Shown here: in pieces, positions 1 to 64,000 of the stretch | How positions within the stretch are numbered: the first letter of the stretch is position 1 | Layout: the number at the start of each line of letters is the position of its first letter | Assembly: GCF_003075095.1 (NCBI RefSeq) | Contig: NZ_QCZF01000002.1 | Location: 186,001 to 250,000, forward strand | Origin: Blastococcus litoris | GTDB lineage: Bacteria > Actinomycetota > Actinomycetes > Mycobacteriales > Geodermatophilaceae | Reading direction: 5' to 3' | DNA: 64,000 bases | Notes under the pieces: model-generated | Database searches by the model: none | Seen by the model: the letters and a program-made list of their open reading frames with translations, nothing else | Told to the model about the DNA's origin: nothing | Made by a program: the position numbers and the translations under genes

Positions 1-875
1 GGGTCTACGCCGGCCGGGCCGACGAGCTGTCGCTGGCGGCGACGATGCCGGCCCTGGCCGCTCACCTGCCCGGAGCCGGCTCGGTGCTCGCCGCCGCGGC
101 CGCCTCGCGGGACGCGGGCACGCGCAGCCGCGGCGACGCCGACGGGCCCGTCTTCGCCACGGTCGCCGACGGCATCGGGGCGTTGCCGGGCGCCCTGGTC
201 GCCGCGGCCCGGGCCGAGGTCCGCCTCCGGACCCCGGCGCACGCCCTCCGCCGGACGGCGTCGGGCTTCGAGCTCTCCATCGGCCCGGCAGCGGCACCGG
301 AGCTGCTGACCGCGGACGCCGTGCTGGTGACCGCGCCCGCGCAGAAGGCCGCCCGGCTGCTCGGCGAGGTGGCGCCCGGCGCGGTCGAGCCGCTGCAGGG
401 CATCCCGTACGCCTCGATGGCCGTCGTCGCGATGGCGTTCCCCGCACAGGACGTCGACGCGGGGTCGGGGTTGCTCGTGCCTCCCGTGACCGGCCGCCTC
501 GTGAAGGGCGTGACCGTGTCGTCTGCCAAGTGGCCGCACCTCGGTGGGGGAGACGCGCTGCTGGTGCGCTCCTCGGTCGGCCGGTTCCGCGACGAGTCGG
601 AGCTGCAGCGCTCCGACGAGGACCTGACCCGCGCCGTGGTCGCCGATGTCGCCGAGCTGCTCGACCTCGACCGGCCCGAGCCGGTGGAGACCCGCCTCGT
701 GCGCTGGGGCGGCGGGCTGCCGCAGTACCTGGTCGGGCACCCGGCCCGGGTGGACGCCGTCCGTGCCGCCGTCAGCGACGTGCCCGGTCTGGCCGTCGCG
801 GGGGCGGCCTTCCGAGGGGTCGGGGTGCCGGCGTGCATCCGCGACGCCCACCACGCGCTGGAGGCCCTGCTCTAG
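1..875 (+). CDS. hemG: Protoporphyrinogen/coproporphyrinogen III oxidase, C-terminal part
   Basis: The reading frame is open from the window edge (first full codon at base 3), so the N-terminus with the FAD-binding motif lies outside. The visible part begins with a VYAGRADELSLAATMP stretch typical of HemY/CgoX flavoproteins and ends with the family's C-terminal GVGVPACIRDAHHALEALL, where the FAD domain closes. In actinobacteria this enzyme oxidises coproporphyrinogen III to coproporphyrin III at the membrane, upstream of ferrochelatase and HemQ. The hemQ gene lies 4.4 kb downstream on the same strand, which supports the coproporphyrin-dependent route. Its stop codon overlaps the stop of the convergent regulator gene in a CTAG. 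Family call is firm; substrate is inferred from the pathway. Confidence 0.88.
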   Translation, partial: VYAGRADELSLAATMPALAAHLPGAGSVLAAAAASRDAGTRSRGDADGPVFATVADGIGALPGALVAAARAEVRLRTPAHALRRTASGFELSIGPAAAPELLTADAVLVTAPAQKAARLLGEVAPGAVEPLQGIPYASMAVVAMAFPAQDVDAGSGLLVPPVTGRLVKGVTVSSAKWPHLGGGDALLVRSSVGRFRDESELQRSDEDLTRAVVADVAELLDLDRPEPVETRLVRWGGGLPQYLVGHPARVDAVRAAVSDVPGLAVAGAAFRGVGVPACIRDAHHALEALL

Positions 876-3679
876 GGCGCGACCGTGCGCGTGGCGATCT
901 GCGTGCGGTTGGCCAGCCCCAGCTTCGTCAGGATGTTGCGCACGTGGGTCTCCACCGTCCGCGCCGACAGGAACAGCCGCTCGGCGATCTGCCGGTTGGT
1001 GAGCCCGGCGGAGACCAGGCCGGCGATCTCCCGCTCGCGGACCGTGAGCGGGTCCGCGGCCCGTGCCGCCCGCCCGGCCCGGTCGAGCAGCTCGGCTGAC
1101 CTGCGCTGCGGTCCCGGCATGCCCAGCCGGCGGGCCTCGGCCAGTGCCGGGCGCGCGAGCTCGGCCGCCCGGGCCGCGTCACCCGCCCGGCCGCGCGCCA
1201 GCAGCGCCGCCGCGAGCCCGAGGCGGTCGTGCACCGCGGCGGGACGGGCCCCGGTCCGGGTGTCCACGCGCAGCGCCTCCTCGAAGTGGCCGACGGCCTC
1301 GTCCCACTCCTCGCGCACCGCGGCGAGCCGGCCGAGCAGCACCACCATCGAGCCGCAGCAGTAGACGCCGGCGCCGGCGGCGTCCCACGCGTACCCGCCG
1401 ATGATCCTCGCGAGCTCGCCCGCGGTCTCGACGTCGCCGAACGCCTCGACCAGCGGCACGAGGGTCTCGGCCACGCCGGCGGACCCGACGAAGTCGGGGT
1501 CGGACATCCGCGGCCGCAGCTGCTCGTACCGGCCCGCCGCCTCGTCGCGCTCGCCGGCGACCAGCGCCACCACCGCGCGGCTGGCCTGCACGATCGGCAC
1601 CTCGTCGGCCAGCTGGAGCAGCCGGACCGGTGAGCTGTCCAGCTCCTGCCCCTGCCCGGTCACCAGCGCGTGCTGGTACAGGAAGGCCCCGGACATGCCG
1701 GCGGCCGAGATGTCCTGGGTCAGCTCCGTCTCGCCGACGACCCGGGCCTCCTCGTTGAGGGCGAGCGCCTCGGGGAACCGCCCGTAGAGCGCCGCCACCG
1801 ACGCTCGGAGCCGCAGGTCGTGCCACCGGATCATCGGCAGACGCGTACGGGCGGCCAGCGCCGTCACCCGTGCCAGCTCGTCGTCGACGGTGGCCGTGTC
1901 GCCGCCCTCGAGCGCCGCGTCGATCCGCCACTTCGCACCCCACAGCTCGGCCAGCGGCTGTCCGGTCTCGGCAGCGTGCTCGATCGCGAGCAGTCCCAGG
2001 CGCATCCGCTCCGCCCGGCCGAGGACGGCGGGCTGCCCCTTCATCCGGGCCCGGACGGCGTCGACGACGGCCTGGGGGTCACCGCTCTCCTCGGCGAGCG
2101 CGAGGGCCTCGGCCGACCGCGCGGCCGAGGCGCTGACCCGTCCCGCGTCCGCCAGCACCGAGGCCGACTGGGCGAGCAGGCGGGCCCGGACCGCGGGCCG
2201 GCCGGCGAGCGAGGGATCGGCCAGCGCCCGCTCGCACATCCGCAGCACCGCCGGCGGGAACCCGGGCGCGGCGACGTCCTGCACGGCGAGCGCCGCGGGG
2301 GCGAGCAGGTCGTCGCGGCCGCACGCCGCCGCGAGGTCGGAGGCGGTGCAGGCGTGCTCCAGGCTCTCGCGGGAGCGCCCCGCCCGGAACTCCGCCGTGG
2401 CCAGCTCCAGCAGGAGTTCCGCCCGGTCGGGGGCGTCCTGCCCGGCCCGGTCGGCGGCGGACAGCGCCATCGCGAGGAACCCGGCCGCCTCGTCGAACGC
2501 GAGCGAGCGGGTGGCCGAGCCCGCCGCGCGGCGGGCCCACGAGGCGGCACGCAGCAGCGTCGTCCGCTCCGCGACGGCCCGCAGCCAGTGGCCGGCGACC
2601 AGGCCCGCCGTGCCGTCGTCCTCCTGGGCCAGCTGCTCCAGGGCCTCGGCGGCGCGGCGGTGCAGCTCCTCGCGCGCGCTGGGGGAGAGGTCGGCGTAGA
2701 TGGCGTCGCGCACCACCGCGTGGGCGAAGCGCCGCCGCCCCGGGACGTCGGGCACCGCGGTCAGGACACCGGCCCGCACGGCGACGTCCAGCCCGTGGCG
2801 GACCTCCGCCACCTGCCGCCCGGTCACGAGGGCGAGCCGTCCGGCGTCGACCTCCTCGCCCAGGACGGCGGCGGTGTCGAGCAGGTCGAGGACCGGCGGG
2901 GGCAGCTCGGTGAGCGTCGTGCGCACGAGCCCGCGCAGGGCCGCGTCGCCGTCGCCGCCGGCCGTCGCGGACGCCCGGGCGACGGCGCGCAGGTACAGCG
3001 GGTTGCCGCCGCTGCGGTGGTAGGCCGTCCGCACCGCCTCCGCCGGGGCGCCCGGCAGGAACGCCGCCACGTCGTCCTCGCCCAGCGGCGCCAGGGGAAC
3101 GCTGCGCGTGCTCGGCCAGCGCAGCAGGTCGGGCAGTGCGGCGTCCAGGGCGCGGCGGCCCGCCCCGCCGGACGGATCGCGGTAGGTGCCGACGACCAGC
3201 AGGCGGGACCGCTGCAGCTCGCCGGCGAGGTGGCGGAGCAGCCGCAGCGACGTCTCGTCGGCCCAGTGCAGGTCCTCCAGGACGACGACCAGCCCCTCGG
3301 GTCCCGCCGTGTCGACGAGCGCCTCGACGGCCGTCGCGACCAGCCGGAACCTGGCGGCCTCCGGGTCGCGCGACGCAGCCGAGCCCGTCTCCCACCCCGA
3401 GACGGCCGCCCGGACGTCCGGCAGCGTGCGCGCCACCCTCCGCCACGGCCACAGCGGCGGGGCACCCGGATCGTCCACGCACCGCCCCCACGCCACGGCC
3501 GGCGCGCCGCCCACCGCTTCCTCGACCGTGCGGGTCTTGCCGATGCCGGCCGGGCCGGAGAGCAGGAGGAGGCCGCCGCGGCCGGCCCCGGCCGCGGCGA
3601 TGCCCGCCGTGAGCTCGGCGAGCTCGGCGGTCCGGCCGACGAAGGGGGCGCCGTCGGGAGGCGCGGGGGCGGGCGCCAC
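872..3679 (-). CDS. LuxR-family transcriptional regulator of the LAL type (AAA ATPase)
   Basis: A 935-residue protein starting at GTG 3679. It opens with PFVGRTAELAEL, then a Walker A motif GPAGIGKT (about residues 42-49) and a Walker B VVVLEDLHWADE (about 131-142), followed by a long alpha-helical TPR-like middle. It ends in a LuxR helix-turn-helix (last 60 residues, LTVREREIAGLVSAGLTNRQ...). LAL proteins are large ATP-binding regulators whose ligand is usually unknown. A longer frame runs to 4150, but that extension is antisense to the next gene and lacks family similarity. The start sits 6 bases after a GATACT -10-like hexamer, so the transcript may be leaderless. It lies between hemG and hemQ without an evident haem role. 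Confidence 0.9.
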   Translation of the reverse strand: MAPAPAPPDGAPFVGRTAELAELTAGIAAAGAGRGGLLLLSGPAGIGKTRTVEEAVGGAPAVAWGRCVDDPGAPPLWPWRRVARTLPDVRAAVSGWETGSAASRDPEAARFRLVATAVEALVDTAGPEGLVVVLEDLHWADETSLRLLRHLAGELQRSRLLVVGTYRDPSGGAGRRALDAALPDLLRWPSTRSVPLAPLGEDDVAAFLPGAPAEAVRTAYHRSGGNPLYLRAVARASATAGGDGDAALRGLVRTTLTELPPPVLDLLDTAAVLGEEVDAGRLALVTGRQVAEVRHGLDVAVRAGVLTAVPDVPGRRRFAHAVVRDAIYADLSPSAREELHRRAAEALEQLAQEDDGTAGLVAGHWLRAVAERTTLLRAASWARRAAGSATRSLAFDEAAGFLAMALSAADRAGQDAPDRAELLLELATAEFRAGRSRESLEHACTASDLAAACGRDDLLAPAALAVQDVAAPGFPPAVLRMCERALADPSLAGRPAVRARLLAQSASVLADAGRVSASAARSAEALALAEESGDPQAVVDAVRARMKGQPAVLGRAERMRLGLLAIEHAAETGQPLAELWGAKWRIDAALEGGDTATVDDELARVTALAARTRLPMIRWHDLRLRASVAALYGRFPEALALNEEARVVGETELTQDISAAGMSGAFLYQHALVTGQGQELDSSPVRLLQLADEVPIVQASRAVVALVAGERDEAAGRYEQLRPRMSDPDFVGSAGVAETLVPLVEAFGDVETAGELARIIGGYAWDAAGAGVYCCGSMVVLLGRLAAVREEWDEAVGHFEEALRVDTRTGARPAAVHDRLGLAAALLARGRAGDAARAAELARPALAEARRLGMPGPQRRSAELLDRAGRAARAADPLTVREREIAGLVSAGLTNRQIAERLFLSARTVETHVRNILTKLGLANRTQIATRTVAP

Positions 3680-3685
3680 GGCGCG

Positions 3686-3691
3686 CAGTAT
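3686..3691 (-). promoter_or_regulatory. Putative -10 element of the LAL regulator (leaderless start)
   Basis: On the minus strand the hexamer GATACT lies 6 bases before the GTG start at 3679, and no Shine-Dalgarno sequence is visible. This arrangement is common for leaderless actinobacterial transcripts. The -35 element is not clear. Confidence 0.35.
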
Positions 3692-3829
3692 CCCCGTCCG
3701 CGGACGTCCTGCGTACCGACTTCTCAGTGCTGCGGACCCGTGGTTCCACGGATGTCCGGAGGACGGCGCCGCCGGATGGTCGTCCGCACCGGGACCGGGA
3801 CGGCCGGTCCCCGACGGGAGGAGCACCCC

Positions 3830-4384
3830 GTGCGCGCCACCATCCACTCCTACCGGCGTCCTCCGGGCGCCGGAACCGATCCCGCCGGGATCCTGCGCGC
3901 CGTCGTGGCCGACGGCGCCGAGCCGGCGGGCGCCGTCGTCGTCGAGCACCTGTCCGGCGACGAGGGCACCGTCGTCGCGTTCTGGCCGGACGAGGCGGAG
4001 CGCCCCGGGCGGGTCCACGACCTCGTCGACGGGTTCGACGGCGCCGCCGCCGGCCGGACCCCGCTGTTCGCCCAGCTGACCTGGCTCAACGGTGCGGGTG
4101 ACCCCGACGTCGCCCGGGCCGCCGAGCGCGGCGGACGCGAGCGGATCCACCCGGTCGTGCGGGACGTGGACGGGCTGGTCGGCGTCCAGGTGTTCCGCTC
4201 GCCCGACGACCGGATCGTCGTCCTCGGGCTGGCCACCGGGGTCGAGACCCTCACCGAGGTGCGTGACCGCATCGCGTCCACCCCGCTGCTGCCCGGCGAG
4301 GACCCGGCGCTGCTGCCGGGACCCGACCGCACCGAGCTCGGCCGGGTCCTCCGCGCCGACGTCCCGACGGCGGTGCGGTCGTGA
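3830..4384 (+). CDS. Conserved hypothetical protein
   Basis: A 184-residue protein starting at GTG 3830, with GGGAGGAG a few bases upstream. I do not recognise a named family. The sequence has alternating strand/helix segments (AGAVVVEHLSGDEGTVVAFW; VVRDVDGLVGVQVFRSPDD) that loosely recall two copies of a dimeric alpha-beta barrel (ABM-like) fold; that is a guess. It has no signal peptide or membrane segment. The stop overlaps the start of the YceI gene (GTGA), so the two are probably translated together. It is transcribed divergently from the LAL regulator and could be one of its targets. Confidence 0.75.
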   Translation: MRATIHSYRRPPGAGTDPAGILRAVVADGAEPAGAVVVEHLSGDEGTVVAFWPDEAERPGRVHDLVDGFDGAAAGRTPLFAQLTWLNGAGDPDVARAAERGGRERIHPVVRDVDGLVGVQVFRSPDDRIVVLGLATGVETLTEVRDRIASTPLLPGEDPALLPGPDRTELGRVLRADVPTAVRS

Positions 4385-4908
4385 CCGCGCAGCTGCGGGC
4401 GTCGGGCGTGGCCGCCGGCGTCTGGATCGTGTCGGACAGCCGCACCCGCGTCACCTTCGCCGTCCGCAACCTCGGCAAGCCCGTGCGGGGCGCCGTCACG
4501 TGCGGCTGGGGTGAGGTCGAGGTGGGCGGGTCGTCGGACCCCGTGCGGATCATCGCCGAGCTGGACCTGGGCAGCATCGACACCGGGATCGCCCGCCGGG
4601 ACGCCGACCTGCGCAAGCCCGGCCTCCTGGACATCGACCGGCACCCCACGATGACCTGGACCTGCGCCAGCTTCGCGCCGGACGGCGAGGGCCGGTGGGT
4701 CGCCGACGGGGTCGTCCACGTGCGGGGCACCTCCGCGCCGCTCCGGGTGAGCGCCACCGCGGAGCCGCAGCCGGACGGTTGGCTGCGCATCCGGGGGACC
4801 GCCACGCTCGACCGGACGGCGGTGGGCATCCGGGCGCCGCGCTTCCTCATCGGCCGGATCGTGGAGATCGACGTCGACGCGTGGCTGAGCCGCCGCTGCC
4901 CCGGGTGA
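4381..4908 (+). CDS. YceI family protein
   Basis: A 175-residue protein with the YceI pattern: [20 protein letters not shown] at the N-terminus, a central [29 protein letters not shown], and a C-terminal [24 protein letters not shown] strand. YceI proteins are lipocalin-like barrels that bind isoprenoid-type amphiphiles in some bacteria. This copy has no signal peptide, so it is probably cytosolic, as is usual in actinobacteria. The GTG start overlaps the previous stop codon by one base step (GTGA), giving a two-gene operon. The true ligand is unknown. Confidence 0.85.
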
Positions 4909-4980
4909 GACCGGGTCCGGGGTGGCCCACACCACCACGGGCTCGGGCATCCGGGAGGGGGCCGCGGTGTTGGGGGAGGC

Positions 4981-5139
4981 GTGAGTTCCACGCACCACCT
5001 GAACCAGATCCCTGTCCAGTTCTCCCGCCACGTCCGCTGCCTGCGCCACCACGTGTGGATGGCCGCCTGCGACGACTGCCGCGACGCCCGCACCGCACGG
5101 CTGGAGCGCGAACGGGAGACGAGCCGGACGGCGGGCTGA
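4981..5139 (+). CDS. Possible small cysteine-containing protein
   Basis: A 52-codon frame starting GTG and read as [20 protein letters not shown] followed by [25 protein letters not shown]. It has three cysteines, two in a CDDC pair, and several histidines, reminiscent of a small metal-binding knuckle, then a charged helix. GGGGGAGG lies in front, but only one base from the GTG, which is closer than ideal; an ATG at codon 27 is an alternative. It lies between the YceI gene and a strong terminator, ahead of hemQ. Coding status is uncertain. Confidence 0.4.
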
Positions 5140-5167
5140 CCCGCCGTCCGTCCACCGCGCCACCTCA

Positions 5168-5196
5168 GGCCCTTCCCGACCGGCTCGGGAAGGGCC
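5168..5196 (+). terminator. Stem-loop terminator after the YceI operon
   Basis: A perfect 12-bp inverted repeat (GGCCCTTCCCGA with its complement) around a 5-base loop. No T-tract follows, as is usual in high-GC actinobacteria. It ends the operon 62 bases before hemQ. Confidence 0.75.
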
Positions 5197-5258
5197 GTCG
5201 CGCGTCCGGGCCCCGAGGGTGTGCCCGGGCACACCGCCGGGGCGAGGACAATGGGGGC

Positions 5259-6002
5259 ATGAGCGAGCAGCAGACCGCGGAGCAGGCCGACCAGCAGGCC
5301 GAGCAGCGCAGCATCGGCAAGCGGGCGAACGAGCTCAACGCCACCATCCGCTACACCATGTGGTCGGTGTTCCGGCTCGCCCGGCCCCTGGCGGACGACG
5401 CCCGGACCGCGGCCGCCGACGAGCTGTCCGCGCTGGTCGAGGAGCTCGCCGGCAAGGACGTCGTCGTGCGGGGCACCTACGACGTGGCGGGTTTCCGCGC
5501 CGACGCCGACGTCATGGTCTGGTGGCACGCGTCCTCGGCCGAGGCACTGCAGGAGGCCTACACGCGGTTGCGCCGCACGACGGTGGGCCGGCACCTCGAC
5601 CCGGTGTGGTCGCAGATGGCGCTGCACCGGCCGGCCGAGTTCAACCGCAGCCACATCCCGGCGTTCCTCGCCGACGAGGAGCCGCGCCAGTTCGTCTGCG
5701 TCTACCCGTTCGTGCGCTCCTACGAGTGGTACCTGCTCCCCGACGAGGAGCGGCGCGACATGCTCAAGGAGCACGGGATGCAGGCGCGCCCGTACCCGGA
5801 CGTGCGGGCGAACACCGTCGCCGCGTTCGCGCTGGGCGACTACGAGTGGATGCTCGCGTTCGAGGCCGACGAGCTGCACCGCATCGTCGACCTCATGCGC
5901 GACCTGCGGGCCAGCCGGGCCCGGCGGCACGTCCGCGAGGAGGTGCCGTTCTACACCGGCGTCCGCAAGCCGATCGCCGAGCTGGTGCAGAGCCTGGCCT
6001 AG
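5259..6002 (+). CDS. hemQ: Coproheme decarboxylase (chlorite dismutase-like)
   Basis: A 247-residue member of the chlorite dismutase family. HemQ/ChdC converts coproheme III to haem b with hydrogen peroxide, the last step of the coproporphyrin-dependent pathway. Visible features are YTMWSVFR (32-39), the [10 protein letters not shown] strand (84-93), the [13 protein letters not shown] segment (149-161) holding tyrosines of the type used in radical decarboxylation, and His172 in KEHG as the likely proximal haem ligand. The N-terminus is a Gln/Glu-rich tail of about 18 residues. A GACAAT -10-like hexamer ends 6 bases before the ATG and no ribosome site is seen, suggesting a leaderless mRNA. With hemG and msrB nearby, the order matches the hem locus of mycobacteria. 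Confidence 0.95.
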
Positions 6003-6009
6003 GAACACG

Positions 6010-6050
6010 ACATCCCGCGTCGTGGGCCCGGAGGTCCCGACGCGGGATGT
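6010..6050. terminator. Bidirectional terminator between hemQ and msrB
   Basis: A 13-bp perfect inverted repeat (ACATCCCGCGTCG and its complement at 6038-6050) with a 15-base loop, placed just past the hemQ stop and before the convergent msrB stop. Confidence 0.75.
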
Positions 6051-6105
6051 GCAGCGGCTCAGCGGAGCGGGGGGACGGCACCCGGCCGCGGTGTGATCCG
6101 GAGGA

Positions 6106-6531
6106 TCACGACGTCGTAGCCGGCTGCAACCTGATGGAGACGCTGTTGATGCAGTAGCGGTCGCCGGTGGGCGTCTGCGGGGCGTCGTCGAACAGGTGGC
6201 CCAGGTGGCTGTGGCAGGTCCCGCACAGCACCTCGGTGCGCACCATCCCGTAGCTGCGGTCCTCGCGCAGGACCACGTTGTCCTCGGCAGAGGCCTCGTA
6301 GAACGAGGGCCAGCCGCAATGCGAGTCGAACTTCGTCTCCGACCGGAACAGCTCGGCGCCGCAGGCACGGCACTCGTAGACGCCGACCGTCTTGGTGTCG
6401 ACGTACTCACCGGTCCAGGCCCGCTCGGTCCCCGCCTGGCGGAGCACCGCGTACTCCTCGGGCGTGAGCTGGGCCCGCCACTCCTCGTCGGTCTTCTGCA
6501 CCTTCGGCTGCTGCGAAGCGGACGTCGTCAT
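6106..6531 (-). CDS. msrB: Peptide-methionine (R)-S-oxide reductase
   Basis: A 141-residue MsrB. It has the two zinc CxxC pairs (CRAC and CGTC), the HCGWPSF substrate-site motif, GHLFDD, and the catalytic cysteine in RYCINSVSIR near the C-terminus. It reduces methionine-R-sulfoxide in oxidised proteins. ATG 6531 is chosen over an upstream in-frame ATG because GGAGG sits just before it and a TACCGT -10-like hexamer lies right upstream. The gene converges on hemQ across a shared terminator; this neighbourhood is conserved in actinobacteria. Confidence 0.95.
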   Translation of the reverse strand: MTTSASQQPKVQKTDEEWRAQLTPEEYAVLRQAGTERAWTGEYVDTKTVGVYECRACGAELFRSETKFDSHCGWPSFYEASAEDNVVLREDRSYGMVRTEVLCGTCHSHLGHLFDDAPQTPTGDRYCINSVSIRLQPATTS

Positions 6532-6587
6532 GCCTCCACGGTACGAGGGGCCCGCCACGTCGGACGGCAGAGTCCTGCCCGCCGGGA

Positions 6588-7244
6588 TCAGCGGCCGAGG
6601 CCGGCCTCGCGTGCCCGCACGATCGCCTGCGCCCGGTCGGTGACCTGCAACTTCGTCAGCACGTTCGACACGTTGTTCCGCACCGTCTTCGGCGACAGGT
6701 AGAGGGCCGCGGCGATCTGGGCGTTCGAGCGACCGGCGGCGACGAGGTCGAGCACCTCCCTCTCACGGGCCGTCAGCTGCGGGAAGGCCGTCTCCGGTCC
6801 CGCCGGGCCGGCGGCGAAGAACTCGGCGATGCGCCGGGCGAGCGCCGCACCGAAGACCGCGCCGCCGCCGGCGACCGTGGTGATCGCGCGGACCACCTCC
6901 TCCTGGTCGGCGCCCTTCAGGAGGTAGCCGCGGGCACCCGCGCGGACCGCGGCGAACACCGTGCCGTCGTCCTCGCTCATGGTCAGGACGACGACACCCA
7001 CCGACGGCGAGGCGGTCGTGATGCGACGGGTCGCCTCGATGCCGTCGATGCCCGGCATCTGCACGTCCATGACGACGACGTCGGGCTGCTCCTCGAGCGC
7101 CACCGCGACCGCCGCCTCCCCGTCGGCGGCGGTGCCGACCACCGCCATGCCCGGGACCGAGCCGAGCAGCATGGCCAGGCCGTCGCGGTACACCGGGTGG
7201 TCGTCGACGACGACCACCCGCAGCGGCTCTTCCGGTGTGCTCAC
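6588..7244 (-). CDS. NarL/LuxR-type response regulator
   Basis: A 218-residue regulator. The receiver domain (about 1-125) has the acidic pair VVVDDHP, the phospho-acceptor Asp in VVVMDVQMPGIDG, and the conserved Lys in GYLLKGADQEE. The C-terminal LuxR HTH is LTAREREVLDLVAAGRSNAQIAAALYLS. GTG 7244 overlaps the stop codon of the upstream kinase gene (GTGA), so the pair is translationally coupled. Partner: the sensor kinase at 7241-9361. Target genes are unknown; the divergent membrane-protein gene at 9536 is a candidate. Confidence 0.93.
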   Translation of the reverse strand: MSTPEEPLRVVVVDDHPVYRDGLAMLLGSVPGMAVVGTAADGEAAVAVALEEQPDVVVMDVQMPGIDGIEATRRITTASPSVGVVVLTMSEDDGTVFAAVRAGARGYLLKGADQEEVVRAITTVAGGGAVFGAALARRIAEFFAAGPAGPETAFPQLTAREREVLDLVAAGRSNAQIAAALYLSPKTVRNNVSNVLTKLQVTDRAQAIVRAREAGLGR

Positions 7245-9361
7245 GGTGCTCCTCCCGTTCCCGCAGGCAGGACCGCCCGCACGACCGTGCCGCCGTCGGG
7301 CGGGCACTCGACCGTGCACCGGCCGCCCAGCTCGGCGGCGCGCTCCCGCAGCGACACCAGGCCGACGCCTGCAGGAGCGGCCGGGTCGATGCCCACGCCG
7401 TCGTCGGTGACGGTGACCACCAGGGCGCCCTCGCTCCGGGCGAGCGTCACCTCGACCCGTTCGGCGCGGGCGTGCCGGGCCGCGTTGGCGAGGGCCTCCG
7501 ACGCGATGCGGTAACCGGCGACCTCGACCGCCGCCGGCAACGCGTCCACGTCCGGCGCGCCGGCGACGGTCACGGCGACACGGGGATCCAGCAGCCGTTC
7601 GGCCTGCTGCCGCACCGCCGCGGTCAGCCCGAGGTCGTCCAGCGCGGGCGGGCGCAGGTCGTGGACCAGCCTGCGGACGTCGGCCAAGGCCGACGCGACG
7701 TCGTCCCGGGCCTGCTGCAGCAGCCGGTCGGCCTCGTCCCCGCGGCCGGCCACCGTGAGGTTGCGTGCGGTGTCGATGCGCAGGACCACCGCGCCCAGGC
7801 TCGGGCCGAGCCCGTCGTGCAGGTCGCGGCGCAGGCGCCGCCGCTCCTCCTCGCGGGCGGTCACCAGCTCGCCGCGGCTGGCCTGCAGCTGGGCGGCGAG
7901 GGAGTCGGCGCGGGCGGCCGCGGCGGCCTGCCGGACGACGTCGGCCAGGAGCCGCTCGTCACCGGCGACCAGCTGGGCCCGCACGCCCGAGGCCGGCAGG
8001 AGGAGACGGCCGACCTCCTCGCCCCGGTAGGCGATGGGCAGCGACTGCACCTCCGCGGGGCGCTGCCCGTGCTCGGCGACGAGCCGGTCGCCGCGGGCGA
8101 ACTCGACCTCGACGCCGACGTACGGGGAGCGGAAGGCCTGCGCGACCGCTGCCGCCACCGCGGTCAGCTGCTCCTCGGCGCCGCCGGAGCGTTCCAGCCG
8201 CTCGGCCAGCCCGGCGACGACGCGGTAGGGGTCCTCGCGCTCGCCCAGGACCCAGCGGCGGACGATCCGCCACAGCGCCCCGCGCAGCGGCACGTACACG
8301 CACGCGACGACGGCCAGCGTGACCACCAGGGCGTTCCGCTCGCCGAACCGGTTCCCGAGCAGGGCGCCGGTGGCCGCCAGCACACCGAGGTCGACGACGA
8401 CGACCCCGGCGGCGAGCCCGCCGTAGACGAGGGTGCGGCCCAGGAGGCGGTCGATGTCGAAGGCGCGGGGGCGGAGGATGCCGATGGTGACGGCGAGCCC
8501 GGTCAGCCCCACGGCGAGGGCCAGGTCGAGGCTGACGGTCGACGTGGGGAAGACCAGCGCGGCCAGCATGACCAGCGCGTCGACGACGCCGGCCCACAGC
8601 AGCCAGCGCATCCGCCGGCGGTCGTCCCCGGTGGCCGCGCGCAGCCGGTGCCCGACCACCGCGAGCGGGAGGAGGGTGCCGAGGGCGACCAGCGGGAAGG
8701 CGACCGTCAGCAGCGGCAGCAGCAGCCACTCGGGCAGCGGCAGGCTGGTGAGGTCGAGGTCCAGGTCGGCGTAGACGGCCGGCGTGCTGGTGCCGGCCCG
8801 CCGGTCGGCGATCTCCGACGGCGTGATCAGCAGGAGGACGGGCAGTGCGGCCGAGCAGGCCAGCGCCGCCATCGACACGGTGCGCCACCGGCCTCCGGGC
8901 AGGCGGCCGTCCGGGTAGAGCAGCAGGAGCAGCGGCAGGCCGAGGAGCAGCCACGCGCCCAGGCGCCCGACGACCCAGAAGGCCACCGAGGCGCCGGGCA
9001 GCGGCGGATCGCTCTGCACCGCGTAGGTGAGCCACGACGACGCCAGGGCGTCGACGGCCCAGAACAGGCCGCTCCCGGCCACCACCCAGGAGACGGCGTT
9101 GCGCGGAGCGCGCTGCACCAGCAGCCCTCCGGGGACGGCGAGCAGCAGCCCGGAGAGCCCGATCGCCCAGCCGGGCCCGGCCTCGGCCGCCGCCCGTGCC
9201 GACTCCGGCGTCACGGCGTCGAGGACGGCGCTCCCGGCCACCGCGGCGACGGTCAGGGCCGCGGCCACCCAGCCGAGCGCGGGGACCACGCGGGACCGCG
9301 GCGACCGTGCCGGCGGGACGGCCGCGGCGACCGGTCCGGGGCTCCGCTCCTCGACCTCCAC
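7241..9361 (-). CDS. Membrane sensor histidine kinase (HisKA_3 type)
   Basis: A 706-residue kinase starting at GTG 9361. About the first 300 residues hold roughly eight to ten hydrophobic segments (for example LGAWLLLGLPLLLLLYPDGR). A GAF-like segment follows (about 340-470). The dimerisation/phospho-acceptor motif is EERRRLRRDLHDGLG, with the His near residue 513. The ATPase domain has an N-box SEALANAARHA, G1 DDGVGI and G2 GVGLVSLRERA. It phosphorylates the response regulator encoded directly downstream. The signal is unknown. A longer frame upstream is antisense to the 9536 gene and is not used. Confidence 0.9.
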   Translation of the reverse strand: MEVEERSPGPVAAAVPPARSPRSRVVPALGWVAAALTVAAVAGSAVLDAVTPESARAAAEAGPGWAIGLSGLLLAVPGGLLVQRAPRNAVSWVVAGSGLFWAVDALASSWLTYAVQSDPPLPGASVAFWVVGRLGAWLLLGLPLLLLLYPDGRLPGGRWRTVSMAALACSAALPVLLLITPSEIADRRAGTSTPAVYADLDLDLTSLPLPEWLLLPLLTVAFPLVALGTLLPLAVVGHRLRAATGDDRRRMRWLLWAGVVDALVMLAALVFPTSTVSLDLALAVGLTGLAVTIGILRPRAFDIDRLLGRTLVYGGLAAGVVVVDLGVLAATGALLGNRFGERNALVVTLAVVACVYVPLRGALWRIVRRWVLGEREDPYRVVAGLAERLERSGGAEEQLTAVAAAVAQAFRSPYVGVEVEFARGDRLVAEHGQRPAEVQSLPIAYRGEEVGRLLLPASGVRAQLVAGDERLLADVVRQAAAAARADSLAAQLQASRGELVTAREEERRRLRRDLHDGLGPSLGAVVLRIDTARNLTVAGRGDEADRLLQQARDDVASALADVRRLVHDLRPPALDDLGLTAAVRQQAERLLDPRVAVTVAGAPDVDALPAAVEVAGYRIASEALANAARHARAERVEVTLARSEGALVVTVTDDGVGIDPAAPAGVGLVSLRERAAELGGRCTVECPPDGGTVVRAVLPAGTGGAP

Positions 9362-9535
9362 GCGCGGATCATGCCGGGACCGGTGTCCCGGCCGACAGAG
9401 GCGCGGTGTCCCGGACCGGTCGGGACGCCCCTCGGGCGAGCCGGTGCGCGGGCGCCCTGGCTGCCCGGGACTCCGGACCACCAGCGTGGTCGCCGCGGTG
9501 CACCGGCACCGCACACCACGCTCCCGGAGGAACCG

Positions 9536-10177
9536 ATGTCGATCAACACCAGCCCGCCGTCCGCCCGCACCGACGCCCGCCCCCTGCCCGCCGCGCCGAC
9601 GGCCGGAGCCACGCTGCCGGTCCGGCTGGGCGGTGCGGCGATGGCGGCCGGCGCGGCCGCCTGGGCCATCGGCTCGATGCTCACCTACGACGTCGCCACG
9701 GGGGAGGAGTACCCCCTCGCGTACAAGGCCAGCTCCCTGCTGTTCCAGCTCGGCCTCGTCGCGCTGGTCTCCGTCCAGCTGCGCACCCGCGCGACCGGCA
9801 CCGGACGGCTGGCCCGCGGCTTCCTGCACGCCGAGCACGTCATGCTCGGGCTGGCGATCGTCTCGTCGATCCAGTGGATGGTCGCCCCCGAGGTGTCGGA
9901 GGACCCGTTCTGGCTGGCGCTCGACGCCTTCTGGCCGCTGTCGATGCTGGGCATGGCCGCGATCGGCATCCGCATCGCGATCGCCGGTCGGTGGCGCGGT
10001 GCCGCCCGCGTGTGGCCGGCGATCGCCGAGACCTGGGTGCTGGTCATGTTCCCCGCCATGGCGCTGGTCAGCGACGAGGCGACGTCGTTCGTCAGCGGCG
10101 GTCACCTGCTGCTCGGCTACACGACCCTCGGGCTGATCCTGGCCGCCCGGCCCCACCTGGTGCTGCCGCGCGGCTGA
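9536..10177 (+). CDS. Integral membrane protein (DUF998-like)
   Basis: A 213-residue protein with about six membrane segments (GAAMAAGAAAWAIGSMLTYDV; LLFQLGLVALVSVQL; HVMLGLAIVSSIQWMV; FWPLSMLGMAAIGIRIAIA; WVLVMFPAMALVS; HLLLGYTTLGLILA). It resembles the DUF998 group in layout, without a known activity. GGAGG lies 5 bases before the ATG. It is transcribed divergently from the two-component system across a gap of about 175 bp and is a natural candidate target of that regulator. Its TGA stop falls in the first copy of an 80-bp repeat. Confidence 0.8.
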   Translation: MSINTSPPSARTDARPLPAAPTAGATLPVRLGGAAMAAGAAAWAIGSMLTYDVATGEEYPLAYKASSLLFQLGLVALVSVQLRTRATGTGRLARGFLHAEHVMLGLAIVSSIQWMVAPEVSEDPFWLALDAFWPLSMLGMAAIGIRIAIAGRWRGAARVWPAIAETWVLVMFPAMALVSDEATSFVSGGHLLLGYTTLGLILAARPHLVLPRG

Positions 10178-10334
10178 AGAAGGGACGTTCCCGCCCCCAC
10201 CACTCGCACGCTCGCGGCGGGACCCTGCAGGGAGGCCGACGGGCGAGGGGAGACTGCAGAAGGACCCTCCTGCCCCCCACCACTCGCACGCTCGTGGCGG
10301 GCCCCTGCCGGACGGCCGACCGACTCGAAGGACA
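10175..10334. repeat. Two tandem copies of an 80-bp repeat with a partial third
   Basis: The core CCACTCGCACGCTCG followed by a GGCGGG box recurs exactly 80 bases apart (10199 and 10279). The preceding AGAAGG and the following CCCTGC/GGCCGAC also match at the same 80-base offset. A third partial copy starts at GAAGGACACTCGT (10327) and runs into the next gene start. Copies differ by scattered substitutions and the core is partly self-complementary. It looks like a dispersed intergenic family rather than a CRISPR. Confidence 0.75.
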
Positions 10335-10342
10335 CTCGTCTC

Positions 10343-10822
10343 GTGACCACCCCCGATCCCACCGCGCCCGGCGACCTGCTGCCCGACGTCTGGTTCACCC
10401 GAGACCTCCCGGTGCTGCGCGCCGTCGCCCGGCTGGTCGACGAGCCCAAGCACGGCGGGGCGCCCTACCTGCTGGGCTCGGTGGTGCCGGCCAGCGGGTT
10501 GCCGAAGGCCGAGGTGGTCGCGGCGGCGAAGGCGCTGGCGTCGGCGGGCTACATCGAGCCGCTCACCAACCACGCCGGCGACATCGTCCGCATCACCGGG
10601 ATCTCGGCGGAGGCGCGGCGGCTGGCCGGTCTCTGGCCGACGCCGCAGAGCGAGTGGGAGCGGCTGGGGCAGCAACTGGCCACCCGCGCGGCGAACGCGC
10701 CGACCGACGTGGAGCGGGCCCGGTGGCAGGCGTTCGCCGACGCCGCGGCCGCGGTGGGGGAGCACGACGGGGCCCTGCTGATGTCGGCGCTGATCGGGGG
10801 GTACGTGCCCCGCAACCGCTGA
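10343..10822 (+). CDS. Conserved hypothetical protein, winged-helix-like
   Basis: A 159-residue soluble protein starting at GTG 10343. The middle (about residues 25-90: AVARLVDEPKHGGAPYLLGS, then AEVVAAAKALASAGYIEPL and DIVRITGISAEARRLAGLWP) has the helix-helix-wing rhythm of a winged-helix domain of the type found in actinobacterial hypothetical proteins. The C-terminus is helical. No membrane segment is present. The start lies immediately behind the 80-bp repeats, which therefore form its leader. It ends at a strong terminator shared with the cold-shock gene. DNA binding is plausible but not proven. Confidence 0.8.
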   Translation: MTTPDPTAPGDLLPDVWFTRDLPVLRAVARLVDEPKHGGAPYLLGSVVPASGLPKAEVVAAAKALASAGYIEPLTNHAGDIVRITGISAEARRLAGLWPTPQSEWERLGQQLATRAANAPTDVERARWQAFADAAAAVGEHDGALLMSALIGGYVPRNR

Positions 10823-10849
10823 GCCTCGTCAGCACGGCGCCGGAACGAC

Positions 10850-10883
10850 AGCGCCCCCGCCCGGAGAACCGGACGGGGGCGCT
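10850..10883. terminator. Bidirectional terminator before cspA
   Basis: A 15-base arm AGCGCCCCCGCCCGG pairs with CCGGACGGGGGCGCT with one mismatch around an AGAA loop, between convergent genes. Confidence 0.8.
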
Positions 10884-10898
10884 GTGCTGATCAGGTGA

Positions 10899-11102
10899 TC
10901 AGAGCGGCGTGACGTTCGCAGCCTGCGGGCCCTTCTGGCCCTGCTCGATGTCGAACGCGATCCGCTGGCCTTCATCGAGCGAGCGGTACCCGCTGGTCTG
11001 GATGGCCGAGTAGTGGACGAAGACGTCCGGTCCGCCACCGTCGGGGGTGGCGAAGCCGAACCCCTTCTCAGCGTTGAACCACTTCACTGTTCCTTCGGGC
11101 AT
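10899..11102 (-). CDS. cspA: Cold-shock protein, CspA family
   Basis: A complete 67-residue cold-shock domain: [20 protein letters not shown] with RNP1 (KGFGFA), RNP2 (VFVHYSAI) and the family end [11 protein letters not shown]. It binds single-stranded RNA/DNA and melts secondary structure, acting as an RNA chaperone. It is a stand-alone gene. The roughly 80 bases between its start and the decayed gene upstream would hold a promoter and a 5' leader. The symbol is by family; orthology to a specific Csp is not claimed. Confidence 0.95.
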
Positions 11103-11182
11103 TGCTCGCTCCTAGCTGTGGTGGTGCATCGGGGTCCTGCCATAGCGCAGGGCCTTCCCGATGGGCCAACACTAGCCGTAGA

Positions 11183-11671
11183 TCACCCGTTGGGAACAGG
11201 TGCGGTCGCTTCGTGACCTGCGGTTCGTCCCAGCCGGCGCCGGAGGCCGTCGCGCACGGCGGGCCACTCGGCCGGCAGGATCGAGCAGTAGGCGCTGTCG
11301 CGGATCGTCCCGTCGCCGGCCGTGGGTGTGCGCCCGCCGGATCCCCTCCGACCGGATGTTGCGCGCGTCGGTCCCCAGGGTCACGCGCAGCACCTGCCAG
11401 ACGTCGGAGGCGTGGCCCAGCAGGAGCAGCTCGACCTCGGTGTCGAGGGCGGTGCGCTGGGCCGACGCCGCGTACCAGGTGCTGCCGATCTCGGCGACGC
11501 TCGGCGGCCGGTCGTCGTCCGGGACGACGGCACCGGGGACGCCGAGCACCTCCACGTCGAGGAACCGGGTGGAGCCGACGACGGCGAAGGGCAGCACCTG
11601 CCCGCCGGCCTGGCGGAGGTCAGCTGCTCGAGCCGGACGTGCTCGCCCGTCAGCAGGATCGGGGAGAGCAT
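11183..11671 (-). pseudogene. Decayed GNAT-family N-acetyltransferase
   Basis: The pieces of a RimJ/RimL-like acetyltransferase lie in order but in three frames. MLSPILLTGEHVRLEQL starts at ATG 11671. After a deletion of roughly 40 codons and a frameshift, QVLPFAVVGSTRFLDVEV and EIGSTWYAASAQRTALDTEV follow. Then VTLGTDARN runs straight into EGIRRAH, missing the usual AAIERLGAxFE helix. A second frameshift near 11330 restores GDGTIRDSAYCSILPAEWPA and RDGLRRRLGR, ending at TGA 11183. The loss of the acetyl-CoA-binding helix and two shifts make a working enzyme very unlikely. Confidence 0.8.
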
Positions 11672-11688
11672 GCCCGCGATCCGAGCAC

Positions 11689-11961
11689 TCAGGGCCGCAG
11701 GATCTCGTTCCACGGCCGGAGCGTCCAGCTCGCCACCACGCCGTTGACGACGAACGGGTCACCGGCGATGAACTCCTCGGCGGCCTCCCGGGTCGTGAAT
11801 ATCCCCATGGCGTCGCCGTTCATCGGCTCGTCGAACGTGCCGACCATCAGCAGCTCGCCCCGGGCGGAGAACTCCTGCAGCCGGGCGACGTGCGCGGGCC
11901 CGTGCTGCTGGGCCAGCGGCAGGAAGTCCTCGACGGCGCGGTAGGTCATCACTGTCTTCAT
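11689..11961 (-). CDS. YciI family protein
   Basis: A 90-residue single-domain YciI-like protein: MKTVMTYRAVEDFLPLAQQH, GPAHVARLQEFSARGELLMVGTF, and the DPFVVNGVVASWTLRPWNEI end. The fold is a ferredoxin-like alpha/beta dimer. Family members are small cytosolic enzymes or DGPF-type proteins, mostly uncharacterised. The His in HGPAH is the usual putative active-site residue. It sits just upstream of the GNAT pseudogene on the same strand. Confidence 0.85.
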   Translation of the reverse strand: MKTVMTYRAVEDFLPLAQQHGPAHVARLQEFSARGELLMVGTFDEPMNGDAMGIFTTREAAEEFIAGDPFVVNGVVASWTLRPWNEILRP

Positions 11962-12097
11962 GGCCGCATCCTGTCGGGAGGCGGCCGCCCGGTCTTGCGG
12001 AATTCGTGCGGCTCCCTCGGCACGGGCCTGCGGTGCGGCCCGCAGAGTCGGTCCTGCCGGGAGGAACCCGGCGCCCGCCGAGCCAGGAGATGCCGTC

Positions 12098-12319
12098 ATG
12101 GAGACCGCAGTCGCCACCCCCACCGCCCCGTTCGCCCTGCGTGACGTGGAGGACCTGCACGACGCCGACCTCGACGGCGTGCTGGCGGACGCGCTCCTGG
12201 ATGCCGGTCTCGCGGTGGCCTCCGCCGGTGCCGTGGCCGGGCTGGTGAGCCGGCGCGGGGACGACGCCGTCCTGGCGCACACGCTGAGCTCCCGCGCGCT
12301 GTTCCTCGCCCTGCTCTGA
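12098..12319 (+). CDS. Small hypothetical protein
   Basis: A 73-residue protein: METAVATPTAPFALRDVEDL, then DADLDGVLADALLDAGLAVA and a hydrophobic AVAGLVSRRG segment. CAGGAGA lies 6 bases before the ATG. The acidic, Ala/Leu-rich composition is compatible with a small helical protein; there is no recognised family. It could alternatively be chance coding in high-GC DNA, but the ribosome site and composition favour a gene. Confidence 0.5.
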   Translation: METAVATPTAPFALRDVEDLHDADLDGVLADALLDAGLAVASAGAVAGLVSRRGDDAVLAHTLSSRALFLALL

Positions 12320-12323
12320 CCGG

Positions 12324-12668
12324 GTGCGTCCCTGCGGTGACCGACGCCGGCGTTCGGCACGTGGCGACGTGGCCGGGAGGTGGCCGCCGGAGGCGGTCGC
12401 TGCGCTCGAGCCGTACCTCGGGACCGAGCACGTCGTCGAGGTCTGGGTGGGCGATCCGGCCACCAGCCGGGACGGCACGTCGCCCGACGGGCACGTCTAC
12501 GTCGCCGACGACGCGCGCGTGACCGCGATCCACGACCGTTCCGGGCGTCCGGACGTGCACCCGTGGCCGCTGCTCGCGGGTCCTGTCCTCCGGATGACCG
12601 CCCGGATCAGGGGCCGCGGGCGCGAGGTCGTCCACGAACACCCGTCGTGGACCCCGCCCGAGCGGTAG
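12324..12668 (+). CDS. Hypothetical protein
   Basis: About 114 residues from GTG 12324; GTG 12369 is an alternative that starts nearer the clearly protein-like part. The body reads PPEAVAALEPYLGTEHVVEV, VYVADDARVTAIHDRSGRPD and PLLAGPVLRMTARIRGRGREV, a plausible beta-rich soluble protein. The first 15 residues are Arg-rich and less convincing. There is no clear ribosome site. It follows the small gene at 12098 by 4 bases, so the two are probably cotranscribed. No family recognised. Confidence 0.5.
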   Translation: MRPCGDRRRRSARGDVAGRWPPEAVAALEPYLGTEHVVEVWVGDPATSRDGTSPDGHVYVADDARVTAIHDRSGRPDVHPWPLLAGPVLRMTARIRGRGREVVHEHPSWTPPER

Positions 12669-12674
12669 CGGGGG

Positions 12675-13076
12675 TCAGAGGAGCGTGCCGTCGTCCTTGG
12701 GGAAGCGGTGCCCGCCGAAGACGTACGGGTTGCCCGTCCACGCCTTCTTCCTCGGCTCCTCGACCCGCTCCGCCGTCACGGCCAGCGGCTGGGGGCGCCA
12801 CGCGTAGGTCCGGACCGGTGCGTCGTCCCAGATCTCGGCCTCGACGACGTGGGTCCGCTCGGCGAGCCACGCGGTCACTGCGGGTCCCCAGCGCTTCCGG
12901 CCGAGGTCGACGGCGAGGAGGGCGGCGGCGCAGACGGCCACCGTGAGGAGGGCGTCGGTCACCGCGGTGGCCACGTCCAGCCCCGAGACGTCGGCCCAGC
13001 CGACCTGCTCGATCTGGTACCCGACCATCTCGAAGACGGCGTACAGCACGCCGTAGACCACGAAGGGGACCCTCAC
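12675..13076 (-). CDS. Small membrane protein
   Basis: A 133-residue protein starting at GTG 13076. Two membrane segments lie in the first half (VPFVVYGVLYAVFEMVGYQI; ATAVTDALLTVAVCAAALLA). A polar C-terminal half holds WGPAVTAWLAERTHVVEAEI and NPYVFGGHRFPKDDGTLL. No named family. A perfect 7-bp dyad (CTCACCC/GGGTGAG) lies 42 bases upstream, matching the motif seen in front of many genes of the 46-62 kb region. Confidence 0.75.
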   Translation of the reverse strand: MRVPFVVYGVLYAVFEMVGYQIEQVGWADVSGLDVATAVTDALLTVAVCAAALLAVDLGRKRWGPAVTAWLAERTHVVEAEIWDDAPVRTYAWRPQPLAVTAERVEEPRKKAWTGNPYVFGGHRFPKDDGTLL

Positions 13077-13117
13077 CCGCAGGGGATCGACCGTCCGGGC
13101 GCATGGCTGGACCGCGC

Positions 13118-13135
13118 CTCACCCCTCCGGGTGAG
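13118..13135. promoter_or_regulatory. Candidate operator dyad (TCACCC-N4-GGGTGA)
   Basis: Seven-base perfect arms CTCACCC and GGGTGAG around CTCC. It is 42 bases upstream of the membrane-protein start at 13076 and 286 bases upstream of the MalT-like regulator. It differs from most sites in having a 4-base spacer. Confidence 0.45.
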
Positions 13136-13201
13136 CGCTGCCGGGCAGCGAGCGGCGGGGCTGCTGGGCGGCCGTCGGGGGTCGGTGCGAGACTGGGCGG
13201 A

Positions 13202-13252
13202 CCTGTCGGGGGGCGACAGAGGGCCTCGGTCCGTGGTGCGTCCCCCGACAGG
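13202..13252. repeat. Long inverted repeat upstream of the MalT-like regulator
   Basis: CCTGTCGGGGG (13202-13212) and its exact complement CCCCCGACAGG (13242-13252), 29 bases apart. It could be a hairpin in a long leader or a two-site operator. Confidence 0.6.
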
Positions 13253-13420
13253 CTCCTCCGGTGCAGGCCGGGACGCTCGCACGCGGAGGGGCCTTCCCCT
13301 CGGCCCGCGCGGACGTGACCATCGGCCCTGAACACCAGCCGCGGTGTGCCAGAAGGTGGGGTGCGGGCGTCCGCCCGCACACGGGCCTCGGTCGTAGCAT
13401 CCGGCGCCAGGGGGAACGGA

Positions 13421-16084
13421 ATGGCCGCTCAGTCGCTGCCGGCACCGTCCGAGACCGTCACGGGCTCGACCGCGCTGGGTAGGAAGCTGGTCCCGCCGGG
13501 GACGGCGCAGGCCACGGTGGCGCGTGGTCGGCTGATGGACCTGCTGTCCGGTCACGTCCGCCGGTACTCCCTGATCCTGCTCAGCGGTCCGGCGGGGTCC
13601 GGGAAGACCATGCTGGCCGCCTCGTGGTGCCGGGCGGCGCGTCCCTCCCGGCCCGTCGCGTGGCTCACGCTGGACGCGTACGACGACGACCCGGCGACCT
13701 TCTGGAGTTCTGCGGTCGAGGCGCTCGCCACCTGCGGCGTCCGGTTCGAGGACCTCCCCGAGCTGGTTCCCGGCGAGGCCCCGGCCCCCTCGCTGATCCA
13801 GCGCCTGGCGTCGGCGCTGCTCGCCTGCCCCCGGCCCGTCGTCCTGGTCCTCGACGACGCCGACCACCTCAGCGACAGCACGGTGGCCGCCGGCCTGGAC
13901 CTGCTGCTCCGGCGGGCGGGCAGCCGTCTCCGGCTGGTCCTGTGCGGCCGTTCCGATCCGCCCCTCCCGCTGCACCGCTACCGCCTCGACGGCACCCTCG
14001 GCGAGATCCGCGGCGACCAGCTGGCCTTCACCCCCGACGAGACCCGCGAGCTGCTCGACGCGCTGGGCGTGCCGGTGAGCGCGGACGCCGCCGCCGCCCT
14101 GTGCGCGGAGGCGGAGGGCTGGGCCGTCGGCCTGCGCCTCGCCGCCGCACCCCTCAAGGGCGGGCTGCCGCCGGAGCGGCTCATCACCTCGCTCGCCCAC
14201 GACGACGGCAGCGTGGCCCAGTACCTGTTCAAGGAGGTGCTCGAGGGGCAGCCGGCCGGCGTCCGCCGCGTCCTGGCCCGCACGAGCGTGACCTCGGAGC
14301 TGTGGCCGGACCTCGTCGACCAGCTCACCGGGCGTCCGGGCACCCGCCGCGTCCTCGCGGGTCTCGCGCACGCCAACGCGTTCGTCGAGGAGTCGCCCGG
14401 GGCGCCCGGCGGCTTCCGCGTCCACCCCCTGTTCCGGGAGATGCTGCAGGCCGAGCTCGCCTACGAGCACCCCGGCGAGCTCGCCCGCCTGAACCGGAGC
14501 TGCGCCTCGTACTACGCCGCGGCCGGCCGGCCGCGGACGGCGGTCGCGCACGCGGTGGCAGCCGAGGACTGGGCGTCGGTGGCCACCCTCCTCGTGGACG
14601 ACCTCCTGGTGCCGCGCCTGCTCGTGCACGGCACGGACGCCGGCTTGCGTGGTGTGGAGGCGTTCCCGGCGGACGTCGGGGGAGCCGAGGCGGCGGTCGT
14701 GCGGACGGTCCTGGCGCTCGTCCGGGGCTGGCGGCCGGCGGCAGGCGACATGGGGGCCACGGTCGAGGCCGGGGTCTCCGGGGGCCGGCCGGCGCTGCGG
14801 CTGTCCGCGACGCTGGCCGCCCTGACCGCGGCAGGCGGGACGAGCCAGCCCCCGTCGCTCCTGGTTCCGCGCATCGACGCCGCTGTCGAGCTGGTCTCGG
14901 GGCTGCCCGAGCACGACCGGAGGGCGCGTGACGACGCCATGGCGGTGCTGACGTCGGTGCGGGCACAGGCGGCGCTGCGGACCGAGGAGCCGATGCGCAG
15001 GCTCGTCGCCGCGGTCCGGGCGTCGGCAGCAGCGGCGCACACGGCCGGAGCCCGTCGCTTCCGCCGCAGCTCGCTGGCCGAGCTGGCCGTGCTCGAGGCG
15101 GTTGCGGGTCGCTTGACGCGCGCGGCCCAGTACGCCGCCGAGGCCGACGCCATCGCTGCCGAGGACGGCGCCGACGAGGTCGGGCGAGACCCTTCCGCAG
15201 CGACGGCCATGGCCTGGGTGCACCTGCGCCGGTACGAGCTGGGCGAATCGCGTGACTGGCTGGCACGTGCCCAGGCGCGGCGCGGCGCCCCCGCGGGACC
15301 GGGCCCGGTGGGCATCGAGGCGCTGCAGGCGGTCCTGCAGTCGCAGCACCTGCGGCTGCGGCAGCAGCACGGACCGGCCCAGCAGGTGCTGCGGCCCCAC
15401 CTCGAGGGACCGCGGCTGCCGCGCTGGGTCGCCGAGCAGGTGGTCGCCGAGGTCGTCCACCTGGCGATCGCCCGCGGGCACGAGGCCGACGGGCTCGCGA
15501 TGCTCCGCGACCGGGGCCGGGACGAGCCGTGGAGCCGGCGTCTCGTGGCGTCCGTGGCACTGGTGCGCGGCACGGTGGCGGACGAGGTCGAGCCGGCGGA
15601 GGACTCGGCCGCGCCGCTGGCGGACGTGGTGGAGGCGACCGTCGTCCGGGCCTGCCAGCTCCTGCAGCGCGGCGACGTGACGGCGGCCGCCGACGAGCTC
15701 GCCGCGGCCCTGGAACGGGCCCGGCCCGAGCTCCTCCGCTGGCCCTTCGTCGACACACCGCCCCAGGCGCGCCGGCTGCTCCGGACGCATCCCCGGCTCC
15801 GGGAACCCGGTGCGTGGCTGAACCCGTCGAGCCGCGCGCGGCCCGGGGGCGTCCCGGCCCGCACCACCCCCGCGGAGCGCACCGAGATCGTGCAGGACCT
15901 CAGCGAGCGCGAGATGGAGGTCCTCCGCCACCTGGCGGAGATGCTCTCGACCGCGGAGATCGCGGCGACGATGTTCATCTCGGTCAACACCGTGCGCACG
16001 CACGTGCGCAGCGTCCTGCGCAAGCTCGGTGTCAGCCGGCGCAACCAGGCGGTGCGCAAGGCACGCGAGCGCGCGCTGCTCTGA
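13421..16084 (+). CDS. MalT-like LuxR-family ATP-dependent regulator (paralogue 1)
   Basis: An 887-residue STAND-type regulator. The MalT-like opening is RKLVPPGTAQATVARGRLMD. Walker A GPAGSGKT is at 56-63, Walker B VVLVLDDADHL at 140-150, and the sensor-like LCGRSDPPLPLHRYRLDG follows. A long helical TPR-type region covers about 330-800. The C-terminal LuxR HTH (about 825-885) has LSEREMEVLRHLAEMLSTAE and ISVNTVRTHVRSVLRKLGV. MalT-family proteins bind ATP and an inducer, oligomerise and activate transcription. The inducer here is unknown. A close paralogue lies at 49707, with nearly the same HTH and the same kind of neighbours. ATG 13421 is preceded by AGGGGGAAC. Confidence 0.92.
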   Translation: MAAQSLPAPSETVTGSTALGRKLVPPGTAQATVARGRLMDLLSGHVRRYSLILLSGPAGSGKTMLAASWCRAARPSRPVAWLTLDAYDDDPATFWSSAVEALATCGVRFEDLPELVPGEAPAPSLIQRLASALLACPRPVVLVLDDADHLSDSTVAAGLDLLLRRAGSRLRLVLCGRSDPPLPLHRYRLDGTLGEIRGDQLAFTPDETRELLDALGVPVSADAAAALCAEAEGWAVGLRLAAAPLKGGLPPERLITSLAHDDGSVAQYLFKEVLEGQPAGVRRVLARTSVTSELWPDLVDQLTGRPGTRRVLAGLAHANAFVEESPGAPGGFRVHPLFREMLQAELAYEHPGELARLNRSCASYYAAAGRPRTAVAHAVAAEDWASVATLLVDDLLVPRLLVHGTDAGLRGVEAFPADVGGAEAAVVRTVLALVRGWRPAAGDMGATVEAGVSGGRPALRLSATLAALTAAGGTSQPPSLLVPRIDAAVELVSGLPEHDRRARDDAMAVLTSVRAQAALRTEEPMRRLVAAVRASAAAAHTAGARRFRRSSLAELAVLEAVAGRLTRAAQYAAEADAIAAEDGADEVGRDPSAATAMAWVHLRRYELGESRDWLARAQARRGAPAGPGPVGIEALQAVLQSQHLRLRQQHGPAQQVLRPHLEGPRLPRWVAEQVVAEVVHLAIARGHEADGLAMLRDRGRDEPWSRRLVASVALVRGTVADEVEPAEDSAAPLADVVEATVVRACQLLQRGDVTAAADELAAALERARPELLRWPFVDTPPQARRLLRTHPRLREPGAWLNPSSRARPGGVPARTTPAERTEIVQDLSEREMEVLRHLAEMLSTAEIAATMFISVNTVRTHVRSVLRKLGVSRRNQAVRKARERALL

Positions 16085-16092
16085 GGGACCGG

Positions 16093-16109
16093 TCACCCGG
16101 CGGGGAGGA
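16093..16109. promoter_or_regulatory. Candidate operator dyad (TCACCC-N5-GGAGGA)
   Basis: TCACCC-GGCGG-GGAGGA, 63 bases upstream of the DUF7144 gene at 16172, in the gap after the MalT-like regulator. Imperfect symmetry (four of six pairs). Confidence 0.4.
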
Positions 16110-16171
16110 TGCCGCCTCCCTGGCAGGACGCCACGCTGCCGCCAGCCGACGGACCGCGGAGGACAGGGCAC

Positions 16172-16603
16172 ATGACCGGCACCTCGAACCGGGGCGACGC
16201 ACGCCGCACCGCCGGACCGGTGACCGCCTGGGCGGGCTGGGTCGTCTTCGGCGGCTTCGTCCTCGTCCTGCTGGGCACCTTCCAAATCGTCCAGGGGCTG
16301 GTCGCGCTCGCCGACGACGGCTTCTACGCGGTCACCTCGGACGGCCTGCTCGTCGACGTCGACTACGACGTCTGGGGATGGGTCCACCTGGCGATCGGCG
16401 TCGTCGCCGTCCTCACCGGCATCGGCCTGTTCGTCGGCAACACGGTGGCCCGGGTGGTCGCCGTCGGCATCGCGGCGCTCAGCGCCCTGGTCAACCTGGC
16501 CTTCCTGCCTGCCTACCCGGTGTGGTCGGCGCTCGTCGTCGTGCTCGACGTGCTGGTCATCTACGCGGTGGTCGTGCACGGGCGCGAGGTGACGCACGAC
16601 TGA
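16172..16603 (+). CDS. DUF7144 family membrane protein (paralogue 1)
   Basis: A 143-residue protein with four membrane segments: AGWVVFGGFVLVLLGTFQIV, VHLAIGVVAVLTGIGLFVG, ARVVAVGIAALSALVNLAFL and SALVVVLDVLVIYAVVVHG. A loop between the first two has the family's DDGFYAVTSDGLLVDVDYD. The family is widespread in actinobacteria, often beside stress-type regulators; its activity is unknown. GGAGGACAGG lies upstream at good spacing. A second copy at 53980 is strongly alike (DDGFYLVRSSGLVVDVDYN). It follows the MalT-like regulator by 87 bases and has its own candidate dyad. Confidence 0.9.
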   Translation: MTGTSNRGDARRTAGPVTAWAGWVVFGGFVLVLLGTFQIVQGLVALADDGFYAVTSDGLLVDVDYDVWGWVHLAIGVVAVLTGIGLFVGNTVARVVAVGIAALSALVNLAFLPAYPVWSALVVVLDVLVIYAVVVHGREVTHD

Positions 16604-16623
16604 GCCCGGTCCCGCGCAGCGGA

Positions 16624-16640
16624 TCGTCCGTCGCGGGTGA
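16624..16640. promoter_or_regulatory. Candidate operator dyad (TCGTCC-N5-GGGTGA)
   Basis: TCGTCC-GTCGC-GGGTGA, 65 bases upstream of the DUF6325 gene at 16706. The right arm is the common GGGTGA; the left arm departs from consensus at two positions. Confidence 0.35.
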
Positions 16641-16705
16641 CGTGCGCCGGCGGGCGGCCGGGCACGGTCGGTGCACCACCGACCGTCCTCGCCCGTGGGG
16701 GAGAC

Positions 16706-17200
16706 ATGACCGCAGACCTCGAGCAGTCCACGAACCTCGACCAGATGGGACCCGTCGACTACATCGTCATCGCGTTCCCCACCGACCGGATGACCGGTGA
16801 GGCGTTCCCGATGCTCGTCGACCTCGTCGACCGGGGCATCATCCGGATCCTCGACCTGGTCTTCCTGCGCAAGGACGAGAACGGTGTCGTCTCGACGCTC
16901 ACCCAGCACGACCTCGAGCGCATGCAGGTGCTCGAGGCGGTGCTCTTCGACGGAGCCGCCTCCGGCCTGCTCGGCCAGGACGACGTCGTCGAGGCCGCCG
17001 AAGCGCTCGAGCCCGGCACGGCCGCCGGCGTCCTCGTCTACGAGAACGTGTGGGCGACCCCGTTCGCCTCGGCCCTCCGTCGTTCCGGCGGCCAGCTCGT
17101 GGCCTCCGGGCACATCCCGGTGCAGGCCCTGGTGGCCGCCCTCGACGCCCTCGAGTCGGTCGAGGCCGGGACGCCCGACAGCACGGTGTCGTCCTCCTGA
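16706..17200 (+). CDS. DUF6325 family protein
   Basis: A 164-residue soluble protein with the DUF6325/DUF1269-like pattern: MGPVDYIVIAFPTDRMTGEA, DLVDRGIIRILDLVFLRKDE, a central GLLGQDDVVEAAEALEPGTA, and AGVLVYENVWATPFASALRR. Such proteins look like small regulatory or membrane-associated stress proteins of unknown function. GGGGGAGAC lies before the ATG. It follows the DUF7144 gene on the same strand. Its last five codons form the first unit of a 16-bp tandem repeat that continues past the stop, so the very C-terminus (STVSSS) may vary between strains. Confidence 0.88.
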   Translation: MTADLEQSTNLDQMGPVDYIVIAFPTDRMTGEAFPMLVDLVDRGIIRILDLVFLRKDENGVVSTLTQHDLERMQVLEAVLFDGAASGLLGQDDVVEAAEALEPGTAAGVLVYENVWATPFASALRRSGGQLVASGHIPVQALVAALDALESVEAGTPDSTVSSS

Positions 17201-17249
17201 GGTGTCGTCCTGCTGAGATGTCGTCCTGCTGAGATGCCGCCCTCCTGAC
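17186..17249 (+). repeat. Four tandem copies of a 16-bp repeat spanning a stop codon
   Basis: Units GTGTCGTCCTCCTGAG, GTGTCGTCCTGCTGAG, ATGTCGTCCTGCTGAG and ATGCCGCCCTCCTGAC lie head to tail. Each carries a TGA. The first unit encodes the end of the DUF6325 protein and its stop; the others repeat that end, so the array probably arose by slippage from the gene's 3' end. Confidence 0.85.
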
Positions 17250-17270
17250 CGGCTGCCTCCGCCGAGGTCC

Positions 17271-18896
17271 TCAGCCCAGCGCGAGGCCCTCGGCGGAGTT
17301 CGACGGCGTGGGCTCGGGGAGCCGCCCCATGCGGAAGGCGTTCCCGAGCCCGAGGAGCGCCGCCAGGACCGGCACCAGCAGGGCGACCTGCAGCGCCAGC
17401 GGCCGGGACTCGGTGTTGATGCGGACGATCTCGTCGCTGGTGGCGTCCGGCTGCCCGGCGAGGAGCTCCTCCAGCCCGGTCGTGCTCATGAGCTGGGCGT
17501 CGGTCTCCAGGACCTCGGCGACGCGCTGCTGCTCGGGAGCCGACAGCACATCGCTGTCCTCGGTGCGGTTGGTGAAGGTCAGGGACAGCGTCGCGAGCAT
17601 GATCGCCCCGGCGAACGCCAGGCCGAAGGAGAGGCCGAACGACCCGGCGGCGGAGTTCACCCCGGCCGCCTCGCTCACCCGCTCGTCGGACACCGGGCCG
17701 AGCGTGTAGTTGTTCAGCTGCGAGACCAGCAGCCCCAGGCCGGACCCGGCGATCAGCAGGGGTACCAGGAGCCACCAGCCGGAGTCCGCCCGCGGCACGA
17801 CCGGGACGAGGAGCAGCAGCCCCGCCGCCAGCGCGGCGAACCCCCAGCGGACGACGGCCGAGGGTCGGCGGCCGGCCGCGAGGCGTCCGGCGAGCAGCGC
17901 GACGCCGAACATGCTCAGCGAGAGCGGGGCGATCGAGAGGCCGGCCTGGAGCGCGTCGTACTCCAGCACCATCTGCAGGTAGATCGGCAGCACGATCATG
18001 GTGCCGCCCAGCGCGATCTGCTGGAGCAGCTGCTGGGAGACGCCCAGCCGGAACCAGGGCGAGGCGAACAGCTCGGGGTCGAGCAGGGTCGGCCGGCCCG
18101 CGCGCTTGCGGCGGCGCAGCCACTGCACCAGGGCGGCCATGCCCGCCACCCCGAGCACCAGGAGCGCGCCGACGTACCCGCCGCCCTCCTGCCAGACCAG
18201 GATGCCGAGCACGATCCCGCCCATGCCGATGACCGAGAGGGCCGAACCGACGCCGTCGACCTGCCGGGAGCCGGTGAAGGGCACGTCACGGACCAGCCGG
18301 ATCCCCGACAGCACGACGGCGATGATCACCGCCTCCAGCAGGAAGCCGATGCGCCAGGAGAGGAACGTGGTGATGAAACCGCCCAGGAGCGGCCCGATCG
18401 CCGCGGCGATGGCGGCCGCTGCGCCCACCAGGGCGTAGACCCGGGTGCGGGCGGCGCCGTCGAAGTTGCCGTGGACGAGGGACTGCATCGCCGGCAGGAG
18501 CAGCGAGGCCCCGAGACCACCGATCACGGCCCAGAACACGACGATCGCGATCAGGTTCTGCGCAAGGGTCATCGCGACGGCGCCGACGGCGTAGCCGAGC
18601 AGGCCCAGGACGTAGGCCCGCTTCCGGCCCCAGAGGTCGCCGATCTTGCCGCCGATCAGGATGAAGGCGGCCGACACCAGCGCCTCCAGCGCGATCGCCG
18701 ACTGCACGCCGGAGACGGTCGTCCCCAGGTCCTCGACCACGGCGGAGATCGAGACGTTCATCAAGGAGGTGTCGACCACCAGCACGAACATCGCCATCGC
18801 CAGCAGGACGGCGAGCAGGCCCGTGGCCTTCGGGGTCTGCGGGGCGGGCGCGTCCGCGGGGCCGCCGGTCGTCGCACCGTCGTGGGGAGCAGTCAC
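17271..18896 (-). CDS. MFS drug-efflux-type transporter (DHA2 family)
   Basis: A 541-residue transporter with about 14 membrane segments. Motif A-like GKIGDLWGRKRAY lies between segments 2 and 3, and GGFITTFLSWRIGFLLE is typical of the 14-segment DHA2 drug:H+ antiporters. A periplasmic loop of about 70 residues before the last segment (LSAPEQQRVAEVLETDAQLM) is also common in this group. The start is GTG 18896. The substrate cannot be read from the sequence. It lies 10 bases downstream of the amino-acid permease on the same strand, so the two probably form an operon. Confidence 0.88.
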   Translation of the reverse strand: MTAPHDGATTGGPADAPAPQTPKATGLLAVLLAMAMFVLVVDTSLMNVSISAVVEDLGTTVSGVQSAIALEALVSAAFILIGGKIGDLWGRKRAYVLGLLGYAVGAVAMTLAQNLIAIVVFWAVIGGLGASLLLPAMQSLVHGNFDGAARTRVYALVGAAAAIAAAIGPLLGGFITTFLSWRIGFLLEAVIIAVVLSGIRLVRDVPFTGSRQVDGVGSALSVIGMGGIVLGILVWQEGGGYVGALLVLGVAGMAALVQWLRRRKRAGRPTLLDPELFASPWFRLGVSQQLLQQIALGGTMIVLPIYLQMVLEYDALQAGLSIAPLSLSMFGVALLAGRLAAGRRPSAVVRWGFAALAAGLLLLVPVVPRADSGWWLLVPLLIAGSGLGLLVSQLNNYTLGPVSDERVSEAAGVNSAAGSFGLSFGLAFAGAIMLATLSLTFTNRTEDSDVLSAPEQQRVAEVLETDAQLMSTTGLEELLAGQPDATSDEIVRINTESRPLALQVALLVPVLAALLGLGNAFRMGRLPEPTPSNSAEGLALG

Positions 18897-18906
18897 GGAT
18901 CGGACC

Positions 18907-20217
18907 TCATCCCGTCGTCGTGAGGGGGGCGTCGTCGGCCGGCCGGTGTCGGCGCTTCCAGAGCAGGTCCGCGGCGACGCTCGCCAGCAGGACGACCACC
19001 AGCGTCACGGCGGTCGCGGGCTCGTCCACGAGCGTGGTGACGGCGAACGTCACGAGGACGACGGCGGCGGAGCCCACGGCGAGGACGAGGAGCACGGTGC
19101 TCGCGCCCGTCTGCTCGCGGATGCGGAGGTGCCCGGCCGACACGAGCGCGAAGACGATGAGCGCGACGGCGCTGCCGATCGAGGCGATGGCCGTCAGGGC
19201 GAAGCCCACGGACAGGACGATCGCCACCGCGGCGGTCAGCAGCACCCCGGCCGCGGCCCGGCCGCCGAACCGGCGTCCCAGAGCCGGCGGGAACTGGCCC
19301 GTGGCGGCCATCTGCTCGCACAACCCGGCGGCCGGGTAGAGGCCCGAGTTCGTGGCCCCCGCGGTGGCGAACAGCGCCGTCACCGTCATCAGCCAGTAGC
19401 CGGCGTCACCGAGCACGGGCTGGGCCGCCACCGCCAGCGCCGTCCCGCCGGACTCGACCACCTCGTCGACGGTCAGGGTGCCGAAGACCCCCAGGGCGAC
19501 CGCGACGTAGACCGCCGTCGCGATGCCCAGGGCGAGGTACACCGCACGCGGCAGCTGGCGGGCCGGGTCGGCCAGGTCCTTGGCCGTGAACGTGATGACG
19601 CCGAACCCTAGGAAGGCGAAGAAGGTGAGCGCGACGCTCGACACGATGTCGGAGAGCGACGGGTAGCCGGAGAAGGCCAGCAGGGACGGGTCGAGGTCGG
19701 ACAGCGTGGCGATCGCGAACACCGTGAGGATGCCGACCACCACCACCACGACGATCGTCTGCGCCCGGGCCACCGCCTGGGCCCCCAGCACGTTGAGCAC
19801 CGTCATCAGGGTCACGACCAGGACGGCGAAGACCTTCGCCCAGCCGGCGCTGCCGTCGGCGAAGGCGCCCGAGGCGTAGCTGCCGAAGGAGACGGCCACC
19901 ATCGCCGTGATGATCGCGTTGGCGGCCAGCAACAGCCAGGCCACGACGCCGGTGACGTGACCGTTGCCGAAGGCGCGGACGACGTACTCCAGCAGGCCGC
20001 CGGCCGAGGGGAAGCGGGCGCCGAGCCGGGCGAACGAGTAGCCCTGGAGGATCGCGACGGCGCCGGCGATCAGGAACGACAGCCAGACGGCCGCACCGGC
20101 GACCTCGCCTGCGGCACCGAGCAGGGCGAAGATCCCGGCGCCGACCATCGCGCCGACGCCGATGAAGGCGGCCTGCCGGACGGACAGCCGCGCTGCTCCG
20201 TCCTCGGGGAGAGTCAT
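18907..20217 (-). CDS. APC-family amino-acid permease
   Basis: A 436-residue transporter with about 12 membrane segments. The first segment carries the APC signature GVGAMVGAGIFALLG, where the unwound GAGIF binds the substrate's amino and carboxyl groups. Other family features are the segment near residue 190 (SVALTFFAFLGFGVITFTAKDLADP) and the YPAAGLCEQMAATGQFPPAL loop. The substrate is not evident; many such actinobacterial proteins import neutral amino acids or amines. It is the first gene of a likely operon with the MFS exporter. ATG 20217 is the natural start. Confidence 0.88.
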   Translation of the reverse strand: MTLPEDGAARLSVRQAAFIGVGAMVGAGIFALLGAAGEVAGAAVWLSFLIAGAVAILQGYSFARLGARFPSAGGLLEYVVRAFGNGHVTGVVAWLLLAANAIITAMVAVSFGSYASGAFADGSAGWAKVFAVLVVTLMTVLNVLGAQAVARAQTIVVVVVVGILTVFAIATLSDLDPSLLAFSGYPSLSDIVSSVALTFFAFLGFGVITFTAKDLADPARQLPRAVYLALGIATAVYVAVALGVFGTLTVDEVVESGGTALAVAAQPVLGDAGYWLMTVTALFATAGATNSGLYPAAGLCEQMAATGQFPPALGRRFGGRAAAGVLLTAAVAIVLSVGFALTAIASIGSAVALIVFALVSAGHLRIREQTGASTVLLVLAVGSAAVVLVTFAVTTLVDEPATAVTLVVVLLASVAADLLWKRRHRPADDAPLTTTG

Positions 20218-20308
20218 GCACCTGCCTACCGCCGGCTCGCCGCCTCCCGCCTCGTCCGGGGAGGAGGAACGCCGGGGGAGACGGCGACGGCGCCTCCGGG
20301 GTGGGCGG

Positions 20309-21526
20309 TCAGCGGGTGACGCCCGTGTGCCCCAGCGAGTAGCGGCCCGGCTGCGGCCAGACGCAGAGGCCGTGCGGGCCCTCCGCGACCGGGATGCGCG
20401 CCAGCAGGGAGCCGTCGGCCGTGGAGATCACGTACACCTCGGCGTCGTACCGGCCCGAGAGCCACAGCTGGCTGCCGTCGGCGGTGACCCCGCCCATGTC
20501 GGGGCTCGACGGCCCGGGCAGGGTCCACGTCGTGATCGGCGCGCCGGTGTTCGCCTCGAGCACGCTCACGCTGTCGTCGCGCCGGTTGGTGACGTAGAGC
20601 TGGGTCGCGTCCCGGCTGAGGTAGAGGCCGTGCGCACCCGGGCCCGTGGGCAGCTCGCCGATCACCTGGGTGGCGGCGCCGTCGAGGACCCAGACGCTGC
20701 CCTGGTCGGAGTCGGCGACGTAGAACCGCGACCCGTCGGGGGCCAGCTTCACGTCCTGCGGCCCCATGTGGGTGTGCATGACGGGCATGTCGATCATCCG
20801 GACCAGGGTGCGCGAGGGGACGTCGACCACCGCGACCCGGCCGGCGAACTCGCAGCTGAAGACGGCGGTCCGACCGTCGGGGGTGAAGTCGGCGTGGTCG
20901 ACGCCGGCGCAGTCGGGGAGGACCAGCCGGGTCTGCTCCTGCCACGTGTGCGGGTCGTAGAAGACCAGCGAGCGGCGCGCCTCGGCGACGGAGATCGCCG
21001 CTGCCCCGTCGGGCGTGAAGTACATGTTGTAGGGGTCGTCCACCGGGATCCGCGGCCCGGGACCGCCGGTCACCGGGTCGATCGGCGTGATCGTGTTGCC
21101 GATGTCGTCGGTCGCGTACAGCGTCGCCATGTCCCAGGAGGGGACGACGTGCTGGACCTCGGCACCCGCGGGGAAGCGGTCGACGACGGCGAACGTGGCG
21201 GGGTCGATCACCCACACCTCGCCGCTGTTGTGCGGCACGTAGACCAGCGGCCGGGCGGCGCGGGCCGCGGCGCTGAGCATTCCCGCGCCGGTGTCGGAGT
21301 AGACGTTGCGGGCGTCGGAGACCGGTGGCATGCCGGGCAGCTGGTTCGCCACCGCGGGGGTCGTCGGGGTGGGCGTCGGCGGTGCCCCCGACGTCGTCGC
21401 GCTCGACGACGGGTGGCCGGCGTGCTCGCCCGCGGCGTGGTCGTCGGCCGCCGATGTGCAGGCGGCCAGCAGGGTCAGCACGGCGCCGGCCGCCAGGGCG
21501 GCCCCCTTCGACCTCACCCGCGCCAT
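20309..21526 (-). CDS. Lipoprotein with YVTN/NHL beta-propeller repeats
   Basis: A 405-residue exported lipoprotein. The signal peptide ends in a lipobox LLAAC (Cys near 22). A short His-containing linker (DDHAAGEHAGH) and a Pro/Thr-rich tether follow, then about seven propeller blades such as PLVYVPHNSGEVWVIDP, TLYATDDIGNTITPID, RFYVADSDQGSVWVLD and QLYVTNRRDDSVSVLE. Such proteins act at the outer face of the membrane as binding or scaffold proteins; ligand unknown. The start is set at ATG 21526 with a normal Arg/Lys n-region. It is adjacent to the permease operon (91-bp gap), same strand. Confidence 0.87.
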   Translation of the reverse strand: MARVRSKGAALAAGAVLTLLAACTSAADDHAAGEHAGHPSSSATTSGAPPTPTPTTPAVANQLPGMPPVSDARNVYSDTGAGMLSAAARAARPLVYVPHNSGEVWVIDPATFAVVDRFPAGAEVQHVVPSWDMATLYATDDIGNTITPIDPVTGGPGPRIPVDDPYNMYFTPDGAAAISVAEARRSLVFYDPHTWQEQTRLVLPDCAGVDHADFTPDGRTAVFSCEFAGRVAVVDVPSRTLVRMIDMPVMHTHMGPQDVKLAPDGSRFYVADSDQGSVWVLDGAATQVIGELPTGPGAHGLYLSRDATQLYVTNRRDDSVSVLEANTGAPITTWTLPGPSSPDMGGVTADGSQLWLSGRYDAEVYVISTADGSLLARIPVAEGPHGLCVWPQPGRYSLGHTGVTR

Positions 21527-21573
21527 CCTGCTGCACCCGGCGGTCTCGGACACCCGCCTCGTGCGCGGTGGTC

Positions 21574-22635
21574 TCAGTCGGCGGCCGGTTTCCGCGCCCG
21601 GCTGGGCTGCACGCGCATGGGCTCGCCCGGCATCTTCGGGTAGTCGGGCGGATAGGGGAGGTCGCCGAGACCGGCGTCGGTCGCCTGCTTCTCGAACAGC
21701 TCCAGCAGCGGCTCGATGCCGAAGGCGTGCCCGGCCAGGGCGGCGTGCTTGTCACCGACCTCGCGGAAGCGGGCCGGCATGGTCAGCACGTCGAAGTCGA
21801 ACGGGGAGACATCGGGCAGCTCGTCCCAGTCGACCGGTGCGGACACCGGCGCGTGCGGCTTGGGCCGGATGGAGTACGCCGAGGCGATCGTGCGGTCCCG
21901 GGCCATCTGGTTGTAGTCGATGAAGATCTTCTCGCCGCGCTCCTCCTTCCACCACGACATCGTGACCTGGTCGGGGAGGCGCCGCTCGAGCTCGCGGCCG
22001 AACGCGATCACCGCGTGCCGCACCTCGGTGAAGGTCCACCGCGGCTGGATGGGCACGTAGATGTGCACGCCGCGCCCGCCCGAGGTCTTGGGCCACCCCT
22101 CCATCCCGAACTCGTGCAGCAGCTCCCGCACGTGCGGGGCCACCCGGACGGCGTCGGAGAAGTCGGTGCCCGGCTGGGGGTCGAGGTCGATGCGGATCTG
22201 GTTGGGCGACTCGACGTCGCTCTTGTCGACCGGCCACGGGTGGAAGGTCAGCGTGCCCAGGTTGGCGCACCACGCCACGACGGCCACCGAGTCCGGCGCG
22301 ATCTCGTCCGCCGTCCGGCCGCTGGGGAAGGTGATGTGCGCCGTCGGCACCCACGGCGGGGCGTTCTTGGGCACGCGCTTCTGGTAGAACGCGTCGCCGG
22401 TGTTGTCCACGCGGGTGGAGATCCGGGCACCCTCGAAGACCCCGCCCGGCCAGCGCTCGAGCGTCGTCGGCCGGTCCCTCAGCGCGAAGAGGATGCCCTC
22501 GCCGACCGACACGAAGTACTCGACGACGTCGATCTTCCGGATGCCCTTGTCCCCGAAGTAGGGCTTCTCCGGGTTGGAGACGCGTACCTCGTGCCCGTCG
22601 ACGTCCAGGACGACGGCGTCCTTGCTGCTGGCCAT
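21574..22635 (-). CDS. LigD-type polymerase/primase (Prim-PolC-like)
   Basis: A 353-residue archaeo-eukaryotic primase-fold polymerase, alone rather than fused to a ligase. Visible motifs are the metal-binding RIDLDPQPG, TSGGRGVHIYVPI (motif II), and the C-terminal TIASAYSIRPKPHAPVSAPV typical of LigD PolDom. The length is close to mycobacterial Prim-PolC (Rv3730c) rather than the trifunctional LigD. Prim-PolC fills short gaps with ribonucleotides and works with LigC in excision repair. A LigC-like ligase lies 1.6 kb upstream on the same strand, separated by a hydrolase gene. No Ku gene is in the window. Confidence 0.9.
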   Translation of the reverse strand: MASSKDAVVLDVDGHEVRVSNPEKPYFGDKGIRKIDVVEYFVSVGEGILFALRDRPTTLERWPGGVFEGARISTRVDNTGDAFYQKRVPKNAPPWVPTAHITFPSGRTADEIAPDSVAVVAWCANLGTLTFHPWPVDKSDVESPNQIRIDLDPQPGTDFSDAVRVAPHVRELLHEFGMEGWPKTSGGRGVHIYVPIQPRWTFTEVRHAVIAFGRELERRLPDQVTMSWWKEERGEKIFIDYNQMARDRTIASAYSIRPKPHAPVSAPVDWDELPDVSPFDFDVLTMPARFREVGDKHAALAGHAFGIEPLLELFEKQATDAGLGDLPYPPDYPKMPGEPMRVQPSRARKPAAD

Positions 22636-22677
22636 GGGTCAGTTCCTACCGCAGCACGGACCTCGGGGCCGTGGCCG

Positions 22678-24237
22678 TCACGCCGGACAGGTGAGCCCGT
22701 CCATCGGCGCGGTGAGGTCGATCAGGTACGCGTCGACCGCCGCCGTCACGCAGTCGGTCTTCGGGTACGCCGTGTGCCCCTGGCCCTGCCAGGTGAGCAG
22801 GACCCCGGACTCGAGGTCCTCCGCGAGGTCGACGGCACCGGGCAGCGGGGTCACCGGGTCACCGGAGTTGCCGACCACCAGGATCGGCGCGCTGCCCTCG
22901 GCGTCCCGCTCGGGCAGCGGCGTGCGCTCGGCCTGCCACACCGAGCAGGTGTAGAGGCCCACGGCCGAGCCGGCGCCGAACAGCGGGTACTCCGCGTTCC
23001 ACTCCGCGGCCAGGTCGCGGATCTCGCCCCGCTCGAAGCGCTCCTCGCTGTCGGCGCAGTTGATCGCGAGGTTGGCGTCGAAGAGGTTCGAGTAGGTGCC
23101 GTCCTCCAGCCGCCCCGAGTAGCTGTCGGCGAGGGAGAACAGGCCCTTGGCGTCGCCGGCCTGCGCGGCCGCGAGGCCCTGGGCCAGCTGCGGCCACGAC
23201 TCGGTGTCGTAGAGCGCCGCCTGGATGGCGGTCAGCACCACGCCGGGCGTGGCCTGCCGCGTCTCGCCCGGCTCGGTGCTCGGGATCGGCGTGGCCGCCG
23301 CCTGGGCCATGACCTGCTCGACGAACTGGCGCGGCTCGGCGCCCAGCGGGCACCCGGCGAGCAGCCCGGTGCAGTTGGCGGCGAAGGCGTCGAACCCTGC
23401 CTCGAAGGCGGCAGCGCTCTGCTCGGCGTCCTCCTTCGCGTCGATGTCGGGGTCGACGGCGGCGTCCAGCACCAGGCTGCGGACGTTCTCCGGGAACAGT
23501 TCCGCGTAGGTCGAGCCGAGCGTCGTCCCGTAGGAGTAGCCGAGGTAGGTCAGCTTCTCGTCACCGAGCGCCTCGCGCAGCCGGTCCATGTCGCGGGCGG
23601 TGTCGACGGTGTTGAAGGTGCCCAGCGCGTCGCCGTACTCGTCGGCGCAGCCGTCGGCCACCTCCTCGGCCAGGGCGAAGGCGGCGTCGAGGTCCTCGTC
23701 GGTGGTCGGCCGCGGCTCGGCGGCGATGATCTCCTCCTTGCGCTCGTCGGAGATGCACTCGACCGGGGTGGAGAGCCCCACGCCGCGCGGGTCGAAGCCC
23801 ACGATGTCGAAGCGGCCGAGGATCTCGTCGGGGAGCGTCAGCGCCAGGCCGATCGCTGCGTCGGCACCCGAGGCGCCCGGACCGCCGGGGTTGACCAGCA
23901 GCGAGCCGATCCGGTCGGTCTGGGTGCCGCTCACCACGCGCACGAGGAACAGCGGCAGCGTGGCGCCCTGCGGCTCGTCGTAGCTGATCGGCACCTCGGT
24001 GCGGCCGCACTCGAAGGACAGGTCGCGCTCGCTGCCGGGCTGCCCGGCGACCAGCGCCTGGATCTGCTCGTTGCAGTCGGTCCAGTCGATCTCCGCCGCC
24101 TCGGGCTCGGGGGCCGCCGACGTGGTCGTCGCGGCCTCCTCGCCGGTGCCGTCGGAGAAGGACGTGCAGCCGGCCAGGACCATGCCCAGGGCGAGCAGGA
24201 TCGACGGAACGGCCAGCCGGCCGCGGTGCAGACGCAT
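22678..24237 (-). CDS. Secreted alpha/beta-hydrolase lipoprotein (tripeptidyl aminopeptidase-like)
   Basis: A 519-residue lipoprotein. The signal peptide ends in VLAGC (Cys near 24) and a Thr/Ala/Pro-rich linker follows. The hydrolase core has LLVNPGGPGASG (oxyanion region), FDIVGFDPRGVGLS, the nucleophile in GYSYGTTLG, and a C-terminal TAP-like domain with ILVVGNSGDPVTPLPGA (Asp) and GQGHTAY (His). Family members cleave N-terminal peptides or esters outside the cell (Streptomyces TAP, mycobacterial CaeA-type). It lies between the Prim-PolC and LigC genes on the same strand, which is an unexpected place for an exported protein. ATG 24237 is chosen; GTG 24243 is possible. Confidence 0.9.
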   Translation of the reverse strand: MRLHRGRLAVPSILLALGMVLAGCTSFSDGTGEEAATTTSAAPEPEAAEIDWTDCNEQIQALVAGQPGSERDLSFECGRTEVPISYDEPQGATLPLFLVRVVSGTQTDRIGSLLVNPGGPGASGADAAIGLALTLPDEILGRFDIVGFDPRGVGLSTPVECISDERKEEIIAAEPRPTTDEDLDAAFALAEEVADGCADEYGDALGTFNTVDTARDMDRLREALGDEKLTYLGYSYGTTLGSTYAELFPENVRSLVLDAAVDPDIDAKEDAEQSAAAFEAGFDAFAANCTGLLAGCPLGAEPRQFVEQVMAQAAATPIPSTEPGETRQATPGVVLTAIQAALYDTESWPQLAQGLAAAQAGDAKGLFSLADSYSGRLEDGTYSNLFDANLAINCADSEERFERGEIRDLAAEWNAEYPLFGAGSAVGLYTCSVWQAERTPLPERDAEGSAPILVVGNSGDPVTPLPGAVDLAEDLESGVLLTWQGQGHTAYPKTDCVTAAVDAYLIDLTAPMDGLTCPA

Positions 24238-24277
24238 GATCACGAGCCTAGGAGCCATGTGCGGGCCGTGCAGACGA

Positions 24278-25366
24278 TCACTGCCGATCGGGCGACCTGC
24301 CACCTGCGAGAACCTCCGCGAGGTCGTAGCGCACCGGGACCTCCAGCTGGTCGTACGTGCAGCTCACGGGGTCGCGGTCCGGTCGCCACCTCAGGAACTG
24401 GCCGGTGTGACGAAGTCGACGCCCCTCCAGCTGGTCGTACTTGATCTCCACCACCAGTTCGGGCCGCAGCGGCACCCAGGACAGGTCCTTCTTCGCGTTC
24501 CAGCGGCTCACCGCCCCGGGCATCCGGTTCTCGCCGTCGGCCTGGACCTGAGCGTTGGCCCACTCCTGCCACGGGTGCCCGTCCAGCGCCTCGGCGCGGT
24601 AGGGGGCGAGCTCCTCGACCAGCTCGGCACGCCGGGCCATCGGGAAGGACGCCGCGACGCCGATGTGCTGCAGCTGCCCCTGGTCGTACAGCCCGAGCAG
24701 CAGCGAGCCCACGATCGGGCCGCTCTTGTGCCAGCGGAAGCCGGCGACCACGCAGTCGGCGGTCCGCACGTGCTTGATCTTGGTCATCAGCCGCTGGTCG
24801 GGCCCGTAGGGCAGGTCGGCGGCCTTGGCGACCACGCCGTCCAGCCCCGCGCCCTCGAACGTCTCGAACCAGCGCTCGGCGGTCGCCGGGTCGCGGGTGA
24901 CGCTGGTGACGTAGACCGGCGGCCGCGCCCCGCCCAGGGCCTGCTCCAGCCGGGTGCGGCGCTCGGCGAACGGCGTCTCCAGCAGCGACTCGAAGCCGAG
25001 GGCCAGCAGGTCGAAGGCGACGAAGGACGCCGGGGTCTGCTCCGCCAGCAGGTTCACCCGCGACTCGGCCGGGTGGATGCGCTGCAGCAGCGCCTCGAAG
25101 TGCAGCCGGTCCCCGGCGGGGACGACGATCTCGCCGTCGACGACGCAGCGCTCCGGGAGGTTCGCCTTCACCGCGGCCACGACCTCGGGGAAGTAGCGCG
25201 TGAGCGGGCGCTCGTTGCGGCTGCCCAGCTCCACCTCGTCGCCGTCGCGGAACACCACGCAGCGGAAGCCGTCCCACTTGGGCTCGTAGAAGAAGTCGCC
25301 GGTCGGCACCTTCGTCGTCGCCTTGGCCAGCATCGGCTTCACCGGCGGCAGCACGGGGAGATCCAT
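24278..25366 (-). CDS. ligC: ATP-dependent DNA ligase (LigC-like)
   Basis: A 362-residue stand-alone ligase. Motif I YEPKWDGFR carries the adenylated lysine; motif III is SFVAFDLLAL, motif IV GLDGVVAKAADLPYGPD, and motif V TKIKHVRTADCVV. An OB-fold domain follows (about 215-340). The length agrees with mycobacterial LigC1 (358 residues). LigC enzymes seal nicks in short-gap excision repair together with Prim-PolC, which is encoded nearby. Sealing of double-strand breaks would need Ku, not present here. ATG 25366 gives the expected N-terminus MDLPVLPPVKPMLA. Confidence 0.92.
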   Translation of the reverse strand: MDLPVLPPVKPMLAKATTKVPTGDFFYEPKWDGFRCVVFRDGDEVELGSRNERPLTRYFPEVVAAVKANLPERCVVDGEIVVPAGDRLHFEALLQRIHPAESRVNLLAEQTPASFVAFDLLALGFESLLETPFAERRTRLEQALGGARPPVYVTSVTRDPATAERWFETFEGAGLDGVVAKAADLPYGPDQRLMTKIKHVRTADCVVAGFRWHKSGPIVGSLLLGLYDQGQLQHIGVAASFPMARRAELVEELAPYRAEALDGHPWQEWANAQVQADGENRMPGAVSRWNAKKDLSWVPLRPELVVEIKYDQLEGRRLRHTGQFLRWRPDRDPVSCTYDQLEVPVRYDLAEVLAGGRSPDRQ

Positions 25367-25422
25367 GCGCGGTATCCAAGCAGCCGGGGACGACGACCGG
25401 CACCGTGTGCCAGGGTGCGGTC

Positions 25423-25980
25423 GTGGCCACGATGCACCGCACGACCTTGGCGCCCTCGAAGCTCGAGCTGCTCACGGCCTGGCTGCCCGGGCGGCCGTGG
25501 TACCGCGGCGCGGGTGAGCCGGAGCTCTCCCGCGCCGGCGGCTTCCGGCTCGACGACCCCGCCGGCGAGGTCGGCATCGAGCTGATGCTCGTGAACGACG
25601 GTGCGGGCGAGCCGGCCACGTACTTCGTCCCCCTCACCTACCGCGCCGCCCCGCTGCCCGGGGCGGAGCACGCGCTCGTCGGCACGACCGAGCACGGCGT
25701 GCTGGGCACCCGGTGGGTCTACGACGCCGAGCACGATCCCGTGGCCACGGCACAGCTGCTCGCCTTCGTCGCCGGAGCGGTCGAGGCCCAGCACCAGAAC
25801 GAGAGCGACACCCTCGACCCCTCGGTGGGGCGGACGTGGGACGGGGGAGAGGTGGGTGCGGTCCTGCTGGTCCGCGCGCCCATCGGAGGGGAGGCCGGCA
25901 CGGGACGCGGCCGGATCGAGGCGGACTGGACGGCGCCGGACGGTTCGCGCACCCGCGGAGTCGTGGTCGTCCTCCGGTAG
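25423..25980 (+). CDS. Stand-alone maltokinase N-terminal cap-like protein
   Basis: A 185-residue protein resembling the N-terminal cap domain of maltokinase (Mak/Pep2), without any kinase domain after it: TTLAPSKLELLTAWLPGRPW, GIELMLV, YFVPLTYRAAPLPGAEHALV, GTTEHGVLGTRWVYDAEHDP. Such stand-alone caps are often misnamed branching enzyme. Its role is unknown; it may bind a sugar or partner enzyme. The trehalose/glycogen genes nearby (27-36 kb) give a fitting context. The start is GTG 25423; ATG 25432 and GTG 25405 are alternatives. The gene is divergent from ligC. Confidence 0.8.
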   Translation: MATMHRTTLAPSKLELLTAWLPGRPWYRGAGEPELSRAGGFRLDDPAGEVGIELMLVNDGAGEPATYFVPLTYRAAPLPGAEHALVGTTEHGVLGTRWVYDAEHDPVATAQLLAFVAGAVEAQHQNESDTLDPSVGRTWDGGEVGAVLLVRAPIGGEAGTGRGRIEADWTAPDGSRTRGVVVVLR

Positions 25981-26057
25981 CCGCACCGCGGACCCTCGAC
26001 GGTGTCCTGACCTGCCCCTACCGTCGGCCCCGCGGGGGACGACCAGGAGGCACGACG

Positions 26058-26393
26058 ATGCCCATGTACCTGACGAGGTTCAGCTACACCCCGGAGACCT
26101 GGGCGATGATGATCGCCCAGCCGGAGGACCGCCGGAAGGCCGCCTCCGCCTACATCGAGTCGGTCGGCGGGAAGCTGCACGGCTTCTGGTACGCCTTCGG
26201 CGAGCGCGACGGGTACAACCTCTGGGAGGCGCCGGACAACGTCTCGATGGCCGCCGTCGCGCTGGCCATCGGCGGGGGCGGTGCGCTCAGCTCGATCGAG
26301 ACGACCGTCCTGCTCACCGTCGAGGAGACCCTGGAGGCGCTGACCCGCGCCCAGGACGTCGGCTACCGGGCCCCGGGCGCGGCGAGGGAGTAA
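26058..26393 (+). CDS. GYD domain-containing protein
   Basis: A 111-residue protein of the GYD family: MPMYLTRFSYTPETWAMMIA, GGKLHGFWYAFGERDGYNLW and EAPDNVSMAAVALAIGGGGA. The fold is a small alpha/beta dimer similar to other stress-responsive barrels; function unknown. GGAGG lies 8 bases before the ATG, and a TACCGT hexamer at 26019-26024 is a possible -10. Its last 31 bases overlap the 3' end of the convergent reductase gene. Confidence 0.85.
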   Translation: MPMYLTRFSYTPETWAMMIAQPEDRRKAASAYIESVGGKLHGFWYAFGERDGYNLWEAPDNVSMAAVALAIGGGGALSSIETTVLLTVEETLEALTRAQDVGYRAPGAARE

Positions 26394-27100
26394 CGGGCGA
26401 ACAGGACGCCGTCCTCCTCGAGGAGCTGGACGAGGGCCGGGCGGACGGGCGTCCCGAGCGCGTCCGCCAGCAGCCGGCTCTCGCCGCCCACCAGCGCCGG
26501 CGCTATCGAGAGGTCGAGCTCGTCGACGACCCCCGCGGTCAGGGCGGCGTGCAGCAGCTGCGGGCCGCCCTCGCAGAGCACCTGCTCGTGGCCGAGCCCG
26601 GCGAGCTGGTCCAGCGCCGTGGGGAGGTCCACGTCGTCCTCTCCGCACACGAGCACGCGCACGCCGGCCCCCTCCAGCGCGGCGCGGCGGGCCGGGTCGG
26701 CCGCCTCGCACGTGACGCAGATGGTGGGGGAGGGCGCGCCCACGAGACGGTCGTCGGGCGAGAGCGACGCCCGGCGCGAGACGACGACCACCGGGGCGGT
26801 GGGCGGCCGGCCGATCGAGGCCCGGAGCCGGCCCACCGCCGAGTCGGCGGTGATCGGGCGGTAGCCCTCCGCCGACGACGTCCCGTGCCCGACCAGGACG
26901 GCGTCGGCGAGTGCCCGCAGCACGCGGAAGATCCGCTTGTCGCCCGGTGACCCGAGCCCCTCGCTGACCCCGCCGACGGTGATCGCACCGTCGAGGGACG
27001 CCACGAAGTTCACCCGCAGCGAGCGGCCCGGCAGCAGGCGGTAGGCGTCCACCAGCCCGGCGTCGTCGACGTCGCCGGGGGTGGGCAGGAGGCGGCGCAC
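26363..27100 (-). CDS. RibD C-terminal-type reductase (pyrimidine reductase family)
   Basis: A 245-residue protein of the dihydrofolate-reductase-like RibD_C family: RVNFVASLDGAITVGGVSEG, KRIFRVLRALADAVLVGHGT, VVVSRRASL and the NADPH-site ending VLCEGGPQLLHAAL. The deaminase half of RibD is absent. Such single-domain reductases act in riboflavin-type pyrimidine reduction or on deazaflavin-related substrates; the true substrate is not known. The GTG start lies directly behind the treZ stop (one base gap), so it is probably cotranscribed with treZ although unrelated in pathway. Confidence 0.85.
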   Translation of the reverse strand: MRRLLPTPGDVDDAGLVDAYRLLPGRSLRVNFVASLDGAITVGGVSEGLGSPGDKRIFRVLRALADAVLVGHGTSSAEGYRPITADSAVGRLRASIGRPPTAPVVVVSRRASLSPDDRLVGAPSPTICVTCEAADPARRAALEGAGVRVLVCGEDDVDLPTALDQLAGLGHEQVLCEGGPQLLHAALTAGVVDELDLSIAPALVGGESRLLADALGTPVRPALVQLLEEDGVLFARYSLAAPGAR

Positions 27101-27101
27101 G

Positions 27102-28856
27102 TCAGCGGGTGCTGACCACGGCCGCGCTCCCGGCCGGCAGGGTCACCGTCGCGTCGTCCACCTCGGGGAGCTCGGCGGTGCTGAACAGGACCTCGCCCAC
27201 CGCCCGGTCCAGGACGACCTCCCGGGGCTCCTCGGCCAGGTTGACCACCACGCGCAGGCTGCCGCGGTGGACGACCAGCCACCGGTCGGCGTCGTCCCAG
27301 TCGACGTGGACGGCGGTGAGGTCGGGATCCACCAGGTCCGGGTGGGCCCGGCGCAGGGCCAGCAGCGACCGGTGGACGGCGAGCAGCCGGTCGTGCGGCT
27401 CCTGCGACAGCTCCGACCAGTCGAGCTTCGACCGGGTGAAGGTCTCCGGGTCCTGCGGGTCGGGCACGACGTCGGCGTCCCAGCCATGCTCGGCGAACTC
27501 GCCGATCCGGCCCTCGGCGGTGGCCTTGCCCAGCTCCGGCTCCGGGTGGCTGGTGAAGAACTGCCACGGCGTCGAGGCGCCCCACTCCTCGCCCATGAAC
27601 AGCATCGGCGTGAACGGGCTGGTCAGGACGAGCGTGGCCCCGACCGCGAGCTGGCCGGGGGAGAGGGTGGCCGAGATCCGGTCGCCGACGGCCCGGTTGC
27701 CGATCTGGTCGTGGTCCTGCAGGTAGCCGAGGAACTTCCAGCCGGGCAGCGTCGCGGTGTCGACCGGCCGACCGTGGTGGCGGCGCCGGAAGCTCGACCA
27801 GGCGCCGTCGTGGAAGAAGGCGCCGGTCAGCACCTTGGCCAGGCCGGCCAGCCCGGCCTCGGCGAAGTCGGAGTAGTAGCCCTGGCCCTCGCCGGTCAGG
27901 ACCGAGTGCAGCGAGTGGTGGAAGTCGTCGCTCCACTGGGCGGTGAGCCCCAGACCGCCGGCGACCCGGGGGGTGACCATGCGCGGGTCGTTGAGGTCGC
28001 TCTCCGCGATCAGGGTGAGCGGCCGGCCGACGGCGACCGACAGCTTGTCGACCTCCTGGGCCATCTCCTCCAGCACGTGCGTGGCCCGCTCGTCGACCAG
28101 TGCGTGCACGGCGTCGAGGCGCAACCCGTCGACGTGCATGTCGCGCAGCCACATCAGCGCGTTGTCGATGATGTACCGCCGCACCTCGTCCGAGTCGGGG
28201 CCCGAGAGGTTGACCGAGTTGCCCCAGGTGTTGGCGCCGCCCTCGGCGAAGACGGGGAAGAACTCGGGCAGGTAGTTCCCGGACGGGCCGAGGTGGTTGT
28301 AGACGACGTCCTGGATCACGCCGAGGCCCTGCTGGTGGCAGGCGTCGACGAACCGCTGGTAGGCCGCCGGCCCGCCGTACTCCTCCTGCACGGCGTACCA
28401 GAGGACGCCGTCGTAGCCCCAGTTGTGCGTGCCGTTGAAGCCGTTGACCGGGAGCAGCTCCACGAAGTCGACGCCGAGCCGGACCAGGTGGCCGAGCCGG
28501 CCGATCGCGGCGTCGAGGGTGCCCTCCGGGGTGAACGTGCCGACGTGCAGCTCGTAGACGACGCCGCCGGCCAGCGGGCGACCCGTCCACGCGGTGTCGC
28601 CCCACTCGTGGGCGTCGGGCTCGAACCGGCGGGACAGTCCGTGCACGCCCTGTGGCTGCCGACGGGAGCGCGGGTCGGGTCGCGGCGTCCCGCCGTCGTC
28701 GAGCAGGTAGCCGTAGTCGGCCTCCGGCGACGCCTCGACCTCGGCCCGCCACCAGCCGCCGGCGTCCTTGCGCATGTCGTGCACGGCGCCGTCGACCTGG
28801 AGCCGCACCCGCTCGGGCAGGGGCGCCCAGACGGCGAACTCGACGGGAGCGGACAT
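27102..28856 (-). CDS. treZ: Malto-oligosyltrehalose trehalohydrolase
   Basis: A 584-residue GH13 enzyme that releases trehalose from maltooligosyl-trehalose. An N-terminal CBM48/E-set domain (about 1-95: [17 protein letters not shown]) is followed by the TIM barrel. Catalytic regions are [11 protein letters not shown] (nucleophile Asp), [11 protein letters not shown] (acid Glu) and [11 protein letters not shown] (transition-state Asp); FMGEEWGA is typical of TreZ. It completes the pathway with TreX and TreY, but its gene is separated from them by a 3-kb operon on the other strand. ATG 28856 is chosen because the CBM begins directly after it. Confidence 0.95.
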
Positions 28857-29038
28857 GCAAGGGCCTCCGGGCTTTTCGGTGGGGGTGGAAGGGCGCGCAG
28901 GCATCATGCCCGCCCCGTCGCTGGTCAACCCCCGGTCGTACTGCGCGTCCGTCCGCAGGCTGACGACAGCGGGCGACGACGTCGCTACGTTCCCGTACTA
29001 CCGGTACCAGCGGGTACCCGAGCGCGCAGGGAGCGTGC

Positions 29039-30061
29039 ATGTCCGTCGTCCGCACCATCGTCTTCCCGGCTCTCCGGCTGCTGGTCTGGGCCGTCATCGC
29101 CGTCGCCCTCGTCGTCCTCGCGTTCCGCGGCGGGACCGGCGGGCGCGACCCCTCCGGACCCGGCGCGCCGACGCTCGAGCTGGGCTCGCCCACCGTGCCG
29201 GTCGGCCGGGGGACGGTGGCCAACACCGTCTCGGTCACCGGCACCGTGGTCGCCGACGCCGCCGCGCCGGTCAGGGCCACGGCCGCGGGCACCGTCCGCC
29301 GCGTGCTCGTGGCGACGGGCGCCCCCGTGACGTCGGGGCAGGCACTGGTGGAGATCCGCGTCGAGGAGCAGCTCGACCCGGTCGTGGGCACCGACGCCGA
29401 GGGGAACCCGACGTCGACGCCGCGGGCGCCGCGGGTGCGCACCGTGACCGTCGCCGCTCCCGTCGCCGGTTCCGTGGGCACCCTCGACGTCCTCGTCGAC
29501 CAGGTCGTCGCGGTCGGCGACACGCTCGGGTCGGTCGCCCCCGGGACGCTGTCGGTCACCGCCACCCTCACCCAGGACGAGCAGTTCCGGCTGCTGAGCC
29601 CGCCGGCGACCGCGGAGGTCGAGGTGCAGGGCGGACCGGCGCCGTTCACGTGCACCGGCCTCACGCTGGGCGCCGCCCCGGCCCAGGACCCGCAGCCGCC
29701 GGAGACCGGCGCCCCTGCCCCCGGCGCCCCGGCCGGCGGGGGGACGACGGCCCGGTGCGCGGTTCCCGCGGGCGTCACCGTCTTCGCGGGCATGGGCGCG
29801 ACCGTCCGCGTGCAGGCCGGCACCGCCGAGGACGTGCTCGTCGTCCCGATCACCGCCGTCCAGGGGTCCGTGCAGACCGGCAACGTCTGGGTGGTCGGCG
29901 AGGACGGCACGGAGGAGCAGCGCGCCGTCACCCTCGGGCTCACCGACGGCGAGCAGATCGAGGTGCGCGAGGGGCTGGCCGAGGGCGAGCAGGTGCGCCA
30001 GTTCGTGCCGGTCCCGGACGACTCCGTCGTCGACCCGTCGATGCCGGGGCCGGTCGGATGA
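29039..30061 (+). CDS. Periplasmic-adaptor-like membrane fusion protein (MacA/HlyD type)
   Basis: A 340-residue protein with an N-terminal membrane anchor (LRLLVWAVIAVALVVLAF). A lipoyl/barrel-sandwich hybrid domain is split in two (VAAPVAGSVGTLDVLVDQVV is the second half). A barrel region follows, ending in DVLVVPITAVQGSVQTGNVW and GLTDGEQIEVREGLAEGEQV as in HlyD/MacA proteins. An insertion with one Cys pair (CTGL ... CAVP) and a Pro/Ala-rich loop lies near 205-240. In Gram-positives such proteins connect a MacB-like ABC exporter to the cell surface. Its stop overlaps the ATPase start (ATGA). Substrate unknown. Confidence 0.88.
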   Translation: MSVVRTIVFPALRLLVWAVIAVALVVLAFRGGTGGRDPSGPGAPTLELGSPTVPVGRGTVANTVSVTGTVVADAAAPVRATAAGTVRRVLVATGAPVTSGQALVEIRVEEQLDPVVGTDAEGNPTSTPRAPRVRTVTVAAPVAGSVGTLDVLVDQVVAVGDTLGSVAPGTLSVTATLTQDEQFRLLSPPATAEVEVQGGPAPFTCTGLTLGAAPAQDPQPPETGAPAPGAPAGGGTTARCAVPAGVTVFAGMGATVRVQAGTAEDVLVVPITAVQGSVQTGNVWVVGEDGTEEQRAVTLGLTDGEQIEVREGLAEGEQVRQFVPVPDDSVVDPSMPGPVG

Positions 30062-30786
30062 GTCTCCTGGAGCTGCGCGGCATCAGCCGGGAGGTGCTGC
30101 TCCCGGACGAGAGCGTCCTGCCGATCCTCACGGGGGTCGACCTGGACGTCGCCCCCGGTGAGCACGTCGCCGTCGTGGGCCGGTCCGGGTCGGGCAAGTC
30201 GACGCTGCTCAACCTCCTCGGCCTGCTCGACACCCCGACGACGGGCAGCTACCTCCTGGAGGGGGAGCCGACCGACCGGCTGTCCGCGCGCCGCCGCTCG
30301 CGGCTGCGCGGCGAGGTGTTCGGCTTCGTCTTCCAGCAGTTCAACCTGCTGCCGCGGCGCACCGCCGCCGAGAACGTCGCGGCCCCGCTGCTCTACGCGC
30401 GCGGCCGCGACTACCTGCGCCGCCGGCGCACCGCCCGCGAGATGCTCGACCGGGTCGGGCTGGGTGCGCGTGCGGACCAGGTGCCGGAGCGGCTGTCCGG
30501 CGGCGAGCAGCAGCGGGTGGCCATCGCGCGGGCGCTGGTCCGCGGCCCCCGCGTGGTGCTGGCCGACGAGCCGACCGGCGCCCTCGACGTCGAGACGGGT
30601 GCGCAGGTCATGGCGCTGCTCGCGCAGGCGACCGCGGAGAACGGCGCGGCCCTGGTGACGATCACCCACGACCTCTCCGTCGCAGCGCTGGCCGGGCGCC
30701 GGTTCCGGCTGGAGAAGGGGCGGCTGTCGCCGCTGGTCGACGCCGGCGCTCTCGGGGCGGCGACGTCGGACAGGGGCCCGGCGTGA
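30058..30786 (+). CDS. ABC transporter ATPase (MacB/LolD type)
   Basis: A 242-residue ATPase. It has Walker A GRSGSGKST, the Q-loop FVFQQFNLLPRRTAAENV, the signature LSGGEQQRVAIARAL, Walker B VVLADEPTGALD and the H-loop ITHD. The sequence is of the MacB/LolD group that energises FtsX-type permeases. It is coupled by four-base overlaps to the adaptor gene before it and the permease after it, so the three form one operon. Confidence 0.95.
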   Translation: MSLLELRGISREVLLPDESVLPILTGVDLDVAPGEHVAVVGRSGSGKSTLLNLLGLLDTPTTGSYLLEGEPTDRLSARRRSRLRGEVFGFVFQQFNLLPRRTAAENVAAPLLYARGRDYLRRRRTAREMLDRVGLGARADQVPERLSGGEQQRVAIARALVRGPRVVLADEPTGALDVETGAQVMALLAQATAENGAALVTITHDLSVAALAGRRFRLEKGRLSPLVDAGALGAATSDRGPA

Positions 30787-32003
30787 CCGGGCTGATGGGC
30801 ACGCTCGCCGAGGCGTGGGACGAGGTGCGCGTCCACAAGACGCGGGTGCTGCTGTCGCTGGTCGGCGTCTTCCTCGCCGTGTTCGCGATGACGACCGTGA
30901 CCGCGCTGGGGCTGATGGTCGCGCAGGTGCAGCAGGAGCTGGGGGAGCGGTCGGGGGGCCGGGCGGCGACGGTCGCCGTCAACGCCTGGGACCCGGTCAC
31001 CGGGATGCCGCCGGACAGCACGCGGTGGGACGCCGCCGTCGCCGACCTCGTCGAGCGGTACGACATCGCGACCGCGGCGACCATCTCCTACGGCGAGACC
31101 CGCTTCCGGATGCCCGGCGGGACGACCGCGGTCCAGACGCGGCGGGTGTCGCCCAGCTACGGCGAGCTGCACCGGGTCGAGCCGGTCGAGGGACGCTGGC
31201 TGCGCGAGGGGGACCGCGAGAACCTGTCGCCGTCCGTCGTCGTCAACGAGGCCTTCATGGCCGCCCTCGGCGCGCCCGACCTGGCCGGCCGGCCGACGGT
31301 CGTGATCGGCGGGCCGAGCCCGGTGGTCGCCACGATCGTCGGCGTGGTGCGCGAGGGCTACGGAGAGGAGCTGCTGGCCTACCGCGTCGACCGCTCCGCG
31401 GGACCGTGGGACGCCGCGGTGGACCCGGCGACCGCGATGTACGGCGGACCCAGCACGCTCGAGCTGTGGGTTCCGGCCGACCAGGTCGACCAGGTGATGG
31501 ACACGGTGCGCAACGACCTCTCCCTGGCGCTGGGCGGCGGGCTCCAGGTCGACACCTACCGCAGCGACCCGCAGGGCGCCGAGGAGACGATCGCGATGCT
31601 CCGGCTCGCGATCCGCGGCGCCGGGACCGTGGTCCTGGTCCTCGGTGGGCTCGGGGTGCTCAACATCGGCCTGGTCACGGTGCGGCAGCGGATCCGGGAG
31701 ATCGGCGTGCGGCGGAGCTTCGGCGCCACCTCGGGCCGGATCTTCTCGGCGGTGATGCTGGAGAGCGTGTGCGCCACCGCGCTGGCGGGCGTGCTCGCCG
31801 TCGGCGCGTCGATCGTGCTGGTGCGGAACCTGCCGCTGGAGCGGCTGCTCAACAACGGCATCCCGATCGCGGACATGCCGGGCTTCCCGGTCGCGGCGGC
31901 GGTGGAGGGGCTGGTCGCCGCGACGGCGGTCGGCGCACTGGCGGGGTTGCTGCCGGCGATCATCGCCGTCCGCGCGAAGGTCATCGACGCCATCCGCTTC
32001 TAG
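30783..32003 (+). CDS. FtsX-like/MacB-type ABC permease
   Basis: A 406-residue permease. The first membrane segment (TRVLLSLVGVFLAVFAMTTV) is followed by a large extracytoplasmic MacB-PCD domain (about 50-270) and three C-terminal segments (GTVVLVLGGLGVLNIGLVTV; ESVCATALAGVLAVGASIVL; VGALAGLLPAIIAVRAKVID). IREIGVRRSFGATSGRIFSAV is the usual FtsX cytoplasmic loop. With the adaptor and ATPase it makes a MacAB-like exporter, probably for a peptide, lipid or cell-envelope compound. The GTG start overlaps the ATPase stop. A strong terminator follows directly. Confidence 0.93.
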   Translation: MTGLMGTLAEAWDEVRVHKTRVLLSLVGVFLAVFAMTTVTALGLMVAQVQQELGERSGGRAATVAVNAWDPVTGMPPDSTRWDAAVADLVERYDIATAATISYGETRFRMPGGTTAVQTRRVSPSYGELHRVEPVEGRWLREGDRENLSPSVVVNEAFMAALGAPDLAGRPTVVIGGPSPVVATIVGVVREGYGEELLAYRVDRSAGPWDAAVDPATAMYGGPSTLELWVPADQVDQVMDTVRNDLSLALGGGLQVDTYRSDPQGAEETIAMLRLAIRGAGTVVLVLGGLGVLNIGLVTVRQRIREIGVRRSFGATSGRIFSAVMLESVCATALAGVLAVGASIVLVRNLPLERLLNNGIPIADMPGFPVAAAVEGLVAATAVGALAGLLPAIIAVRAKVIDAIRF

Positions 32004-32005
32004 AG

Positions 32006-32063
32006 CGAGATCTGCACACCCGCCCCCGACGGGCCGCTGATGAGGGCGGGTGCGCAGATCTCG
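32006..32063. terminator. Long stem-loop between the ABC operon and treY
   Basis: Twenty-base arms (32006-32025 and 32044-32063, starting CGAGATCTGC) pair with one mismatch. It lies between the convergent permease and treY stops and serves both directions. The BglII-like AGATCT core is unusually AT-rich for this genome, so it could also be a member of a dispersed palindromic family. Confidence 0.85.
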
Positions 32064-32068
32064 TCGGC

Positions 32069-34371
32069 TCAGGCCCGGGTGAGGAGGGCGACCGGGAGCT
32101 TCTCCAGCAGGGTCTCGACGCCGACGCCACCCATGTCCGACACCACCCGCCGGCCGGTGAGCAGGTCCTGCCACGCGCCGGTCGGCAGCTTCAGCGCGGT
32201 GTCGCCCCAGCCCGTCGCCGCGAGCCCGACCGGGAGCCGGGTCGCCACCGCGACGACCCCGCCCCGGTCGAAGGCGACCAGGTGCTCGGCGGCCGTCCCG
32301 GTGACCTCGACCGGCTGGTACCCGTCGAACCACTCCGGGTGGTCGCGCCGGGCCCGGAGCACGCGGGAGACCACGAGGAGCTTGGCCGCGCCGGTCTCGT
32401 CGACGGCGGGGATCTCGCCGCCGTCGAGGGCCGCGAGCAGCTCACGGCGCCGGTCGTAGTCGACCGGACGGCGGTTGTCGGGGTCGACGAGCGAGAAGTC
32501 CCAGAGCTCGGTGCCCTGGTAGACGTCCGGGACGCCGGGCATGGTCAGCTGCAGCAGCTTCTGGGTCAGCGAGTTGCTCCAGCCGGCCGGCGTGATCCGC
32601 TCGACGAACTTGTGGATCCGGGCCGCTGAGGCGTCGTCGTCGTACGCGGCGTCGACGAGCGCGTGCAACTGCCCCTCGAACTCCTCGTCGGGATCGGTCC
32701 ACGTGGTCGACGTGCCGGCCTCGCGGGCGGCCTTCTCCACGTACGCGTGCGCCCGTTCCCGCGAGAGGGGCCAGGCGCCCACCAGGTTCTGCCAGACCAG
32801 GTGCGCGAGCGGCCGGTCGGCCAGCGGGTGGCGGGAGAGCAGGTACCGGACGAGGCTCGCCCACTCGGTCGGGACCTCGGCGAGCACGGCCAGCCGGGCC
32901 CGCACGTCCTCGCTGCGCTTGGTGTCGTGGGTCGACAGCGTCGTCATCGACTCGGGGTACCGCAGCGCACGGTGCTCCTGCGCCGCGTGGAACTCCTCGA
33001 CGGTGCTGCCGAAGCGCGCGGGGTCGCCGCCCACCTCGTTGAGCATGACGAAGCGTGCCCACCGGTAGTAGGCGCTGTCCTCGACGCCCTTGGCCATGAC
33101 CGGGCCGCTGGTCTGCTCGAACCGGGTCGCGGCCTCGGCGCCCGTCTGCGACAGCACCGGGTGCAGGGCGTCGACGGCGGCGGCGAGGTCGGGGCGGCGG
33201 TCGCGCACCGCGGCCACCGTGCGGTCCAGGTGCTCGCGGCCGTCGGGCAGGTAGCTGCGGTAGACGGGGAAGGTGGCCAGCAGCTCGGCCAGCGCCTCGG
33301 TCTGCTGGGCCACGTCGACGCCGGGCAACTCGCCGATGACCCGCACGAGCCGCGCGACCTCGGAGCCGAGCATCCCGTCGGTGACCTCGCGCTTGCAGTC
33401 GTGCACCAGCTGCTCGTAGTCCACCGGCCCGCCGGCAAGCTCGGTGTCGAGCGCCGTCAGCGCCTCCTCGCCGGCCGGGTCGACCAGCAGCTCGTCGACC
33501 TCGGCGAGGGCGTCGTAGCCCGTCGTCCCGGCGGTCCTCCAGGAGGCCGGCAGGTCCTCGCCGGGCTCGAGGATCTTCTCGACGACCGTCCACCGGCCGC
33601 CCGAGGCCTCCGCCAGTCGGTCCAGGTAGCCCTTGGGGTCGGCGAGCCCGTCCGGGTGGTCGATGCGGAGGCCGTCGACCGCGCCGTCGCGGACCAGCTG
33701 CAGCACCAGCTCGTGCGTGGCGTCGAAGACCGCCGGGTCCTCCACCCGCAGCCCCGCGAGGGTGTTGATCGCGAAGAACCGCCGGTAGTTGAGGTCGGAG
33801 TCGGCGCGGCGCCAGTCGACCAGCTCGTAGTTCTGCCGGGCGTGCACCTCCTGAGGGGTGCCCCCCTCGGTCCCCGGCGCGATCGGGAAGCGGTTGTCGT
33901 AGTACCGCAGCTCGCCGTCCCCCACCTCGAGCTTCTCGACGTCGTCGGCGCTGCCCAGGACCGGGATGCGGACCTTGCCGCCCCCGAACTCCCAGTCGAC
34001 GTCGAACGCGCCGGCGTGCGCCGAGGCCCGGCCGTGCTGCAGCACGTCCCACCACCAGGGTGCGGCCGACGGGTCGTCGACGCCCATGTGGTTGGGCACG
34101 AGGTCGAGCACCAGGCGGAGACCGTGCTCGTGGAGGGCGGCGACGAACCGGTCGAAGCCCTCCCGGCCGCCGCGCGCCTCGTCGATGTGCGCGTGATCGA
34201 CGGTGTCGTACCCGTGGTTGCTGCCCTCCGCCGACCGCAGGAGCGGCGACGAGTAGGCGTGGGTGACCCCGAGGTCGGCCAGGTAGCCGGCCACCTCCGC
34301 GGCGTCGTCCAGCCGGAAGCCTGCGTGGATCTGCAGGCGGTAGGTCGCGGCAGGCGCGTCCCGCCGCTCGG

Positions 34372-34375
<4 letters not shown>
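32069..34375 (-). CDS. treY: Malto-oligosyltrehalose synthase
   Basis: A 768-residue GH13 enzyme that turns the reducing-end maltose bond of maltodextrins into a trehalose bond. N-terminal TYRLQIHAGFRLDDAAEVAG and YLADLGVTHAYSSPLL are diagnostic. GLRIDHPDGLADPKGYLDRL holds the nucleophile, TVVEKILEPGEDLP the acid Glu, and TLSTHDTKRSEDVRARL the third carboxylate. The C-terminal VTPAGWSNSL-type region is complete. The GTG start overlaps the treX stop (GTGA), so TreX and TreY are coupled. The product is the substrate of TreZ. Confidence 0.96.
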
Positions 34376-36483
<2,108 letters not shown>

Positions 36484-36648
36484 CCTGGGATTTCCTCCTG
36501 CGCTGTGCCCCGATCCCCGGGGCGGGGGTGGTTCTCCGGCGATCTTCGCGGAGGAAGTCGTCTGGTGCGACCGTGCACGGGTGCCCGGGGCGACGGCGCC
36601 GCACACCTCACTTCGGTGTGAGTCCTGCCGCTCCGGGCAGCGGGGACG

Positions 36649-36685
36649 ACGACGCCCCCCGTGGCGCGGCCGCGGGGGGCGTCGT
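36649..36685. repeat. GC-rich hairpin in the divergent treX-uvrB gap
   Basis: Thirteen-base perfect arms ACGACGCCCCCCG and CGGGGGGCGTCGT with an 11-base loop. It has the shape of a terminator but no gene reads into it from either side, so it may mark a lost gene or an unannotated RNA. Confidence 0.7.
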
Positions 36686-36930
36686 GCGCAGGCTCCGGGA
36701 CCGCGGCGGGCTGCCAGGGACCGGGCGGCGCGGTGGGCGACCCCGGGGGCCGGACACCGTCATCCCGGGGTCCGACCTCGCCCGGCGGGAGCCGGGTGGC
36801 GCTGGTCCCCGGTCTGGAACCGCTCCTGCGACCAGGCACGCTAGGGGCGCGTCACCGTCGAGGACAAGTATCAGTCGCGTCCCGTTCTCCCCGGGTTCAC
36901 CAGTCGGCCCACCCGCTCGCTCGGACCCGT

Positions 36931-36954
36931 TCTGTCACACCCGCGTCGTACCGT
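36931..36954 (+). promoter_or_regulatory. Putative uvrB promoter, leaderless
   Basis: TCTGTCACA then TACCGT nine bases on, ending 7 bases before the GTG start. It resembles the mycobacterial RecA-independent DNA-damage promoter (TTGTCRGTG-N8-TAGGNT), with several mismatches. No Shine-Dalgarno is seen at the start codon. Confidence 0.35.
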
Positions 36955-36961
36955 CTCTCCC

Positions 36962-39091
<2,130 letters not shown>

Positions 39092-39099
39092 CCGGGCGG

Positions 39100-39114
39100 C
39101 CGTCCTGCGGACGG
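39100..39114 (+). terminator. Weak hairpin after uvrB
   Basis: Six-base arms CCGTCC/GGACGG with a three-base loop, 8 bases past the uvrB stop. Short, so only a possible terminator. Confidence 0.3.
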
Positions 39115-39166
39115 TCGTACGCCACCGTGCACGCCGCCCACCGCGACAGGACGTGAGGAGCCGCCC

Positions 39167-39508
39167 GTGGACCGGGACGAGCTGGTCGCCTACTGCCTCG
39201 CCAAGCCGGGGGCGGAGGAGACCTACCCCTGGGGCGAGGAGGAATTGGTCGCCAAGGTCGGCGGCAAGGGCTTCGCCTTCATCGGCGCCACCACGGTCAG
39301 CGTCAAGTGCGGCCGCGACGCCGCAGAGGCAGGGGAGTGGCGCGACCGCTACCCCGGCGCGGTGACGACGAGCCACTACGTGGGCCGGTACGGCTGGAAC
39401 TCCGTCGACTTCACCGGCCCGGTGCCCGACGACGACGTCCACGAGCTGGTCGACGCCTCGTACGACGCGGCGGTCGCCGCACTGCCGAAGAGCCGCCGCC
39501 CCGCCTGA
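39167..39508 (+). CDS. MmcQ/YjbR family DNA-binding-like protein
   Basis: A 113-residue protein of the MmcQ/YjbR (CyaY-like fold) family: LVAYCLAKPGAEETYPWGEE, ELVAKVGGKGFAFIGATTVS, and the C-terminal NSVDFTGPVPDDDVHELVDA followed by AALPKSRRPA. Members are small cytosolic proteins, some binding double-stranded DNA; the biological role is not settled. GTG 39167 has GAGGAG at normal distance. It follows uvrB on the same strand by 75 bases, so DNA repair is a possible but unproven context. Confidence 0.88.
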   Translation: MDRDELVAYCLAKPGAEETYPWGEEELVAKVGGKGFAFIGATTVSVKCGRDAAEAGEWRDRYPGAVTTSHYVGRYGWNSVDFTGPVPDDDVHELVDASYDAAVAALPKSRRPA

Positions 39509-39631
39509 GCCGGATGTGACGCAGGTCTCCGGCCGACGCCGCGGGTCCGGGAACTCGGGCCGCCCAGCTGTCGTTGCACCGGACGGACCACACGGAGTGC
39601 GGGCGGTGACGCGCGCCGTCATCCGGGCGGT

Positions 39632-39762
39632 CCGTGGAGGGGAGTATCCCCACGCGGCAGGGCCGTCAGTACGAGATCCCGTGATCTCCGGTCCCGTCGG
39701 TCACCGGCCCCGGCCGGTGGCGGGAGAGACCTCCGGTACTGACTGCTGCCAGTGACCGGAGG
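39632..39762 (+). promoter_or_regulatory. yybP-ykoY (Mn2+) riboswitch with Shine-Dalgarno-sequestering platform
   Basis: The two conserved ends of the manganese riboswitch are present: GGAGGGGAGTA (39636-39646) and GAGAGACCTCC (39724-39734), with CCGTCAGTACGAG between them. GGAGG at 39636-39640 can pair with CCTCC at 39730-39734 to close the aptamer. The same CCTCCGGT (39730-39737) can instead pair with ACCGGAGG (39755-39762), which contains the terC ribosome site. So the layout predicts translation ON when the aptamer is closed by Mn2+. The family is established for TerC/MntP-type genes; the switching mechanism is my inference. Confidence 0.85.
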
Positions 39763-39771
39763 CATTGCCGT

Positions 39772-40902
39772 ATGGACGTCCCCTTCTGGGTGTGGGCTCT
39801 CACGATCGGTCTGATCGTCGGGATGCTCGTCTTCGACCTCGTCGGCCACGTGCGGACCCCGCACGCGCCGACCCTGCGCGAGTCCGCCATCTGGTCGAGC
39901 GTCTACGTCGCCATCGCGATCGTGTTCGGCCTGCTGATCTTCTGGTTCTACGGGGCCCAGTTCGGCGGCGAGTACTTCGCCGGCTACATCACCGAGAAGA
40001 GCCTGTCGATCGACAACCTCTTCGTGTTCGTGCTGATCATGGCCAGCTTCTCCGTGCCACGGGAGCTGCAGCAGAAGGTGCTGCTCTACGGCATCACGTT
40101 CGCGCTGATCCTGCGCACCGTCTTCATCCTCATCGGCGCCGCAGCCATCGAGAACTTCAGCTGGGTCTTCTACCTCTTCGGCGCGATCCTGATCTACACC
40201 GCCTGGGCGCAGGCGCGCAGCGGCGGGCACGGCGAGGAGGAGGACTTCACGGAGAACATCCTCCTCCGTGGCGCCCGCCGGGTCTTCCCGACCACCGACG
40301 AGTACCACTCGGACAAGATGGCGGTGCGGATCGACGGCAAGCGGTACATCACCCCGCTGGCCATCGCGCTCATCGCCATCGGCAGCGCCGACATCCTCTT
40401 CGCCGTCGACTCGATCCCGGCGATCTTCGGCCTGACCCAGGAGACCTACCTGGTCTTCGCGGCCAACGCGTTCTCGCTCCTGGGCCTGCGCCAGCTGTTC
40501 TTCCTCATCGACGGCCTGCTCGACCGGCTCGTCTACCTGTCCTACGGCCTCGCGGTCATCCTCGGGTTCATCGGCGTCAAGCTGGTCATCCACGCCCTGC
40601 ACACCAACGAGCTGGGCTTCATCAACGGCGGCGAGCACGTCACCGTGATCCCCGAGATCCCGACCTGGCTGTCCCTGTCGGTCATCCTCGTGACCCTCCT
40701 CGTCACCACCGTGGCCAGCCTGGCGAAGAACCGGCGCGACCGGGCCGAGCACGTCGCGCCCGCCGGCAGCGGCGAGGTCCGCGACGGGACCCGGGCAGAG
40801 GCCCCGGCCCAGCCCCGGCCCGCGGCCGAGGGGGGCACCTCGCCGGGGCGGGATGCCGGCCCGGCTGTCGCCCCCACCGAGGACGAACCGCTGCACCGGT
40901 AG
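39772..40902 (+). CDS. TerC/Alx-family metal-export membrane protein (copy 1)
   Basis: A 376-residue TerC protein with about nine membrane segments. It has the family motifs ITEKSLSIDNLFVFVLIM and ADILFAVDSIPAIFGLTQET, whose Asp residues lie in the membrane and are thought to bind the metal. A cytosolic loop around residue 150-180 (GHGEEEDFTENILLRGARRV) and a Pro/Ala-rich tail of about 55 residues complete it. TerC/Alx proteins export Mn2+ (some supply exoenzymes with it). The riboswitch in its leader supports Mn2+ as the signal. GGAGG ends 9 bases before the ATG. Confidence 0.93.
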   Translation: MDVPFWVWALTIGLIVGMLVFDLVGHVRTPHAPTLRESAIWSSVYVAIAIVFGLLIFWFYGAQFGGEYFAGYITEKSLSIDNLFVFVLIMASFSVPRELQQKVLLYGITFALILRTVFILIGAAAIENFSWVFYLFGAILIYTAWAQARSGGHGEEEDFTENILLRGARRVFPTTDEYHSDKMAVRIDGKRYITPLAIALIAIGSADILFAVDSIPAIFGLTQETYLVFAANAFSLLGLRQLFFLIDGLLDRLVYLSYGLAVILGFIGVKLVIHALHTNELGFINGGEHVTVIPEIPTWLSLSVILVTLLVTTVASLAKNRRDRAEHVAPAGSGEVRDGTRAEAPAQPRPAAEGGTSPGRDAGPAVAPTEDEPLHR

Positions 40903-40915
40903 CACCGCTCCACCC

Positions 40916-40951
40916 CGTCGCCGCGGGGCCGGCGACGGCCCCGCGGCGACG
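40916..40951 (+). terminator. Strong terminator between the two terC genes (1)
   Basis: A perfect 16-bp GC stem (CGTCGCCGCGGGGCCG) closed by a GCGA tetraloop, 14 bases after the first terC stop. Confidence 0.9.
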
Positions 40952-40967
40952 CGCCACGACCGCCCGA

Positions 40968-41001
40968 GGGGTCCTGCCGGCGTCAGCGACGGCAGGACCC
41001 C
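40968..41001 (+). terminator. Second tandem terminator between the terC genes (2)
   Basis: A perfect 12-bp stem GGGGTCCTGCCG with a 10-base loop, 16 bases after the first stem. The double terminator isolates the second terC from the riboswitch-controlled transcript. Confidence 0.85.
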
Positions 41002-41020
41002 GCCCGTAGAGTGAGGCCCC

Positions 41021-42115
41021 GTGGAGCTCCCCGTCTGGTTCGAGATCACGACGTTCGTGGGGCTGACCGTCCTGCTGCTCGCCGACCTCGCCATCGTCGC
41101 CCGCCGCCCGCACGAGCCCTCCGTCAAGGAGGCCAGCCTGTGGGTGAGCTTCTACGTCGGCCTCGCCCTGGTGTTCGGGCTCCTCCTGCTCACGTTCACC
41201 ACCGGCCGGTTCGCGACGGAGTTCTACGCCGGCTGGCTGACCGAGTACTCGCTGTCGGTCGACAACCTCTTCGTCTTCGTGATCATCATGGCGCGCTTCC
41301 AGGTGCCCCGGAAGCTGCAGCAGGAGGCGCTGATGGTGGGCATCATCATCGCCCTGGTGCTGCGCGGGATCTTCATCCTGCTGGGCGCCGCGGTGATCGA
41401 GCGCTTCACCTGGGTCTTCTACATCTTCGGCGCCTTCCTCGTGTACACGGCGATCAACCTCGTGCGGCACCGCGGCGAGGACGAGGACTACGAGGAGAAC
41501 GCCTTCATCCGGCGGATGCGCAAGGTCCTGCCGATCACCAAGGACTTCCACGGCGCGAAGATCCGGGTGACCGAGGGTGGCAAGAAGATGTGGACGCCGA
41601 TGATCGTCGTCTTCCTCGCGCTCGGGACGACGGACCTGCTGTTCGCCCTCGACAGCATCCCGGCGATCTTCGGCCTCACCAAGGAGCCGTTCATCGTCTT
41701 CACGGCCAACGTCTTCGCCCTGATGGGTCTCCGCCAGCTGTACTTCCTGCTGGGCGGCCTCCTCAAGCGGCTGGTCTACCTGTCGATCGGCCTGGCCGTG
41801 ATCCTCGCCTTCATCGGGGTGAAGCTGATCATGGAGGCGCTGCACACCAACGAGCTGCCGTTCATCAACGGCGGGGAGCACATCGACGCGGTGCCGGAGA
41901 TCCCCATCTGGCTGTCGCTCACCATCATCCTCGGCGTCCTCGTGATCGCGACCGTCGCCAGCCTGCTCAAGACCCGCGGCCAGCTGGCCGACGCCGACGA
42001 CGCCGTCGTCGACACCGCGACGGCCGAGTCGGTGCCCACCGGTGGCCCGGAGGCGGCCGCCGCCGCGGAGGCCCGGATCGCCGGCGAGCCGGACGAGGAC
42101 CGCGCCCGCCGCTGA
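41021..42115 (+). CDS. TerC-family membrane protein (copy 2)
   Basis: A 364-residue paralogue of the preceding gene, with the same motifs (LTEYSLSVDNLFVFVIIM; TDLLFALDSIPAIFGLTKEP) and the same topology of about nine segments; the C-terminal tail is acidic and Ala-rich. It has no riboswitch. A TAGAGT -10-like hexamer ends 8 bases before the GTG and no ribosome site is evident, suggesting a leaderless, separately controlled transcript. Copy 1 would then be the Mn2+-inducible protein and copy 2 the constitutive one, an inference from the leaders only. Confidence 0.92.
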   Translation: MELPVWFEITTFVGLTVLLLADLAIVARRPHEPSVKEASLWVSFYVGLALVFGLLLLTFTTGRFATEFYAGWLTEYSLSVDNLFVFVIIMARFQVPRKLQQEALMVGIIIALVLRGIFILLGAAVIERFTWVFYIFGAFLVYTAINLVRHRGEDEDYEENAFIRRMRKVLPITKDFHGAKIRVTEGGKKMWTPMIVVFLALGTTDLLFALDSIPAIFGLTKEPFIVFTANVFALMGLRQLYFLLGGLLKRLVYLSIGLAVILAFIGVKLIMEALHTNELPFINGGEHIDAVPEIPIWLSLTIILGVLVIATVASLLKTRGQLADADDAVVDTATAESVPTGGPEAAAAAEARIAGEPDEDRARR

Positions 42116-42164
42116 GCCCCGGGGGCAGGGCCGGCCGTCAGCCCGCTCGGCTAGCGTCGCGCCC

Positions 42165-44219
42165 ATGCGGCCGACCGACCTCGCGCTCCTGCGCACGCCG
42201 GGCGTGCCGACCGTGTCGCCGGACGGCCGCATGGCGGTGGTCTCGGTGACCCGCCCCGACCTCGGGTCCGACGAGTACCGCGGCCAGCTCTGGGCGGTGC
42301 CGGCGGACGGGTCGGCTCCTGCGCGGCCGGTCACCTCCGGGCACCGCGACACCGCCCCGGCGTTCTCCCCGGACGGCCGCTGGCTGGCCTTCCTCAGCGC
42401 CGAGCCCGGCGGACGCCCCCAGATCTGGCTGCTGCCCACGGCCGGGGGAGAACCTCGCCGGCTCACCGACCACCACCTGGGTGCCGGCGCGCCCGTGTGG
42501 GCACCGGACTCGCGGCGGCTGGCGTACGTCGCGCGGGTGCCCGAGCACGGTCGGTACGGCACGGTCGCGGGCGTCGACCCCGCCGCCGAGCCGCCCCGGC
42601 TGATCACGACCCTGCAGTACCGGCTGGACGGCGTCGGCTTCCTGGCCGACCGCCGCAGCCAGGTGTTCGTGCTCGATCTCCCCGCCGACTTCACCGACGA
42701 CACCGCCCCGCTGCCGGAGCCGGTCCAGGTGACGACGGGCGACGCTGACTGCGAGGACGTCACCTGGCGCCCGGACGGCGCGGAGCTGGCCTTCGTCTCG
42801 GCGCGTCACCCTCGCGCCGACCGCGACCTCGTCCGCGACGTCCACGTGATCGCCCCCGACGGCTCGGGGCTGCGCCGGGTCACCGACTCCCGCGGCGACT
42901 GCTCGCTCCCCGCGTGGGCGGGCGGCGAGCTGGTCGTCACCGCCGTCCCCGACCTGGGCCCCGAGGGTCTGGACTTCGTCGCGCGGCAGGCGGTGCCGTG
43001 CCGGGTGGGGTCCGGCGGAGAGCTCGTCCCCCTGCTCGACCCCGAGGAGCACCAGCGCGGCGACGAGACGCCGGCGACCGTGGTGACCGACGGTGCCGTC
43101 CTGGTCGGGGTCGAGCGCCGCGGCAGCGTGGAACTGCTGTCCGTGCCCCTCGACGGGAGCGCCCCCACCGCGCTGGTCGACGGTCCGTTCACCGTGCGCG
43201 GCTTCGCCGCCGGGGGCGGGGTGGTCGTGGCCGTCGTCGCGCACGACCGGTCCGCCGGTGAGCTGGTCGCCCTGACGCCCGGACGGCGCCGGCTGCTGAC
43301 CTCGTTCGGCCGGGCGCTCGGCGAGACGGGCCGGGTCCACCGGATGCAGGAGCGGACGGCGGCGGCGCCGGACGGCCACCCCGTGCACGGCTGGGTGACC
43401 ACCCCACCGGGCCCCGGCCCGCACCCGGTGCTGCTCACGATCCACGGCGGGCCGTTCGCGCAGTACGGCTGGACGTTGTTCGACGAGACGCAGACCTACG
43501 TCTCCGCCGGCTACGCCGTCGTCCAGTGCAACCCGCGCGGGTCGTCGGGCTACGGTGCCGCGCACGGTAGGGCCATCGAGGGCGCCTGGGGCGGGCTCGA
43601 CGCCGACGACGTGCTCGCCTTCCTCGACGCCGCGCTCGAGGATCCGGCGCTCGACGCGGAGCGGGTGGGCGTCATGGGCGGCTCGTACGGCGGGTACCTC
43701 ACCGCGCTGCTCATCGGCCGCACGACCCGGTTCGCCGCGGCCGTGGTCGAGCGCGCCTTCACCGACCCGGTCAGCTTCGTCGGGTCGTCGGACATCGGCT
43801 GGTACTTCCCGGACCGCTACCTGGGCACCGACCCGGCGCGGATCGGTGCGCAGAGCGCCCTGGCGGCCGCGCACGGGATCACCACGCCGACGCTGGTGAT
43901 CCACTCCGAGGAGGACTGGCGCACCCCCGTCGAGCAGGGGGCGCGGCTCTACGTCGAGCTCAAGCGGCGCGACGTGCCCTCCGAGCTGCTGCTCTTCCCG
44001 GGGGAGGGCCACGAGCTGAGCCGGTCGGGTCGCCCGCGGCACCGGCTCGCCAGGTTCGAGCACGTCCTGCGCTGGTGGGCCCGCTGGCTGCCGACGACGG
44101 AGAACCCGGCGGGCGTCCACGAGCCCGCGCCGGCGGAGTCCTCCGCGGCGGCGGACGGTCACCCGCCGGCCGCGCGTGCCGCCCAGCCGCTGACGGTGCG
44201 CGCCGGCCGGGCCGGCTGA
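42165..44219 (+). CDS. S9-family prolyl-oligopeptidase-like serine peptidase
   Basis: A 684-residue cytosolic peptidase. The N-terminal beta-propeller (about 1-390) has blades such as TVSPDGRMAVVSV, APAFSPDGRWLAF and VWAPDSRRLAYVA. The C-terminal alpha/beta-hydrolase domain begins near 400 with HPVLLTIHGGPFAQYG. The nucleophile Ser is in GGSYGGYLT, the Asp in HSEEDWRTP, and the His in GEGHELSRSG. The type is closest to acylaminoacyl-peptidases/dipeptidyl peptidases. A Pro/Ala-rich tail ends the protein. TAGCGT lies 7 bases before the ATG, so the mRNA may be leaderless. Confidence 0.93.
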   Translation: MRPTDLALLRTPGVPTVSPDGRMAVVSVTRPDLGSDEYRGQLWAVPADGSAPARPVTSGHRDTAPAFSPDGRWLAFLSAEPGGRPQIWLLPTAGGEPRRLTDHHLGAGAPVWAPDSRRLAYVARVPEHGRYGTVAGVDPAAEPPRLITTLQYRLDGVGFLADRRSQVFVLDLPADFTDDTAPLPEPVQVTTGDADCEDVTWRPDGAELAFVSARHPRADRDLVRDVHVIAPDGSGLRRVTDSRGDCSLPAWAGGELVVTAVPDLGPEGLDFVARQAVPCRVGSGGELVPLLDPEEHQRGDETPATVVTDGAVLVGVERRGSVELLSVPLDGSAPTALVDGPFTVRGFAAGGGVVVAVVAHDRSAGELVALTPGRRRLLTSFGRALGETGRVHRMQERTAAAPDGHPVHGWVTTPPGPGPHPVLLTIHGGPFAQYGWTLFDETQTYVSAGYAVVQCNPRGSSGYGAAHGRAIEGAWGGLDADDVLAFLDAALEDPALDAERVGVMGGSYGGYLTALLIGRTTRFAAAVVERAFTDPVSFVGSSDIGWYFPDRYLGTDPARIGAQSALAAAHGITTPTLVIHSEEDWRTPVEQGARLYVELKRRDVPSELLLFPGEGHELSRSGRPRHRLARFEHVLRWWARWLPTTENPAGVHEPAPAESSAAADGHPPAARAAQPLTVRAGRAG

Positions 44220-44240
44220 CGCCGGGCGGTGCCCGGCGTC
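44218..44240 (+). terminator. Terminator overlapping the S9 peptidase stop
   Basis: Perfect 10-bp arms GACGCCGGGC/GCCCGGCGTC with a 3-base GGT loop. It begins within the TGA stop codon. Confidence 0.75.
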
Positions 44241-44321
44241 CTGGGCGGCCGGGCGCTGGGGCGCGCCACGCTCGCCCGGCGGCTGCCTGGAGCGGGTGGA
44301 CGGGCCGGTCGCCGGAGCGCT

Positions 44322-44417
44322 GGACCGGTCGAACGGGACGACGTCGTGGAGGAGGGGGAGCGGCTGCTGTCCTTCCTGGCCCCGGACCGTGCGCACGACG
44401 TGCGCGTCGGGGGCTGA
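44322..44417 (+). pseudogene. Possible C-terminal remnant of a winged-helix DNA-binding (HTH_42/YcaQ-like) gene
   Basis: About 31 codons read GPVERDDVVEEGERLLSFLA then PDRAHDVRVGG and stop. This looks like the end of winged-helix DNA-binding domain proteins, where an EAERLLxFLAPDA-type helix and a DVRV strand close the domain. Upstream in the same frame there is only about 30 codons of Arg/Gly-rich sequence without similarity. Low confidence, as the match is short. Confidence 0.35.
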
Positions 44418-44421
44418 CGCG

Positions 44422-44451
44422 GACGGGGCCGACCCGCAGGCCGGCCCCGTC
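44422..44451. terminator. Terminator before the M28 peptidase gene end
   Basis: Perfect 10-bp arms GACGGGGCCG/CGGCCCCGTC with a 10-base loop, 11 bases beyond the convergent peptidase stop. Confidence 0.75.
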
Positions 44452-44462
44452 ACGTCGTGCCC

Positions 44463-46169
44463 TTACGCGGTGGCGTGGTGGGCGTGCAGCCCGCCGCCCC
44501 CGTCCTCGGCGAACGTGCCCTCCGGGCCGGCGGGTGCCGGCAGGACGACGGGCTTGCCCGGGACCTTCTTGCCCGGGACGCCGTTCACCGACTCCGTGGA
44601 GTACGCGAAGGTCAGCATCGCGAAGGCGATCAGGTCGCTGTTGACCTCGAGCGCCTCGGGGTCGATGTTCCCGATGCCGTCGCAGGCCTGGTGGTAGCAC
44701 TGGTCGAACGCCTCGTCGGCGACACCACCCCAGATCGCCTGCTGCTCCGGCGTCTTGATCTCCTCGGCGCCGGTGAACAGCCCGCTCGACGGGATGCCCG
44801 CCAGGATGAACGCCTCGTAGTCGCTGCGACCGGAGAACTCGGTGTCGTCGTACGGCTCACCGATGGACGTGTAGTACGACTCGTAGAGGTCCTCGATGGC
44901 GGTCGACCCGTCGGGGATCGGGACCGGCGCCTCGAAGGTCGACTCGTCGGCGTCGTAGACCATCTGGATGTAGTTCGGCGAGCCGACCATGTCGTAGTTC
45001 ATGTAGAGCGCGATGCGGTCGCGCTCCTGCTCCGACAGGCCCGCGACGTAGGCCGCCGAGCCGAGCAGGCCCTGCTCCTCGCCGGCCCACCAGCCGAAGC
45101 GGAGGGTGTTCTCCGGCTTCGTGTTGGCCATCATCAGCGCGGTCTCCAGGATCGCCGCCGACCCGGAGCCGTTGTCGTTGATCCCTGGTCCCTCGATGAC
45201 GCTGTCGAGGTGGGCGCCGGCCATGACCACGTTGTCCGGGTTCTTGCCCGGCAGCTCGGCGATCACGTCGTAGTCGGTCCGCGTCTGCGCAGGCAGGACG
45301 TTGACGTACGCCGTCGAACCCTCGTCGGCGAGCGCGAGGCCGTCCTCGAAGCTCGCCCCGACCACGGGGATGCCGTGGGTGACGGGGTCGGGGAGCGCGG
45401 TGCCGGGGTCGGCCGGGTCGTCGACGCTGGTGGCGTCGGCGACGATCAGCTCCTCCCGGTCGGGAGTGTTGCCCTGGTTCATGATGACGACGGCCTCGGC
45501 GCCGGCCTGCTCGGCGAACTGCGCCTTCGTGCCGAAGAAGCAGGTGCCGCGCTGGACGAGGGCGATGTCGTCGTCACCGGACCAGTCGACGCCCTCGAAG
45601 TCGGCCGCCTCGCAGCCGCTGGTCGAGACCGCGTCCTCGCCCGTCTCGAGGTTGAAGTCGATGGCGTAGACGTTCCCCTCGACCTCGCCCGAGCCGCTGC
45701 CGGTGAAGACGCCCGTCTCGTACTCGGCCTCGGTGGGCGTGAGCTGGCGGAGGGTCGCCGGGAAGTTGAAGGTGATGTCGACCGGGGTCAGGGTGACGTC
45801 GTAGCCCGCGTCCTCGAGCAGGCCCGACACGTACTCGACGCTGTCGGCGTAGCCGAGGGTGCCGGCGGCGCGCGTGCCCGGGTAGACCGGGTCGCCGCTG
45901 TTGTCGGCGATCTTCTGGAACGCGTCGAGGTGCTCCATGACGCCGTCCAGCGTCACGCAGCCCAGGAGCTTGTCGTAGGAGTTGTTGTTCCGGTGGTCGC
46001 AGGCGTTGCCGCCGCCATGGCCTCCGCCAGGCCCACCGCCGTGACCCCCGCCGGGCTTGCCGCCGCCCCCGGCGACCGCCGCCGTGGCGGGCATCGCTAC
46101 GGCGAGCAGCAGGGCCCCCGTCGTGACGGCCAGCGCGCGTCGCGCCGGCCCTGTCCGCAGATCGTGCAT
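44463..46169 (-). CDS. Secreted M28-family aminopeptidase with PA domain
   Basis: A 568-residue exported zinc aminopeptidase. The Sec signal peptide (RRALAVTTGALLLAVAMPATAA) is followed by a Gly/His-rich linker. A PA domain (about 150-290) precedes the catalytic domain, whose zinc ligands and catalytic residues lie in VMAGAHLDSV, GINDNGSGSAAILE, WAGEEQGLLGS and YMNYDMVGSPN; the last His is probably in the CYHQACD region. A Cys pair there suggests a disulfide. It releases N-terminal residues from extracellular peptides (Streptomyces SGAP type). ATG 46169 puts a normal n-region on the signal peptide. Confidence 0.93.
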   Translation of the reverse strand: MHDLRTGPARRALAVTTGALLLAVAMPATAAVAGGGGKPGGGHGGGPGGGHGGGNACDHRNNNSYDKLLGCVTLDGVMEHLDAFQKIADNSGDPVYPGTRAAGTLGYADSVEYVSGLLEDAGYDVTLTPVDITFNFPATLRQLTPTEAEYETGVFTGSGSGEVEGNVYAIDFNLETGEDAVSTSGCEAADFEGVDWSGDDDIALVQRGTCFFGTKAQFAEQAGAEAVVIMNQGNTPDREELIVADATSVDDPADPGTALPDPVTHGIPVVGASFEDGLALADEGSTAYVNVLPAQTRTDYDVIAELPGKNPDNVVMAGAHLDSVIEGPGINDNGSGSAAILETALMMANTKPENTLRFGWWAGEEQGLLGSAAYVAGLSEQERDRIALYMNYDMVGSPNYIQMVYDADESTFEAPVPIPDGSTAIEDLYESYYTSIGEPYDDTEFSGRSDYEAFILAGIPSSGLFTGAEEIKTPEQQAIWGGVADEAFDQCYHQACDGIGNIDPEALEVNSDLIAFAMLTFAYSTESVNGVPGKKVPGKPVVLPAPAGPEGTFAEDGGGGLHAHHATA

Positions 46170-46417
46170 CCCGTTCCCCTTCGTCGCGCCCGGCGGAGTC
46201 GCCGGTGCTGGGCGGTTCCCGATTCCGGTGACGATGGTCGGACCGGAACTCCCGGACAACGCGATGAGTGAGGGATCGGTTACGGGCGAGCGGGGTAAGA
46301 GCGGAAGTTGCTCTCGCAACGACCCCGGCAGGACAGGCGAACTTCCCGTTACCCGGAGTACGAAAGCGGCGACTCACCGAAGTCGTCGGTTTCACGCTCC
46401 GCGATCGGGTGGATTCA

Positions 46418-46657
46418 TCAGGTGAGCATCTGGAGGGTTTCGTGGGCGGTGGTCCCGACCGCCGGGGCGACCCGCGCGGCGTGGCGGTAGTCGAGCAGGG
46501 CGTCGAGGTGCTCCTCGGCACGGGAGCAGAGCTCGAGGTTGCGGCGGCTCCCCGAGCGCTCCGCGCGGGACCGTGCGGCACGCAGGTCCCAGAGCGCCTC
46601 GAGGATCATCCGGTCGAGGAGGGCGAACTCGCCCCGTGGCAGAGCCGGTGCACTCAT
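46418..46657 (-). CDS. Small helical hypothetical protein
   Basis: A 79-residue protein: EFALLDRMILEALWDLRAAR, then NLELCSRAEEHLDALLDYRH, then a short tail. The heptad-like leucines suggest two long helices forming a hairpin. No named family, no membrane segment. It is the last gene on the minus strand of the 46-49.5 kb group, 112 bases after the AI-2E transporter. The 248-bp gap between it and the M28 gene start is less GC-rich than its surroundings and probably holds the M28 promoter. Confidence 0.65.
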   Translation of the reverse strand: MSAPALPRGEFALLDRMILEALWDLRAARSRAERSGSRRNLELCSRAEEHLDALLDYRHAARVAPAVGTTAHETLQMLT

Positions 46658-46769
46658 GGCGAGCCTCCCGCCGGTGGTCGTGCCGGTCGTCCGACGTACC
46701 GGATCCAGCGTCGGCCCACCGAGCCGGCGCCGGCATCCTCCGGGGAGGACGACGCCGCACCGCCCGTGC

Positions 46770-47909
46770 TCAGCCGGTGGAGGCGACCCGGGGAGCGGGA
46801 GGTGCGTCCGGGGACGGCGGCGGCTCGGCCCGCTCCCGCCGGTCCCCTCCGGCGGCGCGACGGCGGGCGCCGGCCGTCCCCTCCAGCAGGATGCGGGCCC
46901 ACTGCCGCTCCGGGTCCTGCCCGACGAGGACCGCGTGGACGAACAAGGTCAGCGGCACGGCGAGCAGCGCGCCCAACGGTCCCAGGACGGTGGTCCACAC
47001 GATGACCGACAGGAAGGAGAGCGTGACGGAGAGCCCGACCGCGTCCCCGACGAACACCGGTTGCACGACCGACTGGATGACGAAGTTGGCCAGCGAGTAG
47101 ACCAGCACCACGACGAGCGCGAGGCCCGGACCGCCCACCAGCAGCGCGAGCAGCGCCGGGGGCGCCAACCCCAGGAAGAACCCGATGTTGGGCACGTAGT
47201 TGGTGAGGAAGGACAGCAGTCCCCAGAGCAGCGGCAGCGGGATGCCGATGACGACCAGGGCCACGGTGTCGACGACGGCCACGACGGCACCGAAGACCGT
47301 CGTGACCACGACGTAGCGGCGGGTGTTGCGGGCGAACCCGCGGAGCGCTCCCCGGAGGCGCCAGGTGCCCGGCGCCTGCGCCAGGCGCGCCGGGAGCTCG
47401 GCACCCTCGGCGGTCATGAACAGCACGGTCGCCAGCACGAGGACCAGGGCGGCGATCCAGCCGCCGAAGCCGGCGAGCACGCCCTGCACCGCGGAGAGGA
47501 CCGCCTCGGGGCCGACCGTCCGCAGGGCCGCCTCGACCTGCTCCGGGCCGATGCCCGCGCCGGCCAGCGTGGAGCGGGCGCCGTCCAGGAGGTCCGCCCA
47601 CTCCTCCGAGTACTCGGGGAGGACCGTCGCCAGCCTGCCGAAGGAGAGGAACAGGGCGACCGCGAAGCCGATGAGCGCGCCCTCCAGCACGAACACCGTC
47701 ACCGCGACGGCCAGACCCCGCCGCACACCCCGGCGCTGCAGGGCACCGGTCATCGGGTGCCCGACGACGCACAGGACGAAGGCGAGGACGACGGGTCCGA
47801 GGATCGGCGCAGCCGTGCGGAGGGCCCACGCCGCGCCGCCGGCGCCGGCGACGCCGAGCACCACGGTCAGCCACAGGGGCAGGGCACGGCCGACCGGGGT
47901 CGCGGGCAT
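46770..47909 (-). CDS. AI-2E family transporter (TqsA/PerM-like)
   Basis: A 379-residue membrane protein with about eight segments. It carries the family signatures: N-terminal paired segments, then IGIPLPLLWGLLSFLTNYVP, NIGFFLGLAPPALLALL, and the C-terminal VVQPVFVGDAVGLSVTLSFL. This superfamily includes the AI-2 exporter TqsA and Na+(Li+)/H+ antiporters, so the substrate cannot be assigned. ATG 47909 is used. It lies 62 bases downstream of the RDD gene; a weak copy of the recurrent dyad sits in that gap. Confidence 0.9.
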   Translation of the reverse strand: MPATPVGRALPLWLTVVLGVAGAGGAAWALRTAAPILGPVVLAFVLCVVGHPMTGALQRRGVRRGLAVAVTVFVLEGALIGFAVALFLSFGRLATVLPEYSEEWADLLDGARSTLAGAGIGPEQVEAALRTVGPEAVLSAVQGVLAGFGGWIAALVLVLATVLFMTAEGAELPARLAQAPGTWRLRGALRGFARNTRRYVVVTTVFGAVVAVVDTVALVVIGIPLPLLWGLLSFLTNYVPNIGFFLGLAPPALLALLVGGPGLALVVVLVYSLANFVIQSVVQPVFVGDAVGLSVTLSFLSVIVWTTVLGPLGALLAVPLTLFVHAVLVGQDPERQWARILLEGTAGARRRAAGGDRRERAEPPPSPDAPPAPRVASTG

Positions 47910-47944
47910 GCCGTCCAGCGTGCGGGGCCGGAGGAGGCCTGGCG

Positions 47945-47961
47945 TCCCCTCGGGAGGGTGA
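47945..47961. promoter_or_regulatory. Weak candidate operator dyad (TCCCCT-N5-GGGTGA)
   Basis: TCCCCT-CGGGA-GGGTGA, 35 bases upstream of the AI-2E transporter start. Only four of six pairs match, so it is the weakest member of the set. Confidence 0.25.
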
Positions 47962-47971
47962 CCGCCGGGAC

Positions 47972-48466
47972 TCAGGCGTAGACGACGGAGGTGCGCAGCA
48001 GCGCGTCCTGCACGGATCGGTTCTCGCCGCTGACCAGCACCCAGAGGAGCCCGACGGGGAAGACGGTGCACAGCCCCGCCCGGATCGCGCTCCGCGCCCA
48101 GCGCAGCCGCGCCCCCCGGTCGTCGCAGACCTGGAGACCGAGCAACCGGTCCCCGTAGGTGGCGCCGGCGACGGCCCAGGTGACCGTGAAGTACAGCGCC
48201 TGGATGCCCAGCCCGATGAGGAGGAACGCCCCCGCCGGCACCACGGGGAAGGAGAAGCTGGTGGGCCCGATGAGGAAGCGGACCGCCGCCACGCCGAGGT
48301 ACCCCCCGGCCAGGAGGGCGAGGACGACGCCGACGTCCACGACGTTGGCCAGGGACCTGGTCACCAGCCCCGCGCGCGTGCCCACGACCGCGGACGGCAG
48401 CCGGGTGGACGGCGTCGGACCCGAGTCGTGCCACGGGTACGCGGGCTGCCGCTCGTCAGTGGTCAC
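47972..48466 (-). CDS. RDD family membrane protein
   Basis: A 164-residue RDD protein with three to four membrane segments. The Arg-Asp residues of the name are represented by VTRSLANVVDVGVVLALLAG. A central SFPVVPAGAFLLIGLGIQAL and the family motif ATYGDRLLGLQVCDDRGARL follow. RDD proteins are small integral proteins, some linked to Na+ transport; this one has no proven role. GTG 48466 lies 11 bases inside the end of the upstream repeat-protein gene, so translation is coupled. An N-terminal polar stretch of 35 residues precedes the first segment. Confidence 0.88.
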   Translation of the reverse strand: MTTDERQPAYPWHDSGPTPSTRLPSAVVGTRAGLVTRSLANVVDVGVVLALLAGGYLGVAAVRFLIGPTSFSFPVVPAGAFLLIGLGIQALYFTVTWAVAGATYGDRLLGLQVCDDRGARLRWARSAIRAGLCTVFPVGLLWVLVSGENRSVQDALLRTSVVYA

Positions 48467-49496
48467 GGGAGGCCCCCCGACCTGCGGCGGGTCCGCCGTC
48501 GGCGGTCGCCGTCCGGCGGCTCTGGCGGTGCAGGAGGCGGTCCACCATCCGCTCGACCGCGCGGTCGGCGTCCGCGCCCTGCTCGCGGACGCTGCGCGCC
48601 ATCTCGGAGGTGACCGAGCCGGTCGAGGTGCGCAGCAGGCCGGGCAGGTCGATCTCCTGCACGATGTAGCGGGCGAGACCGACGAGGTCGGTGCGCGCGA
48701 TGACACGATCGACGTCCACCCGGTCCACGGCCCGGTCGAGGTCGACGCCGGCCACGACGGCATCGAGGTCGACACGGTCGACGATCCGGACGACGTCGAC
48801 CCGGTCGACCAGGGCGTCGAGGTCGATGCGGGCGGCGATCGCGTCCAGGTCGATCCGGTCGAGCACGGCGTCGATGTCCACCTTCGCGACCACGTCGTCG
48901 ACGTCCACCCGGTCGATGACGCGGGCGACGTCGACCCGGTCGACCAGGGCGTCGAGGTCGATGCGGGCGGCGATCGCGTCCAGGTCGATCCGGTCGAGCA
49001 CGGCGTCGATGTCCACCTTCGCGACCACGTCGTCGACGTCCACCCGGTCGACGACGGCTGCGACGTCGAGCTGGTCGGCCAGGCGGTCGAGGTCGACGAA
49101 CTCGCGCACGATCGCCGGGACGTCGAGCCTGGCCAGGACGGCGCGGACGACGGCCGGGACCAGTTCGTCGGCCGCGGTGGACACGGCGTCGGCCGCCGCG
49201 GACACCGGCCGGATCAGGGCGCGCGCCACCGACGCGTGGACCCCGCGCGCCAGACCCCACGCGTCCCGGGTGGTCGGGAGCCGCGGGTGGGGCCGGCGAC
49301 GGAGAGCCCGCTCCGCGGCGTACCGACCCAGGGCGCCCGCGACGGAGAGGACGGCGAAGGCGCCGTTCACCGTGTCCTCCACGACGCCGCTGTCCACCAG
49401 CGCCAGGCGGGACCGGGCAGAGGCGGCCCGGTGGGGGACGACGGCCTCGACGCGCGGCACGGCGAACAGCCGGGGGTCCTCCGGGTTCACGGCCAC
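48456..49496 (-). CDS. Nonapeptide-repeat protein rich in (V/I)D(L/V/I)D
   Basis: A 346-residue protein. After about 125 residues of helix-type sequence come about 17 tandem nine-residue repeats (about residues 130-290), for example VDVDDVVAK, VDIDAVLDR, IDLDAIAAR, IDLDALVDR, VDVARVIDR. The pattern is hydrophobic-Asp-hydrophobic-Asp-x-hydrophobic-hydrophobic-x-Arg. Five repeats (45 residues) are duplicated exactly at the DNA level. The C-terminus (VIARTDLVGLARYIVQEIDL then a polar tail) may be an amphipathic membrane-binding helix. No signal peptide. Start GTG 49496 has GGAGG 10 bases upstream; GTG 49490 is close by. First gene of the operon with RDD. Function unknown. Confidence 0.85.
   Translation of the reverse strand: MAVNPEDPRLFAVPRVEAVVPHRAASARSRLALVDSGVVEDTVNGAFAVLSVAGALGRYAAERALRRRPHPRLPTTRDAWGLARGVHASVARALIRPVSAAADAVSTAADELVPAVVRAVLARLDVPAIVREFVDLDRLADQLDVAAVVDRVDVDDVVAKVDIDAVLDRIDLDAIAARIDLDALVDRVDVARVIDRVDVDDVVAKVDIDAVLDRIDLDAIAARIDLDALVDRVDVVRIVDRVDLDAVVAGVDLDRAVDRVDVDRVIARTDLVGLARYIVQEIDLPGLLRTSTGSVTSEMARSVREQGADADRAVERMVDRLLHRQSRRTATADGGPAAGRGASRDH
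48791..49051 (-). repeat. Exact 126-bp direct repeat inside the nonapeptide-repeat gene
   Basis: Bases 48791-48916 and 48926-49051 are identical by eye over 126 bases, with a 9-base spacer (period 135 bp, 45 codons, five nonapeptides). The reading frame is kept. Identity at every third position shows the duplication is recent or kept by gene conversion. Confidence 0.9.
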
Positions 49497-49581
49497 CGTG
49501 GACCGACCTCCGCTGCGCGGCACATCCGTCCTCCCGGGTTCCGATCCTCGGACCAGCATCGGGGCGTGGTGCGGGCCGCCC

Positions 49582-49602
49582 ACTCATCCGGAGCGGATGA
49601 GT
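49582..49602. promoter_or_regulatory. Best candidate operator dyad (TCATCC-N5-GGATGA)
   Basis: ACTCATCC-GGAGC-GGATGAGT has perfect 8-base arms. It lies between divergent genes, 86 bases upstream of the repeat-protein start (49496) and 105 bases upstream of the second MalT-like regulator (49707), so it could serve autoregulation and the operon. The half-site GGATGAG resembles the MalT box core. Confidence 0.6.
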
Positions 49603-49706
49603 CGCCGTGCGGGGCGGGCGACCGATCCTCGTCCGCGGGCCGGTACCGGGCCGGCGGGAGGAAGAACTCGGAGCGGGCGGGTGCCGCTCCCGTCCTGGGG
49701 GAGCAC

Positions 49707-52427
49707 ATGAGGGTTCCGACGGCCGCGGACGCGGTCACGGCGCACGGCGCGGCCGTGGCCAGGCACGTCGAGGAGCGGCCGTACCGGCCCCAGGACCGCC
49801 GCGGAGCGGCGATCCTCACGTCGAAGCTGGTGCCACCGGAGCCCGCGCACGCGACCGTCGCGCGGCCGCGGCTGGGAACGCTCGTGGACCGGCACGTCCA
49901 GCACTCGCCCGTGACCCTGCTCAGCGGTCCCGCCGGTTCGGGCAAGACGGTGCTGGCGGCGCAGTGGCATGCCGGCCAGAGCGCGGCCCGCCCCGTCGGC
50001 TGGCTGTCCCTCGACCAGTACGACGACGACCCCGCCACCTTCTGGACCTATGTGCTGGAGACGGTGTCCCGCGCCGGCGTCCCGGTGACAGCGGTGCCGG
50101 AGCTGGTGCCCGGGGAGCCCCTGCCGGGCCGGCTGGTCGCCGGTCTCGCCGCCGACATCAGCGCCTCCTCCCGTCCGGTCGTCCTGGTCCTGGACGACGC
50201 CGACTCCCTGACCGACCGCTCCATCACGAGCGGGCTCGACCTGCTGGTCCGCAACGCCGGGCACCGGCTCCGCCTGGTTCTCTGCGGCCGGGCGGACCCT
50301 CTGCTCCCGCTGCACCGCTACCGGCTGGACGGCGTCCTGGCCGAGATCCGGACCGACGAGCTCGCGTTCACGCCGGAGGAGACCCGGGAGCTGTTCTCGG
50401 CGCTCGGCGCGCCGGTGACGGAGGAGGTCGCGCGGGGCCTCGCGGCCGAGACGCGTGGCTGGGCGGTCGGGCTGCGGCTGGCCGCCGCCCCCCTGAAGCA
50501 GGGCGTGGCGCCCGAGGACCTCTACACCTCGCTGGCCCGCGACGACGGGAGCGTCGCGCAGTACCTGTTCGAGGAGGTCTTCAAGGACCAGCCGGCGGGC
50601 ATCCGGCGCATCCTGGAGCGCATCAGCGTGACCGACGAGCTGTGGCCCGACCTGGTGGAGCGGCTCTGCGGCCGTCCGAACGTGCGGCGTGTCCTCACCG
50701 GGCTGGTGCACGCCAACGCGTTCGTCGAGGCGTCCCCCGGAGTCCCGGGTGGGTTCCGCATCCACCCCCTGTTCCAGGAGATGCTCCAGGCGCAGCTGAT
50801 CTACGACCACCCGGGCGAACTGGCCGGCCTGCACCGGACCTGCGCCCGCTGGTACGCCGACCGGCACGACACCACGACGGCGCTCGACCACGCGGTGGCC
50901 GCATCGGACTGGGCGCTCGTGGCGCGCCTCCTGGTCGACGACCTCTGGGTACCGCGCGTCCTGGCGCACGGGACCGATCACGTGCCGGGTGGGCTGCGCC
51001 CCGTGCCGGCGGACGTGCCGGGCGCCGCGGCCGCGGTCGTCCGGACGGTCGCGGCAGTGGCGGGGGGCTCCCGCCCGTCACCGGCCGACGTCGCCGTCGC
51101 GGCGGGCGTCCGGGACAGCGGTGAGCGGATCGAGCTGCGGCTCTCCGCGGGCCTGGCCGGCCTGGTCGCCGGGGCGGACGCGGGCCGCCCCCCGTCCGCG
51201 CTCCTCGCGGACGTGGACGCCGTGGCTGCCCTCGTCGCGCAGCTGCCCGAGGACCAGGCGCAGGTCCGGCGCGAGTGCGCGGCGGTGCTGGGACACCAGC
51301 GGGCCATGGCGGTGGCCGCCACCGACGTCGCCGTCGACCAGCTGCTGGTGGTGCTGCGTGCGGCCGTGACGGCGGCGCAGGGCGCCGGTGCCCGGCGTCT
51401 CCGGGCGCGTGCCGCGGGGCTCCTCGCCCTGGTCGAGGCCGTGACCGGCCACCTCACCCGCGCCGGCCAGCTCGCCGGGTCGGCCGAGGCGTTCGCGGCC
51501 GAGGAAGGCGCCGAGGGCGCGAGGCGCGAATCGGCCCCCGCCCTGGCACTGGCCTGGACCCACCTGCGCCGGTACGAGCTCGTCGAGGCTCGGGACTGGC
51601 TGGTCCGGGTCCGCGAGCGCACGCCGGGCGGTTCCTCCCGGCTCCCCGGGGTCGAGGCGCTGCACGCCGTGCTCCTCGCCCAGCAGCTGCGGCTGCGGCA
51701 CGAGCACGAGGCGGCGGAGCAGGCCCTGCGCCCCTTCGCGGAGGCGGACGGGCTGCCGCGGTGGCTGCGCGAGCAGGTCGTTCCCGAGGCGGTCCGGCTG
51801 CAGGTCGCCCGCGGCCGTACCGCCGAGGCGCTGCGGCTCCTGGACCGCGCCGGTCCGGGCGAGCGCTGGGCGGCCCGCCTGCGGGTGACGGTGGCGCTGG
51901 TCACCGGGGCCCCCGTCCCGGAGCTCCTGCCGCCCGCCGGTCCCGGGGCCGTGCCGGCCGATGCTGTGGAGACCTCCGTTCTCATGGCCTGCCAGCACCT
52001 CGAGGCGGGGCGGCTGACCACCGCCGTGGACGAGCTCGGTGCCGCGCTGGACCTGGCCCGCCCGGAGCTGCAGCGGTGGCCCTTCGTCGACACCCCGCCG
52101 CAGGCTCGCCGCCTGCTGCGGACCCAGCAACGGCTGCACGGGCCCGGAGCCTGGCTGAGCCCGTCGAGCGGAGCACGTCCGAAGCCGGGGACGGCGCCCG
52201 CCGCGCGGCCCGCGGTCACTGCGCCGCTGGTCCAGGACCTGAGCGACCGGGAGCTGGAGGTGCTGCGCTACCTGGCCGAGATGCTCTCCACCGCGGAGAT
52301 CGCCGCGGCGATGTTCATCTCGGTGAACACGGTCCGCACCCACATCCGCAGCATCCTGCGCAAGCTGTCGGTGGGCCGGCGCAACCAGGCGGTCCGCAAG
52401 GCCCGGGAGCGCGGGCTCCTCGGGTGA
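49707..52427 (+). CDS. MalT-like LuxR-family ATP-dependent regulator (paralogue 2)
   Basis: A 906-residue paralogue of the regulator at 13421. Walker A GPAGSGKT is at 74-81; Walker B is RPVVLVLDDADSL; LCGRADPLLPLHRYRLDGVL and a long TPR-like region follow. The C-terminal HTH (about 848-905) has LSDRELEVLRYLAEMLSTAE and ISVNTVRTHIRSILRKLSV, differing from paralogue 1 by only a handful of conservative changes, so both probably recognise the same DNA. The effector regions differ more. GGGGGAGC lies before the ATG. Both are followed by a DUF7144 gene and other small genes, indicating an ancestral module duplication. Confidence 0.92.
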   Translation: MRVPTAADAVTAHGAAVARHVEERPYRPQDRRGAAILTSKLVPPEPAHATVARPRLGTLVDRHVQHSPVTLLSGPAGSGKTVLAAQWHAGQSAARPVGWLSLDQYDDDPATFWTYVLETVSRAGVPVTAVPELVPGEPLPGRLVAGLAADISASSRPVVLVLDDADSLTDRSITSGLDLLVRNAGHRLRLVLCGRADPLLPLHRYRLDGVLAEIRTDELAFTPEETRELFSALGAPVTEEVARGLAAETRGWAVGLRLAAAPLKQGVAPEDLYTSLARDDGSVAQYLFEEVFKDQPAGIRRILERISVTDELWPDLVERLCGRPNVRRVLTGLVHANAFVEASPGVPGGFRIHPLFQEMLQAQLIYDHPGELAGLHRTCARWYADRHDTTTALDHAVAASDWALVARLLVDDLWVPRVLAHGTDHVPGGLRPVPADVPGAAAAVVRTVAAVAGGSRPSPADVAVAAGVRDSGERIELRLSAGLAGLVAGADAGRPPSALLADVDAVAALVAQLPEDQAQVRRECAAVLGHQRAMAVAATDVAVDQLLVVLRAAVTAAQGAGARRLRARAAGLLALVEAVTGHLTRAGQLAGSAEAFAAEEGAEGARRESAPALALAWTHLRRYELVEARDWLVRVRERTPGGSSRLPGVEALHAVLLAQQLRLRHEHEAAEQALRPFAEADGLPRWLREQVVPEAVRLQVARGRTAEALRLLDRAGPGERWAARLRVTVALVTGAPVPELLPPAGPGAVPADAVETSVLMACQHLEAGRLTTAVDELGAALDLARPELQRWPFVDTPPQARRLLRTQQRLHGPGAWLSPSSGARPKPGTAPAARPAVTAPLVQDLSDRELEVLRYLAEMLSTAEIAAAMFISVNTVRTHIRSILRKLSVGRRNQAVRKARERGLLG

Positions 52428-52433
52428 GCGCGG

Positions 52434-52450
52434 TCATGCGCGGCGGAGGA
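52434..52450. promoter_or_regulatory. Candidate operator dyad (TCATGC-N5-GGAGGA)
   Basis: TCATGC-GCGGC-GGAGGA, 71 bases upstream of the small gene at 52522. One left-arm and one right-arm base depart from the perfect site. Confidence 0.35.
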
Positions 52451-52521
52451 GGCGCCCCGGACGGGGGACCGGCAGCCTCGGCGAGGACGGCGACCAACGC
52501 GAGCACGGAGGTCCATGGGAC

Positions 52522-52866
52522 ATGGAGGCGGTCGGAACCCGGTTCGAGGTACGGGTGGGAACTCTCGTCAACCCGGCGATCCTCGCCGCGTTCCGGCTCC
52601 CGCTGAGCCGGGTCGCGGTGCCGCGCAACACGCTGCGCCGGCTCCGGATCACCGCCGACCACGACGTGCCGGCCGTGCTCTCCCGGTTGATCGAGAGCGA
52701 CGTCGAGGTCCTCGAGATCCGTCGCTGCACCATCCCCTCGGCCCGGGCCGACACCACCGAGCCGGCCCCGCGCACACCGCCCCCGGTCCCGGCGGGCACC
52801 GACGGCGCCGCCGGCGTCGTCCTGCCGTTCCGGGGCCGGTCCGGCGACCGCCGGCGGCCCCGCTAA
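52522..52866 (+). CDS. Small conserved hypothetical protein (paralogous to 55846)
   Basis: A 114-residue protein. The first 70 residues form a small alpha/beta unit: FEVRVGTLVNPAILAAFRLP, NTLRRLRITADHDVPAVLSR and LIESDVEVLEIRRC. This matches the layout of the 76-residue protein at 55846 (strand E-V/L-R-V, middle LRI/LRT strand, helix, D-L/V-x-L/V-x-E-V/I-R strand). Such proteins are common in actinobacterial genomes without a known job. The last 45 residues are Pro/Arg-rich and disordered. GGAGG lies 10 bases before the ATG. The stop overlaps that of the convergent BrkB gene (CTAA). Confidence 0.75.
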   Translation: MEAVGTRFEVRVGTLVNPAILAAFRLPLSRVAVPRNTLRRLRITADHDVPAVLSRLIESDVEVLEIRRCTIPSARADTTEPAPRTPPPVPAGTDGAAGVVLPFRGRSGDRRRPR

Positions 52867-53738
52867 CCCCCGGAGCTGCCGGTCCTGCGGGTGTGCAGGA
52901 GGTGACCCACGACCGCTCCGCCCAGCAGCACCGTGCTGAACCAGGTGAGCCAGGACATCAGCACGAAGACGACGCCGATCGGGCCGTAGCGGTCGGCGTT
53001 CCACACGATCGCGCGGGACAGGTACACGCTCGTGACGACGCCGAACGCGGCGATGGCGGCCGCGGTCACGAGCGCCCCGGGCAGGAGCGAGGACCGGGGC
53101 ACCCGCCCCGCGAGCAGGAAGCCCTGCATCCACCAGACCCACGTGAGGAGGAGCGGGGAGCACAGCCCGGCGGTGAGCAGCGCGCCGGCCACCCCGCCCG
53201 CGATGCTGCCGACCCAGGCGACCACGACGACGACGGCGAGCATCGAACCCAGCCAGACCAGCGGTCGCCACAGCTGGCGCCAGCCGAGCGGGGGGAGTCC
53301 CCAGACGGCCTGGTAGAAGCGCTGCAGCTCGGCCGGCCAGGCGTAGGCGGCCAGCACGGTGAAGACCGCCCCGACCGCGGACGTCGCCGTGCGCACGGTC
53401 CGGTCGGTGCCGAAGAGGGCCCGGACGGAGGCGCGCGCCTCTTCGGACAACGCCATGTGGTGGGCCATCCGGTCGGCCAGCCCGTGGTCGCTGCCCAGGG
53501 GGAGGACGGCGGCGAGGCTGATCAGCGCCGGCACGAACAGCACCATGCCGAGCGCGCTGAAGACCAGGGCGTGGTGCGAGATGCCCAGGTCGCGCATCCG
53601 CGTCTGCACCGAGCCGAGCGTCCCGGCGCGTGCGCGGTCCGCGGCGGTCGCCGCCAGCTCGCGCGAGCGCGCCAGCCGCGCGGCGACCCGCTGGGTGGCC
53701 CCCGTGCGCGCACCCCTGGTCGGTCCGGCAGGTGCCAT
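52863..53738 (-). CDS. YihY/BrkB family membrane protein
   Basis: A 291-residue protein with six membrane segments: ALVFSALGMVLFVPALISLA, AVFTVLAAYAWPAELQRFYQ, LVWLGSMLAVVVVVAWVGSI, LLTWVWWMQGFLLAG, ALVTAAAIAAFGVVTSVYLS and GVVFVLMSWLTWFSTVLLGG. This is the YihY/UPF0761 family (formerly ribonuclease BN), of unsettled function. ATG 53738 sits just after GAGGAGGC. It is divergent from the second DUF7144 gene across a 241-bp gap that contains two candidate dyads. Confidence 0.87.
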   Translation of the reverse strand: MAPAGPTRGARTGATQRVAARLARSRELAATAADRARAGTLGSVQTRMRDLGISHHALVFSALGMVLFVPALISLAAVLPLGSDHGLADRMAHHMALSEEARASVRALFGTDRTVRTATSAVGAVFTVLAAYAWPAELQRFYQAVWGLPPLGWRQLWRPLVWLGSMLAVVVVVAWVGSIAGGVAGALLTAGLCSPLLLTWVWWMQGFLLAGRVPRSSLLPGALVTAAAIAAFGVVTSVYLSRAIVWNADRYGPIGVVFVLMSWLTWFSTVLLGGAVVGHLLHTRRTGSSGG

Positions 53739-53801
53739 GCGCGAGCCTCCTCTCCCCACCGGGCGCAGGGTCGAGTGAACCGGCGCCGGCGCCCCTGTTG
53801 A

Positions 53802-53818
53802 TCCCCCCTCGCGGGGGA
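53802..53818. promoter_or_regulatory. Candidate operator dyad (TCCCCC-N5-GGGGGA)
   Basis: TCCCCC-CTCGC-GGGGGA, perfect 6-base arms and 5-base spacer, 64 bases upstream of the YihY/BrkB start. Same geometry as the TCATCC sites but C-rich in the middle. Confidence 0.35.
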
Positions 53819-53844
53819 ACGGAGCCCTCCGCCCGGGCCCGCGC

Positions 53845-53861
53845 TCATGCGCTGCGGACGA
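53845..53861. promoter_or_regulatory. Candidate operator dyad (TCATGC-N5-GGACGA)
   Basis: TCATGC-GCTGC-GGACGA, 118 bases upstream of the DUF7144 gene at 53980. The left arm is the same variant as at 52434. Confidence 0.35.
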
Positions 53862-53979
53862 TGCCGTCTCCCTGCCGCGGTCCCACGCTGCTGACGCACA
53901 TCCCTGCACGAACTCGACGGCGCACCCCGTGGACGAGCGGCGACCCGGGCGCCGAGGCCGGATCTAGGAGGACAGGCAC

Positions 53980-54429
53980 ATGACGGACACCTCGCACCGA
54001 AGGATCACCGAGACCGACACCCGGTACGACGACGAGCTCTCGGGGTGGACCGGGTGGGTCGTCTTCGGCGGCGTCATGCTGATCATGCTCGGCGCGTTCC
54101 AGGTCATCGAGGGCCTCGTGGCCCTGTTCGACGACGGCTTCTACCTCGTCCGGTCGAGCGGGCTGGTGGTCGACGTGGACTACAACACCTGGGGCTGGAT
54201 CCACATGGGCATCGGCGTCGTCGGCATCCTCGTCGGCCTCGGCCTGCTGACCGGCAACATGGCCGCCCGCATCTTCGGGGTGGGCATCGCGTTCCTGAGC
54301 GCGCTGGTCAACCTGGCGTTCATCTCGGCCTACCCGATCTGGTCGACCATCCTGATCGTCCTCGACGTCCTCGTGATCTTCGCGATCGTCGTCCACGGGC
54401 GCGAGATGAAGGGCACCTACGTCCGCTGA
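53980..54429 (+). CDS. DUF7144 family membrane protein (paralogue 2)
   Basis: A 149-residue protein closely similar to that at 16172: TGWVVFGGVMLIMLGAFQVI, the loop DDGFYLVRSSGLVVDVDYN, IHMGIGVVGILVGLGLLTGN, IFGVGIAFLSALVNLAFISA and SAYPIWSTILIVLDVLVIFA. Four membrane segments, with a 20-residue polar N-terminus. AGGAGGACAGG lies at good distance before the ATG. It ends in a very strong bidirectional terminator. The neighbourhood (MalT-like regulator upstream, YihY/BrkB divergent) matches only in part that of copy 1. Confidence 0.92.
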   Translation: MTDTSHRRITETDTRYDDELSGWTGWVVFGGVMLIMLGAFQVIEGLVALFDDGFYLVRSSGLVVDVDYNTWGWIHMGIGVVGILVGLGLLTGNMAARIFGVGIAFLSALVNLAFISAYPIWSTILIVLDVLVIFAIVVHGREMKGTYVR

Positions 54430-54438
54430 CGCGGTTCC

Positions 54439-54476
54439 GGTGGGCAGGGGCGTCCGGCCGGACGCCCCTGCCCACC
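54439..54476. terminator. Perfect 38-bp palindromic terminator
   Basis: Nineteen-base arms with no mismatch (centre at 54457/54458), between the convergent DUF7144 and Rv1733c-like genes. The middle GGCC would form the loop. Confidence 0.92.
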
Positions 54477-54501
54477 GCGCTGCCCGGCCCCGGACGGGGT
54501 G

Positions 54502-55161
54502 TCAGAGCGAGCGGGACGTCCACCCCGGTCCGACCGACGCCCACTCCCGCGCCCACCGGCGGTCCCGGTACCGGTCCAGCCCGGCGCACAGGACCACGTA
54601 GCACGCGCCGGCACCCAGCGGGACCACGAGCAGGGTCGACGCCCCGACGGCCGCCGCCGTGACGGGGATGGTCGCGGGGTCCCGGGGGGCGCGGGCCGGC
54701 TCGCCGCCCGCGTCGAGCCACACGTGCACGGGCGAGCCGGCGGGGGCTCCCGGCGCGGCCACCACGTCCCCGCGCCGCTCCCTGCCGTCCCGGTCGGTCC
54801 AGACGGCGGGCACCCGGGGTGGCCGCGGGTCCGCCTGCCCGAAGTCGCCGGCACCGCCGACGGACCGGGGTGGCGGCGCCTCCGCGAGCAGCACCGCGGT
54901 GGCCCGGGTGCGGGACGCCGCCTCGGCCGCGGCAACCTCGTCGAGGTGGGAGCCGGTCGCCGTGGCGGCCGCCACGGCGAGGGGTGGGGAGCCGAGGACG
55001 GAGAGAACGACCACCACGCGGCCCACGACCTGGATCCGGTCGGAGCGCCGCTTCAGCGGACCCGAGCCGAGGCCGAAGCGGCGCACGCACCGGCGGACCC
55101 TGCCCACCTCGCCTCTGCCGCGCGCCGGGTCCGTCCCGTCCTGGGGTCCGGGGGTGGGCAT
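54502..55161 (-). CDS. Rv1733c-like membrane protein
   Basis: A 219-residue protein with two membrane segments: QVVGRVVVVLSVLGSPPLAV near the N-terminus and ASTLLVVPLGAGACYVVLCA near the C-terminus. An extracytoplasmic domain of about 100 residues between them holds VPAVWTDRDGRERRGDVVAA and GSPVHVWLDAGG, as in the mycobacterial Rv1733c family. Rv1733c belongs to the dormancy (DosR) regulon in M. tuberculosis; here no DosR box is seen. Its start is 24 bases downstream of the SHOCT gene's stop, same strand, so the two are probably one operon. Confidence 0.87.
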   Translation of the reverse strand: MPTPGPQDGTDPARGRGEVGRVRRCVRRFGLGSGPLKRRSDRIQVVGRVVVVLSVLGSPPLAVAAATATGSHLDEVAAAEAASRTRATAVLLAEAPPPRSVGGAGDFGQADPRPPRVPAVWTDRDGRERRGDVVAAPGAPAGSPVHVWLDAGGEPARAPRDPATIPVTAAAVGASTLLVVPLGAGACYVVLCAGLDRYRDRRWAREWASVGPGWTSRSL

Positions 55162-55185
55162 CGCCGGAGCGGGGGACGGGCCGGC

Positions 55186-55566
55186 TCAGACGAGGACGCG
55201 GCGCTTGAGCTGCTCGAACTCCTGCTCGGTGATCGCGCCGCCGTCGAGCAGCTCCTTGGCCCGCGCGATCTCGTCGACGGCGGTGTAGGCGCGGGGCGCG
55301 TCGGGCCGCGGCCGGCCCGCGAGGGCTGCCGAGCGGTCGAGGTCACCCGCCCGTGCCTGCGTGACCAGGTAGGCGAGCGACCCCAGCACCGGCAGGACGA
55401 GGACCAGGACGACCCAGCCGGCCTTCGCCCAGCCGGAAAGGTCGCGTCGTCGGAACACGTGCGCCAGGACCGTGACGACCAGCCAGAAGACGGTCATCAG
55501 GCAGAAGAAGATGACGAACGTCCACAGCACGTCGGCGAGCGGGTAGTCGTCGGCAGCGGTGATCAT
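55186..55566 (-). CDS. PLDc_N and SHOCT domain membrane protein
   Basis: A 126-residue protein. Two membrane segments (LWTFVIFFCLMTVFWLVVTV; AGWVVLVLVLPVLGSLAYLV) form the PLDc_N (cardiolipin-synthase N-terminal) unit. A linker leads to a C-terminal SHOCT motif, IARAKELLDGGAITEQEFEQ then LKRRVLV. SHOCT is a short oligomerisation-type motif at protein ends. First gene of the pair with the Rv1733c-like protein. A TCATCC...GGATGA dyad lies 51 bases upstream. Confidence 0.9.
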   Translation of the reverse strand: MITAADDYPLADVLWTFVIFFCLMTVFWLVVTVLAHVFRRRDLSGWAKAGWVVLVLVLPVLGSLAYLVTQARAGDLDRSAALAGRPRPDAPRAYTAVDEIARAKELLDGGAITEQEFEQLKRRVLV

Positions 55567-55616
55567 GTCCCACCTCCGGAGGGCTCGGCCCAGCATGCGG
55601 ACCGGGGCACGGCGGC

Positions 55617-55636
55617 TCATCCCCCTGCTCGGATGA
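55617..55636. promoter_or_regulatory. Candidate operator dyad (TCATCC-N8-GGATGA)
   Basis: Perfect TCATCC and GGATGA arms with an 8-base instead of a 5-base spacer, 51 bases upstream of the PLDc_N/SHOCT gene. Confidence 0.4.
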
Positions 55637-55684
55637 CCGTCGCCAGCGTGCGAGGCGCCCGGGTCCGGACCGCGGGCCCCGGCC

Positions 55685-55701
55685 TCATCCGGGAGGGAGG
55701 A
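55685..55701. promoter_or_regulatory. Candidate operator dyad (TCATCC-N5-GGAGGA)
   Basis: TCATCC-GGGAG-GGAGGA, 144 bases upstream of the small gene at 55846; five of six pairs match. The gap 55567-55845 holds this site and the one at 55617 and nothing else recognised. Confidence 0.4.
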
Positions 55702-55845
55702 GGCGGCGCGGCGGGCAGTGGGCGAGGCTCTGCGCGTCGCACGGACCCGCCGTCGTCCCCGACCGGGCGCGGTGGGCGTCCGAACCAGCCAGCCGGGCCG
55801 CACCCCGCGGAGCGGCGTTCCGGTCGAGCGAGGGGGAACGCACAG

Positions 55846-56076
55846 ATGGCACGTCTCGTGTACGAGCTCCGGGTGCGTGGGCCGGTCCCGCCCGAACTCC
55901 TCGAGGAGATCGGTGCGGAGGACCTGGGCGAAGAGCCCCCGTTGACCATCCTCCGGACCGAACCCACCGACCAGCCCGGGCTGCACGGGGTGCTGCAGCG
56001 GTTGCGCAGCCTCGGGCTGGACCTGATGGAGGTCCGCACCGCGGGCGCGGAACCGACCGACCGGGAAGGCGTCTGA
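55846..56076 (+). CDS. Small conserved hypothetical protein (paralogous to 52522)
   Basis: A 76-residue protein: MARLVYELRVRGPVPPELLE, PPLTILRTEPTDQPGLHGVL and QRLRSLGLDLMEVRTAG. It is a compact beta-alpha-beta-beta-alpha-beta pattern with no named family that I can cite; very similar short proteins are frequent in actinobacteria. AGGGGGAACG precedes the ATG. The related protein at 52522 lacks the DQPGLHG loop. Its location behind two dyads suggests it is induced with the neighbouring genes. Confidence 0.8.
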   Translation: MARLVYELRVRGPVPPELLEEIGAEDLGEEPPLTILRTEPTDQPGLHGVLQRLRSLGLDLMEVRTAGAEPTDREGV

Positions 56077-56116
56077 CCGGCAGGCCGTCGGCCCTCGCCC
56101 TCCGCGACCGGAGGCG

Positions 56117-57535
56117 TCAGGTGCGGGCCTGGTCCGCCCGGGGTGCACGGGGGAGCAGGAGGGCGGCGACCCAGCCCACGATCGCGAAGGCCCCCACCAC
56201 GACGATCGCGGTGAGGAAGGGCGGGTTGCCCTGGGCGGTGGCGGCCACGATCACCGAACCGGCGATCGCGACGCCGAGGGACGACCCCAGGTTGGAGACG
56301 CTGCGCGACACCCCGGAGATGTCGCCCTGGTCCCCCTCCGGCCAGGCCGACTGCACCACGGTGACCGAGGCGGTCAGCATCGCGCCGACCCCGAACCCCA
56401 TGAGGAACAGGCCGGGCCAGAAGGTCCAGACGGCGGAGTCCTCGCGGGCCAGCAGGAGCAGCAGGGCGATCCCGACCACCGTCGTCGTGAACCCGGCGCG
56501 GACCAGCAGCCGCTGGGGGTGCCGGCTGGCCATGCGCTGGGCCATCGCGGAGGACGCGAGGATGCCGATCGTCGCGGGCACCAGCATGAGCCCCGTCTGG
56601 ATGGCCGAGAAGCCGCGCTCCTGCTGCAGGAACACCGAGATGACGAAGAAGACGCCCTGGAGCACGAGCCACTGGACGTTCTGGGTGAGCAGGCCCAGGT
56701 TCGACGTCCTGTTCCGGAACAGCGACGGCGACACGAGCGGCGCGCGGCCGCTGCGCTCCCGGTGCCGCACGTAGAGGAAGAACGCCGCGAGGACCAGGAC
56801 GCCGGCGGCCACCAGCACCCAGACCCGCACCGCGGCCCAGCCGTAGGACGACGTCTGCAGGATGCCGAAGACGACCAGGAACAGCCCCGCCGCCGACAGG
56901 ACGGCACCGGGCAGGTCGAAGCGTGAGCGGTCGCCGGTCCGCGGCGGGTCGGGCAGGCGGCGGGCCAGCCACACGATGACCAGGACGACGACCACCTGGA
57001 GCAGGAACGACGCCCGCCAGCTGATCGAGCTGGTGATCAGGCCGCCGATCAGCGGTCCGGCCGCCGACCCCAGCCCCGCGGCCCCGCTGACGACGCCGAA
57101 CCACTTCGCCCGGGTCGTGACGTCGTCGAAGTAGACGGTGACGAGGATGTAGATCGGCGGGATCAGCAGCGCCGAGCCGACGCCTTCGAGCAGCGAGTAG
57201 CCGACCGTCAGCAGGCCGAGCCCCGGGGCCAGCGCCGCGAGCAGCGCGCCGGCCGCGTAGACCAGCAGGCCGAGCGTGAAGCAGAAGGTCCGGCCCCAGA
57301 TCTCGGTCAGCTTGCTGCCGGGGATCATCAGCGCGGCCATCGTCAGCGTGAACAGGGTGATGGTCGTCTGGATCCCGCCGACGTCGGTGTCGAGGTCGTC
57401 GGCGATGGTGCTGATCGCGACGTTCATGTTCGACGCCGCGTAGCTCGCGATGAACTGCGCCAGCGCGAGCGGCAGGACGACGGCCCGCGCGGTCGCGACG
57501 GCGGCACCACCGCCGCCGACGCCGCTCCTCGTCAT
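56117..57535 (-). CDS. MFS transporter (DHA2-type)
   Basis: A 472-residue transporter with about 14 membrane segments. The first segment is LPLALAQFIASYAASNMNVA, motif A-like is GSKLTEIWGRTFCF, and the motif C-like stretch is GLGSAAGPLIGGLITSSISW. The sequence is of the drug/metabolite H+ antiporter group but substrate is unknown. It differs clearly from the transporter at 17271. Its start lies 48 bases downstream of the CMD gene on the same strand, suggesting one operon under the dyad at 58009. Confidence 0.9.
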   Translation of the reverse strand: MTRSGVGGGGAAVATARAVVLPLALAQFIASYAASNMNVAISTIADDLDTDVGGIQTTITLFTLTMAALMIPGSKLTEIWGRTFCFTLGLLVYAAGALLAALAPGLGLLTVGYSLLEGVGSALLIPPIYILVTVYFDDVTTRAKWFGVVSGAAGLGSAAGPLIGGLITSSISWRASFLLQVVVVLVIVWLARRLPDPPRTGDRSRFDLPGAVLSAAGLFLVVFGILQTSSYGWAAVRVWVLVAAGVLVLAAFFLYVRHRERSGRAPLVSPSLFRNRTSNLGLLTQNVQWLVLQGVFFVISVFLQQERGFSAIQTGLMLVPATIGILASSAMAQRMASRHPQRLLVRAGFTTTVVGIALLLLLAREDSAVWTFWPGLFLMGFGVGAMLTASVTVVQSAWPEGDQGDISGVSRSVSNLGSSLGVAIAGSVIVAATAQGNPPFLTAIVVVGAFAIVGWVAALLLPRAPRADQART

Positions 57536-57583
57536 GGCAGGTGCTCCCGATGGGGAATCGGCGCCGGGGTGGGGGACGGGCGG

Positions 57584-57946
57584 TCAGGAGGTGCGCTGCT
57601 CCGGCAGCCCCATGTCGTCCAGGGCAGCGGCGCCCAGGACGCCGCGGACGATGGCCCCGGCGGCGGAGGTCACCCGTGCGCTGCCGACGACAGGGGCGAT
57701 GGCGACCAGGACGGCCTGCGCCTTCTCCACCGTCAGGCCGGTGTCCGCCGCGGCGCCGAGGGTGATCAGGTACGAGACGGGCGCGGCGTCCATCGCCACG
57801 AGCGCGGCCAGCCGGACGGCCAGGTAGGTGTCGGCGTCCAGACCCGAGCGCTCGGCGGCGTCGAGGTTCATGTGCAGGAGGGTCTCGAGGACCGGGGCGT
57901 CGCCCTGCGCGATGCGTCCGAGCGCGTCGTCCTGGGTCTGGGTCAT
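57584..57946 (-). CDS. Carboxymuconolactone decarboxylase-like (CMD) protein
   Basis: A 120-residue all-helical protein of the CMD/AhpD-like family: NLDAAERSGLDADTYLAVRL, AALVAMDAAPVSYLITLGAA and TVEKAQAVLVAIAPVVGSAR. The redox CxxC of AhpD is absent, so peroxidase activity is unlikely. The family includes oligomeric proteins of unknown job in actinobacterial stress loci. ATG 57946 is chosen over a longer Arg-rich frame; AGGAGAC lies just upstream of it. It probably forms an operon with the MFS gene. Confidence 0.85.
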   Translation of the reverse strand: MTQTQDDALGRIAQGDAPVLETLLHMNLDAAERSGLDADTYLAVRLAALVAMDAAPVSYLITLGAAADTGLTVEKAQAVLVAIAPVVGSARVTSAAGAIVRGVLGAAALDDMGLPEQRTS

Positions 57947-58008
57947 GTCGTCTCCTGGTGTGGGCGGAGGGGCAGCGCCCAGGGTCGTGAGGCGCACGCG
58001 GGCGCGCC

Positions 58009-58025
58009 TCACCCGTTCCGGACGA
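58009..58025. promoter_or_regulatory. Candidate operator dyad (TCACCC-N5-GGACGA)
   Basis: TCACCC-GTTCC-GGACGA, 62 bases upstream of the CMD gene start, in the short gap behind the GH15 gene. Four of six pairs match. Confidence 0.35.
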
Positions 58026-58031
58026 ACCGGG

Positions 58032-59879
58032 TCAGCGCGGCGGGCGGCCGTCCAGGGCCGCGTCCAGGGTGATCGCGGCGTCGATCAGGGACAGGTGGGT
58101 GAAGGCCTGCGGGAAGTTGCCGATCTGCTCGCCGGTGAGGGCGATCTCCTCGGAGTAGAGGCCGACGTGGTTGCCGTAGGTGAGCATCTTCTCGAAGGCG
58201 GTCCGGGCTTCGTCGAGGCGGCCGGCGCGGGTGAGCGAGTCGACGTAGGCGAACGTGCAGAGGGAGAAGGTGCCCTCCGAGCCGCGCAGCCCGTCGGGGG
58301 AGGCGTCCGGGTCGTAGCGGTACACCAGGCTGTCGGTGACCAGTTCGCCGTCCATGGCCTCCAGGGTCGACAGCCAGAGCGGGTCGCGGGCGTCGATCAT
58401 CCCGACGGTCGGCATGCGCAGCAGCGCGGAGTCCAGCACGTCGGTGTCGTAGTGCTGGACGAACGCCTGCCGCGACGCGTGGAAGCCGCGCTCCATGACC
58501 TGCCGGTGGATCCGGTCGCGCTCGGCCGTCCACCGCTCCAGCGGCGCGGGCAGGCCGTGCTCGCGGGCGAGCCGGATGCCCCGGTCGAAGGCGACCCAGC
58601 ACATCACGCGCCCGTAGGTGAAGTCCTGCCGCCCGCCGCGGGTCTCCCAGATGCCCTCCTCGGGCTGGTCCCAGTTCTCGGCGAGCCAGTCCAGGACCCG
58701 GCTGATCGCGCCCCAGCCCTGCTGGGGGAGGGGCAACCCGGCGCGGACCCCGGCGAAGATGCTGTCCAGCGCCTCCCCGTAGATGTCGAGCTGCAGCTGC
58801 TCGGCGGCGCCGTTGCCGATGTGCACGGGGGTCGAGCCCCGGTACCCCCGCCAGTGGTCGAGCACCTCCTCCTTGAGGTCGGAGGAGCCGTCGATCCGGT
58901 ACATGATGTTGAGCGGGCCGCTGTCGCTGCCGATCCGCTCCCGGATCCGGTCGCCCAGCCACGATCCGAGCTGCGCGGCCTCGCCGGTCATGCCGAGCTT
59001 GAGCAGGGCGTGCACCGAGAAGGACGCGTCGCGCACCCACGTGTACCGGTAGTCCCAGTTCCGCTCCCCGCCGATCTGCTCGGGGAGCGCCGCGGTCGGC
59101 GCGGCCACGATCCCGCCGGTCGGGGCGTAGGTCATGAGCTTGAGCGTGATGGCCGAGCGCTGGACGTCCTCCCGCCACCTGCCCGTGTAGCTGGAGCCGG
59201 CCACCCACGACCGCCAGAAGCCGACCGTCTCCGCGAACAGCGCGCGGACCTCGGCCGGCCGGATCTCGCGCGGCGGCCCGTCGGCGGCGGTCTCGAGCAC
59301 GACCCCGCGCGTCTGACCGGCGACCAGGGGCAGCCGCGCGCGACCGTCACCGTCGCCGACGCCCTCCACCAGGCGCTCGTCGTCGGGTTCCCGGACGACG
59401 TGCAGCGTGAGGGTGTGACCGTTCGCCCGGAACACCGCGCCCTGCTCGGTCATCTCCAGGCGGTGCGCGTGCCGCCCGTAGTCGAAGCGCGGGGCCACGT
59501 CGATGTCGAACGTCATCCGGCCGCGCACGCACTCGACGATGCGGACCAGCCGGTGGTTGTCGGTGGCCGTCGGGCCGGCCGGCGGCATGAAGTCGACGAC
59601 CTGGCCGAGGCCCTCCTCGGTGAAGAACCGGGTCACCAGGACGGCGGTGTCGGGCAGGTACATCTGCTTGGACGTGTAGGCGACGTCGGCGGGGCGGATC
59701 CGGAAGTGCCCGCCGCGCTCGTCGTCGAGCAGCGCGCCGAACACGCTGGGGGAGTCGAACCGCGGGGCGCAGAACCAGTCGACCGACCCGTCGGTGGTGA
59801 CGAGCGCGGCGGTCTGGAGGTCACCGATGATCCCGTGCTCGGCGATCGCGGTCTCGGGCCGGAGAGGTGTCTGGGTCAC
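58032..59879 (-). CDS. GH15 glucoamylase/trehalase-like enzyme
   Basis: A 615-residue glycoside hydrolase family 15 protein without signal peptide. The N-terminal beta-sandwich (HGIIGDLQTAALVTTDGSVD) is followed by an (alpha/alpha)6 barrel: NWDYRYTWVRDASFSVHALL, DHWRGYRGSTPVHIGNGAAE, EEGIWETRGGRQDFTYGRVM (putative acid Glu) and EGTFSLCTFAYVDSLTRAGR (putative base Glu). Actinobacterial members include trehalases and glucoamylases; the substrate here is not certain. A trehalase would oppose TreXYZ encoded in this window. GTG 59879 is used. A dyad sits 34 bases upstream, shared with the divergent SHOCT gene. Confidence 0.92.
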   Translation of the reverse strand: MTQTPLRPETAIAEHGIIGDLQTAALVTTDGSVDWFCAPRFDSPSVFGALLDDERGGHFRIRPADVAYTSKQMYLPDTAVLVTRFFTEEGLGQVVDFMPPAGPTATDNHRLVRIVECVRGRMTFDIDVAPRFDYGRHAHRLEMTEQGAVFRANGHTLTLHVVREPDDERLVEGVGDGDGRARLPLVAGQTRGVVLETAADGPPREIRPAEVRALFAETVGFWRSWVAGSSYTGRWREDVQRSAITLKLMTYAPTGGIVAAPTAALPEQIGGERNWDYRYTWVRDASFSVHALLKLGMTGEAAQLGSWLGDRIRERIGSDSGPLNIMYRIDGSSDLKEEVLDHWRGYRGSTPVHIGNGAAEQLQLDIYGEALDSIFAGVRAGLPLPQQGWGAISRVLDWLAENWDQPEEGIWETRGGRQDFTYGRVMCWVAFDRGIRLAREHGLPAPLERWTAERDRIHRQVMERGFHASRQAFVQHYDTDVLDSALLRMPTVGMIDARDPLWLSTLEAMDGELVTDSLVYRYDPDASPDGLRGSEGTFSLCTFAYVDSLTRAGRLDEARTAFEKMLTYGNHVGLYSEEIALTGEQIGNFPQAFTHLSLIDAAITLDAALDGRPPR

Positions 59880-59913
59880 CGTCCCACCGTGCTGCGGGTG
59901 CCCCCGGCGGACC

Positions 59914-59930
59914 TCATCCACGGGGGGTGA
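59914..59930. promoter_or_regulatory. Candidate operator dyad (TCATCC-N5-GGGTGA)
   Basis: TCATCC-ACGGG-GGGTGA, five of six pairs. It lies between divergent genes, 34 bases from the GH15 start and 81 bases from the start at 60012. Confidence 0.5.
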
Positions 59931-60011
59931 TGAGTGGCCCCCGGCCGGCGGCGAGTCTGAGGAAGCTGTCGGCCGGGCGCCGCCCGCCTGCCGCGGGAGA
60001 GGACAGTGCCC

Positions 60012-61562
60012 ATGCGCCGCTTCGTCGCCGGAGTGCTGATCGTGGTCAGCGCCGTCACGCTCGTGCTCGCCAGCGCCTCGTTGTGGCTGCGCCGCAACAT
60101 CATCAACACCGACGTCTTCGTCTCCAACGTGCAGACCGTGGTCGACCTCCCCGAGGTCGAGGCCCGGATCACCGACCGGGTGACGACGACGGTCATGACC
60201 AACCCGCAGGTGCAGGACGCCGTCGACGAGGCGGTCGCGGTGCTCCCGGAGCGGCTCCGGCGGTTCGAGCCGACGGTGGAGAGCGGCATCCAGAACGTGG
60301 TGGCCGCAGGGGTGCAGCGGCTGCTCAGCGACGACCCGTTCCGGCCGCTGACCACGGCCGCGATGACCTCGGTCCACGACCAGCTGGTCGCCGGGGAGCC
60401 CCTGGAGTTCACCCTCGGCCAGGCGAAGGACCGCGTGCCCGACTCCCTGCGGGACGGGATCGCCGGGCAGGTCCTGGACCTCCTCCCGGACGACCTCGGC
60501 GTGACGCTGCTGTCGCCGGCCGACTCGCCGCAGGTCTACACCGCCATCGACGTGCTGGAGTCGGCGTGGTGGTGGCTCGGGCTCATCGCCGTGGCCACGC
60601 TCGTCGGTGCGCTCGGCGTCTCGCGGCGCCGCGGCGGCACGGTGCGGGCCTGGGCGGTGACCGTCACCGTGCTCGCCGTCGTCGTGCTGGCCGCCCTCCG
60701 GATCGGACGGGGGCTGCTCCTGCCGCAGGTCCGGGCGGAGAACCGCGACGCGGTGGGGGCGATCTACGACGTCCTCGCCGGCAGCCTGCGGTCCTGGACC
60801 CTCTGGGTGTTCGCCCTGGCCCTCCTGCTCGTCGTCCTGACCGTCGTGTGGGGGCGCACGGGGCTGGTCGCCGGCGTCCGGCGCGGCCTGGCGACGGGGC
60901 GGGCGCAGCTGCTCGTCCGGCGCGAGGAGGCCCGCGCGGCCCGGGCCGCGACGGCCATGGGGGGTGCGGCCGACGGGACGGGGACCGGAGCCGACGAACC
61001 GTGGACGCGCCGCGTGGCCGCGTGGTGGCGCGGGTTCGCCGCCGGCCTGGACCTGCCGGCACGGACGGCCACCGTCGGTGCCGCCGTCCGGGACCACTTC
61101 GTCCCGGCCCGGTGGGCCGGCATCGGGCTCGGCGCGCTGCTCCTGCTGTTCTGGCCGGCGCCCACCCTCTCGGTGCTCATCTGGATCGTCGCGCTGGTGG
61201 TCCTCTACGTGGGCGCCCTCGACTGGCTGCGCGACCGCGCCGCGCCGGCCGCGCCGGAGGCCCCACCCGCGTCGCGCCCGGCCGTGGTGCCCGCGGGCGG
61301 CCGGCCGGTCGCCGGGAACGGATCGCCCGTGACCCCGGCGGTCGTCCCGACGGCGCGCTCGTCCGGTGCCGACGGCGCTCCGCCGGCCGACGGGGCGGAC
61401 CGCGCGGCGCCGGAGCTGGTCCCGGCCGCGCTCACGCCCCAGGCGATCTCCACGCTCAGCAGCCGGCTGGACCTCCTGGTGCGGCTCGGGGCGGCGCGGG
61501 ACTCCGGTGTCCTCAGCGAGGACGAGTTCCGCCACGAGAAGGACCGCCTCCTCAGCGTGTGA
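60012..61562 (+). CDS. Membrane protein with C-terminal SHOCT motif
   Basis: A 516-residue protein. A first membrane segment (FVAGVLIVVSAVTLVLASAS) is followed by an extracytoplasmic region of about 150 residues (VFVSNVQTVVDLPEVEARIT ...). Two segments lie near 185-235, another near 265-285, and two near 360-395. A Pro/Ala-rich linker precedes the SHOCT end ISTLSSRLDLLVRLGAARDS, then GVLSEDEFRHEKDRLL. The family is widespread in actinobacteria and uncharacterised. ATG 60012 has GAGAGGA 8 bases before it; a GTG at 60006 is in frame but too close to that site. Confidence 0.88.
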   Translation: MRRFVAGVLIVVSAVTLVLASASLWLRRNIINTDVFVSNVQTVVDLPEVEARITDRVTTTVMTNPQVQDAVDEAVAVLPERLRRFEPTVESGIQNVVAAGVQRLLSDDPFRPLTTAAMTSVHDQLVAGEPLEFTLGQAKDRVPDSLRDGIAGQVLDLLPDDLGVTLLSPADSPQVYTAIDVLESAWWWLGLIAVATLVGALGVSRRRGGTVRAWAVTVTVLAVVVLAALRIGRGLLLPQVRAENRDAVGAIYDVLAGSLRSWTLWVFALALLLVVLTVVWGRTGLVAGVRRGLATGRAQLLVRREEARAARAATAMGGAADGTGTGADEPWTRRVAAWWRGFAAGLDLPARTATVGAAVRDHFVPARWAGIGLGALLLLFWPAPTLSVLIWIVALVVLYVGALDWLRDRAAPAAPEAPPASRPAVVPAGGRPVAGNGSPVTPAVVPTARSSGADGAPPADGADRAAPELVPAALTPQAISTLSSRLDLLVRLGAARDSGVLSEDEFRHEKDRLLSV

Positions 61563-61568
61563 CCGCCC

Positions 61569-62138
61569 TCAGGCGTCGTCGGGCGGCGCATCGGCCGCCG
61601 TGCCGCCCACGAGCCGACGGCGGTGGGTCACGGCCGAGAGGAAGACGCGCAGGACGAGGCCGATCAGGACCAGGTCACCGATCATCTGGACGGTGACCAG
61701 GAGCCGGGCGGGGGAGCTCACCGGGCTCACGTCGCCGAAGCCCACCGTCGCGAACACGGTCACCACGAAGTACACGCTGTCGACCCGGTCCAGGGGCTCG
61801 GTGAAGGCGGCCGGGTCCGTCGCCGAGAGCACCACGTAGGTGCCGGCGAACAGCAGCAGGAAGTACGTCAGCGAGGCGGCGACCGCCTCGATCGCCCGCA
61901 GCGCCGGGTGCGGTGACTGCAGGATCGCGCGGACCTGCCAGGCGACCAGCAGCCCGAGCCCCAGCACGCCCGCCGCGAGGGCGGCGACGGTGCCCGCCGT
62001 GAACTGCCGGTCCAGGGGGAGCAGCACGTACACCAGCAGGACGCCGGTGGTGGTGAGCGCTGAACGCCACAGGGCACGGCTGACCGCGTGCCGGCCGGGT
62101 GCCGCGCCGTCCAGCAGGGGGCCGTCCACGCCGGGCAT
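61569..62138 (-). CDS. Two-pore-helix type potassium channel protein (Ion_trans_2)
   Basis: A 189-residue protein with four membrane segments. The last two flank a pore loop with the selectivity filter TVGFGD (in VVTVFATVGFGDVSPVSSPA), diagnostic of K+ channels. No RCK or TrkA-N domain follows, so gating domains would have to come from elsewhere. The C-terminal 20 residues are polar. The stop lies 6 bases from that of the convergent SHOCT gene. A perfect dyad lies 28 bases upstream of the start. Confidence 0.92.
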   Translation of the reverse strand: MPGVDGPLLDGAAPGRHAVSRALWRSALTTTGVLLVYVLLPLDRQFTAGTVAALAAGVLGLGLLVAWQVRAILQSPHPALRAIEAVAASLTYFLLLFAGTYVVLSATDPAAFTEPLDRVDSVYFVVTVFATVGFGDVSPVSSPARLLVTVQMIGDLVLIGLVLRVFLSAVTHRRRLVGGTAADAPPDDA

Positions 62139-62165
62139 GCTCCTGGGCCGGAGCCCGTCGGAGGA

Positions 62166-62182
62166 TCACCCGTCCCGGGTGA
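62166..62182. promoter_or_regulatory. Candidate operator dyad (TCACCC-N5-GGGTGA)
   Basis: TCACCC-GTCCC-GGGTGA, perfect 6-base arms, 27 bases upstream of the K+ channel gene and just past the stop of the DUF2252 gene. Confidence 0.55.
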
Positions 62183-62188
62183 GACCGG

Positions 62189-63631
62189 TCAGAGGTCGGA
62201 CCGCGCCTCCAAGCGGCCGGCCGCGACCGCGGCGGCCAGCCGGTCGTGGTCGACCTCCGTCACGTCCGCGTAGGCCTCGGCGAAGTCCGCGAGCGCGTTC
62301 TCGAACGCGGGGGACGAACCGAGGTAGCCCGCGACGGCGATCCGGTCACCCGACCGGGCGTGCGCCCGTGCGAGGCACCAGGCGCACAGCTCGCCGTAGG
62401 TGGTCAGGCCCTCCGGCCGCAGCTCGCCGACCTCGATCGAGCCCTTCCAGTCCCGCAGCTGGCGGACGTAGAAGTCCCGCTCGATCCCGTCGATCCCGGT
62501 GGTGCGCTGCCAGCCGAGGAAGATGTCGCTGGCCTGCTGCATCAGCCGCTGCCCGGCCACCACGCGGTGGCCCTGGTTGGTGTACGAGCTCCGGCCGACG
62601 ACGTCCTCGTGCACCGAGCGGGACGCCTCCTTCACCTGGAGCAGCAGCGGGTCGTCGGAATCCCGGCCGGTGAGCAGGACGACCCAGCACCGGGTGCCCA
62701 CGCTGCCGACGCCGACGACCTTGCGGGCCATGTCGACGAACGAGTACCGCTCGAGCAGCGTGCGCCGGTCGGACTGGAGCGTCCCCCGGTACTGCCGGAT
62801 CAGGGCGTGGAACCTCGACTCGAGGTCGCGCTCCTCGGTCTCGGGCAGCAGGTCGCGCAGGGGGACCAGCAACGGCGGCTCGGCCCGGATGCGGAGCCTC
62901 CCGTCCACCACCTCCGTGAGCTTGCCGAACGCCTGCATCGTGTCGCGGCTGTGCGCCTTCTCGATGGCCTTCGCCAGCCGCTTCCGGGGACCGCTCTCCA
63001 GCTGCTCGCTCAGATCGCGCTGCAGCTCCTCGGCGTCGATCCGCGAGTACCAGACCTCGATGTCCCGGGCCTCGGCGAACTCCGCCATCGCCGTCCGGTA
63101 GCGCCGGCCGGCGGCGAGGGCGAGTGCACGGCGCTGCTTGCGGCCCACGCCCTGCCCGCGGGCCGCGACGACGAGGCTGGCGACCAGCCGCTGGACGTCG
63201 TGCTCGAACGGGCCGGGCAGCGTCTCGTCGAAATCGTTGGCGTCGAAGACCAGCCGGCGTTCCGGTGAGCCGTACAGGCCGAAATTGGCGACGTGCGCGT
63301 CACCGCACATCTGCACGGTCAGCCCGGAACGGGGTGCGCCGGCGAGGTCGGCGGCCATCACGCGAGCGGCACCCCGGTAGAACGCGAAGGGGGACTGCAG
63401 CATCCGCCCGTACCGGATGGGGACCAGCTCCGGCACGCGGTCGGCGGACTGCTCCTCCAGCAGCGCGACGGGGTCGCGGCCGGCGCGCCCGGGGTCGAAC
63501 GCGCCGATGCCGTCGAGCGGCGCCCGGGCCCGCAGGGCCTTGCCCGAGGCCCGTCGCTCCTTCGGGGTCGGCCGCCCGCCGCGCCGAGCTGCCCCGTCCG
63601 GGCCGGGCGCCGGCCGCTCCACGGTCAGCAC
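62189..63631 (-). CDS. DUF2252 family protein
   Basis: A 480-residue DUF2252 protein. It has YGRMLQSPFAFYRGAARVMA, the kinase-like catalytic core MCGDAHVANFGLYGSPERRL then VFDANDFDETLPGPFEHDVQ, and GSVGTRCWVVLLTGRD further on. The GDAHxxNFG and DxNDFDE motifs place it near aminoglycoside-phosphotransferase-like kinases, but the activity is unknown. An N-terminal Arg/Lys-rich stretch of about 40 residues precedes it. GTG 63631 overlaps the stop of the upstream lipoprotein gene by 7 bases, so the two are coupled. Confidence 0.92.
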   Translation of the reverse strand: MLTVERPAPGPDGAARRGGRPTPKERRASGKALRARAPLDGIGAFDPGRAGRDPVALLEEQSADRVPELVPIRYGRMLQSPFAFYRGAARVMAADLAGAPRSGLTVQMCGDAHVANFGLYGSPERRLVFDANDFDETLPGPFEHDVQRLVASLVVAARGQGVGRKQRRALALAAGRRYRTAMAEFAEARDIEVWYSRIDAEELQRDLSEQLESGPRKRLAKAIEKAHSRDTMQAFGKLTEVVDGRLRIRAEPPLLVPLRDLLPETEERDLESRFHALIRQYRGTLQSDRRTLLERYSFVDMARKVVGVGSVGTRCWVVLLTGRDSDDPLLLQVKEASRSVHEDVVGRSSYTNQGHRVVAGQRLMQQASDIFLGWQRTTGIDGIERDFYVRQLRDWKGSIEVGELRPEGLTTYGELCAWCLARAHARSGDRIAVAGYLGSSPAFENALADFAEAYADVTEVDHDRLAAAVAAGRLEARSDL

Positions 63632-64000
63632 GTCGCACCCACCTCCTCGAGCAGCGCGCGGGCGTCCTGGACGAAGGCCCCCACCGCGGCGGCCACGTCG
63701 CCGAGCGTCTGCGCGGTCGCCTCCTCCTGGGTGGTCTCGACGCTCGACTGCACCGCGCCCGCCGCGGCCTCCACGTCGTGGACCTGGTCGGCGAAGCGCT
63801 CGCCGGCGGCCTCCGCGAGCTCCGACCAATCGTCCTGCACCGCCGTCCACGCCCGCTGGACGGCGTCCGTGCCCTCCTGGGCCACCTGGACGTCGCCGAG
63901 ATCGGACAACGACCCGCGGAGGGAGTCCGCGGACGCGCAGACGTCCGGCTCCGCGGACGCCGTCTCCGCTCCGGTGTCCGACGAGCAGGAGACCAGCCCC
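63625..64000 (-). CDS. Lipoprotein, N-terminus cut by the window edge
   Basis: The frame is open to the window end. The visible part starts with GLVSCSSDTGAETASAEPDV, where LVSC is a lipobox, so only the signal peptide's start is missing. After it come helical, acidic segments (QRAWTAVQDDWSELAEAAGE; DVAAAVGAFVQDARALLEEV) and a Cys at the end. It looks like a small coiled-coil surface lipoprotein; no named family. A TTG at 63909 is not the start, because the frame is continuous upstream of it. It is the first visible gene of the operon with DUF2252. Confidence 0.8.
   Translation of the reverse strand, partial: GLVSCSSDTGAETASAEPDVCASADSLRGSLSDLGDVQVAQEGTDAVQRAWTAVQDDWSELAEAAGERFADQVHDVEAAAGAVQSSVETTQEEATAQTLGDVAAAVGAFVQDARALLEEVGATC

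Follow-up and report, generated by a model that had tools for sequence, protein, structure and literature searches.

A clustered inverted dyad with a fixed -10 spacing in Blastococcus litoris, a probable operator of MalT-like LAL regulators

LAL regulators are common in actinobacteria, and to our knowledge few of them have a known operator. A Streptomyces LAL regulator is reportedly the subject of a published paper, and ACSP50_3915 is said to be named in another. The closest described system is that of Actinoplanes sp. SE50/110, in which MalT is described as acting on a 51-gene region, ACSP50_3900-3950, through the operator TCATCC-5nt-GGATGA, with the 3' end of the motif 34.4 +/- 1.0 nt from mapped starts (PMC7567727). 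The same account reports that deletion of malT lowers expression of 42 of the 51 genes, raises doubt that "MalT" in such bacteria governs maltose use, and quotes the E. coli MalT box as GGGGA(T/G)GAGG (PMC7567727).

We analyzed a 64,000-nucleotide stretch of Blastococcus litoris DNA, here called the window (C2:186001-250000 in contig coordinates). A preliminary description had listed 13 dyads in its intergenic gaps, and all 13 are present, three of them starting 1 to 3 bases later than first given (at 13119, 49584, and 55620). The motif A-N3-T downstream of a dyad was taken as the -10 box, and its offset is given with each site.
13119..13134, minus strand: palindrome with a 4-base spacer; has A-N3-T; doubtful member
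16093..16109, plus strand: dyad, 1 mismatch; -10 at 24; before the DUF7144 gene
16624..16640, plus strand: dyad, 1 mismatch; -10 at 24; before the DUF6325 gene
47945..47961, minus strand: dyad, 2 mismatches; -10 at 24; before the AI-2E gene
49584..49600, no strand assigned: perfect dyad TCATCC-N5-GGATGA between LAL2 and the divergent gene with repeats; each side has A-N3-T at 25
52434..52450, plus strand: dyad, 2 mismatches; -10 at 24; before the 114-aa open reading frame 52522-52866
53802..53818, minus strand: doubtful dyad, 2 mismatches; no correctly spaced -10; before the BrkB gene
53845..53861, plus strand: dyad, 2 mismatches; -10 at 24; before the second DUF7144 gene
55620..55636, minus strand: dyad, 1 mismatch; -10 at 24; before the SHOCT/PLDc_N gene
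55685..55701, plus strand: dyad, 1 mismatch; -10 at 24; faces the 72-aa gene
58009..58025, minus strand: dyad, 1 mismatch; -10 at 24; before the CMD gene
59914..59930, no strand assigned: perfect dyad between the GH15 and 518-aa genes; -10 at 24 on both sides
62166..62182, minus strand: perfect dyad; -10 at 25; before the K+ channel gene

The genes beside these sites are as follows; several start codons are guesses from a simple codon model.
13421..16084, plus strand: LAL1, second MalT-like regulator; shares 59% identity with LAL2
16172..16603, plus strand: DUF7144 protein
16706..17200, plus strand: DUF6325 protein
46770..47909, minus strand: AI-2E family transporter (Pfam)
48486..49460 (limits approximate), minus strand: repeat-protein gene (repeat unit, about 9 residues), divergent from LAL2 (tblastn with the divergent genes of three relatives)
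49698..52427, plus strand: LAL2, MalT-like LuxR-family STAND regulator and proposed activator (Pfam; start codon approximate)
52863..53738, minus strand: YihY/BrkB family protein
53980..54429, plus strand: second DUF7144 protein
55186..55566, minus strand: SHOCT/PLDc_N protein (Pfam)
55858..56076, plus strand: small protein (72 aa); relatives have homologues; no Pfam family
57584..57946, minus strand: carboxymuconolactone-decarboxylase-like (CMD) protein, score at the cut-off
58032..59879, minus strand: GH15/trehalase-like glycoside hydrolase (Pfam)
60006..61562, plus strand: 518-aa protein, SHOCT match below the cut-off
61569..62138, minus strand: ion-channel protein, Ion_trans_2, K+ channel type (Pfam)
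The Pfam search found no family for the 114-aa open reading frame, and the NCBIfam scan gave no match for the divergent repeat gene. The interpretation put forward earlier is supported; the "envelope/stress" label attached to the regulon at that time derives from the gene names.

Both LAL1 and LAL2 combine an N-terminal AAA-type ATPase with a C-terminal GerE domain, the combination that defines LAL (STAND LuxR) proteins. GerE scored above its cut-off in both; AAA_16 reached 46.2 bits in LAL1 and 30.8 bits in LAL2 (cut-off, 32.6), and LAL2 also matched AAA_22 with 28.5 bits (cut-off, 27). The Pfam scan of LAL2 used a longer open reading frame, 48159-52427, a gene call that is wrong in its 5' part because it overruns the divergent gene. 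Among solved structures, E. coli MalT (8bob) is the nearest to LAL2, with an E value of 3.9e-34; identity to E. coli MalT is 26% over residues 39 to 417. Neither LAL2 (226.9 bits) nor LAL1 (222.7 bits) reached the 537-bit cut-off of the MalT equivalog model NCBIfam NF003420, and we therefore call them MalT-like rather than MalT. The two genes are separated by about 34 kb, LAL3, the third paralogue, is on another contig, and the recognition helices of the three are near-identical. No 5-base-spacer dyad was found in the upstream stretches searched for LAL1 and LAL3, and no dyad with up to one mismatch was found in the 20 kb around LAL3.

The repeated dyad is a real element. The exact form TCAYCC-N5-GGRTGA occurs six times in the 4.63-Mb genome, compared to none for the reversed control, and all six copies fall inside 32 kb (C2:235584-267249). 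With up to one mismatch allowed, there are 39 dyads genome-wide, 13 of them within 65 kb, and the reversed control gave 6 genome-wide. Five of these dyads lie past the end of the window, each before a called gene (at 64080, 65706, 75714, 78696, and 81233 in window numbering, 65706 having no -10), and the regulon reaches about 17 kb past that end. Within the window alone, a looser two-mismatch pattern was mildly above chance (59 matches versus a shuffle mean of 45.3, with 4 of 100 shuffles as high), and it is the genome-wide counts and the composite promoter test described below, not this pattern, that settle the reality of the dyad.

A-N3-T was found 22 to 24 bases past the dyad at 12 of 13 cluster sites, compared to 4 of 26 sites elsewhere in the genome. 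It also follows 12 of the 13 sites first listed, with the A at offset 23 to 25, the exception being 53802. Among sites 50 to 80 bp ahead of a called start in the window region and relatives, 47 of 51 carried it, and other offsets averaged about 1.5, with a maximum of 4, against A-N3-T counts of 47/51 and 32/44 rows. When dyad and correctly spaced -10 were searched for together, the 144 kb around the window held 12 composite sites with up to one mismatch (100 shuffles: mean, 0.09; maximum, 1) and 17 with up to two (shuffle mean, 2.05; maximum, 6). The enrichment on which the preliminary description had hung its proposal was strong, for the composite over shuffled sequence and for the exact dyad over the reversed control. 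None of the composite sites lay between 17 and 46 kb of the window, even with two mismatches allowed, in agreement with the earlier remark that other gaps lack the dyad. The -10 of these promoters is degenerate, and no clear -35 box was seen in them, the exception to this blankness being a G two bases past the dyad (86%). Judged from the -10 spacing, transcription is predicted to start about 35 nt past the 3' end of the dyad, which would place the dyad near -43, an activator position, as the upstream half of a candidate promoter.

One or two of the 13 sites (53802 and 13119) are probably not regulon members. 53802 has no -10 at the expected spacing. The 4-base-spacer form seen at 13119 occurs as 11 scattered copies genome-wide, every one of them TCACCC/GGGTGA; the other 10 are intergenic by the gene calls and none has a -10, and 13119, probably another, dispersed motif, was therefore set aside from the main set.

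The dyads recur before homologous genes in related genomes. Exact sites numbered 182 versus 7 reversed controls in 61 genomes; across the class, 148 genomes gave 299 versus 25 (own genome counted in both sets). With a homologue defined as the top BLAST hit in the protein set of the window cluster, and orthology not implied, dyads preceded homologues of DUF6325 in 11 of the 45 loci from relatives, DUF7144 homologues 9 times, SHOCT/PLDc_N homologues and homologues of the 72-aa protein 11 times each, and CMD homologues 6 times, over five loci. In one relative locus (L089), a BrkB gene that this count missed follows a dyad.

Site number was also compared with the presence of LAL genes. Site counts run from 8 to 21 in the seven relatives whose LAL match exceeds 300 bits; the other 53 have a median of 1 (range, 0 to 14). 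A dyad lies within about 450 nt upstream of 25 of 58 LAL genes, compared to 0 of 58 for the reversed control, and is absent from upstream of the other 33; it lies just downstream of 12 of 40. The upstream dyad is present at the LAL genes of seven relatives (L052-L057, L142) that are 52 to 64% identical to LAL2, and none was found upstream of that of L143 (50% identical). Three genomes (G052, G057, G044) have LAL matches through the HTH, yet no exact site. G024 has 6 sites and no LAL match at an E value of 1e-40, G056 has 10 sites and a partial LAL match only, and in the site-rich family f34 the LALs are only 30 to 33% identical to LAL2 in long matches. These genomes, the LAL genes with no dyad upstream (LAL1 and LAL3 among them), and the dyads placed downstream speak against a LAL as the binding protein.

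Taken together, these patterns make it highly probable that MalT-like LAL activators use the dyad as their operator, driving a locally clustered regulon. Binding by the MalT-like proteins, as the preliminary description had suggested, is supported by the LAL linkage, by co-occurrence, and by the published Actinoplanes case (PMC7567727). A signal of some type would switch the STAND ATPase of the proposed activators, LAL1 and LAL2, both encoded in the cluster. The activated LAL would bind TCAYCC-N5-GGRTGA centered near -43, overlapping the -35 region, and would bring RNA polymerase to promoters with a -10 box and no clear -35. This would switch on an arginine deiminase operon together with a cation ATPase, the K+ channel, and permeases, as well as HdeD-like and small membrane proteins, GH15, and LAL2 itself.

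Another nearby LuxR-type protein might bind the dyad instead, for example a GerE-type protein at C2:272005 or a response regulator at 6588-7319. The HTH of the former is 54% identical to LAL2 over 56 residues, and homologues of it occur in 3 of 37 relative loci searched; the response regulator had no homologue at an E value of 1e-20 in the 37 loci and was set aside for that reason. LAL homologues were found in 21 of the 37, a comparison biased by the choice of many loci for holding LAL genes, and the Actinoplanes genetics described in PMC7567727 favor a LAL. We consider this explanation improbable. Slightly less probable still is that the dyad is a repressor operator silencing genes by covering the -35 position, to which it does extend as judged by the -10 spacing, since no clear -35 box accompanies it, the -10 is degenerate, and expression is described as falling upon malT deletion in Actinoplanes (PMC7567727). 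Chance matching in a GC-rich genome, with which the weak two-mismatch enrichment in the window alone would agree, has a negligible probability and was rejected for the main set, as exact-site clustering, the genome and relatives' counts, and the composite shuffles exclude it for clustered sites with up to one mismatch, although 53802 and single two-mismatch sites may have arisen in this way.

A broader and more tentative reading, to which we give somewhat less than an even chance, is that up to three paralogous LALs with near-identical recognition helices and diverged sensor parts converge on common dyad promoters. Several signals would then feed one ion, acid, and energy-stress regulon rather than maltose use, and one operator code would serve an entire actinomycete family of STAND sensors. 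A dyad readable from sequence, with its fixed -10, would allow regulons to be predicted for many LALs at once, and the regulon offers hypotheses for DUF6325, DUF7144, DUF308, and SHOCT proteins. The findings add to the doubt, voiced in PMC7567727, about "MalT" control of maltose use in these bacteria; no maltose gene was recognized among the annotated targets.

E. coli MalT resembles LAL2 in joining a STAND ATPase to a LuxR HTH with a similar recognition helix, and the core of its box equals the half-site GGATGA of the dyad; in the E. coli malP-malT gap, four stretches match such a box with one or two mismatches. Unlike those boxes, the element here is an inverted dyad with a 5-base spacer, and its recognized targets differ in lacking a maltose gene. 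The Actinoplanes MalT regulon (PMC7567727) is closer. Here, as there, TCATCC-N5-GGATGA stands at clustered promoters, and two MalT-like genes lie within the region; the distance from motif to start is 34.4 nt there and about 35 nt as predicted here. The targets common to both are an amino acid permease, arginine deiminase, ornithine carbamoyltransferase, carbamate kinase, and a class II glutamine amidotransferase. The remaining genes differ, and the Actinoplanes region is maltose regulated; the present host belongs to the Geodermatophilaceae, with about 34 kb between LAL1 and LAL2 and a third paralogue on another contig. The motif was thus already known as a MalT operator from Actinoplanes (PMC7567727), and what is new here is the Geodermatophilaceae regulon, its spread, and its three paralogous regulators with near-identical recognition helices.

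All 13 dyads listed in the preliminary description were found, with positions off by 1 to 3 bases at three of them. Its caution about chance hits was fair for a loose pattern within the window alone, because the two-mismatch pattern was mildly over chance there (59 matches, compared to a shuffle mean of 45.3). Across the 4,631,862 bases of the genome, the exact dyad, TCAYCC-N5-GGRTGA, occurred six times and its reversed control not at all, and all six exact dyads fell between C2:235584 and C2:267249. Dyads with at most one mismatch numbered 39 genome-wide versus 6 reversed controls, and 13 of these lay within C2:202093-C2:267249, which is 1.4% of the genome. The genome-wide count settles the reality of the dyad.

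We aligned 51 rows, each a dyad oriented to a gene with a called start 50 to 80 bp away; the rows came from 19 relative loci as well as the window's region. The alignment contained a second signal, an A at +24 or +25 past the dyad with a T four bases on. This A/T pair, with the A at offsets 23 to 25, was present in 47 of the 51 rows and in 32 of the 44 remaining rows (20 to 140 bp away); at different offsets, the means were about 1.5 and 1.6, with a maximum of 4. We read the pair as a -10 hexamer, nANNNT, by which the dyad would span roughly -51 to -35, with the predicted start approximately 35 nt past it. So read, the dyad is one half of a putative promoter. A G lies two bases past the dyad in 86% of the rows and may be part of the half-site or a remnant -35 box. 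Within the cluster, the dyad-bearing region of the window and approximately 17 kb past its end, 12 of the 13 dyads with at most one mismatch had this -10 in one or both directions; elsewhere in the genome, 4 of 26 did, and 16 of the 24 gene-called dyads outside the cluster fell within called genes. When 144 kb was scanned for composite sites (dyad plus -10), 12 were found with at most one mismatch, where 100 shuffles averaged 0.09 and never exceeded 1, and 17 with at most two mismatches, where the shuffles averaged 2.05 and never exceeded 6. Two of these 17, at 46736 and 84813, had no gene assignment.

The palindrome TCACCC-N4-GGGTGA probably serves a different regulator or is a structured repeat. 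Its 11 copies are dispersed over the genome, one at 13119-13134 and ten at loci L206 to L215. All ten of the latter were intergenic by our gene calls, and none had a -10 at the spacing of the LAL-associated dyads.

The products of the genes 3' of the sites, named by Pfam, are as follows.

Within the window:
DUF7144 proteins (two)
DUF6325 protein
AI-2E transporter
LAL2, a MalT-like LuxR-family STAND regulator
SHOCT/PLDc_N protein
CMD protein
GH15 protein
K+-type channel
518-aa protein, weakly matching SHOCT

Past the window end:
DUF308 protein, HdeD-like in NCBIfam with a score under the cut-off
amino acid permease, then arginine deiminase, ornithine carbamoyltransferase, amino acid kinase, and cation ATPase
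PLDc_N protein
Abhydrolase_9 protein
short gene ahead of a sulfate permease

The dyad at 65706, ahead of the permease, had no -10 at the expected spacing. Judged purely from gene names, the targets may point to ion, acid, and energy stress. Two further dyads, each with one mismatch and a -10, lie ahead of short called genes at C5:341-342 kb, and a Na+/H+ exchanger ORF begins 263 bases past the second. These dyads, at 1501 and 2764 of L115 (C5:339736-344000), are possible outlying regulon members. Divergent from LAL2, the gene at 48486-49460 (minus strand) encodes repeats of approximately nine residues of the type RVDLDAVVD; the window's copy had no match in NCBIfam, and homologues are divergent to a LAL gene in loci L084, L091, and L094.

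Among 61 genomes including our own, 182 exact dyads were found versus 7 reversed controls, with at least one in 39 genomes. In a class sample of 148 genomes, which also includes our own and overlaps the first set by a few, the numbers were 299 versus 25, with at least one in 86 genomes. The 45 relative loci chosen for holding dyads or LAL genes contained 180 oriented composite sites, 154 of them with a called gene, and for 100 of these 154 sites the gene had a homologue in the window's cluster. The kinds recurring behind sites were as follows.

DUF6325, 11; SHOCT/PLDc_N, 11; 72-aa protein, 11; DUF7144, 9
CMD, 6; DUF308, 5; GH15, 4; AI-2E, just 1

In a 46-locus set, records of Nocardia, Kibdelosporangium, Nocardioides, and Conexibacter held dyads with a -10 near LAL matches, and proteobacterial and nitrospiral loci held zero or one such site.

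Three long LAL matches were present in the genome.

LAL1, 13421-16084, 59% identical to LAL2
LAL2, 49698-52427
LAL3, contig C7, about 50% identical to LAL2

Their recognition helices are near-identical and similar to that of E. coli MalT; LAL1 and LAL2 score under NCBIfam's MalT cut-off and so are not MalT by that test. The seven relatives whose LAL match exceeded 300 bits had 8, 9, 10, 11, 12, 15, and 21 dyads, and the 53 remaining relatives had a median of 1 (range, 0 to 14; Mann-Whitney P = 1.3e-5, ignoring relatedness and genome size). For the class sample, the 17 genomes with a match through the HTH had a median of 5 dyads versus 1 for the 130 others (P = 5e-7, again ignoring relatedness and genome size). 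Counterexamples of both kinds occurred, LALs without dyads and dyads without a strong LAL. Among 58 LAL genes that had been retrieved for their similarity to LAL2 and had sufficient upstream DNA, 25 had an upstream dyad, compared to 0 for the reversed control; a dyad lay a short way downstream of 12 of 40. Inspected by eye, none of nine LALs with a THTKN, THTKS, or THTRH helix had an upstream dyad, and a THTKN-like helix may mark a different DNA specificity; dyad-less LALs of this type are at L062, L064 to L067, L198, L200, L202, and L203. No dyad was found upstream of LAL1 or LAL3, and the 20 kb around LAL3 (C7:92001-112000) held none with at most one mismatch. About 5 kb past the last dyad, a gene at C2:272005 encodes a LuxR-type HTH 54% identical to that of LAL2 over 56 residues; a homologue of it was present in 3 of the 37 loci from relatives. 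Tandem pairs of more divergent LALs, 32 to 35% identical to LAL2, occur in relatives (L124 to L126, L127-L128, L135, and L095). Several dyads lie in the regions beside them; many are of the TCACCC type, the -10 spacing is retained at most, and they may represent a second regulon of similar kind.

As far as we found in the literature searched, the following are new: the putative Geodermatophilaceae regulon; candidate -10-bearing dyads close to LAL matches in Nocardia, Kibdelosporangium, Nocardioides, and Conexibacter; the cross-family rule predicted for composite promoters; and three LAL paralogues with nearly one helix. For Actinoplanes sp. SE50/110, PMC7567727 describes a 51-gene region in which 17 start sites carry the identical motif; its authors also found the motif in other Micromonosporaceae. 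There, deletion of the MalT-like gene ACSP50_3915 lowered expression of 42 of the 51 genes (in the abstract, 40 are said to be activated), and the paper reports that no maltose gene was affected. The motif's 3' end lies 34.4 ± 1.0 nt from the start, in agreement with the approximately 35 nt predicted here from a -10 spacing derived before, and independently of, that value. Several target kinds are also common to the two regions. With its motif, predicted spacing, and several target kinds in line with those described for Actinoplanes, the window's region is assigned to an already described kind of regulon.
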